DNA from: Rhodoferax koreense
Lineage (GTDB): Bacteria > Pseudomonadota > Gammaproteobacteria > Burkholderiales > Burkholderiaceae_C
Assembly (NCBI RefSeq): GCF_001955695.1
Contig: NZ_CP019236.1
Coordinates: 1,798,001 to 1,862,000 of the forward strand
Length of the DNA stretch: 64,000 nt
Direction of reading: 5' to 3'
In this document: positions 1 through 64,000 of the stretch, one piece after another
Layout of the letters: each line of letters begins with the position of its first letter
Position numbering within the stretch: the stretch's first letter is position 1
Position numbers and translations under genes: made by a program
Notes under the pieces: generated by a model
The model's input: only the letters and a program-made list of their open reading frames with translations
The model's database searches: none
What the model was told of the DNA's origin: nothing

Positions 1-1
1 G

Positions 2-493
2 GCCATCTCGCGCGCCATTGCCTATGCCCACTACGCCGACCTGGTGTGGTGCGAAACCGGCACGCCCGATCTGGCCTTCGCCAAGAAGTTCGCCGATGCC
101 GTGCACAAGGTTCATCCGGGCAAGATGCTGGCCTACAACTGCTCGCCGTCGTTCAACTGGAAGAAGAACCTGGACGACGCCACCATTGCCAAGTTCCAGA
201 AGGAACTCGGCGCCATGGGCTACAAGTACCAGTTCATCACGCTGGCCGGCATCCACAACATGTGGTTCCACATGTTCGATCTGGCGCAGGACTACGTGGC
301 GCGCGGCATGTCGGCCTATGTCGACAAGGTGCAGGAACCCGAATTCGCGGCGCGTGACCGCGGCTACAGCTTCGTTTCGCACCAGCAGGAAGTCGGCACG
401 GGTTATTTTGACGAAGTGACGACGGTGATCCAGGGCGGCAAGTCCAGCGTGACGGCGCTGACGGGCTCGACCGAAGAAGAACAGTTCCACTGA
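2..493 (+). CDS. aceA: isocitrate lyase, C-terminal part (5' end outside window)
   Basis: These are the last 163 residues of isocitrate lyase, the cytosolic glyoxylate-shunt enzyme that splits isocitrate into glyoxylate and succinate. The frame is open from base 2 to TGA at 491-493. The ETGTPD stretch, the [10 protein letters not shown] segment (part of the substrate pocket in this family) and the [11 protein letters not shown] helix are all recognisable. The catalytic KKCGH loop lies upstream and cannot be checked. The C-terminal STEEEQFH tail is close to that of other proteobacterial enzymes, so this end looks intact. A terminator follows about 45 bases after the stop, so this is the end of a transcription unit. 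Confidence 0.95.
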
Positions 494-535
494 ACTGCCG
501 AGAGCCCTGTCGGCGACCTTGCTCGCCGACACTTC

Positions 536-566
536 AAGCCCGAGGTTTACGCCCCGGGCTTTTTTC
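536..566 (+). terminator. rho-independent terminator after aceA
   Basis: An AAGCCCG/CGGGCTT stem with a loop of about 12 bases is followed by six T residues. It lies between the convergent aceA and the minus-strand rlpA-like gene. On the minus strand it sits just past the rlpA stop, so it may serve both genes. Confidence 0.8.
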
Positions 567-568
567 GT

Positions 569-1087
569 TCAGCGGATCTTGGGCGGGTCGCCAGCCGGTG
601 CGGCGATCGGCTCGATGACCACCTTGCCGGCGCCGCGTTGCACCAGGCCGATCTTTGCCGCTGCCGCGCGGCTGATGTCGATCAGCCGGTTGGCGATGTG
701 CGGTCCGCGGTCGGTGATGCGCACGACGACGCTGCGGCCGGTGCTGAGGAGTGTCACCTGCACCCAGGTGCCGAACGGCAGGGTGGGGTGGGCGGCCGTG
801 AGTGCACTGGCGTCGAATGCTTCGCCGGATGCGGTGCGCTTGCGGTGGAAGGTGTTGCCGTACCAGCTGGCGATGCCGGTTTCGGCGTCCTTGACGATGT
901 TTTCGGCCGCGGCCAAGGCTGGCAATTCGTCCTTGGTCGCATCGGCCGTGGTGTCTGTGGTCTTCTCGACGTTGATGGACGCAGCGAGTTCCGCGTCAGC
1001 GGCCTGCACCGATGCCGTGCCGCTGGCAAGCAGCAACGCAAGCGCGGCGGCAAACAGCTGGGAGGGCAGGGGACGGACCACGGTCAT
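569..1087 (-). CDS. rlpA: RlpA-like septal ring lytic transglycosylase (double-psi beta-barrel)
   Basis: This 172-residue protein has an N-terminal signal peptide (hydrophobic run LFAAALALLLASG, residues about 10-23, cut near VQA) and a C-terminal double-psi beta-barrel from about residue 80. The RlpA hallmarks are present: GIASWYG, TASGE, ALTAAHPTLPFGT and VRITDRGPH. RlpA proteins cleave naked glycan strands of peptidoglycan at the septum. There is no lipobox cysteine, so this one is probably periplasmic rather than a lipoprotein, and it lacks a SPOR domain. I chose the ATG at 1087 because AGGA lies eight bases upstream; ATG at 1096 is the alternative. It is divergent from thrS. Confidence 0.85.
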   Translation of the reverse strand: MTVVRPLPSQLFAAALALLLASGTASVQAADAELAASINVEKTTDTTADATKDELPALAAAENIVKDAETGIASWYGNTFHRKRTASGEAFDASALTAAHPTLPFGTWVQVTLLSTGRSVVVRITDRGPHIANRLIDISRAAAAKIGLVQRGAGKVVIEPIAAPAGDPPKIR

Positions 1088-1224
1088 GGGGCGCATCCTA
1101 AACGTTCTGGCGCCGCGGCCCTGCAACAACGCGTAACCCCGGCCGCTCGGTCAAGCTCGCCATCGGGTTAAAATCCGGGTCTGTTTTCAACCCACAGATA
1201 AGAGCGAGAAAGGCACACCAGGTT

Positions 1225-1275
1225 ATGACACCGCGAACTACACCGTCGAAGTTTTCACAACGACCAAGGCCGTAG
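1225..1275 (+). CDS. putative thrS leader peptide (16 aa, Thr-rich)
   Basis: This is a short frame, ATG 1225 to TAG 1273, encoding MTPRTTPSKFSQRPRP. Three of its first six codons are threonine. GAGAAAGG upstream can act as a ribosome binding site, although the spacing (about 11 bases) is long. It lies 92 bases before thrS and just ahead of a terminator hairpin at 1312-1342. The arrangement is that of a leader-peptide attenuator that senses charged tRNA-Thr. The coding call rests on position, codon content and the following RNA structure only. Confidence 0.5.
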   Translation: MTPRTTPSKFSQRPRP

Positions 1276-1276
1276 T

Positions 1277-1322
1277 CCGCGCGCCTAGGGCGTGTTCAGC
1301 TATCAAATTCGAAAAAGCGCGG
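1277..1322 (+). promoter_or_regulatory. candidate antiterminator of the thrS attenuator
   Basis: CCGCGC at 1277-1282 is complementary to GCGCGG at 1317-1322, which is also the 5' arm of the terminator at 1312-1342. The two pairings exclude each other, as in classical amino-acid attenuators. The segment starts two bases after the leader stop codon, so a ribosome that finishes the leader would cover it and free the terminator. Confidence 0.5.
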
Positions 1323-1342
1323 CATCCGGTCCGCGCTTTTTT
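1312..1342 (+). terminator. attenuator terminator in the thrS leader
   Basis: AAAAAGCGCGG pairs with CCGCGCTTTTTT around an eight-base loop, giving an 11-bp hairpin ending in six T. It lies only 24 bases before the thrS ATG and downstream of any plausible thrS promoter (a TAAAAT -10-like element sits at 1169-1174). It must therefore be read through to express thrS, which points to regulated termination. Confidence 0.75.
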
Positions 1343-1366
1343 CTTGTCTCTTCGAAAATCAAAATC

Positions 1367-3274
1367 ATGATCCAGATTACGCTTCCCGATGGTTCCCAAC
1401 GTGAATTCCCCGGCCCGGTGACGGTGGCCGAAGTGGCGGCCTCGATTGGCACCGGCCTGGCCAAGGCCGCGCTGGCCGGCAAGATCGACGGGAAAGTGGT
1501 CGACACCAGCTACCAGATCACGGCGAACAGCCCGCTGTCGATCATCACGGCGAAGGACGCCGACGGGCTGGACGTGATCCGCCACTCCACGGCCCACTTG
1601 CTGGCCTATGCGGTGAAGGAGCTGTTTCCCGACGCGCAGGTCACAATCGGCCCCGTGATCGAGAACGGCTTCTACTATGACTTCTCGTACAAGAGGCCCT
1701 TCACGCCCGAAGACCTGACGGCCATCGAGAAGAAGATGGCCGAGCTCGCCGCCCGTGACGAGCCGGTGACGCGCCGCGTCCTGCCACGCGACGAAGCCGT
1801 GGCGTACTTCAAGAGCATCGGCGAACACTACAAGGCCGAGATCATCGCCAGCATCCCGGCGAACGAGGACGTGTCGCTGTACCGCGAAGGTCAATTCGAA
1901 GATCTATGCCGCGGCCCGCACGTGCCGAGCACGGGCAAGCTGAAATTCTTCAAGCTCATGAAGCTGGCCGGCGCGTATTGGCGTGGCGACCACAACAACG
2001 AGATGCTGCAACGGGTCTACGGCACGGCCTGGGCCACGAAGGACGAGTTGCAGCAGTACCTGACGATGCTGGAAGAGGCAGAAAAGCGCGACCACCGCCG
2101 CCTCGGCCGCGAACTCGACCTGTTCCACATCGACGACCATGCACCGGGCTTGGTGTTCTGGCATCCCAAGGGCTGGACGGTGTGGCAGGGCGTGGAGCAG
2201 TACATGCGCCAGGTCTACCGCGACAACGGCTACCAGGAAGTCAAGGGCCCGCAGATCATCGACAAGACGCTGTGGGAGAAGACGGGGCACTGGGACAAGT
2301 ACCGCGAGAACATGTTCGTGACGGAATCGGAGAAGCGCGAATACGCCCTCAAGCCGATGAACTGCCCGGGCCACATCCTGATCTTCAAGCAGGGCATCAA
2401 GAGTTACCGCGACCTCCCGCTGCGCTACGGCGAATTCGGCCAATGCCACCGCAACGAGCCTTCGGGCGGCCTGCACGGCATCATGCGTGTGCGCGGCTTC
2501 ACGCAGGACGACGGCCACATCTTCTGCACCGAGGACCAGATCCTGGAAGAGTGCGTGAACTACACCACGCTGCTGCAGAAGGTCTACACCGACTTCGGCT
2601 TCAAGAACATCATCTACAAGGTGGCGACGCGCCCCGAAAAACGCATCGGCTCCGACGCGGTGTGGGACAAGGCCGAACACGCGCTGATGGAAAGCCTGCG
2701 CGCCTCGGGCGTGGAGTTCGAGATCGCCCCCGGCGACGGCGCGTTCTATGGCCCGAAGATCGAATACACCTTGAAGGACGCGATCGGCCGGCAATGGCAG
2801 TGCGGCACGATGCAGGTCGATTTCTCGATGCCCGAGCGGCTCGACGCCGAATACGTGGGTGAAGACGGCGCGCGTCATCGCCCCGTGATGTTGCACCGCG
2901 CCATCGTCGGCAGCCTGGAACGTTTCATCGGTATCCTGATCGAGGAACACGCCGGTGCGCTGCCGACCTGGCTTGCGCCGGTGCAGGTTTCCATCCTCAA
3001 CATCACCGATTCGCAGGACGCCTACTGTCGCGAAATTGCCAAAACGCTGACGGATCAAGGGCTTAGGGTCACGCTCGATCTGCGCAATGAGAAGATTACG
3101 CGTAAAATACGCGAGCATTCGATGCAAAAGCTCCCTTTTATTCTCGTCGTAGGCGAGAAAGAGAAGGAAGCCGGTGCCGTCGCAGTGCGCGCCCGAGGCA
3201 ATATTGACCTCGGTGTCATGCCGCTCCAAGACTTCCAGTCAAGAATTGCCAGCGACATTGCTTCTAAAGTCTAG
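1367..3274 (+). CDS. thrS: threonyl-tRNA synthetase
   Basis: This 635-residue class II synthetase charges tRNA-Thr. It has an N-terminal TGS domain (residues 1-62, beginning [10 protein letters not shown]), then the editing (SAD) domain with [10 protein letters not shown], then the catalytic core with zinc ligands in MNCPGH, DDGH and MLHR, and a C-terminal anticodon-binding domain. The length is normal. The ATG at 1367 starts exactly at the TGS domain; the open frame extends upstream only through the attenuator hairpin. It is the first gene of the translation operon running to about 9.4 kb, and the Thr-rich leader suggests control by threonine charging. Confidence 0.97.
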
Positions 3275-3294
3275 TTTTAATGAAACCGAGCTTT

Positions 3295-3340
3295 AGCGTG
3301 CGCGCTGCTTGCGGTGTTAGCTATTTAATTTATAGCATTT
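3295..3340 (+). repeat. AGCTAT/ATAGC intergenic hairpin repeat between thrS and infC
   Basis: GCTAT (3320-3324) and ATAGC (3332-3336) form a small A/T-looped hairpin followed by TTTTG. It is preceded by a GTGCGCGCTGCTTGCGGTGT stretch. From memory this resembles a dispersed intergenic repeat of Comamonadaceae genomes. It could also act as a weak attenuator before infC. No second copy is present in this window. Confidence 0.4.
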
Positions 3341-3346
3341 TGATTG

Positions 3347-3361
3347 AAGGATAAAGCCATC
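3347..3361 (+). promoter_or_regulatory. infC ribosome binding site and non-canonical AUC start
   Basis: AAGGA at 3347-3351 is followed by seven bases and then ATC at 3359. The next codons, GCT ACT GAA TTT, begin the conserved IF-3 sequence. The nearest alternative in frame is TTG at 3344, which lies ahead of the Shine-Dalgarno sequence. Rare infC starts (AUU in E. coli) are the basis of IF-3 autoregulation. Confidence 0.75.
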
Positions 3362-3967
3362 GCTACTGAATTTCGTGACCGCCGTCACCGTGAAGAACGC
3401 AAACACCGCCTGAACCGTGAAATCATGGCGCCGGAAGTTCGACTTTCCGGCCCCGAGAACGAGCCTTTGGGCATCGTCAGCCTGATGGATGCCTTGCGCA
3501 TGGCCGGTGAGTATGACGTTGACCTGGTTGAGATCGTTGCCACGGCGAATCCGCCGGTCTGTCGCCTGATGGATTACGGCAAGTTCAAGTACCAGGAGCA
3601 GAAGAAGGCGGCCGACGCGAAAGCCAAGCAGACGGTCATCGAAATCAAGGAAGTCAAATTCCGTCCCGGTACCGACGATGGCGACTACAACATCAAGATG
3701 CGCAACATTCGGCGATTCCTGGCCGAAGGCGACAAGTGCAAGATCACCTTGCGCTTTCGCGGCCGGGAAATCACCCACCAGGAAATCGGCATGGCGCTGT
3801 TGCAGCGCATCCGGAATGACCTGCAGGATCTGATCGTGGTCGAGCAGTTTCCCAAGCTCGAAGGCCGTCAGATGATCATGATGATCGCGCCGGGCAAGAA
3901 GAAGCCGGCGCCAGCGGCCAAGCCAGCCACCGCGGATGCGGCGGCACCGGCCCAGCCGGCGGCCTGA
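3359..3967 (+). CDS. infC: translation initiation factor IF-3
   Basis: This 202-residue IF-3 binds the 30S subunit and enforces start-codon fidelity. The N-domain is marked by [14 protein letters not shown] and [21 protein letters not shown], followed by a Lys/Ala-rich linker and the C-domain with [17 protein letters not shown] and [10 protein letters not shown]. An Ala/Pro-rich tail of about 25 residues after [11 protein letters not shown] is longer than in E. coli. The start is taken as ATC because of the well-placed AAGGA. IF-3 discriminates against such codons, so the gene is probably autoregulated. Confidence 0.95.
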
Positions 3968-4014
3968 TGGAAGGATTCGGTGTTCGGCGGCGCAAGCTGC
4001 TGAATGCCGCGGTG

Positions 4015-4115
4015 AGGACGTAAGTCCTGTCCGAGGCGATGCTCCGGCATCGTCTAAAAACTGGCGAACTAAAAAGCGCCAATAAGTGGTGAATTAAAAC
4101 TCGCCACATAAGTGG
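4015..4115 (+). promoter_or_regulatory. structured leader upstream of rpmI (hairpins plus tandem repeat)
   Basis: The 214 bases between infC and rpmI carry no gene but are structured. AGGAC-GTAA-GTCCT (4015-4028) and CGATGC-TCCG-GCATCG (4037-4052) are hairpins with tetraloops. Next come two diverged tandem copies of an element of about 26 bases (4063-4087 and 4088-4113) sharing GCC-A-ATAAGT. Each copy can close a small GGCG/CGCC-type stem over an A-rich loop. In other bacteria ribosomal protein L20 represses this operon by binding an RNA in this position, so this is a candidate L20 site. Confidence 0.5.
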
Positions 4116-4181
4116 CTCGGGGCCATCAAGTCTGGGATCGGTTTCCAGCGCCTCACGAGCACAACGAAAAGGAGCATTCAC

Positions 4182-4385
4182 ATGCCCAAAATGAAGACCA
4201 AGAGCAGCGCCAAAAAGCGCTTCCGCGTCCGTCCAGGTGGCACCGTCAAGCGCGGTCAAGCCTTCAAACGTCACATCTTGACCAAGAAGACCACCAAAAA
4301 TAAACGCCAATTGCGTGGTGCTGTCGCTGTGCACGAGACCAATATGGGTCACGTGGCGCAGATGATGCCCGGCCGTGGCATTTGA
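4182..4385 (+). CDS. rpmI: 50S ribosomal protein L35
   Basis: This 67-residue, Lys/Arg-rich protein starts [14 protein letters not shown] and ends PGRGI, a full-length L35. AAAAGGAG lies nine bases before the ATG. It is followed 26 bases later by rplT, the usual order. Expression probably depends on the structured leader just upstream. Confidence 0.97.
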
Positions 4386-4411
4386 TTTAACGACGAACAA
4401 GGAGTAAACAC

Positions 4412-4771
4412 ATGCCTCGCGTCAAACGTGGTGTAACGGCTCGCGCCCGCCACAAAAAAGTTCTCGCCCTTGCCAAGGGTTTCCGCGGCCGCCGCGGTAA
4501 TGTCTATCGCGTCGCCAAAGAAGCGGTGATGAAGGCTGGGCAATATGCCTACCGCGATCGCCGTACCAAGAAGCGCGTTTTCCGTCAGTTGTGGATCGCC
4601 CGTATCAACGCCGCCGCGCGTGAAAACGGCTTGACCTACAGCCAGTTCGCCAACGGCCTGAAGAAGGCTGCCATCGAAATCGACCGCAAGATGCTGTCCG
4701 ATATCGCTGTGCATGACAAGGCGGCTTTTGCCAGCATCGTGGAGCAAGTCAAGGCCAAGCTGGCTGCTTGA
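4412..4771 (+). CDS. rplT: 50S ribosomal protein L20
   Basis: This 119-residue L20 begins [16 protein letters not shown] and contains the [19 protein letters not shown] and [15 protein letters not shown] segments of the family. It binds 23S rRNA early in 50S assembly. In several bacteria it also represses its own operon by binding the mRNA ahead of rpmI, which fits the structured leader seen there. AAGGAG precedes the start. Confidence 0.97.
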
Positions 4772-4783
4772 TTTTCACGTCGG

Positions 4784-4853
4784 ACGCTATTCTTTGAATA
4801 GCGTTCTGTGCAAATAATACAAGGGCTAGGGCTTTAAAAAGCACTAGCCCTTT
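4784..4853 (+). promoter_or_regulatory. two hairpins between rplT and pheS
   Basis: ACGCTATT-CTTTG-AATAGCGT (4784-4804) is a perfect 8-bp hairpin. AAGGGCTAG (4821-4829) pairs with CTAGCCCTT (from 4844), with a second short stem inside. The second is followed by TTTGTCGTTT, an imperfect U-tract. E. coli pheST has an attenuator here, but I see no convincing Phe-rich leader peptide, so this may be partial termination or RNA processing. Confidence 0.5.
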
Positions 4854-4883
4854 GTCGTTTCCGTCCTTCCTAAGAGATTTTGT

Positions 4884-5936
4884 ATGAACGAGTTGGATGC
4901 CATCGCCCAGGCGGCCCAGGCCAGTTTCGCGCAAGCCGCGACCCCCGCCGATCTGGAAAACGCGAAGGCCTTGTACCTGGGTAAATCGGGCCGCATCACC
5001 GAGCTGATGAAGGGGATGGGGTCGCTGAGCGTCGAGGAGAAGAAGTCGCGCGGCGCCGCCATCAACCTTGCCAAGCAGGCGATCGAAGCCGCGCTCACCG
5101 CGCGCCGCCAGGCCCTGGCCGATGCAGAACTCGAACTCCAACTCAAGGCCGAGGCGCTCGACGTGACGCTGCCCGGTCGCCAGCGCGGGCAGGGCGGCCT
5201 GCATCCGGTGTCGCTGACGCTCGAACGCATCGAGGCCATCTTCGGCTCGATGGGCTTCGAGGTCGCGCAAGGCCCCGAGATCGAAACCGACTGGTTCAAC
5301 TTCACCGCGCTCAACACGCCGGAAGACCACCCTGCGCGTTCGATGCACGACACGTTCTACGTCGAGGGTGGCACCGACACCGCCCCGAACCTGCTGCGCA
5401 CCCACACCAGCCCGATGCAGATCCGCCACGCGGTGCAGCACGTGAAAAAACACCGCGCCACCATCGATGCCGGCAAGGCCATGCCCGAGATCCGCGTGAT
5501 CGCCCCGGGCCGCACCTACCGCGTCGACAGCGATGCCACGCATTCGCCGATGTTCCACCAGTGCGAAGGCCTGTGGATCGGCGAGAACGTGTCCTTCAAG
5601 GACCTGAAGGTCGTGTTCACCGATTTCTGCCGCACCTTCTTCGAATCGGACGACCTGGTGCTGCGTTTCCGCCCGAGCTTCTTCCCGTTCACCGAGCCCA
5701 GCGCCGAGATCGACATCCAGTTCCAGAGCGGCCCGCTGGCCGGCCGCTGGCTGGAGGTGGCCGGCTCCGGCCAGGTGCATCCGAACGTGGTGCGCAACAT
5801 GGGTCTCGACCCCGAAAAGTACATCGGCTTCGCCTTCGGCATGGGGCCGGACCGGCTGACCATGCTGCGCTACGGCGTGAACGACTTGCGCCTGTTCTTC
5901 GACGGCGACATCCGTTTCCTGTCGCAGTTCCAGTAA
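4884..5936 (+). CDS. pheS: phenylalanyl-tRNA synthetase alpha subunit
   Basis: This is the 350-residue catalytic alpha subunit of the alpha2-beta2 PheRS. An N-terminal coiled-coil tRNA-binding arm (residues 1-90) is followed by the class II core. Motif 2 ([23 protein letters not shown]) and motif 3 ([11 protein letters not shown]) are evident, and [16 protein letters not shown] is the usual Phe-pocket segment. The length is normal. The pheT start lies 62 bases downstream, and the two subunits are made from one message. Confidence 0.97.
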
Positions 5937-5998
5937 TCCAGAAAGTCCGAGCGCTGGTCAACGTGTGTTGATCCGGCTCCTGAGCAAAGAAGACATCC

Positions 5999-8440
5999 AT
6001 GCAGTTCCCCGAATCCTGGCTCCGAGAATTCTGTAACCCCCCGCTCTCTACCGAGCAACTGGCCGAGACGTTGACCATGGCCGGCCTCGAGGTCGAAGAG
6101 CTCAAGCCCGTGGCGCCGCCGTTCAGCAAGATCGTGGTCGGCGAAATCAAGGAAGCCGTGCAGCATCCGAACGCCGACCGGCTGCGGGTCTGCCAGGTGG
6201 ACGCGGGGCAGGGCGGGGCCTTGCTCAACATCGTCTGCGGCGCACCGAATGCGCGCGTGGGCATCCGCGTGCCGGTCGCCCTGGTCGGCGCGGAACTGCC
6301 GCCCGGCGACGATGGCAAGCCCTTCCTCATCAAGACCGGCAAGCTACGCGGTGTCGAGAGCCAGGGCATGTTGTGCTCGGCGCGTGAGTTGAAGCTCTCC
6401 GAAGACCACGGCGGCCTGCTCGAGCTCGCGGCCGATGCGCCGATCGGCGAAGACATCCGAAAGCACCTCGCGCTCGACGACACACTGTTCACGCTCAAGC
6501 TCACGCCGAACCTGGCGCATTGCCTCAGCGTGTATGGCGTGGCCCGCGAACTGGCCGCCATCACCGGTGCGCCGCTGAAGACGCTGGACTTCCCGGCCGT
6601 ACCCGCCCAACACGCGCAGAAACTGGCCGTGAAGATCAGCGCGCCCGACCTGTGCGGCCGTTTCTCTGGCCGCATCGTGCGCGGCGTCGATCCGAAGGCC
6701 AAGACGCCGCAGTGGATGGTCGATCGCCTCGCGCGTTGCGGCCAGCGCAGTGTGACGGCGCTGGTCGACATCTCGAACTACGTGATGTTCGAACTCGGCC
6801 GGCCCTCGCACATCTTCGACCTCGACAAGATCCACGGTGGCCTGGACGTGCGCTGGGGCCAGCCGGGCGAACAGCTCAAGCTGTTGAACGGCAACACCGT
6901 GACCGTCGACGAGAAGGTCGGGGTGATCGCCGATGACCGCGAGGTCGAATCCTTGGCCGGGATCATGGGCGGCGATGCCACCGCGGTCTCCGACGACACG
7001 CAAAATATCTATGCCGAAGCCGCGTTCTGGTTTCCCAAGGCGATTGCCGGGCGTTCGCGCCGCTTCAATTTTTCGACGGACGCCGGTCACCGCTTCGAGC
7101 GCGGCGTCGATCCGGGCCAGACCGTCGAGCACCTGGAGCGCATCACGCAGCTGATCATCGACATCTGTGGGGGTGAGGCCGGTCCGATGGACGACGTGGT
7201 GGCCCATCTGCCCAAGGCCGAACCGGTGAACCTGCGCGTGGCGCGGGCCGCCAAGGTCATCGGCATGCCGCTGACCCAGGCGCAGTGTGCCGATGCCTTG
7301 ACACGGCTCGGCCTGCCGCTCACGCAGGGCGACGGTGTCATCACGGTGCAGCCGCCGTCCTACCGCTTCGACCTCACCATCGAGGAAGACCTGATCGAGG
7401 AAGTCGTGCGATTGATGGGCTACAACCAGTTGCCCACCACGCCGCCGCTGGCACCGATCACGGCCAAGATCCGCGCCGAGGCCGAGCGTAGCCCGTTCGC
7501 CGTGCGCCGCGCGCTGGCCAGCCTGGGTTACCAGGAAACGATCAACTTCAGCTTCGTCGAAGCGCGCTGGGAGCACGAGCTCGCCGGCAATCCCGATCCG
7601 ATCAAGCTGCTGAACCCAATTGCAAGCCAAATGAGCGTGATGCGCTCGTCGCTGCTGGGGTCCCTGCTACAGGTTTTGAAGTTCAACCTTGACCGGCGCG
7701 CCGAACGCGTGCGCGTCTTCGAACTCGGCCGCGTGTTTCTGCGCGATGCCACTGCGCAGAACACCGATACCACCGTCGCCGGCTTCCACCAGCCCATGCG
7801 CGTGGCGGGCGTGGCCTATGGTCGCAACGACGGGTTGCAGTGGGGCCGCAAGGATGCCGCTGTGGACTTCTTCGACGTCAAGGGTGACATCGAAGCGCTG
7901 CTCGCGCCACGCAAGCCGAGCTTCGAGGTCGGCGAACACCCGGCCATGCATCCTGGCCGCTCGGCCCGTGTGCTGCTCGACGGCCGCGGCATCGGTTTCG
8001 TCGGCGAACTCCATCCGAAATGGCGCCAGGGCTACGAATTCGCGCAGGCGCCGGTGTTGTTCGAACTCGAGCTTGACGCTGTGCTGCAACGTGCGGTGCC
8101 GGTATTCAAGACGGTGAGCAAACACCAGGCCGTGGAGCGCGACATCGCGGTGATCGTGGCCGAACGCGTGAGCCATGCCCAGTTGATGGCGGCGATCCAC
8201 ACCGCGCCGACGCAAGGCCTGCTGCGCGCGGCTACCTTGTTCGACGTGTACCGGCCCAAACCGGCCAAGGCCGGCGAGGCCAACACCTCGAGCTGGCTCG
8301 CGGCCGATGAGAAAAGCCTGGCGGTCCGCCTCACGCTGAACAGCGAAGAGGCGACACTCACGGAAGCGGAGATCGAGTCTTCGGTGCAGGCCGTGCTCGC
8401 CCAGCTCGCCCGGGACGTGGGCGCGCGGCTGCGTGCCTGA
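5999..8440 (+). CDS. pheT: phenylalanyl-tRNA synthetase beta subunit
   Basis: This 813-residue beta subunit starts MQFPESWLREFCNPPL. It has the EMAP/OB tRNA-binding domain (about residues 40-150, HPNADRLRVCQVD), the B3/B4 editing domain, the B5 DNA-binding-like domain (about 405-475), the catalytic-like core and the C-terminal FDX-ACB anticodon-binding domain (about 715-812). Editing removes Tyr from tRNA-Phe. It is full length and undisturbed. Confidence 0.97.
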   Translation: MQFPESWLREFCNPPLSTEQLAETLTMAGLEVEELKPVAPPFSKIVVGEIKEAVQHPNADRLRVCQVDAGQGGALLNIVCGAPNARVGIRVPVALVGAELPPGDDGKPFLIKTGKLRGVESQGMLCSARELKLSEDHGGLLELAADAPIGEDIRKHLALDDTLFTLKLTPNLAHCLSVYGVARELAAITGAPLKTLDFPAVPAQHAQKLAVKISAPDLCGRFSGRIVRGVDPKAKTPQWMVDRLARCGQRSVTALVDISNYVMFELGRPSHIFDLDKIHGGLDVRWGQPGEQLKLLNGNTVTVDEKVGVIADDREVESLAGIMGGDATAVSDDTQNIYAEAAFWFPKAIAGRSRRFNFSTDAGHRFERGVDPGQTVEHLERITQLIIDICGGEAGPMDDVVAHLPKAEPVNLRVARAAKVIGMPLTQAQCADALTRLGLPLTQGDGVITVQPPSYRFDLTIEEDLIEEVVRLMGYNQLPTTPPLAPITAKIRAEAERSPFAVRRALASLGYQETINFSFVEARWEHELAGNPDPIKLLNPIASQMSVMRSSLLGSLLQVLKFNLDRRAERVRVFELGRVFLRDATAQNTDTTVAGFHQPMRVAGVAYGRNDGLQWGRKDAAVDFFDVKGDIEALLAPRKPSFEVGEHPAMHPGRSARVLLDGRGIGFVGELHPKWRQGYEFAQAPVLFELELDAVLQRAVPVFKTVSKHQAVERDIAVIVAERVSHAQLMAAIHTAPTQGLLRAATLFDVYRPKPAKAGEANTSSWLAADEKSLAVRLTLNSEEATLTEAEIESSVQAVLAQLARDVGARLRA

Positions 8441-8487
8441 GCCTGGCCCAGTACGCTGTCACCAACACATCAAGCAGGGAGGACGTC

Positions 8488-8799
8488 TTGGAAATTACGG
8501 TTGAAAGTCTGGAGACCCCGGCGCTGACGAAGGCGCAACTCGCCGACCTGCTGTTCGAGCAGATCGGCCTGAACAAACGCGAGTCGAAGGACATGGTGGA
8601 CGCGTTTTTCGATCTCGTCACCAACAGCCTGGTCGACGGCACCGACGTGAAGATCTCGGGTTTCGGCAACTTCCAGATCCGTGTGAAGGCGCCGCGACCC
8701 GGCCGCAACCCGCGCACGGGCGAGGCGGTGGCCATTGAGGCCCGCCGCGTCGTCACCTTCCACGCGAGCCACAAGCTCAAAGAGCAGATCCAGGGCTGA
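8488..8799 (+). CDS. ihfA: integration host factor alpha subunit
   Basis: This 103-residue HU/IHF-family DNA-bending protein has the GFGNFQIRVKAPRPGRNPRTGE beta-arm region with the intercalating proline, and LTKAQLADLLFEQIGLNKRE at the N-terminus. The start is TTG at 8488 with GGAGG nine bases upstream; no ATG is available before the conserved core. It pairs with IHF-beta, encoded elsewhere. The position after pheT is the classical one. Confidence 0.95.
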   Translation: MEITVESLETPALTKAQLADLLFEQIGLNKRESKDMVDAFFDLVTNSLVDGTDVKISGFGNFQIRVKAPRPGRNPRTGEAVAIEARRVVTFHASHKLKEQIQG

Positions 8800-8843
8800 A
8801 CGCCCGTGCCGGCGGGCGCCTGCCGCGCAGGAGGCGGCGCATC

Positions 8844-8871
8844 CGTGCATTTGCACGTGCTTTTCTTTTTT
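8844..8871 (+). terminator. rho-independent terminator after ihfA
   Basis: CGTGC-ATTT-GCACG is followed by TGC and a T-rich tract (8861-8871). A GC-rich inverted repeat lies just upstream (from about 8817 to 8837). The merR-family gene downstream may thus need its own promoter or read-through. Confidence 0.6.
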
Positions 8872-8948
8872 CCTGCCTCCCCTTGCGCTTTGCGCCTTTG
8901 GCCACTTGGAGTAACCTCAAAGGTTCCGCCAAAACAACATTGATTTCA

Positions 8949-9422
8949 ATGGGAAATTCTCTCCCTTCGATTCCGGCCAAACGCTACTTCACCATCGGGG
9001 AAGTGGGCGACTTGTGCGGTGTCAAGCCACACGTGCTCAGGTACTGGGAGCAGGAATTCACGCAGCTTCGTCCCATGAAACGGCGCGGCAACAGGCGTTA
9101 CTACCAGCACCACGAGGTGCTGATGATCCGTCGCATCCGCGACCTTCTGTACGACCAAGGCTTCACCATCAGCGGTGCCCGCAACAAGCTGCAGGAGATC
9201 GTGCAGGGCGAACGCGACAAGCGGCGCAACGGCGAGGTCATGCTCGACGGCGTAGGCGTTGTGGTGCTGGAAGGTCTGGACCAGGAGGAAGAACTGATCG
9301 GCGACAGCTTCCCCGACCCCGAGGCGCTGACCGAGGGCGATGGCGCCATCGCCAGTGCGCAGGTGTCCTGGCTGCGCCGCGAACTGGTCGAAATTCGCGA
9401 TCTGCTGCTTGAGGCCGATTGA
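8949..9422 (+). CDS. MerR family transcriptional regulator (pheT-ihfA-linked type)
   Basis: This 157-residue protein has an N-terminal winged-helix MerR domain (FTIGEVGDLCGVKPHVLRYW, then RRGNRRYYQHHEV) and a predicted C-terminal helical dimerisation region. There are no cysteine clusters typical of metal sensors. This family is regularly found after ihfA in proteobacteria, and its regulatory target is unknown to me. I start it at ATG 8949, 11 residues before the HTH. The frame is open upstream to 8883 but without conserved sequence. The tRNA-Pro gene starts 24 bases after the stop. Confidence 0.85.
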   Translation: MGNSLPSIPAKRYFTIGEVGDLCGVKPHVLRYWEQEFTQLRPMKRRGNRRYYQHHEVLMIRRIRDLLYDQGFTISGARNKLQEIVQGERDKRRNGEVMLDGVGVVVLEGLDQEEELIGDSFPDPEALTEGDGAIASAQVSWLRRELVEIRDLLLEAD

Positions 9423-9428
9423 GCGGGT

Positions 9429-9434
9429 TATAAT
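9429..9434 (+). promoter_or_regulatory. -10 element of the tRNA-Pro promoter
   Basis: A perfect TATAAT lies 12 bases before the mature tRNA 5' end. It overlaps the region just after the merR stop. A -35 element is less clear; TGCTTG at 9406-9411 gives a 17-base spacer. Confidence 0.65.
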
Positions 9435-9446
9435 TCAGGGCTTGAT

Positions 9447-9523
9447 CGGTGTGTGGCGCAGCCTGGTAGCGCACTTGCATGGGGTGCAAGGGGTCGAAGG
9501 TTCGAATCCTTTCACACCGACCA
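9447..9523 (+). tRNA. tRNA-Pro (anticodon GGG)
   Basis: This is a 77-base cloverleaf. The acceptor stem is CGGTGTG/CACACCG, and the D-arm contains GCGCAGCCTGGTAGCGC. The anticodon stem is CTTGC/GCAAG with loop ATGGGGT (anticodon GGG), and the T-arm is GGTTCGAATCC. The CCA end is encoded (9521-9523). Confidence 0.97.
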
Positions 9524-9540
9524 TAGAAATTCATTGAATC

Positions 9541-9574
9541 AATGGGCCCGACATGAAAATGTCGGGCCCATTTT
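9541..9574 (+). terminator. terminator after tRNA-Pro
   Basis: AATGGGCCCGACAT and ATGTCGGGCCCATT form a perfect 14-bp stem around a GAAA tetraloop, followed by TTCG. It starts 17 bases after the tRNA CCA and is the strongest hairpin seen in the window. Confidence 0.9.
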
Positions 9575-9893
9575 CGTTGGGTAAGCGCGACCCGCTGCTG
9601 AAAGCACGCCATCTCCCGATGTGAGAAATTTCACGGAAAACTTAACAGCTTGTTATGTAAAAATACGTAACTTGTTGATTCTTTGCCAGGGCCAGTTTTG
9701 GCTTAGCCGCGGAAAACTGAAGGAATCTATCACTGTTGCGCATCAACACGGGGCAAGACTTCAACCTGGTTCCTGACGGGTCTACACAGACCGGTTGCTT
9801 CAACGCTTTGGGTTACTCGCTCCCTCGCGCTCGTGGCCCTGGGCCTGGTCGCCGCCGCGGCACTCCGCCGCCATGGCGCCGACACCGCCCGCG
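9575..9893. other. gene-free region upstream of fnr
   Basis: I see no gene in this stretch. It contains a near-perfect inverted repeat, GTTATGTA-AAAA-TACGTAAC (9652-9671, 7 of 8 pairs), and GTGAGAAATTTCAC (9621-9634), both in an A/T-rich part that could be a promoter or operator. From about 9795 an open frame joins the fnr frame, but its sequence is Pro/Ser/Arg-rich and unlike an FNR N-terminus. Confidence 0.5.
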
Positions 9894-9907
9894 TTGACCC
9901 AGATCAA
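9894..9907. promoter_or_regulatory. FNR box upstream of fnr (TTGACCCAGATCAA)
   Basis: This matches the FNR consensus TTGAT-N4-ATCAA in 9 of 10 positions. With the centre at -41.5, transcription would start near 9942, and CAGAAT at 9929-9934 would be the -10. It suggests that FNR controls its own gene. Confidence 0.75.
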
Positions 9908-9959
9908 ACCGGTGTTTCCGGTAGTGCACAGAATGTCTGTGCTGCATCAAGAAACACCC

Positions 9960-10748
9960 ATGAGCCATCTACCCAAGAACCAAGTCCGTTGCGCCAACTG
10001 TGAACTCGTCGATGTCTGCCTGCCTCCGAGGCTGGATCCCGGCGACATGAAACGCATCGACAAGGTGATCGACAAGCGGCATGCCATCCGACGCGGCGAG
10101 TTTCTCTACCGTCAGGGCGATGTCTTCGAATCGCTGTATGCCATCCGGCTGGGCCATTTCAAGACCAGCATCGGCACGCCGGACGGGCGCGTGCAGGTCA
10201 CGGGTTTTCAGATGGCCGGAGAGGTGATCGGGTTCGACGGCATTGTGGGGGGCCGGCACAGCTGCGACGCGGTTGCGCTGGAGGATGCCCAGGTGTGCAA
10301 GATGCCGTTCAACCGCATGGAAGAACTCTCACGCGACATCCCCTCGCTGCAACACCACATCCATCGGCTTCTGGGGCGAGAGATCGTGCGGGATCAGGGC
10401 GTCATGCTGTTGCTCGGCGCCATGTCCGCGGACGAGCGCGTGGCCACCTTCCTGTTGAACCTCGTGCAGCGGCTGCATGCGCGCGGATTTGCACAGACGG
10501 AACTGGTGCTGCGCATGACGCGCGAGGACATCGGCAGCTATCTGGGGCTGACGCTGGAGACGGTCAGTCGCACGTTTTCCAGGTTCGCGGCCGAAGGCAT
10601 CCTGCTGGTGAAGCAGCGCCAGATCCAGATCCTTTCCACCGCCGGCCTGCGGCGTGTCGGAAACCTGGACGACACCGGTGCCGATGCCGCACCAAGGCCG
10701 CTTGCTGCGTCTGAGCAAGTGGCCAACGTGCCGCTGACTGCGTCTTGA
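9960..10748 (+). CDS. fnr: FNR/Anr-type oxygen-sensing transcriptional regulator
   Basis: This 262-residue Crp/FNR regulator has the complete set of iron-sulfur ligands: C11, C14 and C20 (CANCELVDVC) and C102 (RHSC). They hold the oxygen-labile 4Fe-4S cluster of FNR. The cyclic-nucleotide-like beta-barrel spans about residues 40-140, then comes the dimer helix, and the HTH recognition helix reads ETVSR, the E--SR pattern that reads TTGAT half-sites. I prefer ATG 9960 because the FNR box and -10 predict a start of transcription near 9942. ATG 9933 would add nine residues. It is the likely regulator of the many FNR boxes downstream. Confidence 0.93.
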   Translation: MSHLPKNQVRCANCELVDVCLPPRLDPGDMKRIDKVIDKRHAIRRGEFLYRQGDVFESLYAIRLGHFKTSIGTPDGRVQVTGFQMAGEVIGFDGIVGGRHSCDAVALEDAQVCKMPFNRMEELSRDIPSLQHHIHRLLGREIVRDQGVMLLLGAMSADERVATFLLNLVQRLHARGFAQTELVLRMTREDIGSYLGLTLETVSRTFSRFAAEGILLVKQRQIQILSTAGLRRVGNLDDTGADAAPRPLAASEQVANVPLTAS

Positions 10749-10762
10749 TTGATCCCGCACAA
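10749..10762. promoter_or_regulatory. FNR-like box upstream of ompW (TTGATCCCGCACAA)
   Basis: One half-site is perfect (TTGAT) and the other degenerate (CACAA). TCCAAT at 10785-10790 is exactly where a class II promoter would need its -10. The box begins right after the fnr stop. ompW is known to be FNR-controlled in enterobacteria. Confidence 0.6.
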
Positions 10763-10825
10763 GGTCCGTCGGACCTGTAAAGCGTCCAATCCTTGAGAGC
10801 GATTGGGCTCTTTCAAAGGATCAAA

Positions 10826-11446
10826 ATGTCAAGACTGAATACGAAGGCCGCCGCCCTTCTGGCCGTGGCGGCAATGGGCTTCACGGCAATGGACGCAGGC
10901 GCGCAGGAAACCCCCTGGCTGGTGCGTGTGCGCGCGGTGAACCTGGACAGCGCCAACAAGGACTCGACCGGCCTCGACCTGTCGATCAACAACAAGGTCC
11001 TGCCCGAGGTGGACTTCACTTATTTCTTCACTCCCGCATGGGCGACGGAACTGGTGCTCACTTATCCGCAGAAGCAGACCGTGCGCGCAGGCGGCTCGGA
11101 CATCGGCTCACTCAAGCATCTGCCGCCGACACTCACGCTGCAGTATCACTTCGCGGACCTGGGCAAGTTCAAGCCCTACCTCGGCGCTGGCCTGAACTAC
11201 ACGCGTTTCTCCTCGGTCAAGTTCTCGCCGGCCGTGCAAGCCGCGCTGGACCCCTCGCTCAGCAAGAACAGCTTCGGCCTGGCCCTGCAGGCTGGCTTCG
11301 ACTATGAGTTCGCGAAGAACACCTATTTCAACTTCGACGTGAAGAAGGTGAAGATCCACACCGACGTGAGTTCTGCCGGCGCCCAGGTCGGCACCTTCAA
11401 GGTCGATCCCTGGCTGATCGGCATCGGCATCGGCCGGCGCTTCTGA
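10826..11446 (+). CDS. ompW: outer membrane protein OmpW
   Basis: This 206-residue eight-stranded outer-membrane beta-barrel has a signal peptide cut near DAGAQ (residue about 26). The OmpW features are seen: PWLVRVRAVNL after the signal, PEVDFTYFFTPAWATELVLTYP, LPPTLTLQYHF, KPYLGAGLNYTRF and the C-terminal GIGIGRRF ending in Phe. OmpW forms a hydrophobic channel. AAAGGA lies five bases before the chosen ATG. An FNR-like box precedes it. Confidence 0.95.
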   Translation: MSRLNTKAAALLAVAAMGFTAMDAGAQETPWLVRVRAVNLDSANKDSTGLDLSINNKVLPEVDFTYFFTPAWATELVLTYPQKQTVRAGGSDIGSLKHLPPTLTLQYHFADLGKFKPYLGAGLNYTRFSSVKFSPAVQAALDPSLSKNSFGLALQAGFDYEFAKNTYFNFDVKKVKIHTDVSSAGAQVGTFKVDPWLIGIGIGRRF

Positions 11447-11462
11447 GACGCCGGGCTGGAGA

Positions 11463-11486
11463 CGAACGCCCCGCCCGGGGCGTTCG
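11463..11486. terminator. bidirectional hairpin between ompW and hemN
   Basis: CGAACGCCCC-GCCC-GGGGCGTTCG is a perfect 10-bp stem between two converging genes. There is no long T-tract on either side, so it may act as a pause or stability element rather than a strong terminator. Confidence 0.6.
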
Positions 11487-11489
11487 GGT

Positions 11490-12956
11490 TCAGGCGATGC
11501 GCGAGAACTGCGAACCGCTGCGAGGTGTCCGCAGGTAGTGATCGAACACCATGGCGATGGCGCGCACCACGAACCAGCCGGTCGGCGTGACCTGCACCAC
11601 GCCCGCGCCGAGGTCGATGTCGACCAGGCCTTCCGCCGCGAAGCCTGCCAGCACCTGCAGTTCCGCAGCGAAGTAGCTGCGGAAGTCGATGAGGTGCCCG
11701 AGTTCCACCGATTCGAAATCCACGCAGCCCTGGCACATCAGCGCCATGATCACCGCGCGCCGCACCAGGTCGTCGCGGGTCAATCCCAGCCCGCGCTCGA
11801 TGGGCAGCCGGTTTTCGGCGAGGGCCTGGCGGTAGGCTTCCAGCGTCTTGGCGTTCTGCCCGTAGCTGGCGCCGACACGGCCGATGGCCGACACACCGAG
11901 CGCGATGAGATCGCTGTCGGGCTGCGTGCTGTAGCCCTGGAAGTTGCGGTGCAGCCGGCCCTGGCGCTTGGCCCGGGCCAGCGCATCCTCCGGCAGGGCG
12001 AAATGGTCCATCCCGATGTACACGTAGCCGGCCTGCTCGAAGGCAGCCATCGCGGCGGCAAGCATCCTCACGCGGGCGGGGCCGCCGGGCAGCGCATGGT
12101 CGGCGATGCGCCTCTGTGCCTTGAAGCGTTCGGGCAGGTGCGCATAGCCATAGAGCGCCACCCGGTCGGGCCTGAGCGCCGTGACCTGTGCCAGGGTGCG
12201 GGCGAACGAATCCGGCGTCTGCAGCGGCAGGCCGTAGATCAGGTCGACATTGATGGAGTCGAAGCCGATGGCACGCGCCGCCTGCATCAGGCCGGTGACC
12301 TGCGCCAGTGGCTGCACGCGATGCACGGCCCTCTGCACGGCCGGATCGAAATCCTGCACGCCCAGGCTCAGGCGGTTGAAGCCAATGTCCGCCAGGCGGC
12401 GCAGCCGCGCGGCATCGACCGTGCGCGGATCGACTTCGATGGCGTACTCGCCTTCGGCGGGCAGCGTGAAATGCTCGCGCAGCATGGCTATCAGTTCGGC
12501 CAGTTCCTCGTCGCTGAAGAATGTCGGGCTGCCGCCGCCCAGGTGCAGTTGCGAGACCACCTGACCGCGACCGATCCGCTCGACGTAGAGCCCGGCTTCC
12601 TTGCGCAGGTCGTCCAGGTAGGGCCGTGCCAATTCATGGCGCCGGGTGATGATCTTGTTGCAGGCGCAGTAGTGGCAAAGCGATTCGCAGAAAGGGATGT
12701 GCACGTAGAGCGACAGCGGTAGCGGCAGGCTCGGTCCGGCCCGGCCTCGGCGTTGTTCCAGGGCGCGCAGGAACGGCTCCGCGCCGTCGCCGTCGGAGAA
12801 CCGGTCTGCGGTGGGATAGGAGGTGTAGCGCGGGCCGGGTACGTCCAGGCGGCGCAGCAGGTCTTCGGTCGGTACCGCGATGGCCTGGCGGCGAGCGGGT
12901 GCCGGGCGAGGTGACGCAAGGCCCGCAAGGGGCGCGAGGTGTGAGATGGATGGCAT
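11490..12956 (-). CDS. hemN: oxygen-independent coproporphyrinogen III oxidase
   Basis: This 488-residue radical SAM enzyme makes protoporphyrinogen IX without oxygen. The CESLCHYCAC segment supplies the CxxxCxxC cluster ligands. GPRYTSYPTADRF before it, LHLGGGSPTFF, EVDPRTVD and YIGMDHFALPEDALARAK are HemN signatures, so it is HemN proper rather than the HemW look-alike. The C-terminal HemN domain is present. I start it at ATG 12956; the frame continues to 13025 without conserved residues. A weak FNR box at 13012-13025 fits anaerobic induction. Confidence 0.92.
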   Translation of the reverse strand: MPSISHLAPLAGLASPRPAPARRQAIAVPTEDLLRRLDVPGPRYTSYPTADRFSDGDGAEPFLRALEQRRGRAGPSLPLPLSLYVHIPFCESLCHYCACNKIITRRHELARPYLDDLRKEAGLYVERIGRGQVVSQLHLGGGSPTFFSDEELAELIAMLREHFTLPAEGEYAIEVDPRTVDAARLRRLADIGFNRLSLGVQDFDPAVQRAVHRVQPLAQVTGLMQAARAIGFDSINVDLIYGLPLQTPDSFARTLAQVTALRPDRVALYGYAHLPERFKAQRRIADHALPGGPARVRMLAAAMAAFEQAGYVYIGMDHFALPEDALARAKRQGRLHRNFQGYSTQPDSDLIALGVSAIGRVGASYGQNAKTLEAYRQALAENRLPIERGLGLTRDDLVRRAVIMALMCQGCVDFESVELGHLIDFRSYFAAELQVLAGFAAEGLVDIDLGAGVVQVTPTGWFVVRAIAMVFDHYLRTPRSGSQFSRIA

Positions 12957-13011
12957 GTCAGCGCGGTTCTGGATGATGCCGCCACTGTGCGTCAGCCCGG
13001 GTCCTGCGGCC

Positions 13012-13025
13012 ATGACCTGTCTCAA
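13012..13025. promoter_or_regulatory. weak FNR box upstream of hemN
   Basis: On the minus strand this reads TTGAG-ACAG-GTCAT, four of five matches in each half. A CACAGT hexamer (12984-12989) lies at class II -10 spacing and would give a leader of about 20 bases before ATG 12956. It is weaker than the boxes further right. Confidence 0.4.
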
Positions 13026-13098
13026 GCTTTTGCGATCTCAGGAGAGCGTGCCGTGCTTTCGCCGTGCGCTGGACACGAACCCGCTGCGATCTTGCCGA

Positions 13099-16000
13099 TC
13101 AGGCCATGTCTTCGATTCGCCTCGCCAGCATTGCGGCCAGGGCCTCGGCAGGCACCGGCCTGCTGATCAGGTAGCCCTGGAGTTGATCGCAACGCAGCTG
13201 CAACAGCGTCTGCGCCTGTGCTTCCGTCTCCACACCTTCGGCCACCACTTTCATGCCCAGCGCATGCGCCAGCGACACCATGGTGGTGACCAGTGTCATC
13301 TGGTTCGGGTCTTCGTTCATGGTCATGACGAAGGCCCGATCGATCTTCAGCACCTGCACCGGCAACTTGGCCAGGTAGGCCAGCGACGAGTAACCGGTGC
13401 CGAAGTCGTCGATGGCGATGTCGACGCCCAGGCCACGCAAGGTCTTCAATTTGAGAATGGTGTCCTCGATGTTCTCCATCGCCGCGCTTTCGGTGATTTC
13501 GAGGTCGATGCCGGGATCGGCGCCACCTGTGGCCAGGGCCAGTTCCACGGTGGCGACGAAATCGACCTTGCGCAACTGCACGGCCGAGACGTTGACCGCA
13601 ATGCGTGGTGCGGCGAGGCCCAAGCCGAGCCAATACTGCCGGTCCAGCACGGCCTGCCGCAATGCCCATGCGCCGACCTCGACGATGAGCCCGGTTTCTT
13701 CCAGCAGCGGGATGAAGCGAGCGGGAGGCACCAGCCCGAACTCGGGGTCCTGCCAACGGATGAGGGCCTCGACGCTTTCGATGTGCCGCCTGGCGGCTTC
13801 TGCCTTGGGCTGGTAGTGCAGCACGAAGCGACCTCGCGCCAGCGCCTCGCGCAGCTTGTTTTCCAGGGCCACCTTCTCGGCGATGCTGGCAGCCATCCGC
13901 GCATCGTAGAAGCTCATGCGGTCCGGCGAGGCCTTGGCCCGCTTGAGTGCCGCCTCGGCGTTGAGGTACAGGGTTTCAGCGGTCGTGCCGTCGGCGGGAC
14001 ACAACGCAATGCCGATGCGAGCCGAGATGTGCAGGGCCTGCGCGCCGCAGACCACCGGCGCATCGAAGCTGCTTCGGTAGAAGTCCTGCAGCACGCGCGC
14101 GATCCCATATCCTTCGGTGGCATTGGGAAAAACCATGGCAAACTGATCGGCGCCGACACGCGCCATTCGCGTGGCGTCTTCCACGGCATGAACGATCCGC
14201 CGCGCCACCTCGCGCAGCACCTCGTCGCCGATACGGCGGCCCAGGCTGTCATTGATCGCCTTGAAGCGTTCGATGTCGAGGATCACCAGTGCCAGCATTT
14301 CCTGCTTTTCCTGCGCGCCCGCCACATACCGCCCGAGGCGTTCCTGGAACAGCATCGCATTCGCCTGGCCGGTCAACACATCGTAGTAGGCAAGCCGGTT
14401 CAGCTTGTCGGACTGGGCGATGTGGTCCATCGCAAAGGCGATGTCGTTGGCCAGTTCCTCGAGCAGCCGTATCTCCCTGGCATCGAAGAAATCGGCTTCA
14501 CCCGCATGCAGCACGAGCATGCCTGCCGTGCGTTTGGACACGATGAGCGGCAGCAGGGCAAGGGAGCGGGAGCCGGCGGCCAGCACCGATGCCTGCGCGG
14601 GTGCGGTCAGCCAGACGCTGGTCGCGATGTCGTTTTCGACGACCGTCTCGCCGTGCAGCACCAGACGCTGCAGCCGCATGTCGCGATCTCTCAAGTGCCG
14701 GTGGATGGACTCGCGCACCGCTTCGAAATGGTCGGCCGCGGTGCCGTCGTCGAACCGGGCCACGATGTCCAGGTGCCAGTGATCACCATCGAACAGGCCG
14801 ATCCATGCGGTCTTGAAGCGCCCGGTGTGCACCGAAATGCGGCAGGCCTCGCGGAACAGTTCGTCACGGTGCGGCGCACGGACGATCAGCGCGTTGATGT
14901 CGCTCATCACGCTGGAGACGCGATGCAGGCGTCGGATGCGCTCCTCCGCCCGCTTCCCCTCGGAAATGTCCTCGTGGGCCACGACGACGCGCAACGGGCC
15001 CTCGCCGGAGAAGCGAGAAATCCGCGCCAGGAACCAGCGCCGCTGCGTCCGGCTGTCGCAGCGGTACTCCATCGCGAAGGTGTGCCTGCTGCCCAGCAGC
15101 ACTTCGCGGATCCCTGCGGCCAGCGAACCGGCTTCGGGTGCCCGCGCATCGGCGGCCTGTTCGCAGGTGTTCAGGTAGTTCGTCCCTTCGGATGGGCGCA
15201 GGGCCGCCTGCGCGTCGTTTTCGACGGATTCACGCCAGGCCCGGTTGACGGCGACGATCACGCCATCTTGATCGAGCACGCAGATGTGCTCCGACAGCGA
15301 GTCCAGTGTGGAGCGCGCAAAGCGTTCCGAGGCGAGCAAGGCGGCCTCGGCCCGACGTCGCTGCAGATACTGGCCCAACTGATTCGCAATGGCCTGGCCC
15401 GACGCCTGCAGCCGTTCATCGCGTGGCCGCGAGGAGCGACTGAGAAACGACAACACGCCGATGGGACGTTCGGCGTCGAACACCGGGAAAAGGCTTGCGC
15501 ATCGCAGGCCCTCGGCGATGGACGTCCTGCTGGCCACGCGGGGCTCGCAGCGCAGGTCGGCGATCCACAGCGGCAAGCCCTGCTGCCAGACGTTGCCGGC
15601 GAGGCCTTCGCCTGGGCGACGCACGTCGGCGCTTTGCACGGCCGCCAGAAAGTCCGCCGACAACTGCCCGGGCGGACTCCACAGCATCGTCAGCTTCAGC
15701 AGGTTGCGCGCTTCGTCGACCTGCCAGTAGCGCCCCAGTTCCCATGCCTGCGACTGGCATACCGCCCGCAGCACCGAGCGCAGGCCCTGACCGACATCGT
15801 CCGAAGAAGCCAGTGCCAGCGCCACGGCATGGTCCAGCCGCAGCAATTCGTCCGCGCGCTCCCGCTCCGTGGTCTGGGCCTGCAGCTGGCCAAGCTGGTG
15901 CTGCACCCTGGCGTAGAGCCAACCGTTTTCGTAGATGCGCCCGGTCTGTGCGGCCTGCACTGCGAGGGTGTGCTCGTCGTCGGTGGAGAATCCGGCCATC

Positions 16001-16881
16001 GCGGCCTTGTCGAGCAAAAGGACCCAGCCATAGCCATGGTGCAAAGAGGCCACCGGCGCGAGCAGGCCGCTGGTCACCCGCGGGAGAACGGCTTGTACGG
16101 CCTGGCGCAGCGCCGCATGTCCCGCACCTGGCTCGAAGCGCATGGCCCGTCGACCGCGCAGCGATGCATCGGCTGTGGCGGCATCGACCGGCAGGGAGCG
16201 GACCGATGCCTGTTCCTCCGCCGCCAGGCCTGCGACGGTGAGATGCACCTTCTGCGCGTGGCCCCTGTCCCGTATGGCCAGTACGGCGCCTCGCGCATCG
16301 AACAGAACCCGCACGCCTTGGCAGAACTTGTCCAGCAGAACCTGCGGATCACGCTCGGACGCCAGCTGCATCGCCAGCTCGGTCAGGGCCGCGAGCCGCT
16401 GGTTGGCGCGCTCCAGTTCTTCTGCCTTGACGATGAGCTTGTCGGTGACCAGGCGCAAGTGGTCGCGGTCGAAATCCGCATCGACGCGGGGCACTACAGC
16501 GGCGGGCCGGCACGCATTCTCCAGCACCTGCGCCACCACCCGCAGCACCTCCTCGGGTTCGCAGGGCTTGTGCAGCACATGCGAGACACCGCAGCCGGCG
16601 GCAAGAACGGCGGCTTCCTTCTCCATGAAGGTGGCGGTGTAGAAGATGATCTCCGTCGTGGACAGCGCGGGCTCCTCACGCAGTCTTCGCGCGAAGGCAT
16701 ACCCGTCCATCTTGGGCATGAGGATGTCGCAGATGACCAGGTCGGGACGGTGGGTGTGTGCCAGCGCCAGCGCCTCCTCGCCATCCCTCGCCTCGAGCGC
16801 CTCATGTTGCGCGTACCGCATGAGCATCACGATGAGTTCGCGATTTTCTGCGACGTCGTCGACCACCAGGACCTTGGCCAC
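13099..16881 (-). CDS. REC-GAF-GAF-PAS-GAF-(degenerate GGDEF)-EAL signalling protein
   Basis: This 1260-residue cytoplasmic protein probably degrades c-di-GMP. It begins with a receiver (VVDDVAEN, phospho-Asp in LVICDILMPKMDG, HKPCEP; residues 1-120). Two GAF domains (about 150-320 and 345-500), a PAS domain (about 515-640) and a third GAF domain (about 655-820) follow. The GGDEF site reads GADQF, so cyclase activity is unlikely. The EAL domain keeps EALIRW, NVSA, EITES, DDFGTGYSSL and EGVET, so it should be a phosphodiesterase. Its start lies 12 bases after the stop of the upstream receiver gene, so the two are co-transcribed. Confidence 0.9.
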   Translation of the reverse strand: MAKVLVVDDVAENRELIVMLMRYAQHEALEARDGEEALALAHTHRPDLVICDILMPKMDGYAFARRLREEPALSTTEIIFYTATFMEKEAAVLAAGCGVSHVLHKPCEPEEVLRVVAQVLENACRPAAVVPRVDADFDRDHLRLVTDKLIVKAEELERANQRLAALTELAMQLASERDPQVLLDKFCQGVRVLFDARGAVLAIRDRGHAQKVHLTVAGLAAEEQASVRSLPVDAATADASLRGRRAMRFEPGAGHAALRQAVQAVLPRVTSGLLAPVASLHHGYGWVLLLDKAAMAGFSTDDEHTLAVQAAQTGRIYENGWLYARVQHQLGQLQAQTTERERADELLRLDHAVALALASSDDVGQGLRSVLRAVCQSQAWELGRYWQVDEARNLLKLTMLWSPPGQLSADFLAAVQSADVRRPGEGLAGNVWQQGLPLWIADLRCEPRVASRTSIAEGLRCASLFPVFDAERPIGVLSFLSRSSRPRDERLQASGQAIANQLGQYLQRRRAEAALLASERFARSTLDSLSEHICVLDQDGVIVAVNRAWRESVENDAQAALRPSEGTNYLNTCEQAADARAPEAGSLAAGIREVLLGSRHTFAMEYRCDSRTQRRWFLARISRFSGEGPLRVVVAHEDISEGKRAEERIRRLHRVSSVMSDINALIVRAPHRDELFREACRISVHTGRFKTAWIGLFDGDHWHLDIVARFDDGTAADHFEAVRESIHRHLRDRDMRLQRLVLHGETVVENDIATSVWLTAPAQASVLAAGSRSLALLPLIVSKRTAGMLVLHAGEADFFDAREIRLLEELANDIAFAMDHIAQSDKLNRLAYYDVLTGQANAMLFQERLGRYVAGAQEKQEMLALVILDIERFKAINDSLGRRIGDEVLREVARRIVHAVEDATRMARVGADQFAMVFPNATEGYGIARVLQDFYRSSFDAPVVCGAQALHISARIGIALCPADGTTAETLYLNAEAALKRAKASPDRMSFYDARMAASIAEKVALENKLREALARGRFVLHYQPKAEAARRHIESVEALIRWQDPEFGLVPPARFIPLLEETGLIVEVGAWALRQAVLDRQYWLGLGLAAPRIAVNVSAVQLRKVDFVATVELALATGGADPGIDLEITESAAMENIEDTILKLKTLRGLGVDIAIDDFGTGYSSLAYLAKLPVQVLKIDRAFVMTMNEDPNQMTLVTTMVSLAHALGMKVVAEGVETEAQAQTLLQLRCDQLQGYLISRPVPAEALAAMLARRIEDMA

Positions 16882-16893
16882 GGCGGTGTCCGT

Positions 16894-17292
16894 TCAGCTC
16901 GCTCTGGGAGGGGCGCGTGGCTTGGCCGGCTCCAGCAGGGATTCGATTTCGCCGACGAACATCTCCGGCTCGATGGGTTTGGACATATAGGCCCGGAAAC
17001 CCGCCCGGATCACCGTTTCCCTGTCGCCCGGCATGGACGAAGCCGTGAGTGCCAGGACTGGAATGTGTTGGCAGCCCGGATCCTGCTGCAGGGCCGACAG
17101 CAGCGCATAGCCGTCCAGCCCCGGCATCTGCAGGTCGCTGATGACGAGATCGGGATGTTGTTGCTGCGCGAGCAGGAGGCCGGCATGGCCGTCGGTGGCC
17201 GCCAGCACTTCGTGACCGGCTGCGCAAAGAAGGTACCGCGCCAATTCGAGGTTGGCGGCGTTGTCTTCGATCACGAGAATACGCGCGCGCAT
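16894..17292 (-). CDS. single-domain response regulator (CheY-like)
   Basis: This 132-residue stand-alone receiver has acidic pocket VIEDN, phospho-acceptor in LVISDLQMPGLDG, Thr in LALTASS and Lys in MSKPIEP, all intact. There is no output domain. AGGTGA lies seven bases before ATG 17292; the longer open frame upstream lacks receiver sequence. It is co-transcribed with the REC-GAF-PAS-EAL protein and may pass or compete for phosphoryl groups with its receiver. Confidence 0.88.
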   Translation of the reverse strand: MRARILVIEDNAANLELARYLLCAAGHEVLAATDGHAGLLLAQQQHPDLVISDLQMPGLDGYALLSALQQDPGCQHIPVLALTASSMPGDRETVIRAGFRAYMSKPIEPEMFVGEIESLLEPAKPRAPPRAS

Positions 17293-17595
17293 GTTGTTCA
17301 CCTGTTGGGCGCCATTGGCTGGCGTTCGAGTCGAATCCGTTGCTTCGGCGCCGCTTTTATCTTCGGCTCGGGCTGGCAATGGTCTCGCAGTCGGGATGGG
17401 AAAGTGTGGACCAAGTGTGACGGAACAAAACATTCACTTGCACAAAGTGTAAGTTGAATGTCCACAATCGACCACATTTCCTTGCAATTTCAGGTGAGTG
17501 GTAACACCTAGGACGCACCCAGAAAGCAGCGATTCGGGTCTGCCAGGGGCCATACGCTGGTCGCCGCGTTACGACGGGGACGGCATGGCGAAGGG
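17293..17595. other. gene-free interval between two minus-strand signalling operons
   Basis: About 300 bases without a gene. The part from 17400 to 17490 is A/T-richer than its surroundings and is the likely promoter of the receiver gene to its left. It holds CACTT-GCACA-AAGTG (17435-17449). AGGTG/CACCT (17492-17509) could be the end signal of the histidine kinase gene. No FNR box is present. Confidence 0.45.
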
Positions 17596-20127
17596 CTACA
17601 GTGCGGCCGGCACGGTCTCCGCCAGGCTGGCGCGCATGGGCATGTGGATGTGGAAGGCCGATCCGCCGCCGGGCAGCGACTGGGCATAGATGCGCCCGCC
17701 ATGCAGTTCCACGATCTTGCGGCAGATCGCCAGGCCGAGGCCGGTGCCGCCCGAGCCGTCCTTGGTGGCGCTCGACTGCACGAAGGCGTCGAAGATACGG
17801 TCGATCTCGTCGGCGGGAATGCCGGGGCCCTGGTCGCGCACGCAGAAATGCAGGTCGTGGTCCTCCGAGACCTCGCCCGACACGGTGATGACGCCATCGG
17901 CGGGGGAGAACTTGACCGCATTGGCGATCACATTGCGGATCACCTGCTGGAACCGCGCGGGGTCGGCCTTGCCGATCAGCGGCACGTCGGGCAGCGCCAG
18001 CCGCAGTTCCAGGCGCTTGGCCAGTACCAGCGGTTCCATTTCGCGCAGAACGCCGCGTACGGTGCCGCGCAGGTCGATGCGTTCCAGGTGGAAGGTGCCC
18101 ACGCTGCTCTCGATCTTGGCGACGTCGAGCAGGTCGTTGACCAGTGCCAGCATGCGCTGGCCGGCGGCGTGGATGTCCTCGAACATCGCGGACTGCCGTG
18201 CCGGATCACGCACCCGCGTCTTGCCGAGCTCCGAGAAGCCGATGATGGATTGCAGCGGTGTGCGCAGTTCATGGCTCATGTTGCTCACGAACTCGGTCTT
18301 GGCACGGGCGGCTTCCTCGGCCGCGTCATGGGCTTCGCGGGTGGCCCGTTCGGCTTCACGGAACTCGCTGATGTCCATCAACACACTGAGGATGCCGCTG
18401 GCGTTGCCGTCGCCGTCGGGTACCAGGGCCTTGAGCACGCGCGTATCGCGCCAGCTGCTGCCGCGCGCCCGCAGCCGGGTTTCGAAGCGGGTGCTGCCGC
18501 CTTGTGTCATGAGCCTGCGGTCGGCCTCCTCGTGCATGCGCGCCTGTGCCTTGTCCACCACCATGGCCAGGGAGCGACCGATGGCGTCGCCGCGCGGCAC
18601 ACCCTCGAACTCCTCCCAGGCCCGGTTGACCAGCAGCAGCCGCCCGCGGATGTCCGTCATCGCGATCGGCAGCGGATTGAGTTCCAGCAGCTGGGCATTG
18701 AGTGCCAGCTGCGTCTGGAGCTGGTGTTCGGCATTCCAGCGTTCTGTCACGTCGACCGCGCTGCCGGCATATCCCACCAAGACGCCTTGGGACAGCAGCG
18801 GGACCACGGCGACGTCGAAGCGCAACGCCGTGCCGTCGGCCGTGCACAGCCTCGCCTGAGCCGTTCGCACGCCTTCCTGGCCCTCCTTGCGGAAGAGGGC
18901 GCGCACGGCCTGGCGCGAGTCGGGCTCGACGATGTCGTGCAGCGCGTGGCCGATGGCCGAGCGCACGTCCGTGCCGCGCAGGGCCAGCCAGCGCGCGTTG
19001 ACGAAGGTGATGAGTCCGGCCGCATCGGTGCGGAAGATCAGCTCCTGCACGCTTTTCATGAGCACGGCCAGTTCGTGCTCGCTGCGGGTCACGCGGGCCT
19101 GGGCCTCGAACGTGAGCCGGCGCGCCGATTCGCGCGCACGCAGGCTGCGCCAGACCGTCAGGGTCAGCCCCAGGATCAGGGCCAGTGCAACGGCGCCGGC
19201 CACGGCGAAACCCTTGACGCTGTCGAACCAGTGCGCGAGTGCGGCATTCATCGGCAACTCCACCAGCACCACGATCGGCCGGGTGCGCGACACGCGGAAT
19301 GCCACGATTTGCGCATCGCCGCCGGTGCCTTTGCCGACGTAGCTCGCGAATTCCCTTTCCGGCAGGAAGTGGCGGAACACGGGCAGGTTGCCGACGCTGC
19401 GGCCGGCCAGCGCGGGCATGTCGGTGGAACTCGCCAGGACCATGCCTGCGTAGGACGCGACGACCGCACGCCGTCCGGCATCGCCCAGCGTCTGCCGCTG
19501 GTAGTTGGCGAAGGAATCGGGGTTGACCAGCGCCACGAGCAACGTTGGCGGCGCGGTGCCGTTGGACACGGTCCTCAGGATCGGGATGAAACCCACGCCC
19601 GGCGGTGTACGTGCGGTATTTCCGCGCTGCAGTCCCGACAGGCCCCGTGTCGGCACGAAGGGGCCGATCGCGTCGCGACCGGCCGAAGGCCAAGGGCCCA
19701 GGCGCTGCATCTCGATCACCAGCCCCAGCTCCGCGGGCTGGGTGGCGTCGAGCACACGGCCTTGCCTGTCGAGCACGGCCATGGCGCGGATGAAGGGCAT
19801 GCCGAGCAGCATTTGCGACAGCGCAGGATTGACCTGCCCCGGGCGTTGGGCGGCCTCGGCAACACCAGGCAGTTCGGCCAGCGTCGCCAGCGCGGTGGCG
19901 GCGTTCTCGATGTCGCGTGTGACCTGTTCTTCCAGCACGCGGGCCAGCAGCTCGTTCTGGCTCGTCTCCGCGGCAATGCCCGCGCCGCGGTCGCTCCAGG
20001 CCGCCCAGGCCACCAGCGCCACCACCAACAGGGCCAGGAAAACGCCGATGGGAATGGCCCACCGGCTCGCGATGCGTCCCGCCTCGGGCGGGGATGGCGT
20101 GGTCGAGGTGGTGAAGTTTTTCGCCAT
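17596..20127 (-). CDS. membrane sensor histidine kinase, PAS-PAS-HisKA-HATPase
   Basis: This 843-residue kinase has a transmembrane helix near residues 20-45, a periplasmic sensor region of about 260 residues (Cache-like by size and position), and a second helix near 305-325. Two PAS domains follow, then the phospho-acceptor SHELRTPLQSIIGF, and the ATPase domain with NVIANAVKFS, DQGPGI and GTGLGLAI. It has no attached receiver. ATG 20127 is favoured because GAGGGA lies just upstream. TTG 20139 would overlap the stop of the preceding binding-protein gene. It is last in a four-gene minus-strand operon, and nearby stand-alone receivers are likely partners. Confidence 0.9.
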   Translation of the reverse strand: MAKNFTTSTTPSPPEAGRIASRWAIPIGVFLALLVVALVAWAAWSDRGAGIAAETSQNELLARVLEEQVTRDIENAATALATLAELPGVAEAAQRPGQVNPALSQMLLGMPFIRAMAVLDRQGRVLDATQPAELGLVIEMQRLGPWPSAGRDAIGPFVPTRGLSGLQRGNTARTPPGVGFIPILRTVSNGTAPPTLLVALVNPDSFANYQRQTLGDAGRRAVVASYAGMVLASSTDMPALAGRSVGNLPVFRHFLPEREFASYVGKGTGGDAQIVAFRVSRTRPIVVLVELPMNAALAHWFDSVKGFAVAGAVALALILGLTLTVWRSLRARESARRLTFEAQARVTRSEHELAVLMKSVQELIFRTDAAGLITFVNARWLALRGTDVRSAIGHALHDIVEPDSRQAVRALFRKEGQEGVRTAQARLCTADGTALRFDVAVVPLLSQGVLVGYAGSAVDVTERWNAEHQLQTQLALNAQLLELNPLPIAMTDIRGRLLLVNRAWEEFEGVPRGDAIGRSLAMVVDKAQARMHEEADRRLMTQGGSTRFETRLRARGSSWRDTRVLKALVPDGDGNASGILSVLMDISEFREAERATREAHDAAEEAARAKTEFVSNMSHELRTPLQSIIGFSELGKTRVRDPARQSAMFEDIHAAGQRMLALVNDLLDVAKIESSVGTFHLERIDLRGTVRGVLREMEPLVLAKRLELRLALPDVPLIGKADPARFQQVIRNVIANAVKFSPADGVITVSGEVSEDHDLHFCVRDQGPGIPADEIDRIFDAFVQSSATKDGSGGTGLGLAICRKIVELHGGRIYAQSLPGGGSAFHIHMPMRASLAETVPAAL

Positions 20128-20135
20128 GCTGTCCC

Positions 20136-20942
20136 TCAACGCGACACGATCTCGCCAAGCCCATGTTTCTGGCCTGCCGCGGCCAAGCGGCCATCGGCCT
20201 TGATGCGTCGCACGAAATCGTCCATCACCGCCAGCCAGGCGTCGTCGCCCGGGCGCACGGCATAGGCGTACGGCATGACGTGGAAAGGCCGGCTGGGCGA
20301 GATCAACCGGGCCCAGTCGGCGTTGTCGAGCAGCCGCCGGCTGTAGGGGTAGTCGGTCATGAAGACATCGACACGGCCCGATTCCAGCTCCCGTTCACGC
20401 GTGTTGGGCGGCCTGACAGTAACCAGCTGGGCGTGCCTGAGCGACTGTGCCATCACCGGCTCCATGAAGGTGCCGGCCTGCACCGCGACCTGAACGCCCG
20501 GCTTGTCGATGTCTTCCCAGGTCTTCACCACGGCATTGCTTTTGGTGGAGACGGCATAGATGTCGCTGTGCATGTACGGCTGGGTGAATCGGAGTTGTTC
20601 CATGCGTTGCGGCAGCATGCCGACCGCGAACATCGCCACGTCGCAGCGGTCACCGCGCAGATCGGCCACCAGCGTGGCGAAGGACGAATCCACATACTCG
20701 ATGCGCAGCTTGAGATCGCCGGCCAGCGCGGCCGACAGATCGATATCGATGCCGGTGAGCTGCTCGGTGCGTGGATTGCGGAAGGTGATGCCATAGTAAT
20801 CGGGCCAGATGCAGACCCGCACGCTGCCCTGCGCCCTGACCCGGTCGAGCACGGCTCCGGCCGACGCGAAACGGGGCGCGAGGGTCGCAGCCAGGAGCAA
20901 GGCCAGCAGGGGGACAAACGACTGGAGGGGGCGAAATTTCAT
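20136..20942 (-). CDS. periplasmic solute-binding protein, amino-acid-binding type (SBP_bac_3)
   Basis: This 268-residue secreted protein has a signal peptide (residues 1-28, cut near FASAG) and the family-3 binding fold: VRVCIWPDYYGITFRNP, LTGIDIDLSAALAGDL, CDVAMFAVGMLPQRMEQLRFTQPYM, and a late GRVDVFMTDYPYSRRLL segment. No permease or ATPase gene is near. It sits eight bases ahead of a histidine kinase with a periplasmic domain, so I infer that it presents a ligand to that kinase rather than feeding an importer. The ligand is unknown. Confidence 0.85.
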   Translation of the reverse strand: MKFRPLQSFVPLLALLLAATLAPRFASAGAVLDRVRAQGSVRVCIWPDYYGITFRNPRTEQLTGIDIDLSAALAGDLKLRIEYVDSSFATLVADLRGDRCDVAMFAVGMLPQRMEQLRFTQPYMHSDIYAVSTKSNAVVKTWEDIDKPGVQVAVQAGTFMEPVMAQSLRHAQLVTVRPPNTRERELESGRVDVFMTDYPYSRRLLDNADWARLISPSRPFHVMPYAYAVRPGDDAWLAVMDDFVRRIKADGRLAAAGQKHGLGEIVSR

Positions 20943-20989
20943 GGTTCTTTTCCTCGGAATGGGGCACCGACCGGGTGGGCGGCACCGGT

Positions 20990-21757
20990 TCAGTTGGCGT
21001 CGATCAGGGCCTGGAACGTCAGCTTCTTCCTGTCGATGGTGCGCCGCACCTCTTCGAGTTCTGCGGCATGGGCCACGAAGGTGTCCACGATCTCCGGGTC
21101 GAAGGCGCCGCCGCGCTCAGCCTGCAACATCTCGAGGGCGGTTGCGCAGTTGAACGCGGGCCGGTAGCACCTGTCCATGGTGAGCGCGTCGTAGAAGTCG
21201 ACCACGCTGGTGATTCGGCCGGACAGGGGAATGGCGTGGCCGACCAGCCCGGCCGGGTAGCCGCGCCCGTCGAAACGTTCATGGTGCGTGAGTGCCACTT
21301 CGGCCGCCAGCTGGAACAGGGCAATGCGGGAGCGCCCGAGTATTTCTGCGCCGATGACGGGGTGGCGATTCATCTCGGAGCGCTCTTCGGCCGACAGCGA
21401 TCCGGGCTTCTTCAGCACGCAGTCCGGTGTGCCGATCTTGCCGATGTCGTGCATGGGCGCGGCCTTGCGCAGCATGCGCGCAAAACTCAGAGACTGGCCC
21501 AGCTTGAGAGCCAGCGCTTCGGCCAGGAACCCGATGCGCACGATGTGTACGCCGGTGTCGTCGTCCCTGAAGTCGGCGGCCACCGCCAACTGCAGCAGTG
21601 CCTGATGGTGGGCCAGCGCGACCTCCCGCAAGGCCTGGTTGCGCTCCCGGTACATCTGGCCGAAATCGGCGATGAACTGTTCCATCTGACGCGCGGCGGC
21701 TTCGTCGAACTTGCACGCGGTGAACAGCTCGTCCGTCTCCGTGGTTGTGGCTTTCAT
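20990..21757 (-). CDS. HD-GYP domain c-di-GMP phosphodiesterase
   Basis: This 255-residue protein has a short N-terminal helix and then an HD-GYP domain with HIVRIGFLAEALA, the HDIGK metal motif, HPVIGAEIL, and HHERFDGRGYP with an intact GYP signature. It should hydrolyse c-di-GMP. The ATG overlaps the stop of the preceding receiver gene by one base, so receiver and phosphodiesterase are made together and probably act as a split two-component output. Confidence 0.9.
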   Translation of the reverse strand: MKATTTETDELFTACKFDEAAARQMEQFIADFGQMYRERNQALREVALAHHQALLQLAVAADFRDDDTGVHIVRIGFLAEALALKLGQSLSFARMLRKAAPMHDIGKIGTPDCVLKKPGSLSAEERSEMNRHPVIGAEILGRSRIALFQLAAEVALTHHERFDGRGYPAGLVGHAIPLSGRITSVVDFYDALTMDRCYRPAFNCATALEMLQAERGGAFDPEIVDTFVAHAAELEEVRRTIDRKKLTFQALIDAN

Positions 21758-22128
21758 CAGGCCTGGTCCTCGATGCGGCGCAGCGTCTCGAGGACCTGCA
21801 GCGTGCTGAAAGGCTTGATGAGGTAGTCGTCCGCACCGGCCGCCATCCCGGCTTCGCGGTCGCTGCTCTGGCCGCGCGCGGTCAGCATCACGACGCTCGT
21901 GCCGCGCAGGGCGCTGTCGCGCTTGGTGGCGCGGCAGACGTCCAGACCGTTGAGCAGGCCGGGCATCATCACGTCCACCAGCATGACGTCGGGTCGGAGG
22001 TCGCGCGCCATCACCAACCCGGTATCGCCGTCCGTCGCCTCGTAGATGTCATAGTCTTCGAATTCCAGCGTCATGCGGAGCAGTTTGCGAATGTCGGCAT
22101 GGTCTTCGATGATGAGAACTTTTTTCAT
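21757..22128 (-). CDS. single-domain response regulator
   Basis: This 123-residue receiver has IIEDHAD, phospho-Asp in LVDVMMPG, VMLTARG and LIKPF, all intact. It is the first gene of the minus-strand operon receiver - HD-GYP - binding protein - histidine kinase. Its start faces a divergently transcribed histidine kinase across a 110-base A/T-rich promoter region. Confidence 0.9.
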   Translation of the reverse strand: MKKVLIIEDHADIRKLLRMTLEFEDYDIYEATDGDTGLVMARDLRPDVMLVDVMMPGLLNGLDVCRATKRDSALRGTSVVMLTARGQSSDREAGMAAGADDYLIKPFSTLQVLETLRRIEDQA

Positions 22129-22185
22129 GGGAAAGATGGGTTGGGAAACAGGGCCTGTCGGAAAGCATGGCCGATCTAGAAATTT

Positions 22186-22223
22186 TAAATATCATTTTTA
22201 TCAAATACAATTTGTAAATATCA
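22186..22223. promoter_or_regulatory. A/T-rich divergent promoter with direct repeats
   Basis: TAAATATCA occurs at 22186-22194 and again at 22215-22223, 29 bases apart, flanking TTTATCAAATA (22197-22207). The last element recurs in the palindrome at 60689-60717, ahead of another histidine kinase. It is a likely operator for the receiver operon, the kinase, or both. Confidence 0.45.
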
Positions 22224-22238
22224 ATTGAGGCCACGAAT

Positions 22239-24950
22239 TTGCCGAATATGCGTAATCGATCACGGCGTGCTTGGCAGTCGACCGCCTGCGGCGTCGCATT
22301 GGTGCTGCTCGGGGGCTCGGCGCTGCTCGGCTGGTGGCTGCACCACGAGGGCTTGACGCGGCTCTGGCTCGGCGAGACCCGGATGGTGGTGAACGCCGCC
22401 ACCCTGTTCATCCTGTGCGGCGTGGCCCTGTTGCTGCCCGCTGGTGCCGTAGCGCATGGCGCCCTGGTCCGGCGCATGGTTTGTTGGGCGATCCTCATCG
22501 CGCCCTTGACGATCGGTCTGGCCAGTTTGACTGGTCTCGGTGCCGGTCACGGCTTGAACTGGCCGAATCTGCACCGGTGGGCCGACATGCAGACCGGTCA
22601 GCCGGGCCGCATGTCGTGGGCGTCGCTGGTGGCCTTCGTCGCCGCCGGCGCGACCTTTCTGCTGGCCAGGGACGATGCGAGCCTCAGGTCGCGCACGATG
22701 GTCAAGATGTTGACCTTGTGGGTCGGCTTGTCCGGCGTGCTGGGCCTGGTCGGATTCCTGGTCGATGCCCGTCTGCTTTTCTACGACTACTGGCTGTCGG
22801 ACCTGGCGCTGCCCAGTGCCGCCGGGCTGGTGGTGCTGGCCATCGGCATGCATGCCACGTGGACGGGCCTGGGATGGGAGCCGGTGCTCGCGGTGTCGGA
22901 GGTGGACCGCATCACCGCGACCAGCGCCGCGATTTTGTCGGCCATCGCCCTCATCGCCGGGGTGTCGTGTTTCGCCATCCTGCAGGGCCGGGTGCAGATG
23001 CTTTTCGGAGAAAGCGTGCGTGCGGAGTTGACCAACCGCACCGCGATGTTCACGGACTTTCTATCGCTGCGTGAGAACATGGCCAGGTTCACCGCAACCC
23101 GGCCGGCGCTGATCGGCAACCTGCGCCGCATCCAGGCGGGCAATGGCGACCCCGGCCAGCTCGCCAACGTGCAGGCCGTCATCGACGGCTTCCTGACGCA
23201 GGGTTTCAGCGCGATCGAATACCGCGGTCTGGATGGCAGACGCGTTGCCAGTGGGGGCGTGTTCGCCGATGCGCCGGCCATGCGTGTGCCACTCGGCACG
23301 GGCGGCACGGCCGAACTCCTGTGGAGCGAGGGTTTCGTGCTGCGCAGCCGCCTGGCGGTGGCGGATGCGGCAGGGGCCGTGGGCAGCGTCCTGGTCGAGC
23401 AGGCACTTCCCGTGCTGACCAGGCTGGCGCTGGATCCTGCGCGGCTGGGCTCTTCCACCGAAATCGGCCTCTGCGTGCTCGGCACCGAGCAACTGGACTG
23501 CTTTCCACAGCGCGCCAATCCGCGTGCCTATAACGTCAGCTTGCTGGGCGCGGACGGCAAGCCGCGCGCGATGACCCTTGCGCTGCAGGGTGAGAGTGGT
23601 GTCACGATCACCCGCGATTACCGCGATCACAACGTGATCGTGGCCTTTGGCCCGGTGGGCGAGTCCGGGCTTGGGCTGGCGGTCAAGATCGATACGGTGG
23701 AAATCTTCACGCCGATCCGCGAGCAATTGTGGCTGTGCGGCGCTGCCTTGCTGCTGCTGGTCGGCGCCGGCACCTGGCTGCTGCGCTCGAAGATGAAACC
23801 CCTGGTGGCTTCCATGATTGAATCCGTGAAAGCCTTGCATGAAAACCAGGAGCGGTTCAAGACCGTGGTGGCCGGTGTCAAGGACTACGCGATCATCATG
23901 CTCGATACCGGCGGCCACATCACCAGTTGGAATGCGGGCGCTCAGGCCATCAAGGGTTACCGGGAGGCCGAAATCATCGGCCAGCATTTCTCGCGCTTCT
24001 ATCCCGAGGCCGATGTGGCGCAGCACAAGCCCGAGCGCGAACTGGAGGCCGTGGCGGCCGAGGGACGCTTTGAAGACGAGGGCTGGCGCCTGCGCAAGGA
24101 CGGCACGCCTTTCTGGGCCAATGTGGTGATCACCGCGCTGCGCGACGGCGACGGCAAGCTGCGGGGCTTCGTCAAGTTCACCCGCGACATGAGCGAGCGC
24201 CGCGAACTGGAGCGCGTGCTGCAGGAAAAGAATGTGGAGCTCGAAAAGGCCAGCCGGGCCAAGGATCTGTTCCTGGCCAGCATGAGCCATGAGCTGCGCA
24301 CGCCGCTCAACGCCATCATCGGCTTCACCGGCACCTTGCTGATGCGCCTGCCCGGCCCGCTGCTGCCGGAGCAGGAGAAACAGCTGCGCACGGTGCAGAG
24401 CAGTGGCCGGCACCTGCTGTCGCTCATCAACGACCTGCTGCAGGTGGCCAAGCTCGACGCGGGCCAGATCGACGTGCGGCCGGAGCCGGTCGATGCCGGT
24501 GCGGTGGTGGAGGAAGTGGCGGCCCTGCTGCGCGCGCAGGCAGAGAAAGCCGGCCTGGCGCTCGAGGTGACCCTGCCGGCCGAGCCCGTGGTGCTGCGCA
24601 CCGATCGGCGCGCGCTGACGCAGATCCTGATCAACCTGGTGGGCAACGGCATCAAGTTCACACCCGCCGGCCAGGTGGCTGCCCGCCTGCAGGTCGAGCG
24701 TGATGGCACGGGCGGCCGTGCGTTGTTCGTCGTGACCGACACCGGGCCCGGCATCCGCGAAGCCGACCAGGCGCGCCTGTTCAAGGCCTTCGCCCGCGTG
24801 GTCGATCCCGACCGCCCGCAGCCGGAAGGCACGGGCCTGGGCCTGCATCTGAGCCGCAGCCTGGCCGAAAAGCTCGGTGGGCGGCTGACGCTCGAGAGCA
24901 CCTACGGCTGCGGCAGCAGCTTCTGCCTGGAGTTGCCGTTGGGTGAATGA
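22239..24950 (+). CDS. multi-spanning membrane sensor histidine kinase (MASE-like/CHASE-PAS-HisKA-HATPase)
   Basis: This 903-residue kinase has a hydrophobic N-terminal region with about seven membrane helices (residues 15-250). An extracytoplasmic segment (about 260-480) ends in one more helix (LWLCGAALLLLVGAGTWLL). A PAS domain (about 530-650), the phospho-acceptor SHELRTPLNAIIGF and ATPase motifs NLVGNGIKFT, DTGPGI and GTGLGLHL follow. There is no receiver. The start is TTG 22239 with GAGG nine bases upstream; ATG 22248 is the alternative. The HTH-receiver and receiver-Hpt genes that follow are the obvious partners. Confidence 0.88.
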   Translation: MPNMRNRSRRAWQSTACGVALVLLGGSALLGWWLHHEGLTRLWLGETRMVVNAATLFILCGVALLLPAGAVAHGALVRRMVCWAILIAPLTIGLASLTGLGAGHGLNWPNLHRWADMQTGQPGRMSWASLVAFVAAGATFLLARDDASLRSRTMVKMLTLWVGLSGVLGLVGFLVDARLLFYDYWLSDLALPSAAGLVVLAIGMHATWTGLGWEPVLAVSEVDRITATSAAILSAIALIAGVSCFAILQGRVQMLFGESVRAELTNRTAMFTDFLSLRENMARFTATRPALIGNLRRIQAGNGDPGQLANVQAVIDGFLTQGFSAIEYRGLDGRRVASGGVFADAPAMRVPLGTGGTAELLWSEGFVLRSRLAVADAAGAVGSVLVEQALPVLTRLALDPARLGSSTEIGLCVLGTEQLDCFPQRANPRAYNVSLLGADGKPRAMTLALQGESGVTITRDYRDHNVIVAFGPVGESGLGLAVKIDTVEIFTPIREQLWLCGAALLLLVGAGTWLLRSKMKPLVASMIESVKALHENQERFKTVVAGVKDYAIIMLDTGGHITSWNAGAQAIKGYREAEIIGQHFSRFYPEADVAQHKPERELEAVAAEGRFEDEGWRLRKDGTPFWANVVITALRDGDGKLRGFVKFTRDMSERRELERVLQEKNVELEKASRAKDLFLASMSHELRTPLNAIIGFTGTLLMRLPGPLLPEQEKQLRTVQSSGRHLLSLINDLLQVAKLDAGQIDVRPEPVDAGAVVEEVAALLRAQAEKAGLALEVTLPAEPVVLRTDRRALTQILINLVGNGIKFTPAGQVAARLQVERDGTGGRALFVVTDTGPGIREADQARLFKAFARVVDPDRPQPEGTGLGLHLSRSLAEKLGGRLTLESTYGCGSSFCLELPLGE

Positions 24951-25031
24951 GGCGGGACTGCTCGCACCAGATTTATCAATTCCTGACGGGAGGCTGACCG
25001 TCCATTTTAAAATCGATGAAAATAGCACAGC

Positions 25032-25709
25032 ATGAAAGCCACCCATCCCAAGCCCGACGAAAGCTTCTCGGACGACTACACCACCCGTGATGTCGCCAAG
25101 CGGCTCGGCCTGGCCGTTCGCTCCATCCAGCAGATGGTGGACCGAGGGGAGTTCGAGGCCTGGAAGACCCATGGCGGCCACCGCCGCATCTCGCGCAAGT
25201 CCGTGGAGCGCTGGGAAGCCGCGCGGCTGTCCACCGCCACGGCCGCCGTCACGGCCCCCCGCAACCGGCGCGCCACCGACCGGCCCGCTCAGCCTGGAGC
25301 CGACCCAGGCGATGCGCGGCCCATGAAGATCCTGCTGATCGAGGATTCGGTGCATTTCCAGAACCTTGTGGCCTTGCTGGTGAAACAGCATTTCCCCGAT
25401 GCGGAACTGCGCACGGCCGGCGACGGCATCATCGGCCTGGCCATGTACGGCCAGTTCCAGCCCGACGTGATGCTGGTGGACATCCTGCTGCCTGGCATTG
25501 ACGGGGCCACACTGATCGCCACGCTGCGCTCCCATCCGCAATTCGCCAGCAGCCGGCTCATCGTGGTGACCTCGCTCGACGAATCGCAGCGCGGGCCCTA
25601 TGCATTCGCGCTGGAGGGCGTGCCCGTGGTGCACAAGACGGCCCTGGTCGCCGAGCTGCCGGCGCTGCTGGCGGCGCCTGCCGGTGCCACCGCCACGGCG
25701 GTCGCCTGA
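25032..25709 (+). CDS. excisionase-type HTH fused to a response regulator receiver
   Basis: This 225-residue protein has an unusual order: an N-terminal excisionase/MerR-like winged helix (TTRDVAKRLGLAVRSIQQMVDRG, then GGHRRISRKSVERW; residues 15-62), a Pro/Arg-rich linker, and a C-terminal receiver with LLIEDS, phospho-Asp in LVDILLPGIDG, VTSLD and VVHKTA. Most response regulators have the receiver first. I infer a DNA-binding response regulator of the phosphorelay encoded here. The stop overlaps the next start. Confidence 0.85.
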   Translation: MKATHPKPDESFSDDYTTRDVAKRLGLAVRSIQQMVDRGEFEAWKTHGGHRRISRKSVERWEAARLSTATAAVTAPRNRRATDRPAQPGADPGDARPMKILLIEDSVHFQNLVALLVKQHFPDAELRTAGDGIIGLAMYGQFQPDVMLVDILLPGIDGATLIATLRSHPQFASSRLIVVTSLDESQRGPYAFALEGVPVVHKTALVAELPALLAAPAGATATAVA

Positions 25710-26452
25710 TGGCCAATGCCGCTGGCGTGCTGCTGGTCGAAGACGATCCGGCGCTCGTGCGGTTTTTTCGACTGGCGACGGAGGATCTCGGCATCACCCT
25801 GCGCGTCTGCGCCACCGTGGCGGAGGCCATCGTGGCGCTGGAGGCCGAGCCGTCGCAACTGATCATCACCGACTTGATGCTGCCCGGCGAATCCGGCCTG
25901 GTCCTGCTGCAAAGACTGCAGCAGACGCCCCGGCTGCGGGCCGGCGCCCGGCTGGCGGTCTGCAGCGCTGGGATCACGGCCCAGGTGCAGGGTGAACTGG
26001 CCGCGCTGGGCGCCTGGCGGCAAATGCACAAGCCGGTGTCGGTGCAGGCGGTGCGCGACTGCGTGCAGGAAGGGCTGCGCCTGCCCGTCGAGGAGGCCTC
26101 CGCCGGGTCCCCGCCGGGCGACGGGGCGGATGCATGGGTGAACGACGAGGCGGCTGCCGTGGCCCGGTATTTCGCTGGCAACCTGGCCCTGTTCACATCG
26201 TTTCGCGAAAGTTGCCTGGCGCAGTTTCCCGTGGACATGGAGTCCGGCGATACGGCGCTTGCCGCACGGGATGCCGCCGCTTTCCGTCGCGTCAACCACA
26301 CGCTCAAATCCGTGCTGCTGTCCCTGGGCATGACCCAGGCCAGCGACTGCGCGCGCCGGCTCGAGTTGGCGGCGGCCGAGGCCGATTGGCGCGAGGCCGA
26401 AGGCGACTGGGCGCGGCTGCGCGGCCTGCTGCTTTCGCTGGTGCGGCCCTGA
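25709..26452 (+). CDS. receiver-Hpt phosphorelay protein
   Basis: This 247-residue protein has an N-terminal receiver (LLVEDD, phospho-Asp in LIITDLMLPGESG, HKPVS) and a C-terminal histidine phosphotransfer domain (about residues 140-245) with the acceptor His in VNHTLKSVLLSLG. It could take phosphate from the kinase two genes upstream and pass it to the HTH-receiver protein. Its start overlaps the stop of that gene (TGATGG), indicating coupled translation. It converges with the Aer-like gene. Confidence 0.85.
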   Translation: MANAAGVLLVEDDPALVRFFRLATEDLGITLRVCATVAEAIVALEAEPSQLIITDLMLPGESGLVLLQRLQQTPRLRAGARLAVCSAGITAQVQGELAALGAWRQMHKPVSVQAVRDCVQEGLRLPVEEASAGSPPGDGADAWVNDEAAAVARYFAGNLALFTSFRESCLAQFPVDMESGDTALAARDAAAFRRVNHTLKSVLLSLGMTQASDCARRLELAAAEADWREAEGDWARLRGLLLSLVRP

Positions 26453-26485
26453 CATCGCCCGGCCGGTCGCGCGCCAGCCGGCGAC

Positions 26486-28207
26486 TCAGCGGGCGCGGCC
26501 GATGCGCAGCGGCTGGGTCTTCCTGTGCGCGACGACCTGGGGCGTCGCGGCGCCCGCGCCCGCATGGGCCCGGGCTCGGGGATGGGCCGGGATGGCCGGA
26601 CGCATTCCGGTGACCTGCGGGCCCGATGCTGCGCGGATGGGCGTGCCCTCCCGCATCTGGAACACACCGACCGCGCGCTGCAGCGTCTCGGCGCTCTGAC
26701 CCAGTGCGCCCGCCGAAGCGGCGGACTCCTCCACCAGTGCGGCATTCTGCTGCGTCACGGTGTCCAGCTGCGCCACGGCCTGGTTCACCTGCGCGATGCC
26801 GAGCGACTGCTCCTGGGTGGCCCCGGTGATCTGGTGCACCATCGCCGACACGTCGCGCACCGAGTTCATCACCTCGGCCAGCGTCGTGCCGGCGCCATGG
26901 ATGCGTTCCGTGCCCTGGGCGATGCGCTGCGCGGCCTCGGCGGTGAGTTGCTGGATCTCCTTGGCCGCGCTCGCGCTGCGTTGCGCCAGCGCCCGAACCT
27001 CGGCCGCCACCACGGCGAAGCCGCGGCCGCTTTCGCCGGCGCGCGCCGCCTCCACGGCCGCGTTCAGCGCCAGGATGTTGGTCTGGAAGGCAATGCCCTG
27101 GATCACCGAAGTGATGCTGCCGATCTTGCTCGACGACTGTTCGATGGCGTCCATCGCTTCGCGCGCGTCCCGCACCGCCTGCTCGCCGCGGCTGGCGACC
27201 TCGCGGCTGCTGTCGCTGCGGCTGGCCATCTGCGCGGCCGTGTCCGCCGTCTGGCGCACGGTGCCGGAGAGTTCTTCCATCGAGGCCGCCGTCTGCTCCA
27301 GGCTGCTGGCTTGCGATTCGGTGCGGCCGGCCAGGTCGAGGCTGCCCTGCGCGATCTCGCGGGCCGAGGCGGTGAAGCCGGCGATCTCCTTGCGCACATC
27401 GCCGACGACGGCACGCAGGTTGATCTGGATCTGGTTGAGCCGGCGCATCAGCGTGCCCATCGGCTCCGGGAAGTCCAGCCGTGGCTCGCCCAGCAGGTTG
27501 CAGCCCGAGAGCTCGCCGGCGAACCGCACGGCTTCCTTCAGGGCCTCGCCTTGGCGCAGATGGAACCACGCAAACGCCGCGCCGAGGCCGAGGGCCAGGA
27601 TACCCAACCGTGCCAGCGCGGCCGTCGGGCCCGACCACTGCATCAGGTCGGGCAACAGGGATGCGCCGCCGACCAACGCCAGCGCCACGCCCATGCGGGC
27701 CGTCAGCGACGCCTGGTGCAGCCGTGCAGACCAGCCCGCAAGGCCGCGCTGACGCACCTGCCCGGCCTCCAGGGACAGTGCATGCCCGCCTGCCTTGGCC
27801 TGCCGGGCGAGCCGGGCATACAGCGCCTCGGCCGCATGCACCTGCGCGCGGCTCGGCTTGATGCGCACCGACATGTAGCCGCAGGGCTTGCCGTTCTCGA
27901 GGATGGGCGTCACGTTGGCCAGCACCCAGTAGTGGTCGCCGTTCTTGCGGCGGTTCTTCACGAAACCGGTCCATGGGCTGCCGCGGCCGATGGTGCGCCA
28001 CATGTCCTTGAAAGCGGCCTCCGGCATGTCGGGGTGCCGGATCAGGTTGTGCGGCTGGCCGATCAATTCCTCGTAGGCATAACCGGAGGTGGCGACGAAG
28101 GCATGGTTGCAGTGGGTGATGAAGCCCCGGGTGTCGGTGGTCGAGACCAGCGCGTCCGCATCCGGGAAATCGTATTCCTGCTGTGTGATGGGAAGGTTGT
28201 TTTGCAT
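26486..28207 (-). CDS. aer: Aer-like aerotaxis methyl-accepting chemotaxis protein
   Basis: This 573-residue receptor has an N-terminal PAS domain very close to E. coli Aer ([34 protein letters not shown]), the type that binds FAD and senses redox or oxygen. Two membrane helices (about residues 160-210) follow, then a HAMP-like stretch, and the signalling hairpin whose tip reads [20 protein letters not shown]. It should drive the CheA kinase according to cell energy state. GGAAAA lies before ATG 28207. Its place between signalling genes and the FNR island fits a theme of oxygen response. Confidence 0.92.
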
Positions 28208-28467
28208 GGTTTTTCCAATTGGCCGGCATGGTTGGCGCCCTGGGGCGGGAGCCTTTGCCCGGTGCGCCGACTTTAGGCACGCGCCGGTGGCGGCGATGTA
28301 GGGAGTTCTCGACCCCGGATGCCGGGAGCGGTGGTCATATTTCCCCACCTCCCTGCTTTTCGCTTCACTACAATGAAGCAATTGGTAACCACGGCGCTCC
28401 AGGCCTGCGCCTCGCGTGGTCTGTGCCGCGTCCCTCCGCCTTGCTCCAACCAGAGGTGTGCCCTAAC
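28208..28467. other. divergent promoter region between aer-like gene and kinase
   Basis: No gene is apparent. TACAAT at 28369-28374 is a possible -10 for the rightward kinase gene. I see no FNR box and no strong hairpin. Confidence 0.4.
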
Positions 28468-29958
28468 TTGAAACCCGGTCAGACCCCGCCCGCCCAGGAG
28501 ATCCAGTCCGGGTTCGCGCACAGCGAAGCCAGGCTCAAGGCCTTGTTCGAGTCGGCGATGGACGGCATCGTGACGATCGATGCCACGCAGCGCATCGTGA
28601 TGTTCAACAAGGCCGCCGAACACATGTTCCGCTGCGACGCCGCCACGGCGCTCGGACAACCCATCACCCGTTTCATGCCGGAACGCTTCCGCGCCCATCA
28701 CGAGAGCTATGTCGAGAACTTCGGCACCACCGGTGTCACCATGCGCCGGATGGGCCGCATCGGCGCCATCAGCGGCCTGCGGGCCGACGGCGAGGAATTC
28801 CCCATCGAGGCGTCGATCTCCCAGGTCGATCTGGACGGCCACAAGCTGTTCACCGTGATTCTGCGCGATGTGACCGAGCGCGTGCGCGACGAGCAGCGCC
28901 TGCGCGAGCAGCAGGAGACCCTGGCGGCCGTCATCGATGCGGCCAGCGATGCGGTGGTCAGCTGCGACAAGGACGGACTGATCGTGCTGTTCAATCCGGC
29001 GGCCGAACGCATCTTCGGCCGCACGGCCGCCAGCATGCTGGGCCAGCCGCTGGACGTGCTGATGCCGGGCCGCTACCGCGACCGCCACGGCGGCGACCTG
29101 CAGGGCTTCGTCGACTCCGAGGTCACGCGACGCGCCATGGGGGCCGGACGGGTCAAGGGTGTGCGCTCCGACGGCGAGGAGCTGGAGCTCGAGGCCTCGA
29201 TCTCGCGCTCCGTGGTCAACGGTCGGCTCACGCTCACGGCCATCCTGCGCGACGTGACCCAGCGCGCCCGCGCCGAGGCCGCGCTGCTGCGCTACCAGAG
29301 CGAGCTGTCCGACCTGACCCAGCGGCTCATGCACCAGGAAAAGGAAACCACCCGGCAACTGGCGCAGGCGCTGCACGACCAGCTGGGCCAGACCTTGACG
29401 GCCATCCGTCTCACCTTCGACGCCACCCCGGTGCGGTCGACGGGTTCGACGAGCGCCGACCCGGCCAGCCAGCGGCTGGGCCAGCTCATCGACCAGGCCA
29501 TCCGCGAGGTGCGCCAGGTGCTGGTCGACCTGCGTCCGCCGTTGCTGGACGACCACGGCCTGGCCGCCGCGCTCGACAATGAACTGCAGTCGCGCGACCG
29601 CCTGCTCGCCGGTGTCGACCTGCTGCTCGAAGTCGAACCCGAGGTCGCGCGGCTGCGCTGGCCGGCGGACATCGAATACGCCGCCTTCATGGTGGCGCGC
29701 GAGGCCACGTCCAACGCAATCCAGCACGCGCGTGCGAGCCTGGTGCGCGTGGTGCTCACCGGTGGCGAGCGGCGGTTCCGCGTGGAAGTCATCGACGACG
29801 GACAGGGCTGGCCGCTGAATGCGCAGAACGCGCGGCCCGGGCATCTGGGCGTGGTCGGCATGCGCGAGCGGGCGCTGGCCATCGGCGCGCATTTCACCGT
29901 CAAACCGAACGCCGGCGGCGGCACCCTGGTGTGCCTCGACTGGGAGGAGTCCTCTTGA
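28468..29958 (+). CDS. PAS-PAS sensor histidine kinase, NarX/DegS type (HisKA_3)
   Basis: This kinase of about 496 residues has no membrane helix. It has two PAS domains (about residues 20-140 and 145-265), then a HisKA_3 dimerisation domain with acceptor His in LHDQLGQTLTAIRL, and an ATPase domain with REATSNAIQHA, DDGQGW and GHLGVVGMRERA. The N-terminus is uncertain: TTG 28468 with GAGG upstream is preferred, and GTG 28456 is also possible. It is translationally coupled to the LuxR-type regulator that follows, a standard two-component pair. Confidence 0.85.
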   Translation: MKPGQTPPAQEIQSGFAHSEARLKALFESAMDGIVTIDATQRIVMFNKAAEHMFRCDAATALGQPITRFMPERFRAHHESYVENFGTTGVTMRRMGRIGAISGLRADGEEFPIEASISQVDLDGHKLFTVILRDVTERVRDEQRLREQQETLAAVIDAASDAVVSCDKDGLIVLFNPAAERIFGRTAASMLGQPLDVLMPGRYRDRHGGDLQGFVDSEVTRRAMGAGRVKGVRSDGEELELEASISRSVVNGRLTLTAILRDVTQRARAEAALLRYQSELSDLTQRLMHQEKETTRQLAQALHDQLGQTLTAIRLTFDATPVRSTGSTSADPASQRLGQLIDQAIREVRQVLVDLRPPLLDDHGLAAALDNELQSRDRLLAGVDLLLEVEPEVARLRWPADIEYAAFMVAREATSNAIQHARASLVRVVLTGGERRFRVEVIDDGQGWPLNAQNARPGHLGVVGMRERALAIGAHFTVKPNAGGGTLVCLDWEESS

Positions 29959-30596
29959 GCACGCTCTATCTTGTGGACGACCACCTCATGGTGCGCGAAG
30001 GCTTGCGCGCGGTGTTGCAGATCGCCGGCCACGAGGTGGTGGGGGAGACCGCCGACCCGACGGTGGCGGTGGCCGAGATCCTGCGGCTGGGCCCCCAGGT
30101 GTTGCTGCTCGACCTGAGCCTGGGGGGGCGCTCGGGCTTCGAAGTGCTCGTCGAACTGCAGCGCCGTGCCGCGAGCGTGCGCACCGTGGTGCTCACCATG
30201 TCCGCCCAGCCGCAGCACGTGGCCGAGGCCATGCGGCTGGGGGCGGTGGGCTACGTGCTCAAGGGCGCCCCGTCGAGCGAGATGCTGCGCGCCGTCGAGG
30301 TGGTGCTGCAGGGCCGGCGCTACCTGGGCCAGGAGGTGGCCGATCTGGCCGTGCAGGCGCTCACCGGCAACTCGGACGCCGATCCGTTCGCCGGGCTGTC
30401 GCCGCGGGAGCGTCAGATCGTGGTGATGGTGGTGAAGGGCTCTTCCAGCGCGGCCATCGGGCGTGAGCTGCACCTCTCGCCCAAGACCATCGACACCTAC
30501 CGCAGCCGCCTCATGAACAAGCTGGGGACCGCCAATGTCACGGCGCTGGTGCGCCTGGCCATGCGGCACCAGTTGCTTGGCGTGGACGCTTCCTGA
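29955..30596 (+). CDS. NarL/FixJ-family response regulator
   Basis: This 213-residue regulator has a receiver (LVDDHLMVREGL, phospho-Asp in LLLDLSLGGRSG, LKGAPS) and a C-terminal LuxR-type HTH (LSPRERQIVVMVVKG, LSPKTIDTYRSRLMNKL). The TTG start at 29955 overlaps the kinase stop (TTGA) and has GGAGGAG about six bases upstream, which settles it over the earlier in-frame codons. Its target promoters are unknown. Confidence 0.92.
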   Translation: MSTLYLVDDHLMVREGLRAVLQIAGHEVVGETADPTVAVAEILRLGPQVLLLDLSLGGRSGFEVLVELQRRAASVRTVVLTMSAQPQHVAEAMRLGAVGYVLKGAPSSEMLRAVEVVLQGRRYLGQEVADLAVQALTGNSDADPFAGLSPRERQIVVMVVKGSSSAAIGRELHLSPKTIDTYRSRLMNKLGTANVTALVRLAMRHQLLGVDAS

Positions 30597-30743
30597 CGGT
30601 TTTTGCTTCCGATGCCGTGCATCTGTCGCGGCCATCCCGACAGCGGCAGTCGAGAGTTCCCCACAGACGCCAGGCGCAGCGATTCCTACATTTGACCGAC
30701 CGGCACACAGCCTTTGCCGCCGGGTCTTCTGCAAGGAATCGCC

Positions 30744-32573
30744 ATGCCCTACGAAAAGACCAGCGCCGTCGCCGTGCCCCAGCTTCCTCTGGAGAATCTG
30801 GGGGACGTCGCCAGCATGATGCTGCAGGCCATGCAGGAATCGCCAGCGCCGATGATGTTGACCAACGCCACGGGTGACATCCTGCGTGTCAATACCGCCT
30901 TCGAGCAGGCTACCGGCTACGCATTCGCGGAGCTCGCCGGCCGCAACCCGAGCCTGCTCAAGTCCGGGCTGCAGGGGACCGGTTTCTACCGCAGCATGTG
31001 GTCGCAGTTGCGGCGCACCGGGCGCTGGCAGGGCGAAATCTGGAACCGCCGCAAGGACGGCCGGCTGTTCCAGGAACATCTCTCCATCATTGCGTTGCGC
31101 GGCACAGAAGGCAACCCCGACTATTACCTCGGCACCTATGCCGCGCAGGCGCCGCGCGGGGCCAGCCGGGACCGAAGCCGCGACGGCGCCACCGACGCCA
31201 CGACCGGCCTTCCGAGCCGGCAGGCCTTTGCGGGCGCGGCCGACCGGCTGTGTGGCCGACACGGCGTGGTGCACGTGCTCGCGCTCGACATCGATGGCTT
31301 CACCGAACTCAACGAGTTGCATGGCCTGGAGTCTGGCGATGCGGTCTTGCGCCAGATGGCCCTGCGCTGCACCGAGGTGGCCGCCGCGAACGGCCGGGCA
31401 GCGGTGGTCGCCCGGGTCGGCCCCGATGAATTCGCCATCGCCCTGGCCGGTTGCCGTACCCGGGGCGGCGAGGAGATCGATGCGGTGCAGCCTTTCGCGG
31501 CCCGCCTCTACGCCAGGATGGCCATGCCCTTCGACCTCGGAAGCGGGCAAAGCCTGCACGTGTCCGTCAGCGTGGGTCTGGCCTCGCTGGTGCGCGGCTG
31601 CGGCACGGCAACCGAGGCGCTGCTGCATGCCTCGGTGGCGCGCCAGCAGGCGGTCCCCGGCTTGCCCACGCTGCAGCGCTACGAAGACCAGGACGGCCAG
31701 CGGCGCATGGCGATCGCGCTGCGCGAAGCCGTTCGGCTGGAACAGATCACGCTGGCCTACCAGCCCAAGGTGGCGCTGGCCACCGGGCGGCTGGCCGGTG
31801 TGGAAGCGCTCGCGCGCTGGGTGCTGCCCGACGGCACGGCCGTGCCGCCTTCGGAATTCATTCCCCTGGCCGAGCGGCGCGGACTCATCGGGGCACTCGG
31901 CGACAGCGTGATGGACACCGCGCTCGCGCAGATCCGCGCGTGGTGCGACGACGGCCTGCCGGCGCCGGTGGTGGCCGTCAATTTCTCGGCGCTGCAGTTC
32001 CAGCGCGAAAACCCGACCCAGCGCCTGGCACTGGCCATGGACCGGCATGGCGTGCCTGCCGGGCTGCTGGAGCTGGAGCTCACCGAATCGCTGCTGATCG
32101 GCGACATCGATGTGGTGATGCAATCGCTGCGCACCTTCCGCGATCTCGGCGTGACGTTGAGCATCGACGACTTCGGCACGGGCTATTCGTCGCTGGCCTA
32201 TCTGCGCCGCTTCCCCATCCAGTACCTGAAGATCGACCGGCAATTCGTCTCGGCCATGGCCAGCGACACCAGCGCCTGCGAGATCGTTCGGCTGATCGTG
32301 GAGATGGCGCACCGCCTCAACCTGCGCTGCATCGCCGAGGGCATCGAAACCGTGGCGCAGCTCGAATTGCTCAAGGCCATGGGCTGCGACGAAGGCCAGG
32401 GCTTCCTGCTGGCGCGGCCGATGCCGCCGTTGGCGATGGACGAGGTGTTGGCCGGCCGGCTGCCGTGGGCGCATCTGTTCGATGGCGAGGCGGCCGCGAC
32501 GCAACCCGTACGGGCCGGCGAGGCGCACGGCACCGTCGTCGAAAGAAGGAGCGTCTCGTGTGCAACCGACTGA
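30744..32573 (+). CDS. PAS-(degenerate GGDEF)-EAL c-di-GMP phosphodiesterase
   Basis: This 609-residue cytoplasmic protein has a PAS domain (about residues 25-145, NATGDILRVNTAFEQATGY), a GGDEF domain with the site changed to GPDEF, and an EAL domain with EALARW, NFSA, ELTES, DDFGTGYSSL, KIDRQFV and EGIET intact. I expect phosphodiesterase but not cyclase activity; the GGDEF part may bind GTP as a regulator. AAGGAATC precedes ATG 30744. The last codons overlap a small receiver-like gene. Confidence 0.9.
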   Translation: MPYEKTSAVAVPQLPLENLGDVASMMLQAMQESPAPMMLTNATGDILRVNTAFEQATGYAFAELAGRNPSLLKSGLQGTGFYRSMWSQLRRTGRWQGEIWNRRKDGRLFQEHLSIIALRGTEGNPDYYLGTYAAQAPRGASRDRSRDGATDATTGLPSRQAFAGAADRLCGRHGVVHVLALDIDGFTELNELHGLESGDAVLRQMALRCTEVAAANGRAAVVARVGPDEFAIALAGCRTRGGEEIDAVQPFAARLYARMAMPFDLGSGQSLHVSVSVGLASLVRGCGTATEALLHASVARQQAVPGLPTLQRYEDQDGQRRMAIALREAVRLEQITLAYQPKVALATGRLAGVEALARWVLPDGTAVPPSEFIPLAERRGLIGALGDSVMDTALAQIRAWCDDGLPAPVVAVNFSALQFQRENPTQRLALAMDRHGVPAGLLELELTESLLIGDIDVVMQSLRTFRDLGVTLSIDDFGTGYSSLAYLRRFPIQYLKIDRQFVSAMASDTSACEIVRLIVEMAHRLNLRCIAEGIETVAQLELLKAMGCDEGQGFLLARPMPPLAMDEVLAGRLPWAHLFDGEAAATQPVRAGEAHGTVVERRSVSCATD

Positions 32574-32926
32574 ATCCCGCCCAGACGGCAGGCTTGACCA
32601 GGCCCCGCAAGGTGCTGACGGTCTTCGCCGCGCGCGGGCATCGGGACACGGTACGCCGGCTGTGCCGCAGCCTTGAGCCCGCCAGCCAGGTCACCGACGT
32701 GGCCAGCGCCACCGATGCGGTGCTCACGCTGCTCACCGGTCCCATGGACCTGGTGCTGGTCGACGCCGGCCTGGCGGGGGACCTGCTCGGCGCGCTGCTG
32801 CGCCACGCACAGCGCTCGGCACCACGCGCGAAACTGGCGGTCTTCGCCGGCGGCGCACTCGCCCCCGGGTGGCTGCCCTGGTCCCAGCTCGAGGCCACGC
32901 TGCTGGCGCTGCTGGCCCGCGCTTGA
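32558..32926 (+). CDS. small receiver-like protein, degenerate
   Basis: This 122-residue protein overlaps the end of the EAL gene by 16 bases. It starts at GTG 32558, with AAGGA seven bases upstream. It has the alternating strand-helix pattern of a receiver (VLTVFAARGHRDTVRRLC, LVLVDAGLAG, KLAVFAGG). The acidic pocket near the first strand and the conserved lysine are missing, although one Asp remains at the acceptor position. It may be a phosphorylation-independent partner of the EAL protein. I know of no assigned function. Confidence 0.6.
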   Translation: MCNRLNPAQTAGLTRPRKVLTVFAARGHRDTVRRLCRSLEPASQVTDVASATDAVLTLLTGPMDLVLVDAGLAGDLLGALLRHAQRSAPRAKLAVFAGGALAPGWLPWSQLEATLLALLARA

Positions 32927-32939
32927 ATGACACCATGGC

Positions 32940-32953
32940 TTGATCTGACGCAA
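32940..32953. promoter_or_regulatory. FNR-like box (TTGATCTGACGCAA) before usp/dksA-like pair
   Basis: One perfect half (TTGAT) and one CGCAA half. GATGAT (32975-32980) is the -10 candidate at class II spacing, giving a leader of about 26 bases before the universal stress gene at 33014. An identical box occurs at 53419. Confidence 0.65.
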
Positions 32954-33013
32954 CAGGCCTGCAGCCGACCGGCGGATGATGGACAGCCTGAGCATTCTCT
33001 CGAAAGGGCCATC

Positions 33014-33433
33014 ATGAAGATCCTCCTGGCTGTCGACGGCAGCGACTACACCAAGCGCATGACCGAATACCTGGCCTCCCACGCCTGGCTCGTCTCTGGC
33101 AACGCGTTCACCGTACTCACCACCGTGCTGCCGGTGCCGCACCGGGCGGCCGCCTTCGTCGGCACGGAGACGGTCAAGCTGTACTACACCGATGACGCGC
33201 GCCTGGTGCTCGACCCGGTGCGCGATTTCCTGCAATCCCACGGCGTCCAGGCCGAATACGTCTACAAGGTGGGCCATCCCGCGCAGGAGATCGCGCGGTA
33301 TGCCGAGGAAAATGGTTTCGACCTGGTCATGATGGGCTCGCACGGACATGGTCTGGTGAAGAACCTGGTCATGGGGTCGGTGGCCACCAAGGTGCTTGCG
33401 CAATGCAAGGTGCCCCTGCTGCTGGTGCGTTGA
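33014..33433 (+). CDS. universal stress protein (UspA family)
   Basis: This is a 139-residue single-domain USP. It begins KILLAVDGSDYTKR and has the ATP-binding signature G-x2-G-x9-G-S (GSHGHGLVKNLVMGS) near residue 112. Such proteins bind ATP and help cells survive growth arrest and low energy. The following DksA-like gene starts immediately after its stop. It is preceded by an FNR-like box. Confidence 0.92.
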   Translation: MKILLAVDGSDYTKRMTEYLASHAWLVSGNAFTVLTTVLPVPHRAAAFVGTETVKLYYTDDARLVLDPVRDFLQSHGVQAEYVYKVGHPAQEIARYAEENGFDLVMMGSHGHGLVKNLVMGSVATKVLAQCKVPLLLVR

Positions 33434-33796
33434 ATGGACAGGCCGATCGATCACACCGAGGTGCTGCGCTGGCTTGAGGCGCGCAGCGACGAGTTGCGCG
33501 CCGAGATCGCTGCGGCGCAGCGGCTGCCCGACAGGAGCCATGAGGTGGGCGACTTCAAGGACGAGGCAACGGACAGCCTCGCGTCGACGGTGTCCGGTGC
33601 CGAGGTCGAGCGCGACCTGGCCGAACTGCGTGACAACGAACACACGCTGGCGATCATCCGCCAGGGCCGGTACGGCCTGTGCGAGGACTGCGCAGAGCCG
33701 ATCGAAGCCGCGCGTCTGCAAGCCCGGCCCGCGTCCACACGCTGCCTGGCCTGCCAGGAGGCAGCCGAACGCCGTCCTCAGGCCGCGGGCAGCTGA
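33434..33796 (+). CDS. DksA/TraR-family zinc-finger protein
   Basis: This 120-residue protein has an N-terminal helical hairpin and a C-terminal C4 zinc finger (C-x2-C-x17-C-x2-C: CEDC and CLAC) as in DksA/TraR. The coiled-coil turn region contains KDEATDS, related to the acidic tip that reaches into the RNA polymerase secondary channel. It may adjust transcription in slow growth, without or with ppGpp. ATG 33434 follows the usp stop directly. Its end overlaps the convergent acyl-CoA synthetase gene by 19 bases. Confidence 0.88.
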   Translation: MDRPIDHTEVLRWLEARSDELRAEIAAAQRLPDRSHEVGDFKDEATDSLASTVSGAEVERDLAELRDNEHTLAIIRQGRYGLCEDCAEPIEAARLQARPASTRCLACQEAAERRPQAAGS

Positions 33797-36510
33797 AGCT
33801 GTGCCGGCGCGGCCGGGGACGATGGGGTCGCCGGGCTGGAGGCGGCCAGTTCCAGGCGGAGCTGGTTCACGCCGTTCGCGCGCTGGACGTTGAAGCCCAG
33901 GCTGCGGGCCAGGCCCGCCATGGCCAGGTTGTCGGGCAGGCATTCGGCGACCAGCCGCGCCGCGCCGCGGTCGGCGGCATAGTCCCTCAGCGTGCGCATC
34001 AGCGCGGTGGCCAGGCCGTGCCGCTTGACCCAGGAGGCCACCTGCACGGCGAATTCCACGTTCACGTTGTCCGGATCGCTGAGGCCGCAGGCGTAGCCCA
34101 GCAACCGCGACTGCTGGGTGTCGGCCGCGTCGAAGGCGACGAAGGTCATCTCGCGGTCGTAGTCGATCTGGCTGTAGCGCGCGAGTTCGGAGCGTGGCAC
34201 GCAACCGCGCCGCGCGAAGAAACGCAGCCGCATGTCCTCGGTGGGCGCGGTTTCGTAGAAATGGGCGAGCGCGGCTTCGTCGTCGGGCCGGATGGGGCGC
34301 AACAGCACCCGCGTGCCATCGGGCAGGCTGCAGGGCCGGGCCAGCTCCGAAGGATAGGGGCGGATCGCCAGGCGGCCGCGGCCATCGCCTCGCAACGGGC
34401 CGAGCAGCACCCGGGCGTCCAAGGCGATCACGCCCGCGCCATCCGCGAGCAGCGGGTTGATGTCCAGCTCGGCGATCTCGGCGCAGTCGCAGACCAGCTG
34501 AGAGATCCGCACCAGCACCCGGCTGAGCGCGGCGCGGTCTGCGGCCGGCTGATCGCGGTAACCTGCGAGCAGCCGCGCCACGCGGGTGCGTGCCACCAGG
34601 TCCTCGGCCAGCGCGGCGTTCAGTGGCGGCAGGGCCACCGCGCGATCGCGCAGCACTTCCACCGCAGTGCCGCCCTGGCCGAACAGGACCACGGGGCCGA
34701 ACACGGGATCGCTGGCGACGCCGACGATCAGCTCGTGCGCGCCCGGGCGGTGCACCATCTGCTGCACGTTGAAGCCCGACAGCGTGGCCTCGGGGCGCAG
34801 GCTGCGCACCCGCTCCAGCATGGCCAGAGCGGTGGCCTCGACCTCGGTGGCGTCGCGCAGGTTCAGCGCCACGCCGCCCACGTCGGACTTGTGCGAGATC
34901 TGCGGCGACACGATCTTCAGTACCACCGGAAAGCCGATGCCTTCGGCGGCAAGCACCGCCTGGGCCGGCGTTGCCGCCAGCACCGACGCCGCCACCGGAA
35001 TGCCATAGGCGGCCAGCAGCTGTTTTGCCGCGCCTTCGCCGAGCAGGGAGCGGCCCTCGGCCAGCGCTGCCTCGATGATGCGCCGTGCGGCGGCCACGTC
35101 GGGCTGCCAGTCGTCCGGGCGCGAGGAGGGTGTCTGCAGCAGGGCTTCGCGGTTGTGCATATGGCCCACCACCTGCAGCCAGGCCGACACCGCTTCTTCC
35201 GGCGTGTCGTAGGTCGGCACGCCCGCCTCTTCGCAGAAGCGTACCGCCTGCGCGACGGCGCGCCCGCCCAGCCAGGAGGCCATCACCGTGCGGCTGCCCT
35301 GGGTCAGCAGCGGCAGGCAGGCGGCCGCGATGTCGGCGCTGGGCACGATCGCGGTCGGCGCCTGCATGAACAGTACGCCGTCGACCTCCGGCGCTCGCAT
35401 CAGCACCGACAGCGCATCCGTGTAGCGATCACAGGGGGCATCGCCCACGATGTCCACCGGGTTGCCATGCGACCATGCGGCGGGCAGCACCGCGTCCAGC
35501 GCAGCCAGGGTCGGGCCCGAGAGCGTGGCCAGGGAGCCGCCGCCCAGCGCCAGGGCGTCGGCGGCCAGCACGCCGGCGCCGCCGCCATTGGTCAGCATCG
35601 CCAGCCGGTCGCCCCGGGGCGGGCGGGCACGGGACAGCGTGCGTGCCGCGTCGAGCAGTTCCTGCAGCGTGTCCACGCGCAGCATGCCGGCGCGCCGGAT
35701 GGCGGCATCGAAGACGTCGTCGCCTCCGGCCAGGGCACCGGTGTGCGAGGCCGCGGCCTTGGCACCCGCGGGCGCGCGCCCGGCCTTCACCACCAGCACC
35801 GGCTTGTTGCGTGCGGCGGCGCGCGCGGCCGAGAGGAACTTGCGCGGCTGCTGCACCGACTCCATGTACATCAGGATGGCTTCGGTCCGCGGGTCGCTGG
35901 CGAGGTAGTCGAGCATGTCGCCGAAGTCCACGTCGGCGCAGTCGCCCATGGAGACGAAGTGCGAGAAGCCGATGCCATGGGTGTCGGCCCAGTCCAGCAT
36001 GGCGGTGGTGAGCGCCCCCGACTGCGAGAGGAAGGCCAGCTTGCCGGCCTTAGGCGATAGATGGGCGAAGCTGGCGTTCAGCCCCAGGTGCGGCACCAGC
36101 AGGCCGACGCAGTTCGGCCCCAGGATGCGCAGCAGGTGAGGGCGCGCGGCCTGCAGCATCAGCGACTGCAGGCTCTGGCCATTGGCGGTCAGCTTCTGCA
36201 TGCCGCCGCTGAGCACCACGGCCGCCCGGTTGCCGCGCCGGCCCAGTTGGGCGATCAGCTCCGGCACCGTGGCCGCCGGCGTGCACACCACGGCCAGGTC
36301 CGGGGTCTCGGGCAGGCTCTGCACGTCGGGCCAGGCCTGAACGCCGGCCACGCGCCCGTGCCCCGGGTTGACTGGCCACACGGTCCCGGTGAAGCCGGCC
36401 GTGCGCAGGTTGCGCATGACGATCTCACCCAGGCTGTGGGGTCGGTCGGAAGCGCCGATCACGGCGACGGTACGGGGCTGGAACAGGTGTTGGAGATGGC
36501 GCACGCTCAT
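33778..36510 (-). CDS. Pat-like acyl-CoA synthetase (NDP-forming)/GNAT acetyltransferase fusion
   Basis: This 910-residue protein carries a CoA-binding domain (PRTVAVIGASDRPHSLG, residues 8-130), a succinyl-CoA-ligase-like domain with SHTGALAGGDDVFDAA, an ATP-grasp domain (about 490-710) and a C-terminal GNAT domain (from about 735, LRPIRPDDEAAL to VAECLPDNLAMAGLARSLGF). This is the layout of Pat/YfiQ, which acetylates lysines such as the one that inactivates acetyl-CoA synthetase. A true ADP-forming synthetase with a GNAT tail is the alternative, as the SHTG histidine is kept. ATG 36510 has AAGGGG upstream. It shares an FNR box with the divergent PHA synthase gene. Confidence 0.88.
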   Translation of the reverse strand: MSVRHLQHLFQPRTVAVIGASDRPHSLGEIVMRNLRTAGFTGTVWPVNPGHGRVAGVQAWPDVQSLPETPDLAVVCTPAATVPELIAQLGRRGNRAAVVLSGGMQKLTANGQSLQSLMLQAARPHLLRILGPNCVGLLVPHLGLNASFAHLSPKAGKLAFLSQSGALTTAMLDWADTHGIGFSHFVSMGDCADVDFGDMLDYLASDPRTEAILMYMESVQQPRKFLSAARAAARNKPVLVVKAGRAPAGAKAAASHTGALAGGDDVFDAAIRRAGMLRVDTLQELLDAARTLSRARPPRGDRLAMLTNGGGAGVLAADALALGGGSLATLSGPTLAALDAVLPAAWSHGNPVDIVGDAPCDRYTDALSVLMRAPEVDGVLFMQAPTAIVPSADIAAACLPLLTQGSRTVMASWLGGRAVAQAVRFCEEAGVPTYDTPEEAVSAWLQVVGHMHNREALLQTPSSRPDDWQPDVAAARRIIEAALAEGRSLLGEGAAKQLLAAYGIPVAASVLAATPAQAVLAAEGIGFPVVLKIVSPQISHKSDVGGVALNLRDATEVEATALAMLERVRSLRPEATLSGFNVQQMVHRPGAHELIVGVASDPVFGPVVLFGQGGTAVEVLRDRAVALPPLNAALAEDLVARTRVARLLAGYRDQPAADRAALSRVLVRISQLVCDCAEIAELDINPLLADGAGVIALDARVLLGPLRGDGRGRLAIRPYPSELARPCSLPDGTRVLLRPIRPDDEAALAHFYETAPTEDMRLRFFARRGCVPRSELARYSQIDYDREMTFVAFDAADTQQSRLLGYACGLSDPDNVNVEFAVQVASWVKRHGLATALMRTLRDYAADRGAARLVAECLPDNLAMAGLARSLGFNVQRANGVNQLRLELAASSPATPSSPAAPAQLQLPAA

Positions 36511-36561
36511 GGAAGCCCCTTCAGGGATGCGCGACTTTCGCATGCGCCCACCGGACGGCGT

Positions 36562-36575
36562 TTGACGCGGATCAA
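36562..36575. promoter_or_regulatory. FNR box (TTGACGCGGATCAA) between acyl-CoA synthetase/GNAT and PHA synthase genes
   Basis: Nine of ten consensus positions match. TATGCT (36598-36603) to the right and GAAAGT (36534-36539, minus strand) to the left both lie at class II -10 distance. A single site could therefore activate both directions. Confidence 0.8.
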
Positions 36576-36646
36576 GCGGTCCGGCCGTGGCCGTGCTTAT
36601 GCTGCAACGGCTCGACACCGTGTCCCGCGTAGCCCTGAGGAACACC

Positions 36647-38400
36647 ATGGATTCCGATACGCCAGAGCCGAATGCCGCCGGCGCCAATCCCTATCTCGAC
36701 CTCGACCGCAGCCTGCATGCCGCCATGGGCAGGTTGACGCAAGGCTTTCACCCGCCTCATTCATGCTGGCCTACCTCGACTGGCTGCTGCACCTGGCGAT
36801 CTCGCCCGGCCGGCAGCTGGCCCTGGCCGAAGAGGCGCGGCAAGCCCTGCTCCAATGGCTGCCCGTGGCGCCGCCCGCGCAGGAAGGTCAGCCCGCGTCG
36901 GCGGAGGATGACGTGCGGGGCGGCGACCGTCGCTTCGACGATCCGGCCTGGAACACCTGGCCCTTCGACATGCTCAAGCGCGGCTTCCTGCTCGGCCAGC
37001 GGTGGTGGCAATCGGCCGCCACCGGCGTGCGCGGGGTGAGCCGGCACCACGAGGACGTGGTGGCCTTCGGTGCGCGGCAGTGGCTGGACACCCTGTCGCC
37101 ATCCAACTTCCTGTGGACCAATCCGCAAGCGCTGCGCGCCGTGCAGCAGGAACGGGGGCAGGGCCTCGCGCGCGGCATGCTGAACCTGATGGACGACGCG
37201 GCGCGCCTGGGCGGCGGCACACCGCCGGGCCATCCCAGCCGCTTCCGACCGGGGCACGAGCTCGCCGCCACCCCGGGCAAGGTCGTGTTCCGCAACCACC
37301 TGATCGAGTTGCTGCAGTACAGCCCGGTCACGGAGACGGTGTTTCCCGAGCCTGTGCTGATCGTGCCGTCCTGGATCATGAAGTACTACATCCTGGACCT
37401 TTCGCCGCAGAATTCCCTTGTCCGCTACCTGGTCTCGCAGGGGTACACGGTGTTCATGGTGTCGTGGCGCAACCCCGGTGCCGAAGACCGGGCGCTCGAC
37501 ATGGCCGATTACCTGGCGCTCGGCCCGGTGGCGGCGATGGACGCGGTGGCCGAGCTGCAACCCGGCCGCAAGGTGCATGCGGCGGGCTATTGCCTGGGCG
37601 GCACGCTGCTGGCCATCGCGGCTGCGGCCTGGGCGCGTGAAGGCCGCGACTCGCTCGCGTCGCTGACGCTGCTCGCGACGCAGACCGATTTCGAGGAGCC
37701 TGGCGAACTGTCGCTGTTCATCGACGACAGCCAGATCACCTACCTCGAGGACATGATGTGGCAGACCGGCTACCTAGACGGCCCGCAGATGGGCGCCAGC
37801 TTCACCTACCTCAACACCCGCGACCTGCTGTGGTCGCGCATGGTGCGCGACTACCTGCTCGGTGCGCGCCTGCCGCCGAACGATCTGACGGCCTGGAACC
37901 TGGACACGACGCGCATGCCCTACCAGATGCATGTGCAGTACCTCAAGAGCCTGTACCGCGACAACGCGCTCGCGCGCGGCGCGTACCAGGTCGGGGATCA
38001 CCCGGTGGCGCTGTCGGACCTGGACGTTCCGGTGTTTGCCGTCGGCACGCTGAAGGACCACATCTCGCCCTGGCGCTCGGTCTACAAGCTGCACCTGCTC
38101 ACCGATGCGGAACTGAGCTTCGTGCTCACCAGCGGCGGCCACAACGCCGGGATCCTGAGCGAGCCGGGCCATGCGGGGCGCAGCTACCGCATCCATGGCC
38201 GCCCGCGCAACGGCAAGTACCTCGGGCCCGAGGAATGGCTGGCGCAGGCCGAGGAGCGCGAGGGGTCGTGGTGGCCGGCCTGGCAGGCCTGGCTGGCCGA
38301 ACGCTCCGGCCCGCGCACGGCCCCGCCGCCAATGTGCGGCGTGGCCGGCATGGGCCGTGTGCTGCGCAACGCGCCGGGTGAATATGTCCTCCAACGCTGA
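36647..38400 (+). CDS. phaC: PHA synthase-family protein, frameshifted near the N-terminus
   Basis: This is a polyhydroxyalkanoate polymerase-type alpha/beta hydrolase. ATG 36647 (GAGGA upstream) opens with PNAAGANPYLDLDRSLHAAM, but after the TTT at 36746-36748 the similarity moves to the next frame (SPASFMLAYLDWLLHLA). One missing T explains this, and the corrected product is 584 residues. The rest is intact: nucleophile box GYCLGGT, Asp in LKDHISPW and His in GGHNAGI. It is either a real lesion, a sequencing error, or translation starts inside at ATG 36763 (545 residues). It overlaps the P-type ATPase start. Confidence 0.8.
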
Positions 38401-40933
38401 CCCGCTGCAGGGTCTGAGCGAGGTCCATGCGCAGGCGCTGCTGGCCGCTCACGGGCCCAACGAGCTGGCCGCCACGCGGCGGCATGGATGGCTGCACAGC
38501 CTGTACGAGGTGCTGCGCGAGCCGATGTTTCTGCTGCTGGTCGCCTGTGCGGCGCTCTATTTCATGCTGGGCGAATGGCGCGAAGCGGTTGCGCTTTCGG
38601 TCTCCGTGCTGGTGGTGATGGGCATCACCCTGGTGCAGGAGCGCCGCAGCGAGCGCGCGCTCGATGCCCTGCGCGAGCTGGCCAGTCCGCGGGCGTTGGT
38701 GCTGCGCGATGGCGTCCCGCGCGCGGTGGATGCGCGCGAGCTGGTGCCGGACGATGTCATGCTGCTCTGCGAAGGCGACCGCGTGCCGGCCGACGGCGTG
38801 CTCCTGCGCGCCCACAACCTCCTGGTGGACGAGTCGCTGATCACCGGCGAGTCGCTGCCGGTCGCCAAGGAGGCCGACGCGGCGGCGCCCGGCGGCGTGC
38901 AGCACGGCGCTGCGGTTAGGGTCCATGCCGGCTCGCTGGTGGTGCAGGGCCGGGCCCGGGCACTCGTCACCGCGACCGCGCACCGCAGCGAGATCGGACG
39001 CATCGGCGCCGCTTTGAACGACATCGTGCGCGAACGGACACCGCTGCAGGAGGCCACCGGGATGCTGGTGCGCAAGGTGGCCTTCGGCGTGCTGGCGGTG
39101 GCGCTCGGCATGGCGCTGGTGCTGGGCTGGACCCGAGGCCACTGGATCGAGGCGACGCTGGCCGCCGTGGCCTGGGCCATGGCGCTGCTGCCCGAGGAGT
39201 TTCCGGTCGTGCTGGCGATCTTCCTGGCGATCGGTGCCTGGCGGATCTCGCGTCAGCGCGTGTTGACGCGGCGCATGCCGGCCCTGGAAGCATTGGGCGC
39301 GGCCACCGTGCTGTGTGTGGACAAGACCGGCACGCTGACGGAAAACCGCATGCAGGTGGTCAGGCTCTACAGCGCCGACGGCCACATGCAGCGCATCGGC
39401 ACGGCGCTCTCCACGGCCGGGCTGGCGCCTGCGTTCACCGAGGTGCTGCGGGTGGCGGGGCTGGCCAGTCCGGCCGATACCGCCGATGCGATGGAGCAGG
39501 CCATCCAGGCCGCATGCGCCCAGGCCTCGCTGCCCGCGCGGCCCACGGGCTGGGTGCCGTTGCGCGAATACCCGCTGAGCCCGCAGTTGCTGGCCGTGGC
39601 GCATGCCTGGCAGCCCGAGCGGGTCGCACCGGCCTTCGTCGCCGTGAAGGGGGCCCCCGAGGCGATTGCCGGGCTGTGCGGCATGCCGCCGGACCGGACG
39701 GCCGCGACGCTTTCCACGGTGGAGCAGCTCGCCCACGCCGGGCTGCGGGTGCTGGGCGTGGCGCGTGCCGAGGTCGCCCGGGAGGCACTGCCGGCGCGGC
39801 TGGCCGACCTGCGGTTCGAATTCGTGGGCCTGCTGGCGCTGGCGGACCCGGTGCGGCGGGAAGTGCCGCAGGCCATCCGCCGCTGCGAGCAGGCCGGCAT
39901 CCGCGTCATCATGGTCACCGGCGACTTCGCCGGTACCGCAGCCAGCATCGCCACCGAGGCCGGCATTGACGCGGGCGAAGGCATCCTCGCGGGCGCCGAG
40001 ATCGACGCGCTCGACGAGACCGCCCTGGGCGAGCGCCTGCGTCGTGTGCGGGTGGTCGCACGGGCCGTGCCCGCGCAGAAACTGCGGATCGTGCGGGCGT
40101 TGCAGCGCAACGGCGAAGTGGTGGCGATGACCGGCGACGGCGTCAACGACGCGCCGGCGCTGCGCGCGGCCGACATCGGTATCGCCATGGGCGGGCGCGG
40201 CACCGACGTGGCCCGCGAGGCGGCCGATCTGATCGTCACCGACGACCGCTTCAGCTCCATCGTCGAGGCGATCGCCGTCGGCCGGCGCATCTTCGCCAAC
40301 CTGACGCAGGCTTGCGGTTACCTGGTGGCCATCCACATTCCGATCGCGGGTCTTTGCCTGCTGCCTGTGATCGGCGGCGGACCGCTGGTGCTGCTGCCGA
40401 TCCACATCGCCATGCTCGAGCTGATGATCGATCCCGCGTGCTCGCTGGCCTTCGAGGCGCAGCCCTCCGAGTCGCAGGCGATGTCGCGCCCGCCGCGCCG
40501 CGCGCGCAGCTCGCTGTTCGGCGATGCCGGCGTGTGGCCGTGGGTCGTGCGCGGGCTGCTGGTGCTGGGCTCCGTGCTGCTGGCCTGCGCCGCGGCCCGC
40601 GCCGCGCGGCTCGACGAGGAAGGCGTGCGCACCGCGGCCTTTGCCCTGCTGGTGCTCGGCAACGTGGCGCTTCTGCTCAGCTATCGCACCGGCGACAGGC
40701 GCCCGGCCGACGGCGCTGCGGCGGTCAGCCTGGCGATGCTGGCGTCGATCGCCGTGGCGCTGGGCATGTTGGCCACCGTGCTGGCTTGGCCGGCCGCGCG
40801 GGATCTGTTTCGGCTCGCATGGCCCTCGCCGGCGCAGCTCGGCATCGGCCTGGCGATCGCTGGATGCAACTGGGCCTTGCTGGCACTGGTGTCCCGCAGC
40901 CTGGGCACGCGGCGGCCGGCTTCGATACCGTGA
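38384..40933 (+). CDS. cation-translocating P-type ATPase (P2-type)
   Basis: This 849-residue membrane pump has the N-terminal cation ATPase domain (LSEVHAQALLAAHGPNELA), actuator motif TGES, helix-4 motif LLPEEFPVV, phosphorylation site DKTGTLTEN, KGAPE, and hinge TGDGVNDAPAL, with about ten membrane helices. No CPC or metal-binding domain is present, so heavy-metal transport is unlikely; Ca2+ or another light cation is more likely. PEEFP differs from the PEGLP of typical calcium pumps, so I leave the ion open. ATG 38384 lies inside the last codons of the PHA synthase gene, so the two are co-translated. Confidence 0.9.
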   Translation: MSSNADPLQGLSEVHAQALLAAHGPNELAATRRHGWLHSLYEVLREPMFLLLVACAALYFMLGEWREAVALSVSVLVVMGITLVQERRSERALDALRELASPRALVLRDGVPRAVDARELVPDDVMLLCEGDRVPADGVLLRAHNLLVDESLITGESLPVAKEADAAAPGGVQHGAAVRVHAGSLVVQGRARALVTATAHRSEIGRIGAALNDIVRERTPLQEATGMLVRKVAFGVLAVALGMALVLGWTRGHWIEATLAAVAWAMALLPEEFPVVLAIFLAIGAWRISRQRVLTRRMPALEALGAATVLCVDKTGTLTENRMQVVRLYSADGHMQRIGTALSTAGLAPAFTEVLRVAGLASPADTADAMEQAIQAACAQASLPARPTGWVPLREYPLSPQLLAVAHAWQPERVAPAFVAVKGAPEAIAGLCGMPPDRTAATLSTVEQLAHAGLRVLGVARAEVAREALPARLADLRFEFVGLLALADPVRREVPQAIRRCEQAGIRVIMVTGDFAGTAASIATEAGIDAGEGILAGAEIDALDETALGERLRRVRVVARAVPAQKLRIVRALQRNGEVVAMTGDGVNDAPALRAADIGIAMGGRGTDVAREAADLIVTDDRFSSIVEAIAVGRRIFANLTQACGYLVAIHIPIAGLCLLPVIGGGPLVLLPIHIAMLELMIDPACSLAFEAQPSESQAMSRPPRRARSSLFGDAGVWPWVVRGLLVLGSVLLACAAARAARLDEEGVRTAAFALLVLGNVALLLSYRTGDRRPADGAAAVSLAMLASIAVALGMLATVLAWPAARDLFRLAWPSPAQLGIGLAIAGCNWALLALVSRSLGTRRPASIP

Positions 40934-40934
40934 C

Positions 40935-42290
40935 TTAGATCTCCACGCTCTGCAGGTACTGCGCCGCCTCGCAGGGGAAGCGCAGATCGGCCTGGATCGA
41001 CAGGCGCAGCGCGTCCGCCGCCTCCGGCTCGCCGTGCGTGACGTAGACGTGACGGGGCGCACGCGGCAGCGCCGCCAGCCAGGCGAGCAGGCCTTCACGG
41101 TCGGCATGGGCGGAGAGGCCTTCCAGGTTGGCGACCTCGGCGCGCACCGGTATCCATTGGCCGTGGATCCTGACCTGGGTCGCACCGCCGACCATGGCCG
41201 CGCCGCGCGTGCCCACCGCCTGGTGGCCGGTGAAGAGCACCGTGTTGCGCGCGTCGGGTGCATAGGCCTTCAGGTGGTGCACCACGCGCCCGCCGGTGGC
41301 CATGCCGCTGGCGCTGATGATGATCGACGGCATGTGCAAGGTGTTGAGGGTTCTGGATTCCTGCTCGGTGGTGACGATCCGCACCCCATCGCAGAGGCCG
41401 CGCGTGTCTTCCGGCGACAGGCGATGCTCGTCCGCGTGCCGCTGGAAGATCGAGGTGACGTTGGCCGCCATGGGGCTGTTCAGGTAGACCGGCAGATCGG
41501 GAATGCGCCCGCCGCGTTTCAACTGCTGGACCATGTACAGCAGCGCCTGCGCGCGCCCCACGGCGAACGCCGGCACGACGACGATGCCACCGCGGGCGGC
41601 GGTGCGTGAGATGACCTCGCCGAGTTGCTGTACCGGGTCACCGGGCGGGTGCGAGCGGTTGCCGTAGGTCGACTCGATCAGCACCACGTCGGCCGCAGGC
41701 GGCGGCGCCGGCGGCTTCATGACCAGGTCGTCGCTGCGTCCCAGGTCGCCCGAGAACAGGATCGAACGGCCTTCGCCGCTCAGATGCAGACTCGCCGCAC
41801 CCAGGATGTGGCCGGCGTAACTGAAGCGCGCCGTGAGCCCGGGCAGCGGCGCGAAGGCGCTGTCCATGGCCTGGCCCGCCATCAGCGACTGCACCTTGCG
41901 CGCGCTGTCCTGGGTGTAGAGGGGAAGTGCCGGCGCGTGTTTGCTGAAGCCGTGCAGGTTGGCGTAGCGGGCCTCCTCCTCCTGGAGATAGGCCGAATCC
42001 AGCAGCAGCAGGCGGCACAGCGCGACCGTGGCTTCCGTGGCGATGACTCGGCCCCTGAAGCCCAGGTCGTACAGGCGCGGCAGGAAGCCGCTGTGGTCGA
42101 TGTGCGCATGGGTCAGCACCACGGTGTCGATGCTGGCCGCATCGACCGGCAGACTCGACCAGTTCTGCCGACGCAGTGGCTTGAGCCCCTGGAACAGGCC
42201 GCAATCGACCAGCAGCCGGCGGCCGGCGTGTTCGACCAGGTATTTCGAGCCGGTGACCGTGCCCGCGCCGCCGAGAAAGCCGAGTTTCAT
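40935..42290 (-). CDS. metallo-beta-lactamase/beta-CASP ribonuclease
   Basis: This 451-residue protein begins MKLGFLGGAGTVTGSKYL and carries the metal motif THAHIDHSG, then GHILGAA, GDLGR and STYGNRSH, the beta-CASP domain (about residues 240-370), GHQAVGTRGA and the last metal His in VTHGEPEA. Members are RNA endo/exonucleases of the CPSF-73/YSH1 kind (COG1236). GGGGA precedes ATG 42290; the stop abuts the P-type ATPase stop. It shares an FNR box with a divergent usp gene, suggesting RNA turnover under low oxygen. Confidence 0.9.
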   Translation of the reverse strand: MKLGFLGGAGTVTGSKYLVEHAGRRLLVDCGLFQGLKPLRRQNWSSLPVDAASIDTVVLTHAHIDHSGFLPRLYDLGFRGRVIATEATVALCRLLLLDSAYLQEEEARYANLHGFSKHAPALPLYTQDSARKVQSLMAGQAMDSAFAPLPGLTARFSYAGHILGAASLHLSGEGRSILFSGDLGRSDDLVMKPPAPPPAADVVLIESTYGNRSHPPGDPVQQLGEVISRTAARGGIVVVPAFAVGRAQALLYMVQQLKRGGRIPDLPVYLNSPMAANVTSIFQRHADEHRLSPEDTRGLCDGVRIVTTEQESRTLNTLHMPSIIISASGMATGGRVVHHLKAYAPDARNTVLFTGHQAVGTRGAAMVGGATQVRIHGQWIPVRAEVANLEGLSAHADREGLLAWLAALPRAPRHVYVTHGEPEAADALRLSIQADLRFPCEAAQYLQSVEI

Positions 42291-42366
42291 GAACGTCCCC
42301 AATCAAGCCGGCGGGATCCGCCTTGGATGCATGGCTCCAGTGTCTTCAACGTCCGCATGCGACCGA

Positions 42367-42380
42367 TTGACGCAGGTCAA
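42367..42380. promoter_or_regulatory. FNR box (TTGACGCAGGTCAA), divergent
   Basis: A symmetrical TTGAC/GTCAA palindrome. TACCGT (42403-42408) rightward and GACACT (42339-42344, minus strand) leftward are at class II -10 spacing for the usp-adh operon and the ribonuclease gene respectively. Confidence 0.75.
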
Positions 42381-42447
42381 TGACCGTTGCCGCACGCGCC
42401 CGTACCGTCGAAGCGTTCACGACACCCTCGCAGGCAAGGAGACCATC

Positions 42448-43266
42448 ATGGCGGACATCCAATCGATCCTGGTACACCTGGACAGCTCGGAGCGCTGTGC
42501 CGAACGCATCCGCGTGGCGCAGCGGCTGGCCGAGAGCTTCGATGCGACGGCCATCGGCGTGTACGCCGTGGTCCCTTCGCTGCTGCGCCATCCCATGGGG
42601 CTGGACGGCATGGCCGGCGCCATGGGGCTGCAGGAGTACGACGACGAATGCCGCGCCAGGGCCTGCCGGCTTTGGAGCAGCCTCGCGGGCACTTCGGCGC
42701 GCATGCGCTGGACCGCTTCGCCGGGCGATTCGATATGGAACTTCGAGAGCCGTGCCTTCTACGCGGATCTGCTGCTCCTGGGGCAGCGCGACGAGGCCGA
42801 TGCCGTGGTGGACGAAACCCCGGCGGATTTCGTGTTCCACCAGGTGGCCCGCAGCGGGCGGCCGGTCATGGTGCTGCCCAGCGCCGGCAGCTTCGACCGG
42901 GTGGGCGAAACCGTGCTCATCGCATGGAAGGAAACCCGCGAAGCCGCACATGCCGTGGCTGCCGCGCTGCCCTGGCTGCGCAAGGCGAGGCAGGTGCACG
43001 CCATCAGCTATGCCGAGGACGAGGGGGCTTCGCTGAATGCGCTGCACGACTACCTGGCGCGGCACGGTGTGGCGATCATCCAGCATGCGTCGCAGGCGCG
43101 CGATGTGGCCGTGGGCGAAGACCTGCTTTCGCGCGCCGCCGACATCGGCGCGGACCTGCTGGTCATGGGCTGCTACGGCCACAGCCGCGCGCGCGAACTG
43201 GTGCTGGGCGGTGTGAGCCGCACCATCCTGCGCTCGATGACGCTGCCCGTGCTGATGGCGCATTAG
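42448..43266 (+). CDS. universal stress protein, long (two-domain) type
   Basis: This 272-residue USP of the long type has a degenerate first half (SILVHLDSSERCAERI) and a second half with MGCYGHSRARELVLGG, the nucleotide-loop region, in which the usual Ser/Thr after the last Gly is replaced. A close paralogue, about the same length and with the same WKETREAA-AVAAALPWL segment, lies at 45204. AAGGAG precedes the ATG. It is followed 13 bases later by an alcohol dehydrogenase in the same operon. Confidence 0.92.
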   Translation: MADIQSILVHLDSSERCAERIRVAQRLAESFDATAIGVYAVVPSLLRHPMGLDGMAGAMGLQEYDDECRARACRLWSSLAGTSARMRWTASPGDSIWNFESRAFYADLLLLGQRDEADAVVDETPADFVFHQVARSGRPVMVLPSAGSFDRVGETVLIAWKETREAAHAVAAALPWLRKARQVHAISYAEDEGASLNALHDYLARHGVAIIQHASQARDVAVGEDLLSRAADIGADLLVMGCYGHSRARELVLGGVSRTILRSMTLPVLMAH

Positions 43267-43279
43267 CCGGGAGACGACC

Positions 43280-44263
43280 ATGCACGCGATGCGCCTGCTG
43301 GCCACCTCGCGTCCGCTGCAGTGGACCGAGCTGCCCGATCCGGTGCCCGGTGCGGGTGAGATCCGGCTGCGCGTGTCGGCATGCGGCGTGTGCCGCACCG
43401 ACCTGCACGTGCGGGACGGCGAACTGCCCGGCATTGCGCTGCCGGTGACGCCGGGCCATGAAATCGTCGGCCATGTCGACGGGCTCGGTGCCGGGGTGAC
43501 GCAACTCGCCATCGGCGACCGCGTCGGCGTGCCCTGGCTCGGCGCCACCTGCGGCACGTGCGCCTATTGCCTGCGCGGCGCCGAGAACCTGTGCGACAAC
43601 GCGCGCTTCACCGGCTACACCCGCGACGGCGGCTACGCCACACAGGTGGTGGCCGATGCCCGCTTCGCGTTCAGGCTTCCGGCAGGGGGCGACGATGTTG
43701 GCTTTGCGCCGCTGCTGTGCGCCGGGCTCATCGGCTGGCGTTCGCTGGTCGCGGCGGGCAAGGGCACGCGCATCGGACTCTACGGCTTCGGCGCGGCAGC
43801 CCACATCGTCGTGCAGGTGGCGCGCTGGCAGAAGCGGTGGGTGGCCGCCTTCACCCGGCCGGGCGACACGTCGGGCCAGGCCTTCGCGCGGGAATGCGGC
43901 GCCGACTGGGCCGGCGGCTCGGACCAGGCCGCACCGCAGCCGCTCGACGCGGCCATCATCTTCGCGCCCGCGGGGGACCTGGTGCCGTTGGCGCTGCAGG
44001 CCGTACGCAAGGGGGGGCGCGTGGTCTGCGCGGGCATCCACATGAGCGACATCCCGGCTTTCCCCTATCGGCTCCTCTGGCACGAGCGGCAACTGGTCTC
44101 GGTCGCCAACCTGACCCGCAGCGACGCCGAGGATTTCCTGCGCCTGGTGCCGCTGGTCGGCATCCAGACCACGACCACGGCCTATCCCCTGCGCGAGGCG
44201 AACCGGGCGCTGCTGGACCTGCGCGAAGGCCGTGTGCACGGCGCGGCCGTGCTGGTGCCCTGA
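43280..44263 (+). CDS. zinc-dependent alcohol dehydrogenase
   Basis: This 327-residue medium-chain dehydrogenase has catalytic zinc ligands in ACGVCRTD and GHE (PVTPGHEIVG), a structural zinc lobe with four Cys (CGTCAYCLRGAENLC), and a Rossmann region with GLYGFGAAAH. It probably interconverts alcohols and aldehydes with NAD(P), a way to discard reducing power when oxygen is short. GGGAG lies before ATG 43280. It is the second gene of the FNR-box operon with the USP. Confidence 0.92.
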   Translation: MHAMRLLATSRPLQWTELPDPVPGAGEIRLRVSACGVCRTDLHVRDGELPGIALPVTPGHEIVGHVDGLGAGVTQLAIGDRVGVPWLGATCGTCAYCLRGAENLCDNARFTGYTRDGGYATQVVADARFAFRLPAGGDDVGFAPLLCAGLIGWRSLVAAGKGTRIGLYGFGAAAHIVVQVARWQKRWVAAFTRPGDTSGQAFARECGADWAGGSDQAAPQPLDAAIIFAPAGDLVPLALQAVRKGGRVVCAGIHMSDIPAFPYRLLWHERQLVSVANLTRSDAEDFLRLVPLVGIQTTTTAYPLREANRALLDLREGRVHGAAVLVP

Positions 44264-44303
44264 CCGGCCGACCTGCCCGCATCGCCGGTCAGCCAGTCAA
44301 CCC

Positions 44304-44957
44304 TCAGTAGGTGACTTCGATGTGGTTCACGACGGTCGCCACGCCCGGTGCGGACCATGCCGCACCTTGCGCTGCCGTGCGTTCCGCCCAGGAGTGCACC
44401 TTGCCGCGCAAGGTCACCTGGTTGCCGCTCACCGACACCTCGATGTGCTTGGCTTCACGCTCGGCCTGGCGTTCGAGCGCGCCGTGGATGGCCTGTTCGA
44501 TGTTCTTGAGCGATGCCCTGGGAACGATGGCGACATTGTTGGTGACACCCGTCACCCCGAGGAGATTGCGCACGGCGCGGTGAGCGGCACTGCGCTGGTA
44601 GTCCCATTCGACTCTGCCGTCCAGGGTCACCCACCCGCCCTCCACCGTGGGACGCACCGCATTGCTTGGCACCAGCGCGTCCCACTCGAGGGCCCGCTCG
44701 GCCGCGGCGGCGATGTCGGCGTCGGTCCTCTGGCTGCTCAGGGGCAACTGGACCTTCAGTTCGACCGCCACCCCCTTCACACCGGCGACACGTTGCGTCG
44801 CGCGCTCGGCGGCATGTTTTTCCGCATACGACTTCATGTGCCCCGTCAAGGTGACGATGCCATCCTTGACGATCACGCCCACATCGGTTTCGTCGACGTC
44901 CGGCGTCCATTTCAGTTCGGCGAGCACGTCGTCGCGCAGTTGTAGATCCGTTTTCAT
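44304..44957 (-). CDS. BON-domain protein (three BON repeats)
   Basis: This 217-residue protein is made of three consecutive BON domains (about residues 1-70, 78-146 and 150-217), each with a V/I-x-V-x-x-G-x-V-T-L-x-G core (GIVTLTGHMKS, GWVTLDGRVEW, NQVTLRGKVHS). It resembles OsmY, but I see no signal peptide, so it may be cytoplasmic or associate with membrane surfaces. AAAGGA precedes the ATG. It is likely driven from the FNR-like box at 45048. Confidence 0.9.
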   Translation of the reverse strand: MKTDLQLRDDVLAELKWTPDVDETDVGVIVKDGIVTLTGHMKSYAEKHAAERATQRVAGVKGVAVELKVQLPLSSQRTDADIAAAAERALEWDALVPSNAVRPTVEGGWVTLDGRVEWDYQRSAAHRAVRNLLGVTGVTNNVAIVPRASLKNIEQAIHGALERQAEREAKHIEVSVSGNQVTLRGKVHSWAERTAAQGAAWSAPGVATVVNHIEVTY

Positions 44958-45047
44958 GAGATGTCCTTTCGTTGAAGTTCAGAACGCTTGGCACCAGGCC
45001 ACTTGAGGGCCTGCCGAAGCAGTCTAGAAAGCCTGCGGGCGGGTGTC

Positions 45048-45061
45048 TTGCGGTGGATCAA
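45048..45061. promoter_or_regulatory. FNR-like box (TTGCGGTGGATCAA) for the BON gene
   Basis: One ATCAA half is perfect and the other is TTGCG. On the minus strand TAGACT (45021-45026) is the -10 candidate within one base of class II spacing. Confidence 0.6.
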
Positions 45062-45128
45062 AGGGCGATCCGGCTGCTTCGCCTTCGGCAGCGTTCTGGC
45101 CGGCGCGACCGCGGCGTCACTGCGGCGA

Positions 45129-45142
45129 TTGACATGGCGCAA
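45129..45142. promoter_or_regulatory. FNR-like box (TTGACATGGCGCAA) for the usp gene
   Basis: TTGAC and CGCAA halves. TAGCTT (45165-45170) lies exactly at class II -10 spacing, giving a leader of about 27 bases before ATG 45204. With 45048 it forms a pair of outward-serving boxes between divergent genes. Confidence 0.6.
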
Positions 45143-45203
45143 TGCCTCGGCGGCCCCGAGCCTGTAGCTTCGGGATTCGATCCAAACCATCACGGAGCCG
45201 CCC

Positions 45204-46034
45204 ATGCAGAACCTTCGCTCGATCCTCGTCCACATGGACAGTTCATCCCACGCCGCGCGGCGCATCGAAGTCGCACGGCAGGTGGCTGAGTGCTTCGGCG
45301 CCGATGCCACGGTGCAGTACGCGGTGTTGCCGGCGGAACTGCGCGTCACCGCCTCGCTCGAAGGCGGCGGCCAGGCGATCGCGACGATGCGCGAACTCGA
45401 CGCGGAGCGGCGCGCGAAGGCCTTGCGCATCTTCGAATCGCATGCGGCCGCGTCGCCGCGGCTGAGTTGGGGCGACAGCCTGCGCGATGCACATTGCGGC
45501 CTGGCCCAGCGAGCGCTCTACGCCGACCTGCTGATCCTCGGGCAGCGCGATCCCGACGATGAAGCCGGCGGCGACGTGCCGGCCGACATGGTGCAGACCC
45601 TGCTGGTCACCACCGGGAAGCCCGCGCTCGTGTTGCCGTATGCAAGCCCTGTCGGCCACGGCCAGCCGCCTGGCACCACCGTGCTGCTGGCCTGGAAGGA
45701 AACCCGCGAAGCTGCGCGTGCGGTTGCGGCGGCCCTGCCCTGGCTTGCGCGTGCGCGGCAGGTGCACGTCGTGAGCTACGGTGACGATGCCAGGCCGGGG
45801 CTGGACCGCATCGCGCAGTACCTGGGGCGGCACGGGATCACGGCGGCGGTCCATGCCGCGGGTGCGGAGCGTGGCGACATCGGCCAGAACCTGCTGTCAC
45901 GGGCGGCGGACCTCGGGGTCGACCTGCTGGTGATGGGCTGCTACGGCCACAACCGGTTGCGCGAGTTCGTGCTCGGCGGCATGAGCCGGACGGTGCTGCA
46001 ATCGATGACGGTGCCGGTGCTGATGGTGCATTGA
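45204..46034 (+). CDS. universal stress protein, long (two-domain) type
   Basis: This 276-residue paralogue of the USP at 42448 shows shared RSILVHMDSS at the start, LAWKETREAARAVAAALPWL in the middle and MGCYGHNRLREFVLGGMSRTVLQSMTVPVLM at the end. The ATP-loop Ser/Thr is again Gly. The pair probably arose by duplication within the island and later diverged in the N-terminal half. GGAG lies before the ATG. It is a single gene driven from the box at 45129 and converges with a flavodoxin-like gene. Confidence 0.92.
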   Translation: MQNLRSILVHMDSSSHAARRIEVARQVAECFGADATVQYAVLPAELRVTASLEGGGQAIATMRELDAERRAKALRIFESHAAASPRLSWGDSLRDAHCGLAQRALYADLLILGQRDPDDEAGGDVPADMVQTLLVTTGKPALVLPYASPVGHGQPPGTTVLLAWKETREAARAVAAALPWLARARQVHVVSYGDDARPGLDRIAQYLGRHGITAAVHAAGAERGDIGQNLLSRAADLGVDLLVMGCYGHNRLREFVLGGMSRTVLQSMTVPVLMVH

Positions 46035-46089
46035 GCCGGCCTGCCGGCCATGCCACGACGGGTCGTCGACCGGCGGCCCGGCCCGGTGT

Positions 46090-46617
46090 TCACGCCGTGT
46101 GCGGCGAAAGCTCGTGGGGGCGCAGCGGCGTGTCGGCGGTGGCCGCGCCTTCCACCGCCGCGGCGAAGGCGGGCAGCCGGGCCACGCACGATCCGTCGTC
46201 CACCTCGCGCGACGTGAAGGCCATGCTCAGCAGCGGCGCACGGCCGGTGAGCGCGCCGATCTCCGCCACGGCATTGGGTGCGCCGCGACCGCCCATCACC
46301 GAGAGCACCGCATAGTGCCGCAGTTCGGCGCCGTGCGACGCGATGAAGCTGCGCATCGGCCCGGCCAGCCGGTACAGCCAGATCGGCGCGAGCAGGACCA
46401 CCGCGTCGAAGTCCCGCAGCGCGGGGCCTTCGTAGCGGATCGGCGGCTCCCGGCTCAGCCATGAATCGGCCACACAGCGCAGCACGCCCCGCAAGCCGAC
46501 GCGCACATGGGGTTCGCGGATCTCGCCCAGGGGCCAGCCGAACTGCGTGTTCAGCAACTGGGCCAGGCGGCGGCAGGTGCCGGTGCTGGAATAGAAGACG
46601 ACCAGTGTCTTGCGCAT
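46090..46617 (-). CDS. flavodoxin-fold protein
   Basis: This 175-residue protein starts KTLVVFYSSTGTCRRLAQLL, the FMN phosphate-binding loop of flavodoxins, and continues with LLAPIWLYRLAGPMRSFI and VLSVMGGRGAPNA. It is likely an FMN electron carrier or small quinone reductase. AAGGGG precedes ATG 46617. It is divergent from the phasin gene, sharing one FNR-like box. Confidence 0.85.
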   Translation of the reverse strand: MRKTLVVFYSSTGTCRRLAQLLNTQFGWPLGEIREPHVRVGLRGVLRCVADSWLSREPPIRYEGPALRDFDAVVLLAPIWLYRLAGPMRSFIASHGAELRHYAVLSVMGGRGAPNAVAEIGALTGRAPLLSMAFTSREVDDGSCVARLPAFAAAVEGAATADTPLRPHELSPHTA

Positions 46618-46676
46618 GGCGAGCCCCTTGCGAGAATGGCGATGGATCGACTCTATGGAATTGCTGCGTTCCTGCC

Positions 46677-46690
46677 TTGCGATGGATCAA
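46677..46690. promoter_or_regulatory. FNR-like box (TTGCGATGGATCAA), divergent
   Basis: TTGCG and ATCAA halves. TACAGT (46712-46717) rightward and TAGAGT (46650-46655, minus strand) leftward are both within one base of class II -10 spacing. It serves the phasin operon and the flavodoxin-fold gene. Confidence 0.65.
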
Positions 46691-46745
46691 GGCGCCGTTG
46701 GTGCCCGCGCCTACAGTGGCAGCACCCATCCCTCAGGAGCACGCC

Positions 46746-47360
46746 ATGACACGCACCACGACGAAGTCCATGTCTTCAACTGCCGGAGGCGCAGATGCGG
46801 CACCGGGCGAGTCTCCGGAGGCTGCATCCGCATCTTCCGGTCTGCAGCTGCAGCAGATGCAGCAGCTGTGGCTGCACGGCCTGGAGGTGTCGAGGCGCGC
46901 CCAGGCCAGGATGGCCCGCACCTTCGCCGAGGACATGTCCGAAGCCGCCCGCAAGTTGGCGGCCAGCAAGGAACCCAAGGATTGGCTCAACGTGCAGGCC
47001 GAATTCCTCGGCAAGAGCATCGTCAATGCGCTCGCCGCGCAGGGCGATGCCCTGGCGGCCTGGGGTGATCTGCAGGCCGCGTGCACGAAGCACCTGGTCC
47101 ATGCGGGCCCGATACCGAAGGGGGAGGCGTCCAAACGGCTGAACGGTGAGGCCACCGCTTCGTCCGGGCAGGATGCCTGGGCGTCGGCATGGCAGCAAAT
47201 GGGGAACGCCTGGGCTGCTGCCCTGGCGCCGGCAAAAGCCGCCGCCACACCCTCATCCCCACTGGCCGCCGATGCCTGGCTGGAGACGGTTCGCGCCAAT
47301 GCCCAGAAGATGACCACGGCCTGGGTCGAGGCAACGCGGGCCGCGGCACAGGCCGGCTGA
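46746..47360 (+). CDS. phasin-family (PHA granule-associated) protein
   Basis: This 204-residue, alanine-rich helical protein has a central segment LWLHGLEVSRRAQARMARTF, then EPKDWLNVQAEFLGKSIVNALAAQGD, the pattern of granule-associated phasins. Phasins coat polyhydroxyalkanoate granules. The N-terminal 30 residues are Ser/Thr/Ala-rich and look disordered. Together with the PHA synthase gene at 36.6 kb it links the island to storage polymer. The start ATG 46746 is the first Met of the conserved region. Confidence 0.82.
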   Translation: MTRTTTKSMSSTAGGADAAPGESPEAASASSGLQLQQMQQLWLHGLEVSRRAQARMARTFAEDMSEAARKLAASKEPKDWLNVQAEFLGKSIVNALAAQGDALAAWGDLQAACTKHLVHAGPIPKGEASKRLNGEATASSGQDAWASAWQQMGNAWAAALAPAKAAATPSSPLAADAWLETVRANAQKMTTAWVEATRAAAQAG

Positions 47361-47427
47361 GCGGCGGCGGGCGCGCAACCTTCTCCGCTGCGCTCCGGCG
47401 CAACCCAACCTTGTCTCACAGGTCCAC

Positions 47428-47997
47428 ATGACCAAGCATATCGTCATCCTTCAGGGGCACCCTGACACCGAGGGATCTCATTTCTGCCACGGGCTGGCGA
47501 TGTCCTACGCCGACGGGGCCAGGGCGGCCGGGCACGCGGTCGAGTTGTTCGAGGTGGGCGCCATGGACTTCCCTCTGCTGCGCAAGAAATCCGAATGGGA
47601 CAGCGGCGAGGTGCTGCCGCAACTGGCGCGGGTGCGCGCGGCGATCGAGGCGGCGGACCAGTTGGTGGTGGTCTTCCCGCTCTGGCTCGGTGACATGCCG
47701 GCGGTGCTGAAAGCCTTTTTCGAACAGGTGCTGAGGCCCGGCCAAGGCGGGACCACGCCGCCCACCCGCGGCCGGCGTTGCGCGGCCCGGGTGGTGGTGA
47801 CGATGGGAATGCCGGCCACGTTGTACCGCTGGTACTTCTGGGCGCACAGCCTGCGCTCGCTCAGGCGCAATCTTTTCGGCTTCGTGGGCATCAAGCCGGT
47901 GCGCATCACCCTGGTGGGCTCCATCGAAGCCATCGGGCCGGCTCGGCGCGGCCGCTGGCTTGCGCATCTGCACGCCTTGGGACGCGCGGCGGGCTGA
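47428..47997 (+). CDS. NAD(P)H dehydrogenase (quinone), MdaB/KefF-like
   Basis: This 189-residue flavoprotein starts KHIVILQGHPDTEGSHFCHGLA and has the FPLWLGDMPAVLKAFFEQVLRPG segment of the NQO/MdaB family. Such enzymes do two-electron quinone reduction with FAD or FMN. It lies 67 bases after the phasin gene, with no box of its own, so it probably belongs to the same operon. It converges with the alpha/beta hydrolase gene. Confidence 0.9.
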   Translation: MTKHIVILQGHPDTEGSHFCHGLAMSYADGARAAGHAVELFEVGAMDFPLLRKKSEWDSGEVLPQLARVRAAIEAADQLVVVFPLWLGDMPAVLKAFFEQVLRPGQGGTTPPTRGRRCAARVVVTMGMPATLYRWYFWAHSLRSLRRNLFGFVGIKPVRITLVGSIEAIGPARRGRWLAHLHALGRAAG

Positions 47998-48019
47998 GCG
48001 CCGGGCCGTCGCCAGAAGC

Positions 48020-48805
48020 TCATGCGTGCTGCCGGGCCTGTGGCTGCGCCTGCGGCGCGGTCGCCAGGCGTGCGGCGAACCACTCGGCGGCCAGTTGTGC
48101 GATCTGCTCGTTCGCGGCGGCTCCGTCGGCGGGCAGGTCGGCAGAGGCGATCACCGCGATCTGGCCGTTGGACTTGAGCATGTCCAGTGCCAGGCGGTTC
48201 AGCGCGAGCACCAGCGGGTCGGCATCGCTGGCGATGAGCAGGGTGGGCGTGCGCACGGCCCGCAGCATCGGCATCACCATGTCGGGGCGGCCGCCGTGGG
48301 TCACCACGCCGAAGATGCGGTCGCGGTTCGCGGCCGCGGCGGCCAGCACCGCGGCACCGCCGATTTCCGCGCCGAAGAGCCCGATCGGCAGGTCGCGCAC
48401 GCCGGCTTCGCTGCGGGTCCATTCGATGGCCTCGGTGAGACGATCGCTCAGCAGGTCGATGTCGAACACCTTGGTGCGGTCGTGGGCTTCCCGCGGCGTC
48501 AGCAGATCCACCAGCAGTGCGCCCAGACCCTGGCCGTGCAGAGATTTGGTCACGCACAGATGGCAGGCGTTGTGACCACTGCCGCCGCTGCCCGGCGCGA
48601 AGATGACGAGTCCGCGGGCCAGCGGCGGCAGACAGAGCTCGCCTTCCACGCCATTGGGGCCGATGTGCACGCGCAAGCCCCGAAGGGGTTCGGTGCAGGA
48701 CGCGCCCTTGCGGCAGCGACCCGCAAAGGCAGCCTGCGCCAGACCGGCGCGGCTGCCGGGCGCGAGCCTGACCGGCAGAACTGGCGACGATGCGATTGAA
48801 GCCAT
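48020..48805 (-). CDS. alpha/beta hydrolase (dienelactone-hydrolase-like)
   Basis: This 261-residue protein has FAPGSGGSGHNACHLCV (oxyanion region), then a nucleophile-elbow position reading GLFGAEIGGAAVL, where the usual Ser or Cys is Glu or Ala. SDADPLVLALNR supplies the acid position. The standard G-x-S-x-G is thus missing, so hydrolytic activity is doubtful. This family often accompanies usp genes and phosphoribosyltransferases in other bacteria. AAAGG lies before ATG 48805. It is driven from the perfect FNR box at 48894. Confidence 0.8.
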   Translation of the reverse strand: MASIASSPVLPVRLAPGSRAGLAQAAFAGRCRKGASCTEPLRGLRVHIGPNGVEGELCLPPLARGLVIFAPGSGGSGHNACHLCVTKSLHGQGLGALLVDLLTPREAHDRTKVFDIDLLSDRLTEAIEWTRSEAGVRDLPIGLFGAEIGGAAVLAAAAANRDRIFGVVTHGGRPDMVMPMLRAVRTPTLLIASDADPLVLALNRLALDMLKSNGQIAVIASADLPADGAAANEQIAQLAAEWFAARLATAPQAQPQARQHA

Positions 48806-48893
48806 GATGAACCTTTCCAGCCGCGCGCTGAAGAAAAAGCATCCGCGGCCATGAACGCATGCAGGCATTTTTCGCCTTGCGCGCGGCATCGTG

Positions 48894-48907
48894 TTGATGC
48901 GCATCAA
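48894..48907. promoter_or_regulatory. perfect FNR box (TTGATGCGCATCAA)
   Basis: All ten consensus positions match. On the minus strand AAAAAT (48867-48872) is the -10 candidate for the alpha/beta hydrolase gene. Confidence 0.8.
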
Positions 48908-48962
48908 GCTGTGCGTCGATGCGTACCAATGGCCGTTTGGCGGGCGGCGTGATGCGGCTGGC

Positions 48963-48976
48963 TTGATCTTGCGCAA
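48963..48976. promoter_or_regulatory. FNR-like box (TTGATCTTGCGCAA) for hsp20
   Basis: TTGAT and CGCAA halves. TAGACT (48999-49004) is exactly at class II -10 spacing, giving a leader of about 57 bases before hsp20. Confidence 0.65.
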
Positions 48977-49067
48977 CGCTGGCGGCCACATCGTTTTCTA
49001 GACTTTTTCTCACCGGTCGCCGGTATGGGTGTCCGGTTCGCAACCCTTCCAACCCAAGGAGAAAACC

Positions 49068-49487
49068 ATGAATGCATTGACCCGTTTCGATCGCTTCGAC
49101 GATCTTTTCCCCGACATGTTCCGACGGCTGGCCCGGTCCACCGGCCTGCGTGACGACGTGCCCGGCGACATCCGCCTGGACGTGACCGAGAACGACAAGG
49201 ACTTCCAGGTGCGGGCCGAGATTCCGGGGGCGAAGAAGGAGGACATCCGCGTGACGGCGGACGGCAACTACATCACCATCTCGGCCGAAGTGCGCCAGGA
49301 CCGTGAAGAGAAGTCCGGCGGCCGCGTGCTGCTGAAGGAGAGTTATGTGGGCAGCGTTTCGCGTGGGTTCTCGCTGGCCCAGGAGGTCGACACCCAGGCG
49401 GCCGTGGCCCGGCTCGAAGACGGCGTGCTCAAGCTCACGTTGCCCAAGCGCGAAGGGGGTGGCAGCCGCGCGATCGCGATCCAGTGA
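49068..49487 (+). CDS. small heat shock protein Hsp20
   Basis: This 139-residue alpha-crystallin-type chaperone has a short N-terminal arm (NALTRFDRFDDLFPDMFRRL), the crystallin domain from about residue 38 (DIRLDVTENDKDFQVRAEIPG), and the terminal GVLKLTLPK with AIAIQ at the end. It holds unfolding proteins without ATP. AAGGAG lies before ATG 49068. It is monocistronic and ends in a terminator-like hairpin. Confidence 0.93.
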   Translation: MNALTRFDRFDDLFPDMFRRLARSTGLRDDVPGDIRLDVTENDKDFQVRAEIPGAKKEDIRVTADGNYITISAEVRQDREEKSGGRVLLKESYVGSVSRGFSLAQEVDTQAAVARLEDGVLKLTLPKREGGGSRAIAIQ

Positions 49488-49496
49488 GGTGCCGCC

Positions 49497-49519
49497 GGGC
49501 GCGGCGATGGACCGCGCCC
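49497..49519. terminator. hairpin between hsp20 and the cytochrome c gene
   Basis: GGGCGCGG and CCGCGCCC form an 8-bp stem over a seven-base loop between two converging genes. There is no T-tract, so it is a probable but unproven end signal. Confidence 0.5.
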
Positions 49520-49525
49520 CGGCCT

Positions 49526-49894
49526 TCAGCTCGCGCCAGCGCCCGGCCGCAGCGCCGCGGCCTCGGCGCCGGTGCGGATTGCGCCCAGCCGGCCGCCGGG
49601 CGGTTCGAAGTTGTAGAAGGTATCGTTGAGATGACGCGTGACCTCGACGACGTCTTCCTCCGTCCAGCGCAAGGCGGCCACGTCCTGCCAGCGGCGGACC
49701 TGCGCCTGCAGACTCTGCCAGTCGGTGGCCAGGCGCCGTGCTCGCCAGTGCACCTGCGTCGTATGGCAGGCCGCGCACTGCGTGGCATACAGCATGGCGC
49801 CGCGCGAGGCGGGCTGCTCAGCATGCGCCTGCGGCCAAAGGCCCAGCACCAGCGAGGGCCATAGCCCCAGCAGGGCCTGTCTGGTGGCTTTCAT
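49526..49894 (-). CDS. small periplasmic cytochrome c without a methionine ligand
   Basis: This 122-residue protein has a signal peptide (cut near PQAHA, residue about 26) and one heme motif CAACH near residue 40. After the heme motif there is no methionine at all, so the sixth iron ligand must be another residue (His in TTQVHW or VTRHLND) or be absent. Class I cytochromes c normally use Met. ATG 49894 overlaps the stop of the upstream usp gene (ATGA), so the two are co-translated. Its redox partner is unknown. Confidence 0.85.
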   Translation of the reverse strand: MKATRQALLGLWPSLVLGLWPQAHAEQPASRGAMLYATQCAACHTTQVHWRARRLATDWQSLQAQVRRWQDVAALRWTEEDVVEVTRHLNDTFYNFEPPGGRLGAIRTGAEAAALRPGAGAS

Positions 49895-50421
49895 CCGAGC
49901 GCCGCCACCGTGCTGGCCGTCGCGCCGGCCAAGGCCTTCACTTCGGCGGCCACCGCTGCGCCACCGGCCTCCGGTTTGGCGCCGTGGACCAGCAGTACCG
50001 GCACGTTCGAAGATCGCACGATGCGTTCCGCATCGCTGCCCAGCATGAGCCGACCCACGCCGCGGCGTCCGTGCGTACCGAGCACGATCAGGTCCGCCGG
50101 CCACTGTGCCGCCTCCTTCTGGACGATGTCGTCCAGCGCTCCGAGCAGGCCGTCGTGCAGCTTGATCTCGACTTCGACGCCGGCTGATTTGGCCGTTGCC
50201 TGGCCTTTTTCCAGGATGTCCATGCCGTTGTCGCGCAGCACTGTCAGCCAGTCGCCGGGGTATTCGCCATACGCGGCCATGCCGAAGCCGAAGGACTGGT
50301 CGTCGATCACGTGGATGAGGCGCAGCCGGCCGCCACTGCCGCGGGCTAGCCGGATGGCTTCGGCGAGGCCGGCGTCTGAGGTGGAACTGCCGTCCACCGG
50401 GACAAGGATTCGTTGGTACAT
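49891..50421 (-). CDS. universal stress protein (UspA family)
   Basis: This is a 176-residue single-domain USP starting MYQRILVPVDGSSTSDAGL, with ATP signature GTHGRRGVGRLMLGS (G-x2-G-x9-G-S). It has an extra C-terminal tail of about 30 residues rich in Ala. It resembles the USP at 52743. AGAGG lies before ATG 50421. It is co-translated with the cytochrome c gene downstream. Confidence 0.93.
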   Translation of the reverse strand: MYQRILVPVDGSSTSDAGLAEAIRLARGSGGRLRLIHVIDDQSFGFGMAAYGEYPGDWLTVLRDNGMDILEKGQATAKSAGVEVEIKLHDGLLGALDDIVQKEAAQWPADLIVLGTHGRRGVGRLMLGSDAERIVRSSNVPVLLVHGAKPEAGGAAVAAEVKALAGATASTVAALG

Positions 50422-50481
50422 GGCAACCTCTCGGTGTGGATGGGGGTACCGGCAGTATTGGTAGGCATCGGACAGAAATGC

Positions 50482-50495
50482 TTGATGCAGGTCAA
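50482..50495. promoter_or_regulatory. FNR box (TTGATGCAGGTCAA) for usp-cytochrome c
   Basis: Nine of ten consensus positions match. AATACT (50454-50459, minus strand) lies exactly at class II -10 spacing. Confidence 0.75.
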
Positions 50496-50521
50496 ACAGG
50501 GGGCAGCCTGGCGCTGATGGG

Positions 50522-50535
50522 TTGCGTTGGCGCAA
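50522..50535. promoter_or_regulatory. FNR-like box (TTGCGTTGGCGCAA)
   Basis: A symmetrical TTGCG/CGCAA palindrome, 27 bases from the previous box. GACACT (50558-50563) is the -10 candidate for the rightward Ala-rich protein/protease operon. It lacks the A/T at position 4 of the FNR consensus, so it is weaker. Confidence 0.55.
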
Positions 50536-50593
50536 GGCGGCGGCCACTTAGTGTGTTGACACTGGTGCTCCACCGAATTGCAGGAGAAGCCCC

Positions 50594-51223
50594 ATGGCAA
50601 CCAGATATCTTCACGGCGTGATCGGCCTGGCCTTCGGGCTGGCCGTTGCCGCGGCGCAAGCGCAAACTTCCCCTTCGTCCGCTCCGTTGCCCGCGCCGGC
50701 GGCGTCCGGCCAAGCCGGTACGAACCGCGCGAAGGGCGGCGATGCGGCCACGGCGGCGCGCGATGCGGACGCGGCCGGGCGGCAGGCGCAGGCGCAGGCA
50801 CGCGAGGCGGCCGAGCGAAGCCGCGTGCTCAGCGCCAAGGTGTCGCAGGCCGCGGCGGATGCGATCCGCCGGCTCGCGCGCAAGGCCGCCGAGCGGGCGA
50901 TCCGTTTCGACGAAAAGGCGCATGCCGCCGCGCACAATGCGCTCGACGATGCGCGCGCTGCCGCCGAACATGCGGCGGACGAAAGCCGCAAGGCTGCCGA
51001 CGCTTCGCGCGAGGCCCTGGCACGCGCCGAGGAAGCCGCGAAACAGTTTGCCGCGTCGACCCGTGACGAGGCCGAGAAGGCGGCCGCGGCGACGCGCGAT
51101 GCCCTGCACAAGGCCGACGAGGCCATGCATGCGGCGGCGGGCGCGGCCCGTGAGGCCGCCGCCAGGACCATGGAGGCGGCCAGGCACACCGTCGGTGCCG
51201 GCCGCCCCGCGCAGAAGGGCTGA
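50594..51223 (+). CDS. exported alanine-rich coiled-coil protein, LEA/apolipoprotein-like
   Basis: This 209-residue protein has a signal peptide (LAFGLAVAAAQAQ, cut near residue 24), a Pro/Ser/Ala linker, and about 150 residues of continuous Ala-rich amphipathic helix with Arg/Lys/Asp/Glu spaced as in LEA or phasin-like proteins (AADESRKAADASREALARAE is one stretch). There are no cysteines and almost no aromatic residues. I do not recognise a named family. An extended periplasmic helix that shields the envelope is one possibility. GGAGAAG precedes the ATG; an HtrA-like protease gene follows 13 bases later. Confidence 0.75.
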   Translation: MATRYLHGVIGLAFGLAVAAAQAQTSPSSAPLPAPAASGQAGTNRAKGGDAATAARDADAAGRQAQAQAREAAERSRVLSAKVSQAAADAIRRLARKAAERAIRFDEKAHAAAHNALDDARAAAEHAADESRKAADASREALARAEEAAKQFAASTRDEAEKAAAATRDALHKADEAMHAAAGAAREAAARTMEAARHTVGAGRPAQKG

Positions 51224-51236
51224 TGACGCCCGCGCG

Positions 51237-52730
51237 ATGGATCGGCGCGGACCGCACCGCAGCATGGGGCCACCCGTGGTGCATCGGTGCGTCTCGGCCG
51301 GGATCGGCGTCGTCTGCCTGGCGCTGCTGCAGGGCACCGCGGCCGGGCAGGCGTCGCCCGCTGCCGTATCGCTCCAGCCGCCCGCGCTCTGCGCTGGCTC
51401 CGGGCCACCTGGGCCCGCGGGCCGCAGCTTCCGCGAGGCCGCGCGGCGCACTGCGCCCGCGGTGGTGGTGGTCTCGGCGACCGGCGTGCTCGCGCTGGCC
51501 GAAGGCGCTGGCGGGGCGGATCTCGTCGATCCTTTGTTTCCTTTCGTTCCCGGGGAACGCAGCGCGCCGGAACCGTCATCCGAGCCAATGCCCGAGGCCA
51601 AGGTCCCGTTTCGCACGCAAGGCTCGGGCTTCATCGTCCGCGAGGACGGCCTCGTGTTGACCAGCGCCCATGTGGTGCACGGGGCGCGCCTGCTGACGGT
51701 GACCCTGGCCGACCGGCGGACCTTCGATGCCAGACTGGTCGGCGTGGACCGCCTCACCGACGTGGCCGTGCTGCGCATCGAGGCGACCGGCTTGCCGGTG
51801 GTGTGCACAGGCGATGCGCGGCTGCTCGAGATGGGCGATCCGGTGCTGGCCATAGGCTCGCCATTCGGACTGGCGCAGAGCGCCACCCAGGGCGTCGTCA
51901 GCGCGGTGGATCGCTGGTTACCGGGCGACGCGGCCGTGCCCTACATCCAGACCGACGCCGCGCTCAACCCTGGCAGTTCCGGCGGGCCCCTGCTGGGGCA
52001 GGACGGCACGGTGGTGGCCATCAACGCGCAGATCTTCTCCGGCTCGGGCGGGTACCAGGGACTGGGCTTCTCCATCCCGATCGACGTGGCCTTGCGCTCG
52101 CTGGGGCAGATCCTGGCCAAGGGCCGGGCCGAGCATGCCGTCTTCGGCGCGGTGCTGCAGGACCTCGACCAGCATCTGGCGCAAGCCTTCGGCCTTGCGG
52201 CGCCCGACGGTGCACTGGTCTGCGAGGTGGGGCGGGGCAGCGCGGCGGCGCTGGCGGGGCTGCTGCCCGGCGATGTGATCCTGGCCGTGGACGACGGGCC
52301 CGTCCTCACGCCGGGCGATCTCTACCGCCGGCTGGACGCGGCGGCGCCCGGCGCCACATGGCGGCTCGCGCTCTGGCGCGATCGGGCTCGGCGCGAGTTG
52401 CGTGTCACGCTGGACATGGTGGTCTCCGCACCGGAGTCCACGGCCGCCGCGGTGGACATGCGGCCTGGCGCGTTCGGCCTCAAGCTGCATGCGCTGGAGC
52501 CGGCACGGGGGCGGGCGCTGAACCTCGACCATGGCCTGGTGGTCGATGCCGCCACCGGCGCGGCGGCGGCGGCCGGGCTGGTCCGCGGCGACGTGCTCCT
52601 GGCGGTCAACGGCACGCCGCTGCGCGACGAGCGGCAACTCGATGCCGCCGCCGATGCCGGTCCCGGGGTGGTGGCGCTGCTGGTGTTGCGCCACGGCGGG
52701 CGCGGCTTCGTACCGGTGCGGCTGCGCTGA
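51237..52730 (+). CDS. HtrA/DegP-like periplasmic serine protease with two PDZ domains
   Basis: This 497-residue protease has an N-terminal signal or anchor (AGIGVVCLALLQGTAAG), a trypsin-like domain with catalytic His in TSAHVVHG, Asp in LTDVAVLRIE and Ser in NPGSSGGPLL, then two PDZ domains (about residues 290-385 and 415-495). It should degrade or refold damaged envelope proteins. The start is uncertain: ATG 51237 lacks a good Shine-Dalgarno sequence, and ATG 51264 is possible. Its operon partner is the exported Ala-rich protein. Confidence 0.9.
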   Translation: MDRRGPHRSMGPPVVHRCVSAGIGVVCLALLQGTAAGQASPAAVSLQPPALCAGSGPPGPAGRSFREAARRTAPAVVVVSATGVLALAEGAGGADLVDPLFPFVPGERSAPEPSSEPMPEAKVPFRTQGSGFIVREDGLVLTSAHVVHGARLLTVTLADRRTFDARLVGVDRLTDVAVLRIEATGLPVVCTGDARLLEMGDPVLAIGSPFGLAQSATQGVVSAVDRWLPGDAAVPYIQTDAALNPGSSGGPLLGQDGTVVAINAQIFSGSGGYQGLGFSIPIDVALRSLGQILAKGRAEHAVFGAVLQDLDQHLAQAFGLAAPDGALVCEVGRGSAAALAGLLPGDVILAVDDGPVLTPGDLYRRLDAAAPGATWRLALWRDRARRELRVTLDMVVSAPESTAAAVDMRPGAFGLKLHALEPARGRALNLDHGLVVDAATGAAAAAGLVRGDVLLAVNGTPLRDERQLDAAADAGPGVVALLVLRHGGRGFVPVRLR

Positions 52731-52742
52731 GCGTGCGCGGCC

Positions 52743-53261
52743 TCATTCGTAGGCCAGCGCGCCCGTGGGCAGGCTGACCTTGATCGGTGCCTCCGGCGCC
52801 TCTACCTTGGCCAGTTCGACCGCACGCACCAGCAGCACCGGCACCTTGGCCAGGCGCAGGATGCTTTCGGCACCGCTGCCCATGAGGAAGCGACCGACAC
52901 CGCGGCGGCCGTGGGTGCCGAGCACGATCAGGTCGGCGCTCCAGCGGTCGGCCTCTTCGGCCACGACCTCGGCCAGATGCGGCGAGAAGCTGTCATGCAG
53001 CAGTGTGTCGGTGTCGATGCCTTCGCCCTGGGCCTGGGCCGCAGCGTCCTCGAGCAGCTTGGTGCCGTCGCGGCGCACGGTCTCCAGCCAGTCCGGCGCA
53101 TAGCCATCGTAGGCATTGCGCGCACGGGCGGTGGACAACTGGTCGATCACATGCATCAGCCGCAGCCGGCCACCGGTGAGCCGGGCCAGCGCGATGGCTT
53201 CGCGCAAGCCGCGCTGGGCGGTGGGACTGCCGTCGATGGGAACCAGGATGCGTTGGTACAT
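52743..53261 (-). CDS. universal stress protein (UspA family)
   Basis: This is a 172-residue USP, MYQRILVPIDGSPTAQRGL at the start and GTHGRRGVGRFLMGS as the ATP signature. It is close to the USP at 49891 and has a similar C-terminal extension of about 30 residues. AAGGAG lies before the ATG. It is a single gene, convergent with the protease gene, and faces an FNR box at 53359. Confidence 0.93.
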   Translation of the reverse strand: MYQRILVPIDGSPTAQRGLREAIALARLTGGRLRLMHVIDQLSTARARNAYDGYAPDWLETVRRDGTKLLEDAAAQAQGEGIDTDTLLHDSFSPHLAEVVAEEADRWSADLIVLGTHGRRGVGRFLMGSGAESILRLAKVPVLLVRAVELAKVEAPEAPIKVSLPTGALAYE

Positions 53262-53358
53262 GGTGAACTCCTTGGGCTGATGTTCGGTGCTGGCTGCCGC
53301 TTGCAGCGTCGCACCGCGGGCAGGCCTGACCAGTATTCGGCGATCGGGGCGCCGAGGG

Positions 53359-53372
53359 TTTGACCCAGGTCA
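53359..53372. promoter_or_regulatory. FNR box (TTGACCCAGGTCAA) for usp (minus strand)
   Basis: A symmetrical TTGAC/GTCAA site. AATACT (53332-53337, minus strand) is within one base of class II -10 spacing and is the same hexamer as at the usp-cytochrome c promoter. Confidence 0.75.
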
Positions 53373-53418
53373 ATCAAGCGGCGCGACGATGCACGTGTCG
53401 TGCGCCCGTCGCACCGGC

Positions 53419-53432
53419 TTGATCTGACGCAA
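53419..53432. promoter_or_regulatory. FNR-like box (TTGATCTGACGCAA) for usp-exporter operon
   Basis: Identical to the box at 32940. AAGAAT (53455-53460) is exactly at class II -10 spacing, giving a leader of about 57 bases before the usp gene at 53524. Confidence 0.65.
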
Positions 53433-53523
53433 CCCTTGCGCCGCGGGCGTGTCGAAGAATGAGGACGTCCCCGCGCGTGGCCGGCGGCGGGGCCTTCGGA
53501 GTCCCGGCCGCGAGAGGTAGGCG

Positions 53524-53976
53524 ATGTACAAGAAAATCCTGGTTCCGCTCGATGGCAGCGACACGGCCGAGCGCGGGCTTCTCGAGGCCATGCGCATGGC
53601 GTCCGAGTTGAAGGCCACGCTGGTGCTGCTGCATGTGATCGACGACTTTCCCATGCTGGTGGAGATGGCCAGCGTGCAGGCCTATGAGGAAACCATGGCG
53701 CACCTGCGCTCGGTCGGGCAGCGGCTGCTCGACGGTGCGCAGAAGTCCGCCGAGGAATCCGATGTCGCCGCCGAGACCCGGCTGCGCGAGATCACGCGCG
53801 AACGGGTCGGCCAGGCGATCGTCGAGGAGGCGGGTGCGGCCGGCTGCGACCTGATCGTCATGGGCACGCACGGCCGGCGCGGTTTCAACCGGGTCATGAT
53901 GGGCAGCGATGCCGAATTCGTCGCACGCGCCAGCACGGTGCCGGTGCTGCTCGTGCGCTCGGTCTCGGGCACCTGA
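53524..53976 (+). CDS. universal stress protein (UspA family)
   Basis: This is a 150-residue USP, MYKKILVPLDGSDTAERGL at the start and GTHGRRGFNRVMMGS as the ATP signature. It has no C-terminal extension. AGAGG lies before the ATG. Its stop overlaps the HlyD gene start (TGATGG), making it the first gene of an exporter operon, an unusual setting for a USP. Confidence 0.93.
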   Translation: MYKKILVPLDGSDTAERGLLEAMRMASELKATLVLLHVIDDFPMLVEMASVQAYEETMAHLRSVGQRLLDGAQKSAEESDVAAETRLREITRERVGQAIVEEAGAAGCDLIVMGTHGRRGFNRVMMGSDAEFVARASTVPVLLVRSVSGT

Positions 53977-55079
53977 TGGCGGGCGTGCCACCGCGACTTC
54001 GCAGGGCGGCCGCCTGGGGGCTGCCGATCGCTGCCGTGCTGCTGGCCGCCGGCGTGTGGTGGCGCCTGGCGCCCGAGCCTTCGCTGGCCGGTGTGGTCGG
54101 CGGCAACGGACGGCTGGAGGCGGTGGAGATCGACATCGCGGCCAAGACCGCCGGACGGCTGAAGACGGTGCGGGTGCACGAGGGCGACATGGTCTCGGCC
54201 GGCCAGGTGGTGGCCGAACTCGCCACCGAAACCCTCGACGCGGAGCTGGCGCGCGCACGTGCCCAGGTCGCGCAGGCGGTTCATGCGCGCCAGACGGCCG
54301 AGGCGCAAGTGGCGCTGCGACTGCAGGCCGAGCAGACGGCGCTGGCCACGGTGGCCCAGCGCCAGAGCCAGCTGGCCCTGGCCGAGCGCGACATGCAGCG
54401 CACGCGGGAACTGGTCGACCAGCAATTCCTCGCGCCGCAGAAGCTCGACGAGGCGCGCGCGCAGAACGACGGCGCGCGCGCCGTGCTGGCTGCGGCGCTG
54501 TCGCAGGTTGCCGAAGCCAGGCAGGCCATCGCCGCCGCGCGCGCCCAGGCGGTGGAGGCGGAGGCCTCGATCGACGCGGCACGCGCTGGTGTGCTGAGCC
54601 TGCAGGCCAGCCTGGACGACAGTGTGCTGCGCGCACCGCGCAACGCGCGGGTCCAGGTGCGCGCCGCCGAGGAAGGGGAGATCGTGGCCGCCGGCACGCG
54701 CATCCTCTCGCTGGTGGACCTGAGCGACGTGACCATGAATTTCTTCCTGCCCGAAGTGGCCGCCGGCCGCACGCCGATCGGCGCCGAGGTGCGCATCGTG
54801 CTGGATGCGGCGCCGCAATGGGCGATACCGGCGCGGGTGTCGTTCATCGCCAGCGTCGCCCAGTTCACGCCCAAGACCGTGGAAACGCTGGACGAACGCA
54901 ACAAGATGGTGTTCCGGGTGCGGGCCCGCATCGACCCGGCGCTGCTGGCGCGCTATGGCGCGCAGGTGAAGACCGGCCTGCCCGGCATGGCCTATGTCCG
55001 CACCGACCCGGCGCTGCCGTGGCCGGCGCGCTTGCAGACCTCGCTGCCCGCCGCGCCGGCGGAGGGCGCATCGCCATGA
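53976..55079 (+). CDS. HlyD-family membrane fusion protein
   Basis: This 367-residue periplasmic adaptor has one N-terminal membrane helix ([15 protein letters not shown]), a biotinyl-lipoyl-like region ([21 protein letters not shown]), a long Ala-rich coiled-coil hairpin (about residues 90-220), and a beta-barrel segment with [24 protein letters not shown] sequence. It bridges the inner-membrane ABC pump encoded next with an outer-membrane channel, which is not encoded here. It is translationally coupled to the usp gene before it. Confidence 0.92.
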
Positions 55080-55123
55080 GCCGCGCGCGAGACTGGGGTG
55101 TTGCGTGTCCGTCGGCGCCGTGA
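55076..55123 (+). CDS. possible 15-codon coupling ORF between hlyD and the ABC gene
   Basis: ATG 55076 overlaps the hlyD stop (ATGA), and the frame, [15 protein letters not shown], ends in a TGA at 55121-55123. That stop overlaps a GTG (55120) in the frame of the ABC transporter. It may only pass ribosomes from hlyD to the next gene, or it may mark a lost in-frame start of that gene. Speculative. Confidence 0.3.
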
Positions 55124-57882
55124 ACCGCGCGGCCGGTGTCGCGGCGCGACTCGTGCAGGTGGGGCACCGCTACGCAGACCGTGTGGCGCTGGACGATGTC
55201 ACGCTCGAACTCGCCGAGGGTGCGATGCTGGGGCTGATCGGCCCGGACGGCGTCGGCAAGTCCACCCTGCTGGCGCTGCTGGCCGGCGCCAGGCAGATGC
55301 AGGCCGGGCGCATCGAGGTGTTGGGCGGCGACATGGCCAGCGGACGGTTCCGGGAGCGCGTGTGCCCGCGCATCGCCTACATGCCGCAAGGCTTGGGCCG
55401 CAACCTCTATGCCAACCTGTCGGTGCGGGAGAACATCGCATTCTTCGCCCGGCTGTTCGGCCACAGCCAGCGCGAAGGCGCGCGGCGCAGCGCCGAACTG
55501 CTGGCCGCCACCGGCCTTGCGCCTTTCGCCGACCGGCTCGCCGGCCAGCTTTCGGGCGGCATGAAACAGAAGCTGGGGCTGTGCTGCGCCCTGATCCACG
55601 ACCCCGATCTGCTGATCCTGGACGAGCCGACCACCGGGATCGATCCGCTTTCGCGCCGGCAGTTCTGGGAGCTGATCGGCCGGATGCGCTCCGCGCGGCA
55701 GCGCGGGTCGGCGGTGCCGATGACGGTGCTGGTCGCCACCTCGATCATGGACGAGGCCGAGGGCTTCGAGCACATCGTGGCCATGCACGCCGGCCGGATC
55801 CTGGGGCAGGGCAGCCCGGCCGAGCTGATGGCGCGCACCGGCACGCCCACGCTGGACGCGGCCTTCATCGCCCTGCTGCCGCAGGCCGAGCGGGGGCCGC
55901 CGGCCGACGCGGCGGCGGCGCCGCGCGATCTGGCCGATGCGCCGGTGGCCATCGAGGCGAGCGGCCTGACCTGCCGCTTCGGGGATTTCGTCGCCGTGGA
56001 CGACGTGAGTTTCAGCATCCGCCGCGGCGAGATCTTCGGCTTCCTCGGCTCGAACGGCTGCGGCAAGACGACCACGATGAAGATGCTCACCGGCCTGCTG
56101 CCGGCCAACGCCGGCAGCGCCAGCCTGTTCGGCAAGCCCATCGATGCACGCGACCTGGAAACGCGGCGCCAGGTGGGCTACATGTCGCAAGGCTTCTCGC
56201 TGTATGCCGAGCTCACCGTGCGCCAGAACCTGCGGCTGCACGCGCAACTCTTCGGCATGCCGCCGGACCGGGTGGAGGCCCGCATCGCCGAGATGCTGGA
56301 GCGCTTCGACCTGCTGAACGTGGCCGATGCCTGGCCCGAGGGCCTGCCGCTCGGCCACCGCCAGCGCCTGCAGCTTGCCGTGGCGGTGGTGCATGCGCCG
56401 CGCCTGTTGATCCTGGACGAGCCGACATCGGGCGTGGACCCGGTGGCGCGCGATCGCTTCTGGCGGCTGATCCTCGAGCTGGCGCGCACCGATGGTGTGA
56501 CGATCTTCATCTCGACGTATTTCATGAACGAGGCCCAGCGCTGCGACCGCATCTCGCTGATGCACGCGGGCCGGGTGCTGGCCAGCGACACCCCGGCCGC
56601 GCTGGTCGCGCGCTTCGGCGCGCGCACACTGGAGGAGGCCTTCGTCGCCTGCCTGCTGGCCGCGCAGGCGGCGCCCGGCCCGAACGCCGCCGCACCCCTG
56701 TCGCAGGCCGCCGCAACCCCGGTGGCAGCGGCTGCGCCGGAGGGACGGCCCGGCCCTTTCGGGCTGCGCCTGCAGCGGCTGTTCGCCTATGCGTGGCGCG
56801 AGCAGCTCGAACTGCGCCGCGACCCGATCCGCCTGGTCATGGCCCTGCTCGGCACGTTGTTGCTGATGCTGATCATGGGCTACGGCATCAGCCTGGACGT
56901 GAAGGACCTGCGCTTCGCGGTGCTGGACCATGACCGCACACCGGCCAGCCGCGCCTACGTGCAGGAGTTCTCGGGCTCGCCGTACTTCAAGGTGCAGCCG
57001 GCCATTCTGGATGGCGCGGACATGGAGCGGCGTATGCGCAGCGGCGAGCTGACGGTGGCCATCGAGATCCCGAGCGGCTTCGGCCGCGACGTGTTGCGCG
57101 CCACGCCGACCGCTGTCGGCGTGTGGATCGACGGCGCGATGCCGATGCGCGCGGAGAACGTGTCGGCCTATGTGCAGGCGCTGCACGCGGGTTACCTCGC
57201 GCAGGCGGCGGCACAGCGCGGACGGGCCGACGCGGCGCTGGCCTCGGTGGCCTTGCGCTACCGCTACAACCCCAACATGCGCAGCCTGGATGCGATGGTG
57301 CCGGCGGTGATCCCGATTCTGCTGATCTTCGTGCCAGCGATGCTCACCGCGCTGGGCGTGGTGCGCGAGAAGGAACTGGGCTCCATCGTCAACCTCTACG
57401 TGACGCCGGTGACGAGGCTCGAGTTCCTGCTCGGCAAGCAACTGCCCTACGTGGCCGCCGGCCTGGTCAATTTCGCGCTGATGGCGACGATGGCGGTGTG
57501 GGTCTTTGGCGTGCCGTTCAAGGGCAGCCTGCTCACGTTGGCCGCGGCGGCCGTGGCCTATCTGTTCGCCGCCACGGGGCTGGGCCTGCTGATGTCGGTG
57601 TTCATGCGCAGCCAGATTGCGGCGATCTTCGGTACGGCGCTGGCGACCATGCTGCCGGCGATCCAGTTCTCCGGCATCCTGACGCCGGTGTCATCGCTCG
57701 AAGGCCTCGGTGCCTGGATCGGGCGCGTCTATCCCACCGGACCGTTCCTCACGATCAGCCGCGGCGTGTTTTCCAAGGCGCTGGGTTTCGCGGACCTGCG
57801 CAACGAGTTCATGCCGCTGCTGGCGGCGGCCGCCCTGCTGCTGTCGTTGAGCGTGGCGCTTCTGCGTCGGCAGGCGCCATGA
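55105..57882 (+). CDS. fused ABC exporter: ATPase-ATPase-permease (RbbA/YhiH-like)
   Basis: This protein of about 925 residues has two ABC ATPase domains (residues about 10-260 and 285-520) and an ABC-2 permease with about six membrane helices (560-925). The first ATPase has [20 protein letters not shown] and [12 protein letters not shown]. The second has GSNGCGKTT and [12 protein letters not shown], but its signature reads LPLGHRQ, so one ATP site may be weak. The start is unclear: GTG 55105 (GGGG upstream) or GTG 55120. With the HlyD and second permease genes it forms a multidrug-type exporter of unknown substrate. Confidence 0.9.
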
Positions 57883-59030
57883 GCCGGCATGGTGATCCAG
57901 CCCTGTTGGCCTGGCTGCGTACTGTGGCGCGGCTGGGCGTGAAGGAACTGCGCAGCCTGTGGCGCGACCGGCTGCTGCTGCTCCTGGTGCTGTGGGCGTT
58001 CTCCGGCGGCATCTACAGCGCGGCCAGCAGCGCGCCCGATACGCTGCGCCGTGCGGCCGTCGCCGTGGTGGACGAAGACCAGTCGCCGCTGTCGCAGCGC
58101 ATCACCACGGCCTTGTATCCACCTTCTTTCAAGTTGCCGGAGCAGGTGTCGGTGCAGCGCATGGACGCCGGGCTCGACCGCGGGCTCTACACCTTCGTGC
58201 TGCAGTTGCCGAGCGGGCTGCAGCGCGACGTGCTGGCCGGCCGCGCGCCGGCCATGCAGCTCAACGTCGATGCCACCCAGATGACGCAAGCCTTCGTGGG
58301 CGCGGCCACGATCGAGCGCATCGCGCTGGGCGAGATCGCCGAGTTCGTGCAGCGCGATCGCGTCGCGGTGCCATCGGCGGTCGAGCTGGAACTCCGCATG
58401 CGTTTCAATCCGACCTTGGAGCCGCGCTGGTTCATGGGGGTGATGCAACTGATCAACGAAATCACCATGCTGTCCATCATCCTCACCGGCGCGGCGCTGA
58501 TCCGCGAACGCGAACACGGCACGCTGGAGCACATCCTGGTGTTGCCGGTGACGCCGCTGCAGATCATGGTCTCCAAGGTCTGGGCGATGGGACTGGTGGT
58601 GCTGGTGGCGGCTGCGCTGTCGCTGCATTTCGTGGTCCAGGGGGCGCTGCACACACCGATCGCCGGCGCCACGGCGCTGTTCCTGGCCGGCTGCGCGCTG
58701 CACCTGTTCGCCATGACGGCCATGGGCATCTACCTCGGCACCGTGGCCCGCTCCATGCCGCAACTCGGGCTGCTGATCATCCTGGTGCTGCTGCCGCTGC
58801 AACTGCTGTCGGGTGGATCGACGCCACGCGAGAGCATGCCCGAGGCGGTGCAGTTCGTGATGCTGGGCGCGCCCACCACGCATTTCGTGAGCTTCGCGCA
58901 GGCCATCCTCTACCGTGGCGCGGGGCTGTCCATCGTCTGGCCGCATTTCGCCGCCATCGCACTGATCGGCGCGGTGTTCTTCATCGCGGCACTGCGCCGG
59001 CTGCGCCTGTCGGTGGCCAGGCAGGGCTGA
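57879..59030 (+). CDS. ABC-2 type permease
   Basis: This 383-residue membrane protein has an N-terminal helix ([17 protein letters not shown]), a periplasmic loop of about 170 residues, and five C-terminal helices. It has the ABC-2 motif [22 protein letters not shown] after the second helix. It pairs with the permease half of the preceding fusion. Its ATG overlaps the preceding stop (ATGA). It is the last gene of the usp-hlyD-ABC operon. Confidence 0.92.
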
Positions 59031-59047
59031 GCCGCTTCGCGTGGTCC

Positions 59048-59061
59048 TTGCGCCAGGTCAA
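59048..59061. promoter_or_regulatory. FNR-like box (TTGCGCCAGGTCAA)
   Basis: TTGCG and GTCAA halves. If the box centre is at -41.5, the start of transcription falls exactly on the A of ATG 59096, with CAAACT (59084-59089) as the -10. Confidence 0.6.
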
Positions 59062-59095
59062 AAGCGCGCGGTGGAGGGCGACGCAAACTGCGGCC

Positions 59096-60646
59096 ATGGA
59101 CGCCTCGAACTCTGATATCGGCCCCGACCCATCGCTGGCGCTGGCCTTGCAGCAACGCCTGGGGGAGGAGACCGGCCAGCGGGTGGAACTGATCGAAACG
59201 CCGATTTCCTGGGTGCTGCTGACGGAGCGGCTGGTCTACAAGCTGAAGAAGCCTGTGCGACGGCCGTTCCTGGATTTCAGCACTGCGGCGCTGCGCAAGC
59301 ACTTCTGCGAGGAGGAACTGCGCCTGAACCGGCGGCTGGCGCCATCGCTGTACCTGGGCGTGCTCCCCGTTCGCGGGACGGTGGCCGCGCCGCGGCTGGG
59401 CGGCGGCGGCCCGGAAATCGACCATGTCGTGGCCATGCGCCGCTTTGCCAAAGGGGCACTCTTCAGTGAGCTGCTGGCGGCCGGTGGGCTCGAGCCGGCG
59501 CACGTGGACGCGCTGGCGCGCCGTATCGCCGACTTCCACCGCGACGCGCAGCTCGTGCCGTTGCCCGCGGGCGCGCAGGCCGATGCCGCCGACCCGGTGC
59601 TCGACATCCTTCGGCAGCTCGAGGAAGGCGCCTACCCCGGCGAGACCGGCGCGCTGCGGGCGTGGGTGCACGAGCAGGCCGCGCTGCTGCGCGACACCTG
59701 GAATTTCAGGCTGCGCAGCGGGCTGGTGCGCGAGTGCCATGGCGACCTGCACCTGGGCAACGTCGCGTTGGTGGATGGCATGCCCACCGCCTTCGACCGG
59801 CTCGAATTCAACGAATCGCTGCGTTGGACCGATGTCATGAGCGATGTCGCCTTCCTGACCATGGACCTCAAATCGCGCGGCCGCAACGACCTGGCCTTCC
59901 GTTTCCTGGACGTCTACCTGCAGCACACCGGCGACTATGCGGGCGTGGCCGTGCTGCGCTTCTTCGAGGTCTACCGGGCGCTGGTGCGAACCCTGGTGGA
60001 AGTCGGGAATGACGGGCCACGGCGCGGCGCCCTGCCCAGCCAGGCCGAGGCGTATTTCGGCCTGGCCGTGCGCCTGACGCGGCCCGACCGGGCTGCGGCC
60101 CGCATCCTCATCACGCACGGCGTCTCGGGTTCTGGCAAGTCCAGCGTCGCAGCGCGGCTGGTGGAGCAGCAGGGCGCGGTACGGGTGCGTTCCGATGTGG
60201 AACGCAAGCGCCTGTTCGGGCTCGATCCGCTGCAGCGGTCCAGCGGCCAACCGTTCGACATCTACACGGAAGACGCGACGCGGCAGACCTTCGAGCGCAT
60301 GGCGGAGGCGGCGCGCGTGGCGGTGCGCTCGGGCTATCCGGTCATCGTGGACGCGGCTTTCCTTCGTCATGCGCAGCGCCATCTCTTTCGCGAGCTGGCC
60401 GACGAACTCGGCGTGCCATTTTCGATCCTGCACTGCCATGCGGACCCGGTGTTGTTGCGCGCGCGGCTGCATGCGCGCGAGCAGGCCGGGGACGATCCTT
60501 CCGAGGCGGACGATGCCGTCGTCGAGCGCCAGCGCACGTTTCGCGAGCCGCTGCGCGACGAAGAATTGCCACTGGTGATCGATGTCTGCACCGATGCGCC
60601 GGTGGACGCCAAGGTGCTGCACGCGCGGTGCCTGGCGGTGGCGTGA
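59096..60646 (+). CDS. bifunctional APH-like phosphotransferase/AAA kinase
   Basis: This 516-residue protein joins an aminoglycoside-phosphotransferase-like domain (residues 1-330: KLKKPVRRPFLDFS, catalytic CHGDLHLGNV, FDRLEFNESLRWTDVMSDVAFLTMDL) to a P-loop kinase (about 335-516: THGVSGSGKSS, later VRVRSDVERKRLFGL). The two families (COG2187 and COG0645) are often fused and accompany usp genes in hypoxia regulons. The substrate is unknown; drug resistance is unlikely. No Shine-Dalgarno sequence lies near the ATG (GGAGG is 18 bases away), fitting a leaderless message. Confidence 0.88.
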   Translation: MDASNSDIGPDPSLALALQQRLGEETGQRVELIETPISWVLLTERLVYKLKKPVRRPFLDFSTAALRKHFCEEELRLNRRLAPSLYLGVLPVRGTVAAPRLGGGGPEIDHVVAMRRFAKGALFSELLAAGGLEPAHVDALARRIADFHRDAQLVPLPAGAQADAADPVLDILRQLEEGAYPGETGALRAWVHEQAALLRDTWNFRLRSGLVRECHGDLHLGNVALVDGMPTAFDRLEFNESLRWTDVMSDVAFLTMDLKSRGRNDLAFRFLDVYLQHTGDYAGVAVLRFFEVYRALVRTLVEVGNDGPRRGALPSQAEAYFGLAVRLTRPDRAAARILITHGVSGSGKSSVAARLVEQQGAVRVRSDVERKRLFGLDPLQRSSGQPFDIYTEDATRQTFERMAEAARVAVRSGYPVIVDAAFLRHAQRHLFRELADELGVPFSILHCHADPVLLRARLHAREQAGDDPSEADDAVVERQRTFREPLRDEELPLVIDVCTDAPVDAKVLHARCLAVA

Positions 60647-60688
60647 AGGCGGGTTATCTATCATATTTCACGAATTAACGTGGTTTTA

Positions 60689-60717
60689 ATTTCAAATTTA
60701 TCAAATAAATTTGAAAT
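60689..60717. promoter_or_regulatory. perfect 13-bp A/T-rich palindrome upstream of histidine kinase
   Basis: ATTTCAAATTTAT (60689-60701) and ATAAATTTGAAAT (60705-60717) are perfect inverted repeats around CAA. It stands out as the most A/T-rich point in the right half of the window. TTTATCAAATA inside it recurs at 22197-22207 ahead of another histidine kinase. It is a likely operator, or possibly a nucleoid-protein site. Confidence 0.6.
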
Positions 60718-60810
60718 CACCTACACTTCGTCCGCTTGCGACGGATGTGCGGCACACATTGGGTGATGCCTGTCCGCCGCGAGAAGGGGCCTTCCGACGG
60801 CCCGGGAACC

Positions 60811-62628
60811 ATGCAAACCTCCACCACCGACACCGCACCGGGCCTGGCGGCCTGGGACGCCCCTGATCCATCCGGCGGCGCTGCCGCGCGCCCGTCGCCA
60901 GCTGGCTCCGGCATTCGTGGCGCGCTGCTCGAGCGACTCGCGGGCTCGCGCCTCGACTGGCGCGTCGGACTGGTGATTTCGGTCGTGCTGCTGCTCACTT
61001 GGTTGTTCGTGGCCGGGGGGGTGGTCGTCTCCAGGCGGGCGGCGCTCGATGCCGAGGTCCGGCAAAACGGCAACCTGGCCTTGGCGTTGGAGGCGCAGAC
61101 CATCCGTGTGCTGGCTTCGGCGGATCAGGCCACGCTGCGCATGGGGGATGCGGTGCGTTCGGGCGAGTTCCAGGCCGCGGACTTCAAGCGTTTCGCCAAC
61201 GAGACCGGCCTGGTGCCGCAAATCCTCACGCAGCTGTCGCTGATCGGTCCTGACGGGCGCTTCATCGGCAGCAACATCGATCCCGGCGCCGAGGCCACCG
61301 GCCATGTCGACCTGTCGGGCCGGGAGCATGTCCAGGCGCACCTGGGCACCCTGGTCGCGCCGGAGGTGGCGCGCCAGATTGCCGGCAATGGCCTGTTCAT
61401 CGGCAAGCCGGTGTTGGGCAAGGTGTCGGGCAAATGGACGATACAGCTGTCGCGCCGGATCAGCGATGCCCAAGGCAAGGTGCTGGGCGTGGTGGTGGCG
61501 TCGCTGAACCCGGGCTATTTCGAAGAGATCTACCGGGGCGTGCGGCTCGGCAGACAGGGCAGCGTGGCGCTACTGGGCGACGACAACTCCGTGCGCGCGC
61601 GGGTGATGGGCGGGGACAGTCAGGGCATGGGCAGCCTGCTGTCGGGCAGCGGCGATGAACGGCGCGGCCGCGAGGGGCACTACACCCGCGTCAGCAGCCT
61701 GGACGGGGTGGAGCGCGTGTTCGCCTACCGCCGCGTCGGCGACTATCCGCTGATGGTGTCCGTCGCCACGAGTATTTCGGAGGCCCTGGGGGAATGGCGC
61801 CACCACCGCGATCTGGCGCTGGTGATTACCGCGTTGTTCAGCCTGGCCACGGTCGGTGCCGCCGTCATCTTTGTGCGCAGCGTGCGCCAGCTGGAGGTCA
61901 AGAACGCCGCGCTGCAGGCCAGCGAGGCACAGGCGCGTTCAGCGAGCCAGGCCAAGAGCGAGTTCCTGGCGGCGATCTCGCACGAACTGCGCACACCGCT
62001 GACCAGCATCCGGGGCTTCGCGGAGTTGATGGAGCTGCGCCTGGAGCAACCCCGCTACAAGGAGACGGCGGGCCTGATCCGCAAGGCCTCCGAACATCTG
62101 AACGACCTGCTGACCGAAATCCTGGACCTGGCCAAGGTGGAGGCCGGCGCGATGCCGTTCATGCCGGCGGCGCACCAGGTGGGCGACCTCGTGCGGTCCA
62201 CGGCGGACCTGTTCACGATCACCGCTGCTTCCAAGAATCTGGATCTGCAGGTCGACCTCGCGCCGGATGTTCCCCGCACGCTGCATTGCGACGGGCTGCG
62301 CGTAAAGCAGGTGCTCAACAACCTGCTGTCCAACGCCATGAAGTTCACCGCGGCGGGCTCGGTGCGCATCGAAGTCGACGCGGACCCGCAGCACGTCCGC
62401 TTCCACGTGGTAGACACCGGCCCCGGCATACCCGCGCACCTGCACGAGACGATCTTCGAGAGGTTCCGCCAGGCGGACGACCGGGTCAGCTACCAGCATG
62501 GCGGCACGGGGCTCGGCCTGGCCCTGTCGCGGGCGCTGGCCATCCGCATGGGCGGCGGCCTGTCGCTCGTCTCCGAAGAAGGGCAAGGGGCCCGCTTCAC
62601 GCTCTGCCTGCCGCGCGAGCGGGTTTGA
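60811..62628 (+). CDS. membrane sensor histidine kinase with Cache-like periplasmic domain
   Basis: This kinase of about 605 residues has two membrane helices (about residues 50-72, VGLVISVVLLLTWLFVAGGVVV, and about 333-355). Between them is a periplasmic region that looks like a PAS/Cache sensor (LIGPDGRFIGSNIDPG, DLSGREHVQAHLG). The cytoplasmic part has SHELRTPLTSIRGFAEL, NLLSNAMKFT, DTGPGI and GTGLGLALS. No receiver is attached or adjacent. The start is uncertain: ATG 60811, or upstream starts at 60745 or 60736 closer to the palindrome. Its last codon overlaps the FNR box of ccoI. Confidence 0.87.
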   Translation: MQTSTTDTAPGLAAWDAPDPSGGAAARPSPAGSGIRGALLERLAGSRLDWRVGLVISVVLLLTWLFVAGGVVVSRRAALDAEVRQNGNLALALEAQTIRVLASADQATLRMGDAVRSGEFQAADFKRFANETGLVPQILTQLSLIGPDGRFIGSNIDPGAEATGHVDLSGREHVQAHLGTLVAPEVARQIAGNGLFIGKPVLGKVSGKWTIQLSRRISDAQGKVLGVVVASLNPGYFEEIYRGVRLGRQGSVALLGDDNSVRARVMGGDSQGMGSLLSGSGDERRGREGHYTRVSSLDGVERVFAYRRVGDYPLMVSVATSISEALGEWRHHRDLALVITALFSLATVGAAVIFVRSVRQLEVKNAALQASEAQARSASQAKSEFLAAISHELRTPLTSIRGFAELMELRLEQPRYKETAGLIRKASEHLNDLLTEILDLAKVEAGAMPFMPAAHQVGDLVRSTADLFTITAASKNLDLQVDLAPDVPRTLHCDGLRVKQVLNNLLSNAMKFTAAGSVRIEVDADPQHVRFHVVDTGPGIPAHLHETIFERFRQADDRVSYQHGGTGLGLALSRALAIRMGGGLSLVSEEGQGARFTLCLPRERV

Positions 62629-62638
62629 CCTAGGTCAA
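62625..62638. promoter_or_regulatory. FNR box (TTGACCTAGGTCAA) for ccoI
   Basis: This is a perfect 14-bp palindrome overlapping the stop codon of the histidine kinase. With the centre at -41.5 the start of transcription falls on the A of ATG 62673, and TAAGCT (62661-62666) is the -10. Confidence 0.78.
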
Positions 62639-62672
62639 CCTTGTGCCGGCGAGCCCGGCCTAAGCTCGCCGG

Positions 62673-64000
62673 ATGCAGGCGGTACTCCCTTCCATCGACC
62701 CGCCCTCCGGTTCAGGCGAGGGGCGGGCGCAGGCCTGGGCGGTGCTGGACGATCCGGCCGAATGGCCCAGCTTCGGGCGTTGCCTGGACGACGATGCGCT
62801 CCATGGCCGCTGGGAATCGCAGGTGGCCGTGGACGGCATGCGCTGCGCGGCCTGCGCCTTCGCCATCGAAGCCGCACTGGCCGGCGTGCCGGGGGTGGAG
62901 GAAGCCCAGGTCAACGCGGTGACGCAGCGCGCACGCATCGTGTGGTCGGCTGCCGCGGGACGCCCGTCCGGTTGGTTCGCGGCGGCCCAGGCCGCCGGGT
63001 ATGGCTTCGTTCCTCTTGGTGCGGTGGCCACGCGGGCCAGGCGCCAGCAGGCCGAACGCGTCGCCCTGTGGCGCTGGATGGTCGCCGGCTTCTGCATGAT
63101 GCAGGTGATGATGTACGCCTACCCGGCCTACATCGCCACGCCCGGCGAGGTGGACGCCGGCTCGGCGCAGCTGATGCGCTGGGCCTCGTGGGTGCTGAGC
63201 CTGCCCGTGCTGCTGTTTTCCTGTGCGCCATTCTTTGCGAGCGCCTGGCGCGACCTGGCGCGGCGGCGGCTGGGCATGGACCTGCCCGTGGCGCTCGGCA
63301 TGGGCATCACGTTTGCCGTGAGCACCGCGGCCACCTTCGACGCCGGCGGCGCCCTCGGCCACGAGGTCTATTTCGATTCGTTCACCATGTTCGTGTTCCT
63401 GCTGCTCACCGGCCGCTGGCTGGAAGAGCGGTTGCGCGGGCGCACGGCCGGGGCCCTGGATGCGCTGATCCACAGGCTGCCCGACAGCGTGCTGCGCGCC
63501 GATGCCAGCGGCCGCTTCCAGCGCGTGGCGGTGGGCCGGCTGGCCGTGGGCGATCTCGTGCGGGTGCTGCCAGGCGAGGCCTTTCCGGCCGATGGCGTGG
63601 TGGAGACCGGCGCCACCCATGCCGACGAGGCGCTGCTGACCGGCGAATCGCGGCCGGTGTCGCGTGGGCCGGGCGATCCCGTGCTCTCCGGCAGCCACAA
63701 CCTGGATGCCACGGTGGAGGTGCGCGTGCGCGGCGTCGGCCAGTCCACGCGGTTCGCGCGGGTGGTGGCCCTGATGGAGGCCACCGCCACGGCCAAGCCG
63801 CGTCTGGCGCTGCTGGCCGACCGCATCGCGCGGCCGTTCCTCGTGGGCGTGCTCGCCGCCGCCGCGGCGGCGCTGGCGTGGTGGTGGCCGGTGGACCACG
63901 GCAAGGCGTTGATGGCGGCGGTGGCCGTGCTGGTGGTGACCTGCCCGTGCGCGTTGTCGCTGGCCTCGCCGGCGGCGATGCTGGCCAGCGCGGCGAGCCT
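62673..64000 (+). CDS. ccoI: copper-translocating P-type ATPase CcoI/FixI (3' end outside window)
   Basis: These are the first 442 codons. A metal-binding domain has GMRCAACAFAIE (CxxC), followed by eight expected helices, of which most are seen. The actuator motif reads LLTGES, and the transmembrane copper site is TCPCALSLASPA at the right edge. The long N-terminal part before the metal site and the AYPAYI-type segment place it with FixI/CcoI, which loads copper into cbb3 oxidase. ccoS and ccoNOP are expected to the right. No Shine-Dalgarno sequence precedes the ATG. It is preceded by a perfect FNR palindrome. Confidence 0.9.
   Translation, partial: MQAVLPSIDPPSGSGEGRAQAWAVLDDPAEWPSFGRCLDDDALHGRWESQVAVDGMRCAACAFAIEAALAGVPGVEEAQVNAVTQRARIVWSAAAGRPSGWFAAAQAAGYGFVPLGAVATRARRQQAERVALWRWMVAGFCMMQVMMYAYPAYIATPGEVDAGSAQLMRWASWVLSLPVLLFSCAPFFASAWRDLARRRLGMDLPVALGMGITFAVSTAATFDAGGALGHEVYFDSFTMFVFLLLTGRWLEERLRGRTAGALDALIHRLPDSVLRADASGRFQRVAVGRLAVGDLVRVLPGEAFPADGVVETGATHADEALLTGESRPVSRGPGDPVLSGSHNLDATVEVRVRGVGQSTRFARVVALMEATATAKPRLALLADRIARPFLVGVLAAAAAALAWWWPVDHGKALMAAVAVLVVTCPCALSLASPAAMLASAAS

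Follow-up and report, generated by a model that had tools for sequence, protein, structure and literature searches.

The low-oxygen-activated (lxa) locus of Burkholderia cenocepacia comprises about 50 genes and, by the family list in PMC6127331, encodes six universal stress proteins (Usp), two of them of about 30 kDa, together with an Hsp20, a BON protein, a cytochrome c, a flavin/nitro reductase, a zinc alcohol dehydrogenase and a 51-kDa protein of the metallo-beta-lactamase superfamily. The same source likens the locus to DosR, so the idea of a betaproteobacterial counterpart, also put forward in a sequence-only reading of the DNA described here, is already in print. According to the excerpts of PMC5934665 used here, dksA-phaC2-fabI of Herbaspirillum seropedicae is under direct control of Fnr1, and two usp genes are directly controlled by Fnr1 together with Fnr3. 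These two Fnr paralogues interact, and their regulon, with its Fnr-activated dksA-phaC2-fabI, usp, phasin and hemN2-fixIS genes, resembles the present locus, but those excerpts describe no compact island of comparable size.

Here we describe a 49-kb stretch of the Rhodoferax koreense genome that begins within, and extends to the right of, a window of 64,000 nt (contig NZ_CP019236.1, positions 1,798,001 to 1,862,000), the whole stretch of DNA that was analysed and the reference for coordinates below unless marked as genomic. Because its dense FNR sites stand at activating distance from promoters, the stretch is very probably a survival gene set turned on at oxygen exhaustion. We consider it highly probable that this is a low-oxygen survival island of the lxa type, with the oxygen-sensing FNR switching on its transcription units.

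Gene content and extent of the island

Between 33 and 82 kb, 46 gene calls include six usp genes and genes for an Hsp20, a BON protein, an alcohol dehydrogenase, a metallo-beta-lactamase superfamily protein and a cytochrome (Table 1). Judged from the sequence, this content matches the B. cenocepacia lxa locus, and the kind of island is already known; the comparison used the family list in PMC6127331 and loci of Burkholderia relatives rather than the J2315 sequence. Relatives of the beta-CASP, usp and Fnr genes sit together in loci of B. pyrrocinia and B. stagnalis; the B. stagnalis locus also contains relatives of BON and Hsp20, and the B. pyrrocinia locus relatives of alcohol dehydrogenase. 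Unlike lxa, the R. koreense island is joined to cbb3 genes and also encodes PhaC, phasin, RbbA and an APH-AAA kinase, and neither phosphofructokinase nor phosphate acetyl/butyryltransferase, both encoded by lxa, was among the proteins scanned, which covered part of the genes to the right of the window. The Mycobacterium DosR dormancy regulon has the usp and Hsp20 families in common with the island, as well as ctpF, an Rv2004c-type kinase and a storage-lipid synthase. DosR is a two-component regulator, in contrast to the Fe-S protein FNR, and the likeness is best taken as an analogy.

Pfam bore out the hypoxia/stress gene set proposed by the sequence-only reading: six Usp, the ADP-forming acyl-CoA synthetase joined to GNAT, PhaC, phasin, the beta-CASP protein, Hsp20, the HtrA-like protease, the APH-AAA kinase and the P-type ATPases. 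Its "exporter" is an ABC protein that NCBIfam identifies as RbbA (1445.7 bits, cut-off 1050). At the Rfam gathering threshold, the window yielded nothing but one tRNA.

The island continues beyond the window to cbb3 oxidase genes, where the genes 3' of the ccoI-like gene match loci of relatives bearing annotated ccoN, ccoO, ccoP and ccoG, and to a second true fnr. This gene, fnr2 (genomic 1877561-1878283), lies beside a box inside the extended island. Both Fnr proteins reach the NCBIfam Fnr cut-off, carry CxxCxxxxxC and have recognition helices of the form LET[VI]SR, and strict boxes adjoin both genes. The island had been described as next to the fnr gene; this holds for fnr2, but fnr1, the gene then meant, precedes the first island box by 22 kb. 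The box beside fnr2 (80438) has a −10 solely on the side facing away from that gene and may therefore not drive fnr2. Genome-wide, the CRP/FNR family gave 26 HTH_Crp_2 matches, 19 above the curated cut-off.

Table 1. Features of the island and of the outlying fnr1 (window coordinates; distances run from box to −10-like hexamer)
Feature	Position	Strand	Evidence or remark
Strict FNR box before fnr1	9894..9907	+	CAGAAT 21 bp downstream
fnr1, outlying fnr	9960..10748	+	263 codons with stop; N-terminal CxxCxxxxxC; NCBIfam Fnr NF008365 228.5 bits, cut-off 228
Mixed FNR box TTGATCTGACGCAA, before usp-dksA	32940..32953	+	GATGAT at 21 bp
Usp	33014..33433	+	PF00582
DksA/TraR-type zinc-finger protein	33434..33796	+	PF01258
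ADP-forming acyl-CoA synthetase fused to GNAT (Pat-like)	33778..36510	-	PF13549, PF13607, PF13380, PF00583
Strict FNR box, two-way	36562..36575	.	−10 at 22 bp each side
PHA synthase (PhaC)	36763..38400	+	PF07167
Cation-transporting P-type ATPase	38384..40933	+	PF00122, PF00689, PF00690
Beta-CASP/RMMBL metallo-hydrolase	40935..42290	-	PF10996, PF07521
Strict FNR box, two-way	42367..42380	.	−10 at 22 bp each side
Long Usp, 272 aa	42448..43266	+	PF00582
Zinc-type alcohol dehydrogenase	43280..44263	+	PF08240
Three-BON-domain protein	44304..44957	-	PF04972, 3 stretches
Mixed FNR box before BON gene	45048..45061	-	TAGACT at 21 bp
Mixed FNR box before usp	45129..45142	+	TAGCTT at 22 bp
Long Usp, 276 aa	45204..46034	+	PF00582
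Flavodoxin-like protein	46090..46617	-	PF12724, below curated cut-off
Mixed FNR box, two-way	46677..46690	.	TAGAGT and TACAGT at 21 bp
Phasin	46857..47360	+	PF09361
Flavodoxin-fold NAD(P)H reductase	47500..47997	+	PF02525, PF03358
Protein without Pfam match	48020..48670	-	Pfam scan
Strict FNR box	48894..48907	-	AAAAAT at 21 bp
Mixed FNR box before hsp20	48963..48976	+	TAGACT at 22 bp
Hsp20/alpha-crystallin	49068..49487	+	PF00011
c-type cytochrome	49526..49894	-	PF13442, below curated cut-off
Usp	49891..50421	-	PF00582
Strict FNR box	50482..50495	-	AATACT at 22 bp
CG/CG box TTGCGTTGGCGCAA	50522..50535	+	GACACT at 22 bp
Protein without Pfam match	50594..51223	+	54% match in Variovorax island
HtrA/Deg-like protease	51588..52730	+	PF13365 and PDZ domains
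Usp	52743..53261	-	PF00582
Strict FNR box	53360..53373	-	AATACT at 22 bp
Mixed FNR box	53419..53432	+	AAGAAT at 22 bp
Usp	53524..53976	+	PF00582
Three genes: HlyD-type adaptor, RbbA, ABC-2 permease	54036..59030	+	PF13437, NF033858, PF12698
Mixed FNR box, CG half distal	59048..59061	+	CAAACT at 22 bp
APH-AAA_33 kinase	59096..60646	+	PF01636, PF13671
dCache-type histidine kinase, without own box	60811..62628	+	PF02518, PF00512, PF22588; PF02743 just below cut-off
Strict FNR box before ccoI	62625..62638	+	TAAGCT at 22 bp
ccoI-like P-type ATPase	62742..64000, continues to 64997	+	PF00122, PF00702 on in-window part

FNR boxes and promoter geometry

The strict pattern TTGAYN4RTCAA occurs 25 times in the 5.9-Mb genome, against 6 for a reversed control, and eight of these sites fall within a 49.3-kb span where 0.21 would be expected (binomial 2e-11, the span having been chosen after the boxes had been seen). 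The window holds 7 strict sites against 0.11 expected and 16 matches to the looser TTGMBN4VKCAA against 1.85, counts that none of 100 shuffles equalled in either case. As a genome-wide detector the looser pattern proved mostly noise (182 versus 110 for the reversed control) and was dropped. The island's intergenic DNA carries 1.72 strict and 1.94 mixed half-site boxes per kb, compared with 0.033 and 0.016 in the intergenic DNA of 20 stretches, each 20 kb long, taken at even spacing from the R. koreense genome. All 14 boxes that the sequence-only reading listed in the island exist, 13 of them exactly where it placed them, while the one given as 53359 starts at 53360. By its definition the 49-kb stretch has 18 boxes, nine with one CG half-site, and all are intergenic, as are all 19 in a 123-kb stretch (our own gene calls). 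The claim that boxes stand ahead of almost every operon needs one exception, the histidine kinase unit 60811-62628, and their number suits divergent pairs only in part: four of the eight boxed divergent gaps, one of which is outside the window, have two boxes, but four have one, with a −10 on both sides in three of these. As for three further boxes proposed near fnr-ompW-hemN, 9894 fits, but 10749 (TTGATCCCGCACAA, degenerate, with TCCAAT 22 bp on) and 13012 (ATGACCTGTCTCAA) lie outside the pattern; the latter overlaps the hemN start and was rejected.

Of the 23 directions that we assigned to genes, 22 have a −10-like hexamer at 21 or 22 bp from the box. None of the 15 unassigned directions does; eight of these point inwards between paired boxes, where a start does lie ahead but further away. 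The box is thus centred near −41.5 relative to the −10 hexamer, and class II spacing to within one base, as had been claimed, is borne out. On a weighting of our own, the mean best −10 score was 9.44 against 5.74 ± 0.34 for shuffles, none of 5000 reaching 9.44. This geometry, which is class II FNR spacing, is the strongest evidence that we have. In foreign loci, 84 of 277 strict-box sides score at least 9 at 21 bp and 23 do so at 22 bp; the other offsets average 2.7 such sides each.

Mixed boxes are strikingly oriented in the island and in its own genome. Among 47 mixed sites in the fetched loci, the promoter lies on the CGCAA side in 27, on the other in 5, on both in 5 and on neither in 10; the R. 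koreense genome gives 7 versus 1, the 1 being the opposite side of a two-way box. In the window's family, represented by 120 genomes, the sites divide 133 versus 88 (totals counted by eye from result tables, twice; reversed controls 4 and 10), or 66 versus 46 by genome tally, and by that tally the bias is absent in 300 genomes of the order (122 versus 117). Orientation was dropped as a general rule, being weaker in the family and absent in the order, and is retained as a lineage tendency only.

Proposed regulation and alternatives

FNR control of the island is very likely. We infer from the DNA the binding of FNR, the oxygen response and the physiological role, as well as which of the two FNRs might act. 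With oxygen present, FNR would lose its 4Fe-4S cluster and the island promoters would be silent; as oxygen falls, FNR dimers would bind the 14-bp box, whose centre lies at −41.5 or −40.5, and bound FNR would serve as a class II activator of RNA polymerase. In four divergent gaps each direction would have a box to itself, and in three others two promoters would share a single box. Proteins of an energy-starved cell may be protected by Usp, Hsp20 and HtrA, PhaC and phasin plausibly provide a carbon store, the cbb3 oxidase could use the last traces of oxygen, and the alcohol dehydrogenase and flavodoxin-type reductases could maintain redox balance.

An origin of the boxes by chance or from the composition of GC-rich DNA has a vanishingly small probability: the looser pattern is frequent genome-wide, but shuffles, reversed controls, background stretches and the −10 geometry are all contrary. 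We regard it as unlikely that activation rests mainly with another protein of the CRP/FNR family (a Dnr/NnrR- or FixK-like paralogue), in which case nitric oxide or redox state, and not oxygen, would be the signal. Given the 19 HTH_Crp_2 matches above the cut-off, such a protein could use some boxes, and FixK-type proteins reportedly tolerate a CG half-site like that in half of the island boxes; yet the strict boxes match the Fnr consensus, and each of the two true Fnr genes stands beside strict boxes, one of them within the extended island.

A PAS histidine kinase and a NarL-type response regulator at the island's left edge (28468-30596) could in principle form the primary, DosRS-like switch and leave the FNR boxes a minor part, and the best-matching kinase and regulator genes lie near fnr and usp in Pandoraea, Cupriavidus and Paraburkholderia loci. 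Class II geometry would be hard to explain if the boxes were minor, however, and with both FixL and FixJ models the scores fall far short of the cut-offs; we think this very improbable. A refinement compatible with FNR control of the island, in which Fnr1-Fnr2 heterodimers read mixed boxes in fixed orientation and homodimers the strict ones, would suit the two paralogues and the CGCAA-side bias in the fetched loci and in R. koreense, and Fnr3-Fnr1 heterodimers are proposed for H. seropedicae in the excerpts of PMC5934665. It is nonetheless doubtful, given the weaker bias in family genomes and its absence by tally in the order, and since LET[VI]SR helices of identical type predict no difference in base reading between Fnr1 and Fnr2. 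For FNR as regulator, class II geometry at nearly every island promoter is strong sequence evidence that an lxa-type locus is tied directly to the sensing of oxygen, and it means that such a regulon is predictable from DNA alone.

Related islands in other Burkholderiales

The present analysis adds related islands that follow this promoter grammar in further named members of the Burkholderiales, and some of these islands are plasmid-borne; titles and abstract openings among the matches listed held no published plasmid-borne or island-type case. One island-bearing plasmid was typed as conjugative and has its own fnr. Upstream regions of island-gene relatives (n = 113) contain a strict box in 29 and a mixed box in 16, and reversed controls gave 0 in this set and in 737 other upstream regions; the counts cover loci other than L132-L170, plus L136 and L138, and genes more than 50 bp from a same-strand predecessor with upstreams of at least 120 bp. 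Strict boxes precede other genes too, in 60 of the 737, with mixed boxes in 10. Box and gene do not always co-occur, as only 3 strict and 2 mixed boxes were found in 31 upstream regions of beta-CASP relatives. The gene caller relies on codon G+C and called few or no genes in AT-rich loci (e.g. L125, L139, L142, L161), so absence of a gene there means little.

The window's lineage prefers the 22-bp spacing and tolerates a CGCAA half-site, whereas in Burkholderiaceae loci the preference is for a 21-bp spacing and for strict boxes. We tentatively suggest that lxa-type islands may form a self-contained, portable module for surviving anoxia, in which stress and energy genes travel with their own FNR sensor and matching promoters. 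Such a module could move between Burkholderiales on plasmids, and its promoter grammar would then be retuned as a set in each host lineage: to 21 bp and strict boxes in Burkholderiaceae, and to 22 bp in the Variovorax-like lineage to which the window belongs, where the boxes tolerate a CG half and are often oriented. Judging by the plasmid copies, anoxic survival can be gained as one package; spacing that differs by 1 bp from lineage to lineage, across many promoters, offers a testable case of grammar evolving as a set. Within the genus the island appears patchy, since a beta-CASP relative at E ≤ 1e-60 occurs in three of seven congeners and is merely 44-46% identical. In all three of the seven congeners that have a close Pat-like gene and were fetched, TTGCGCCAGATCAA precedes that gene.

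Clustering of FNR boxes

Genes were called across 123 kb with our own script, which fails on AT-rich loci, and proteins were named from Pfam and NCBIfam; the window (positions 1798001-1862000, G+C 67.8%) belongs to the largest of the three contigs that make up a 5.90-Mb genome. All 14 palindromic boxes that the sequence-only reading had placed in the island are present, at the positions it gave except that 53359 becomes 53360. The strict pattern (TTGAYN4RTCAA) occurs seven times in the window against 0.11 expected from shuffling, and 25 times in the genome against six for the reversed pattern. Eight of these 25 sites lie within 49.3 kb (window 32.8-82.1 kb), a span picked once the box positions were known, where 0.21 would be expected. 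When mixed boxes (one TTGAY and one TTGCG half) and CG/CG boxes (both halves TTGCG/CGCAA) are included, this span holds 8 strict, 9 mixed and 1 CG/CG boxes, all 18 intergenic, while the background, 20 stretches placed at even intervals (400 kb in all), yields 3, 1 and 1, with three of the five intergenic. The comparison proposed by the sequence-only reading, whether such boxes are no commoner here than elsewhere in the genome, therefore came out for clustering in the island.

Promoter geometry

A -10 hexamer was scored at each offset from each box, each box in paired gaps being assigned to its own side. The earlier claim of near-class II spacing is borne out: for 22 of the 23 gene-assigned directions the best hexamer in the 18-27 bp range stands 21 or 22 bp away, and none of the 15 unassigned directions scores at least 8 there. 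The 22-bp spacing puts the box centre at -41.5, the class II position. A -10 at 21/22 bp is seen on both sides of boxes 36562, 42367 and 46677, but on just one side of box 80438, that facing away from fnr2, a second fnr gene. At 21 bp, 84 of the 277 strict-box sides in foreign loci score at least 9; the figure is 23 at 22 bp and on average 2.7 at any other offset. Many foreign sides nevertheless break the spacing rule, since in 16 chosen loci a score of at least 8 was found in 71/123 gene-facing sides, compared with 9/39 other intergenic sides.

Strict- and mixed-box sides with a -10 score of at least 8.5 were tallied at 21 versus 22 bp, giving 6:14 for our own 123 kb, 0:4 for other loci of the genome, 2:6 for congeners, 9:26 for Variovorax, 13:8 for two genomes of other families (G022 and G015) and 62:13 for the Burkholderia-Paraburkholderia-Trinickia-Pandoraea-Cupriavidus group. 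The first and last differ (Fisher 1.4e-5). As a homologous promoter can enter the tally repeatedly, the lineage figures overstate independence. A one-base shift in favoured spacing is seen between lineages (22 bp in the window lineage and Variovorax, 21 bp in the Burkholderiaceae loci), and use of the CGCAA half-site differs along with it; mixed-box sides make up 17/35 in Variovorax and 2/75 in the Burkholderia-Cupriavidus group. Among 47 mixed boxes of fetched loci, the promoter flanks the CGCAA half in 27, the opposite half in 5, both halves in 5 and neither in 10. This bias is weaker in a wider search of 120 family genomes (133 vs 88), and a tally over 300 genomes of the order found no CGCAA-side excess.

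Regulators and island edges

The extended island runs past the window by way of ccoI and the genes of the cbb3 oxidase to fnr2. The fnr gene that the sequence-only reading set beside the island is the outlying fnr1; an island fnr does exist, but it lies outside the window and so was invisible to that reading. Both proteins exceed the NCBIfam Fnr cut-off of 228 (228.1 and 228.5). Since both have CxxCxxxxxC and the recognition helix LET[VI]SR, they should, judging from these motifs, read the same boxes. The degenerate box before ompW may be a weak FNR site. In loci of Pandoraea, Cupriavidus and Paraburkholderia, the best matches to the histidine kinase and response regulator genes of the left edge have fnr and usp genes in their neighbourhood.

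Features of the island and its surroundings (L016, the fetched stretch that contains fnr2)
Feature	Location	Setting	Remark
fnr2	genome 1877561-1878283 (window scale 79561-80283; L016:16561-17283)	inside extended island	strict box 162 bp away
PAS histidine kinase and NarL-type response regulator	window 28468-30596	left edge of island	followed by GGDEF-EAL protein
Cyclic-nucleotide-binding domain fused to pyridine nucleotide-disulphide oxidoreductase	L016:14911-16557	adjoins fnr2	
ABC protein RbbA, ribosome-associated ATPase	window 55105-57882	exporter operon	NCBIfam equivalog model
Degenerate box TTGATCCCGCACAA	window 10749-10762	before ompW	TCCAAT at 22 bp

Relation to known loci

The gene content matches that of the Burkholderia cenocepacia lxa (low-oxygen-activated) locus, for which PMC6127331 lists six usp genes (two of 30 kDa), Hsp20, BON, cytochrome c, flavin reductase, ADH and a 51-kDa metallo-beta-lactamase protein. 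The same paper already draws the likeness to DosR and names BCAM0049 as candidate regulator. Strain H111, without lxa, fails to survive anoxia as an anr1 anr2 double mutant (PMC9104464). In Herbaspirillum seropedicae, Fnr directly controls genes similar to the island's (PMC5934665). The island therefore belongs to the already known lxa-type loci, with unusually clear promoter evidence. We infer that FNR binds here, that the genes respond to oxygen and that the island has passed from host to host.

Distribution

Eighty named loci with relatives of the beta-CASP metallo-hydrolase, from a set of at least that size, were examined, usp being detected with a profile of our own. A usp gene was found in 16/80 and usp with at least one box in 12/80: Variovorax (2), Pandoraea (2), Paraburkholderia (3), Trinickia, Cupriavidus, Pseudomonas fluorescens, an Aquabacterium MAG and a betaproteobacterial MAG. 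The remaining 68 are without usp, a box or both, although the gene caller fails on AT-rich loci. The closest named relatives are the Variovorax loci (ccoN identity 89-90%). Upstream regions of island-gene relatives carry a strict box in 29 and a mixed box in 16 of 113 cases, those of other genes in 60 and 10 of 737, with none in the reversed controls.

Related islands occur in G022 (Fnr, usp, Pat-like, P-type ATPase, beta-CASP, Hsp20, kinase and cbb3 genes, with many strict boxes) and in G015 (Fnr, the Pat-like gene, P-type ATPase and cbb3 genes; usp was not found); stretches around other Pat-like relatives (e.g. G221, G229, G244, G245) showed little or no island content. Within the genus the island is patchy: the three fetched congeners keep the Pat-like gene (two also PhaC) with other island genes absent nearby, and beta-CASP relatives are present in 3/7 congeners at just 44-46% identity. 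TTGCGCCAGATCAA precedes the Pat-like gene in all three fetched congeners.

Plasmid-borne copies

Relatives of the beta-CASP gene occur in 112 plasmid records (E<=1e-80), although very large ones (B. stagnalis, 3.2 Mb) may be chromosomes. Eight were fetched; in Acidovorax p1-T1 the gene is present, with no annotated usp or fnr found within the 25 kb examined. Two plasmids carry an lxa-type island that includes an fnr-type gene. The 494-kb Paraburkholderia graminis plasmid pPHS1_P, which MOB-suite types as conjugative, encodes Hsp20, BON, a P-type ATPase and two nitroreductases besides an fnr of its own and five annotated usp genes; 9 strict boxes fall within 41 kb (reversed control 0). On P. 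phytofirmans pOLGA1, which is typed non-mobilizable, five usp genes are joined by an ATP synthase operon and the arginine deiminase pathway, and 37 kb contain 11 strict boxes; the plasmid's fnr relative, annotated merely as helix-turn-helix, is 50% identical to fnr2. Among the eight, the nearest relatives are found on records from Variovorax (1.2 and 2.5 Mb).
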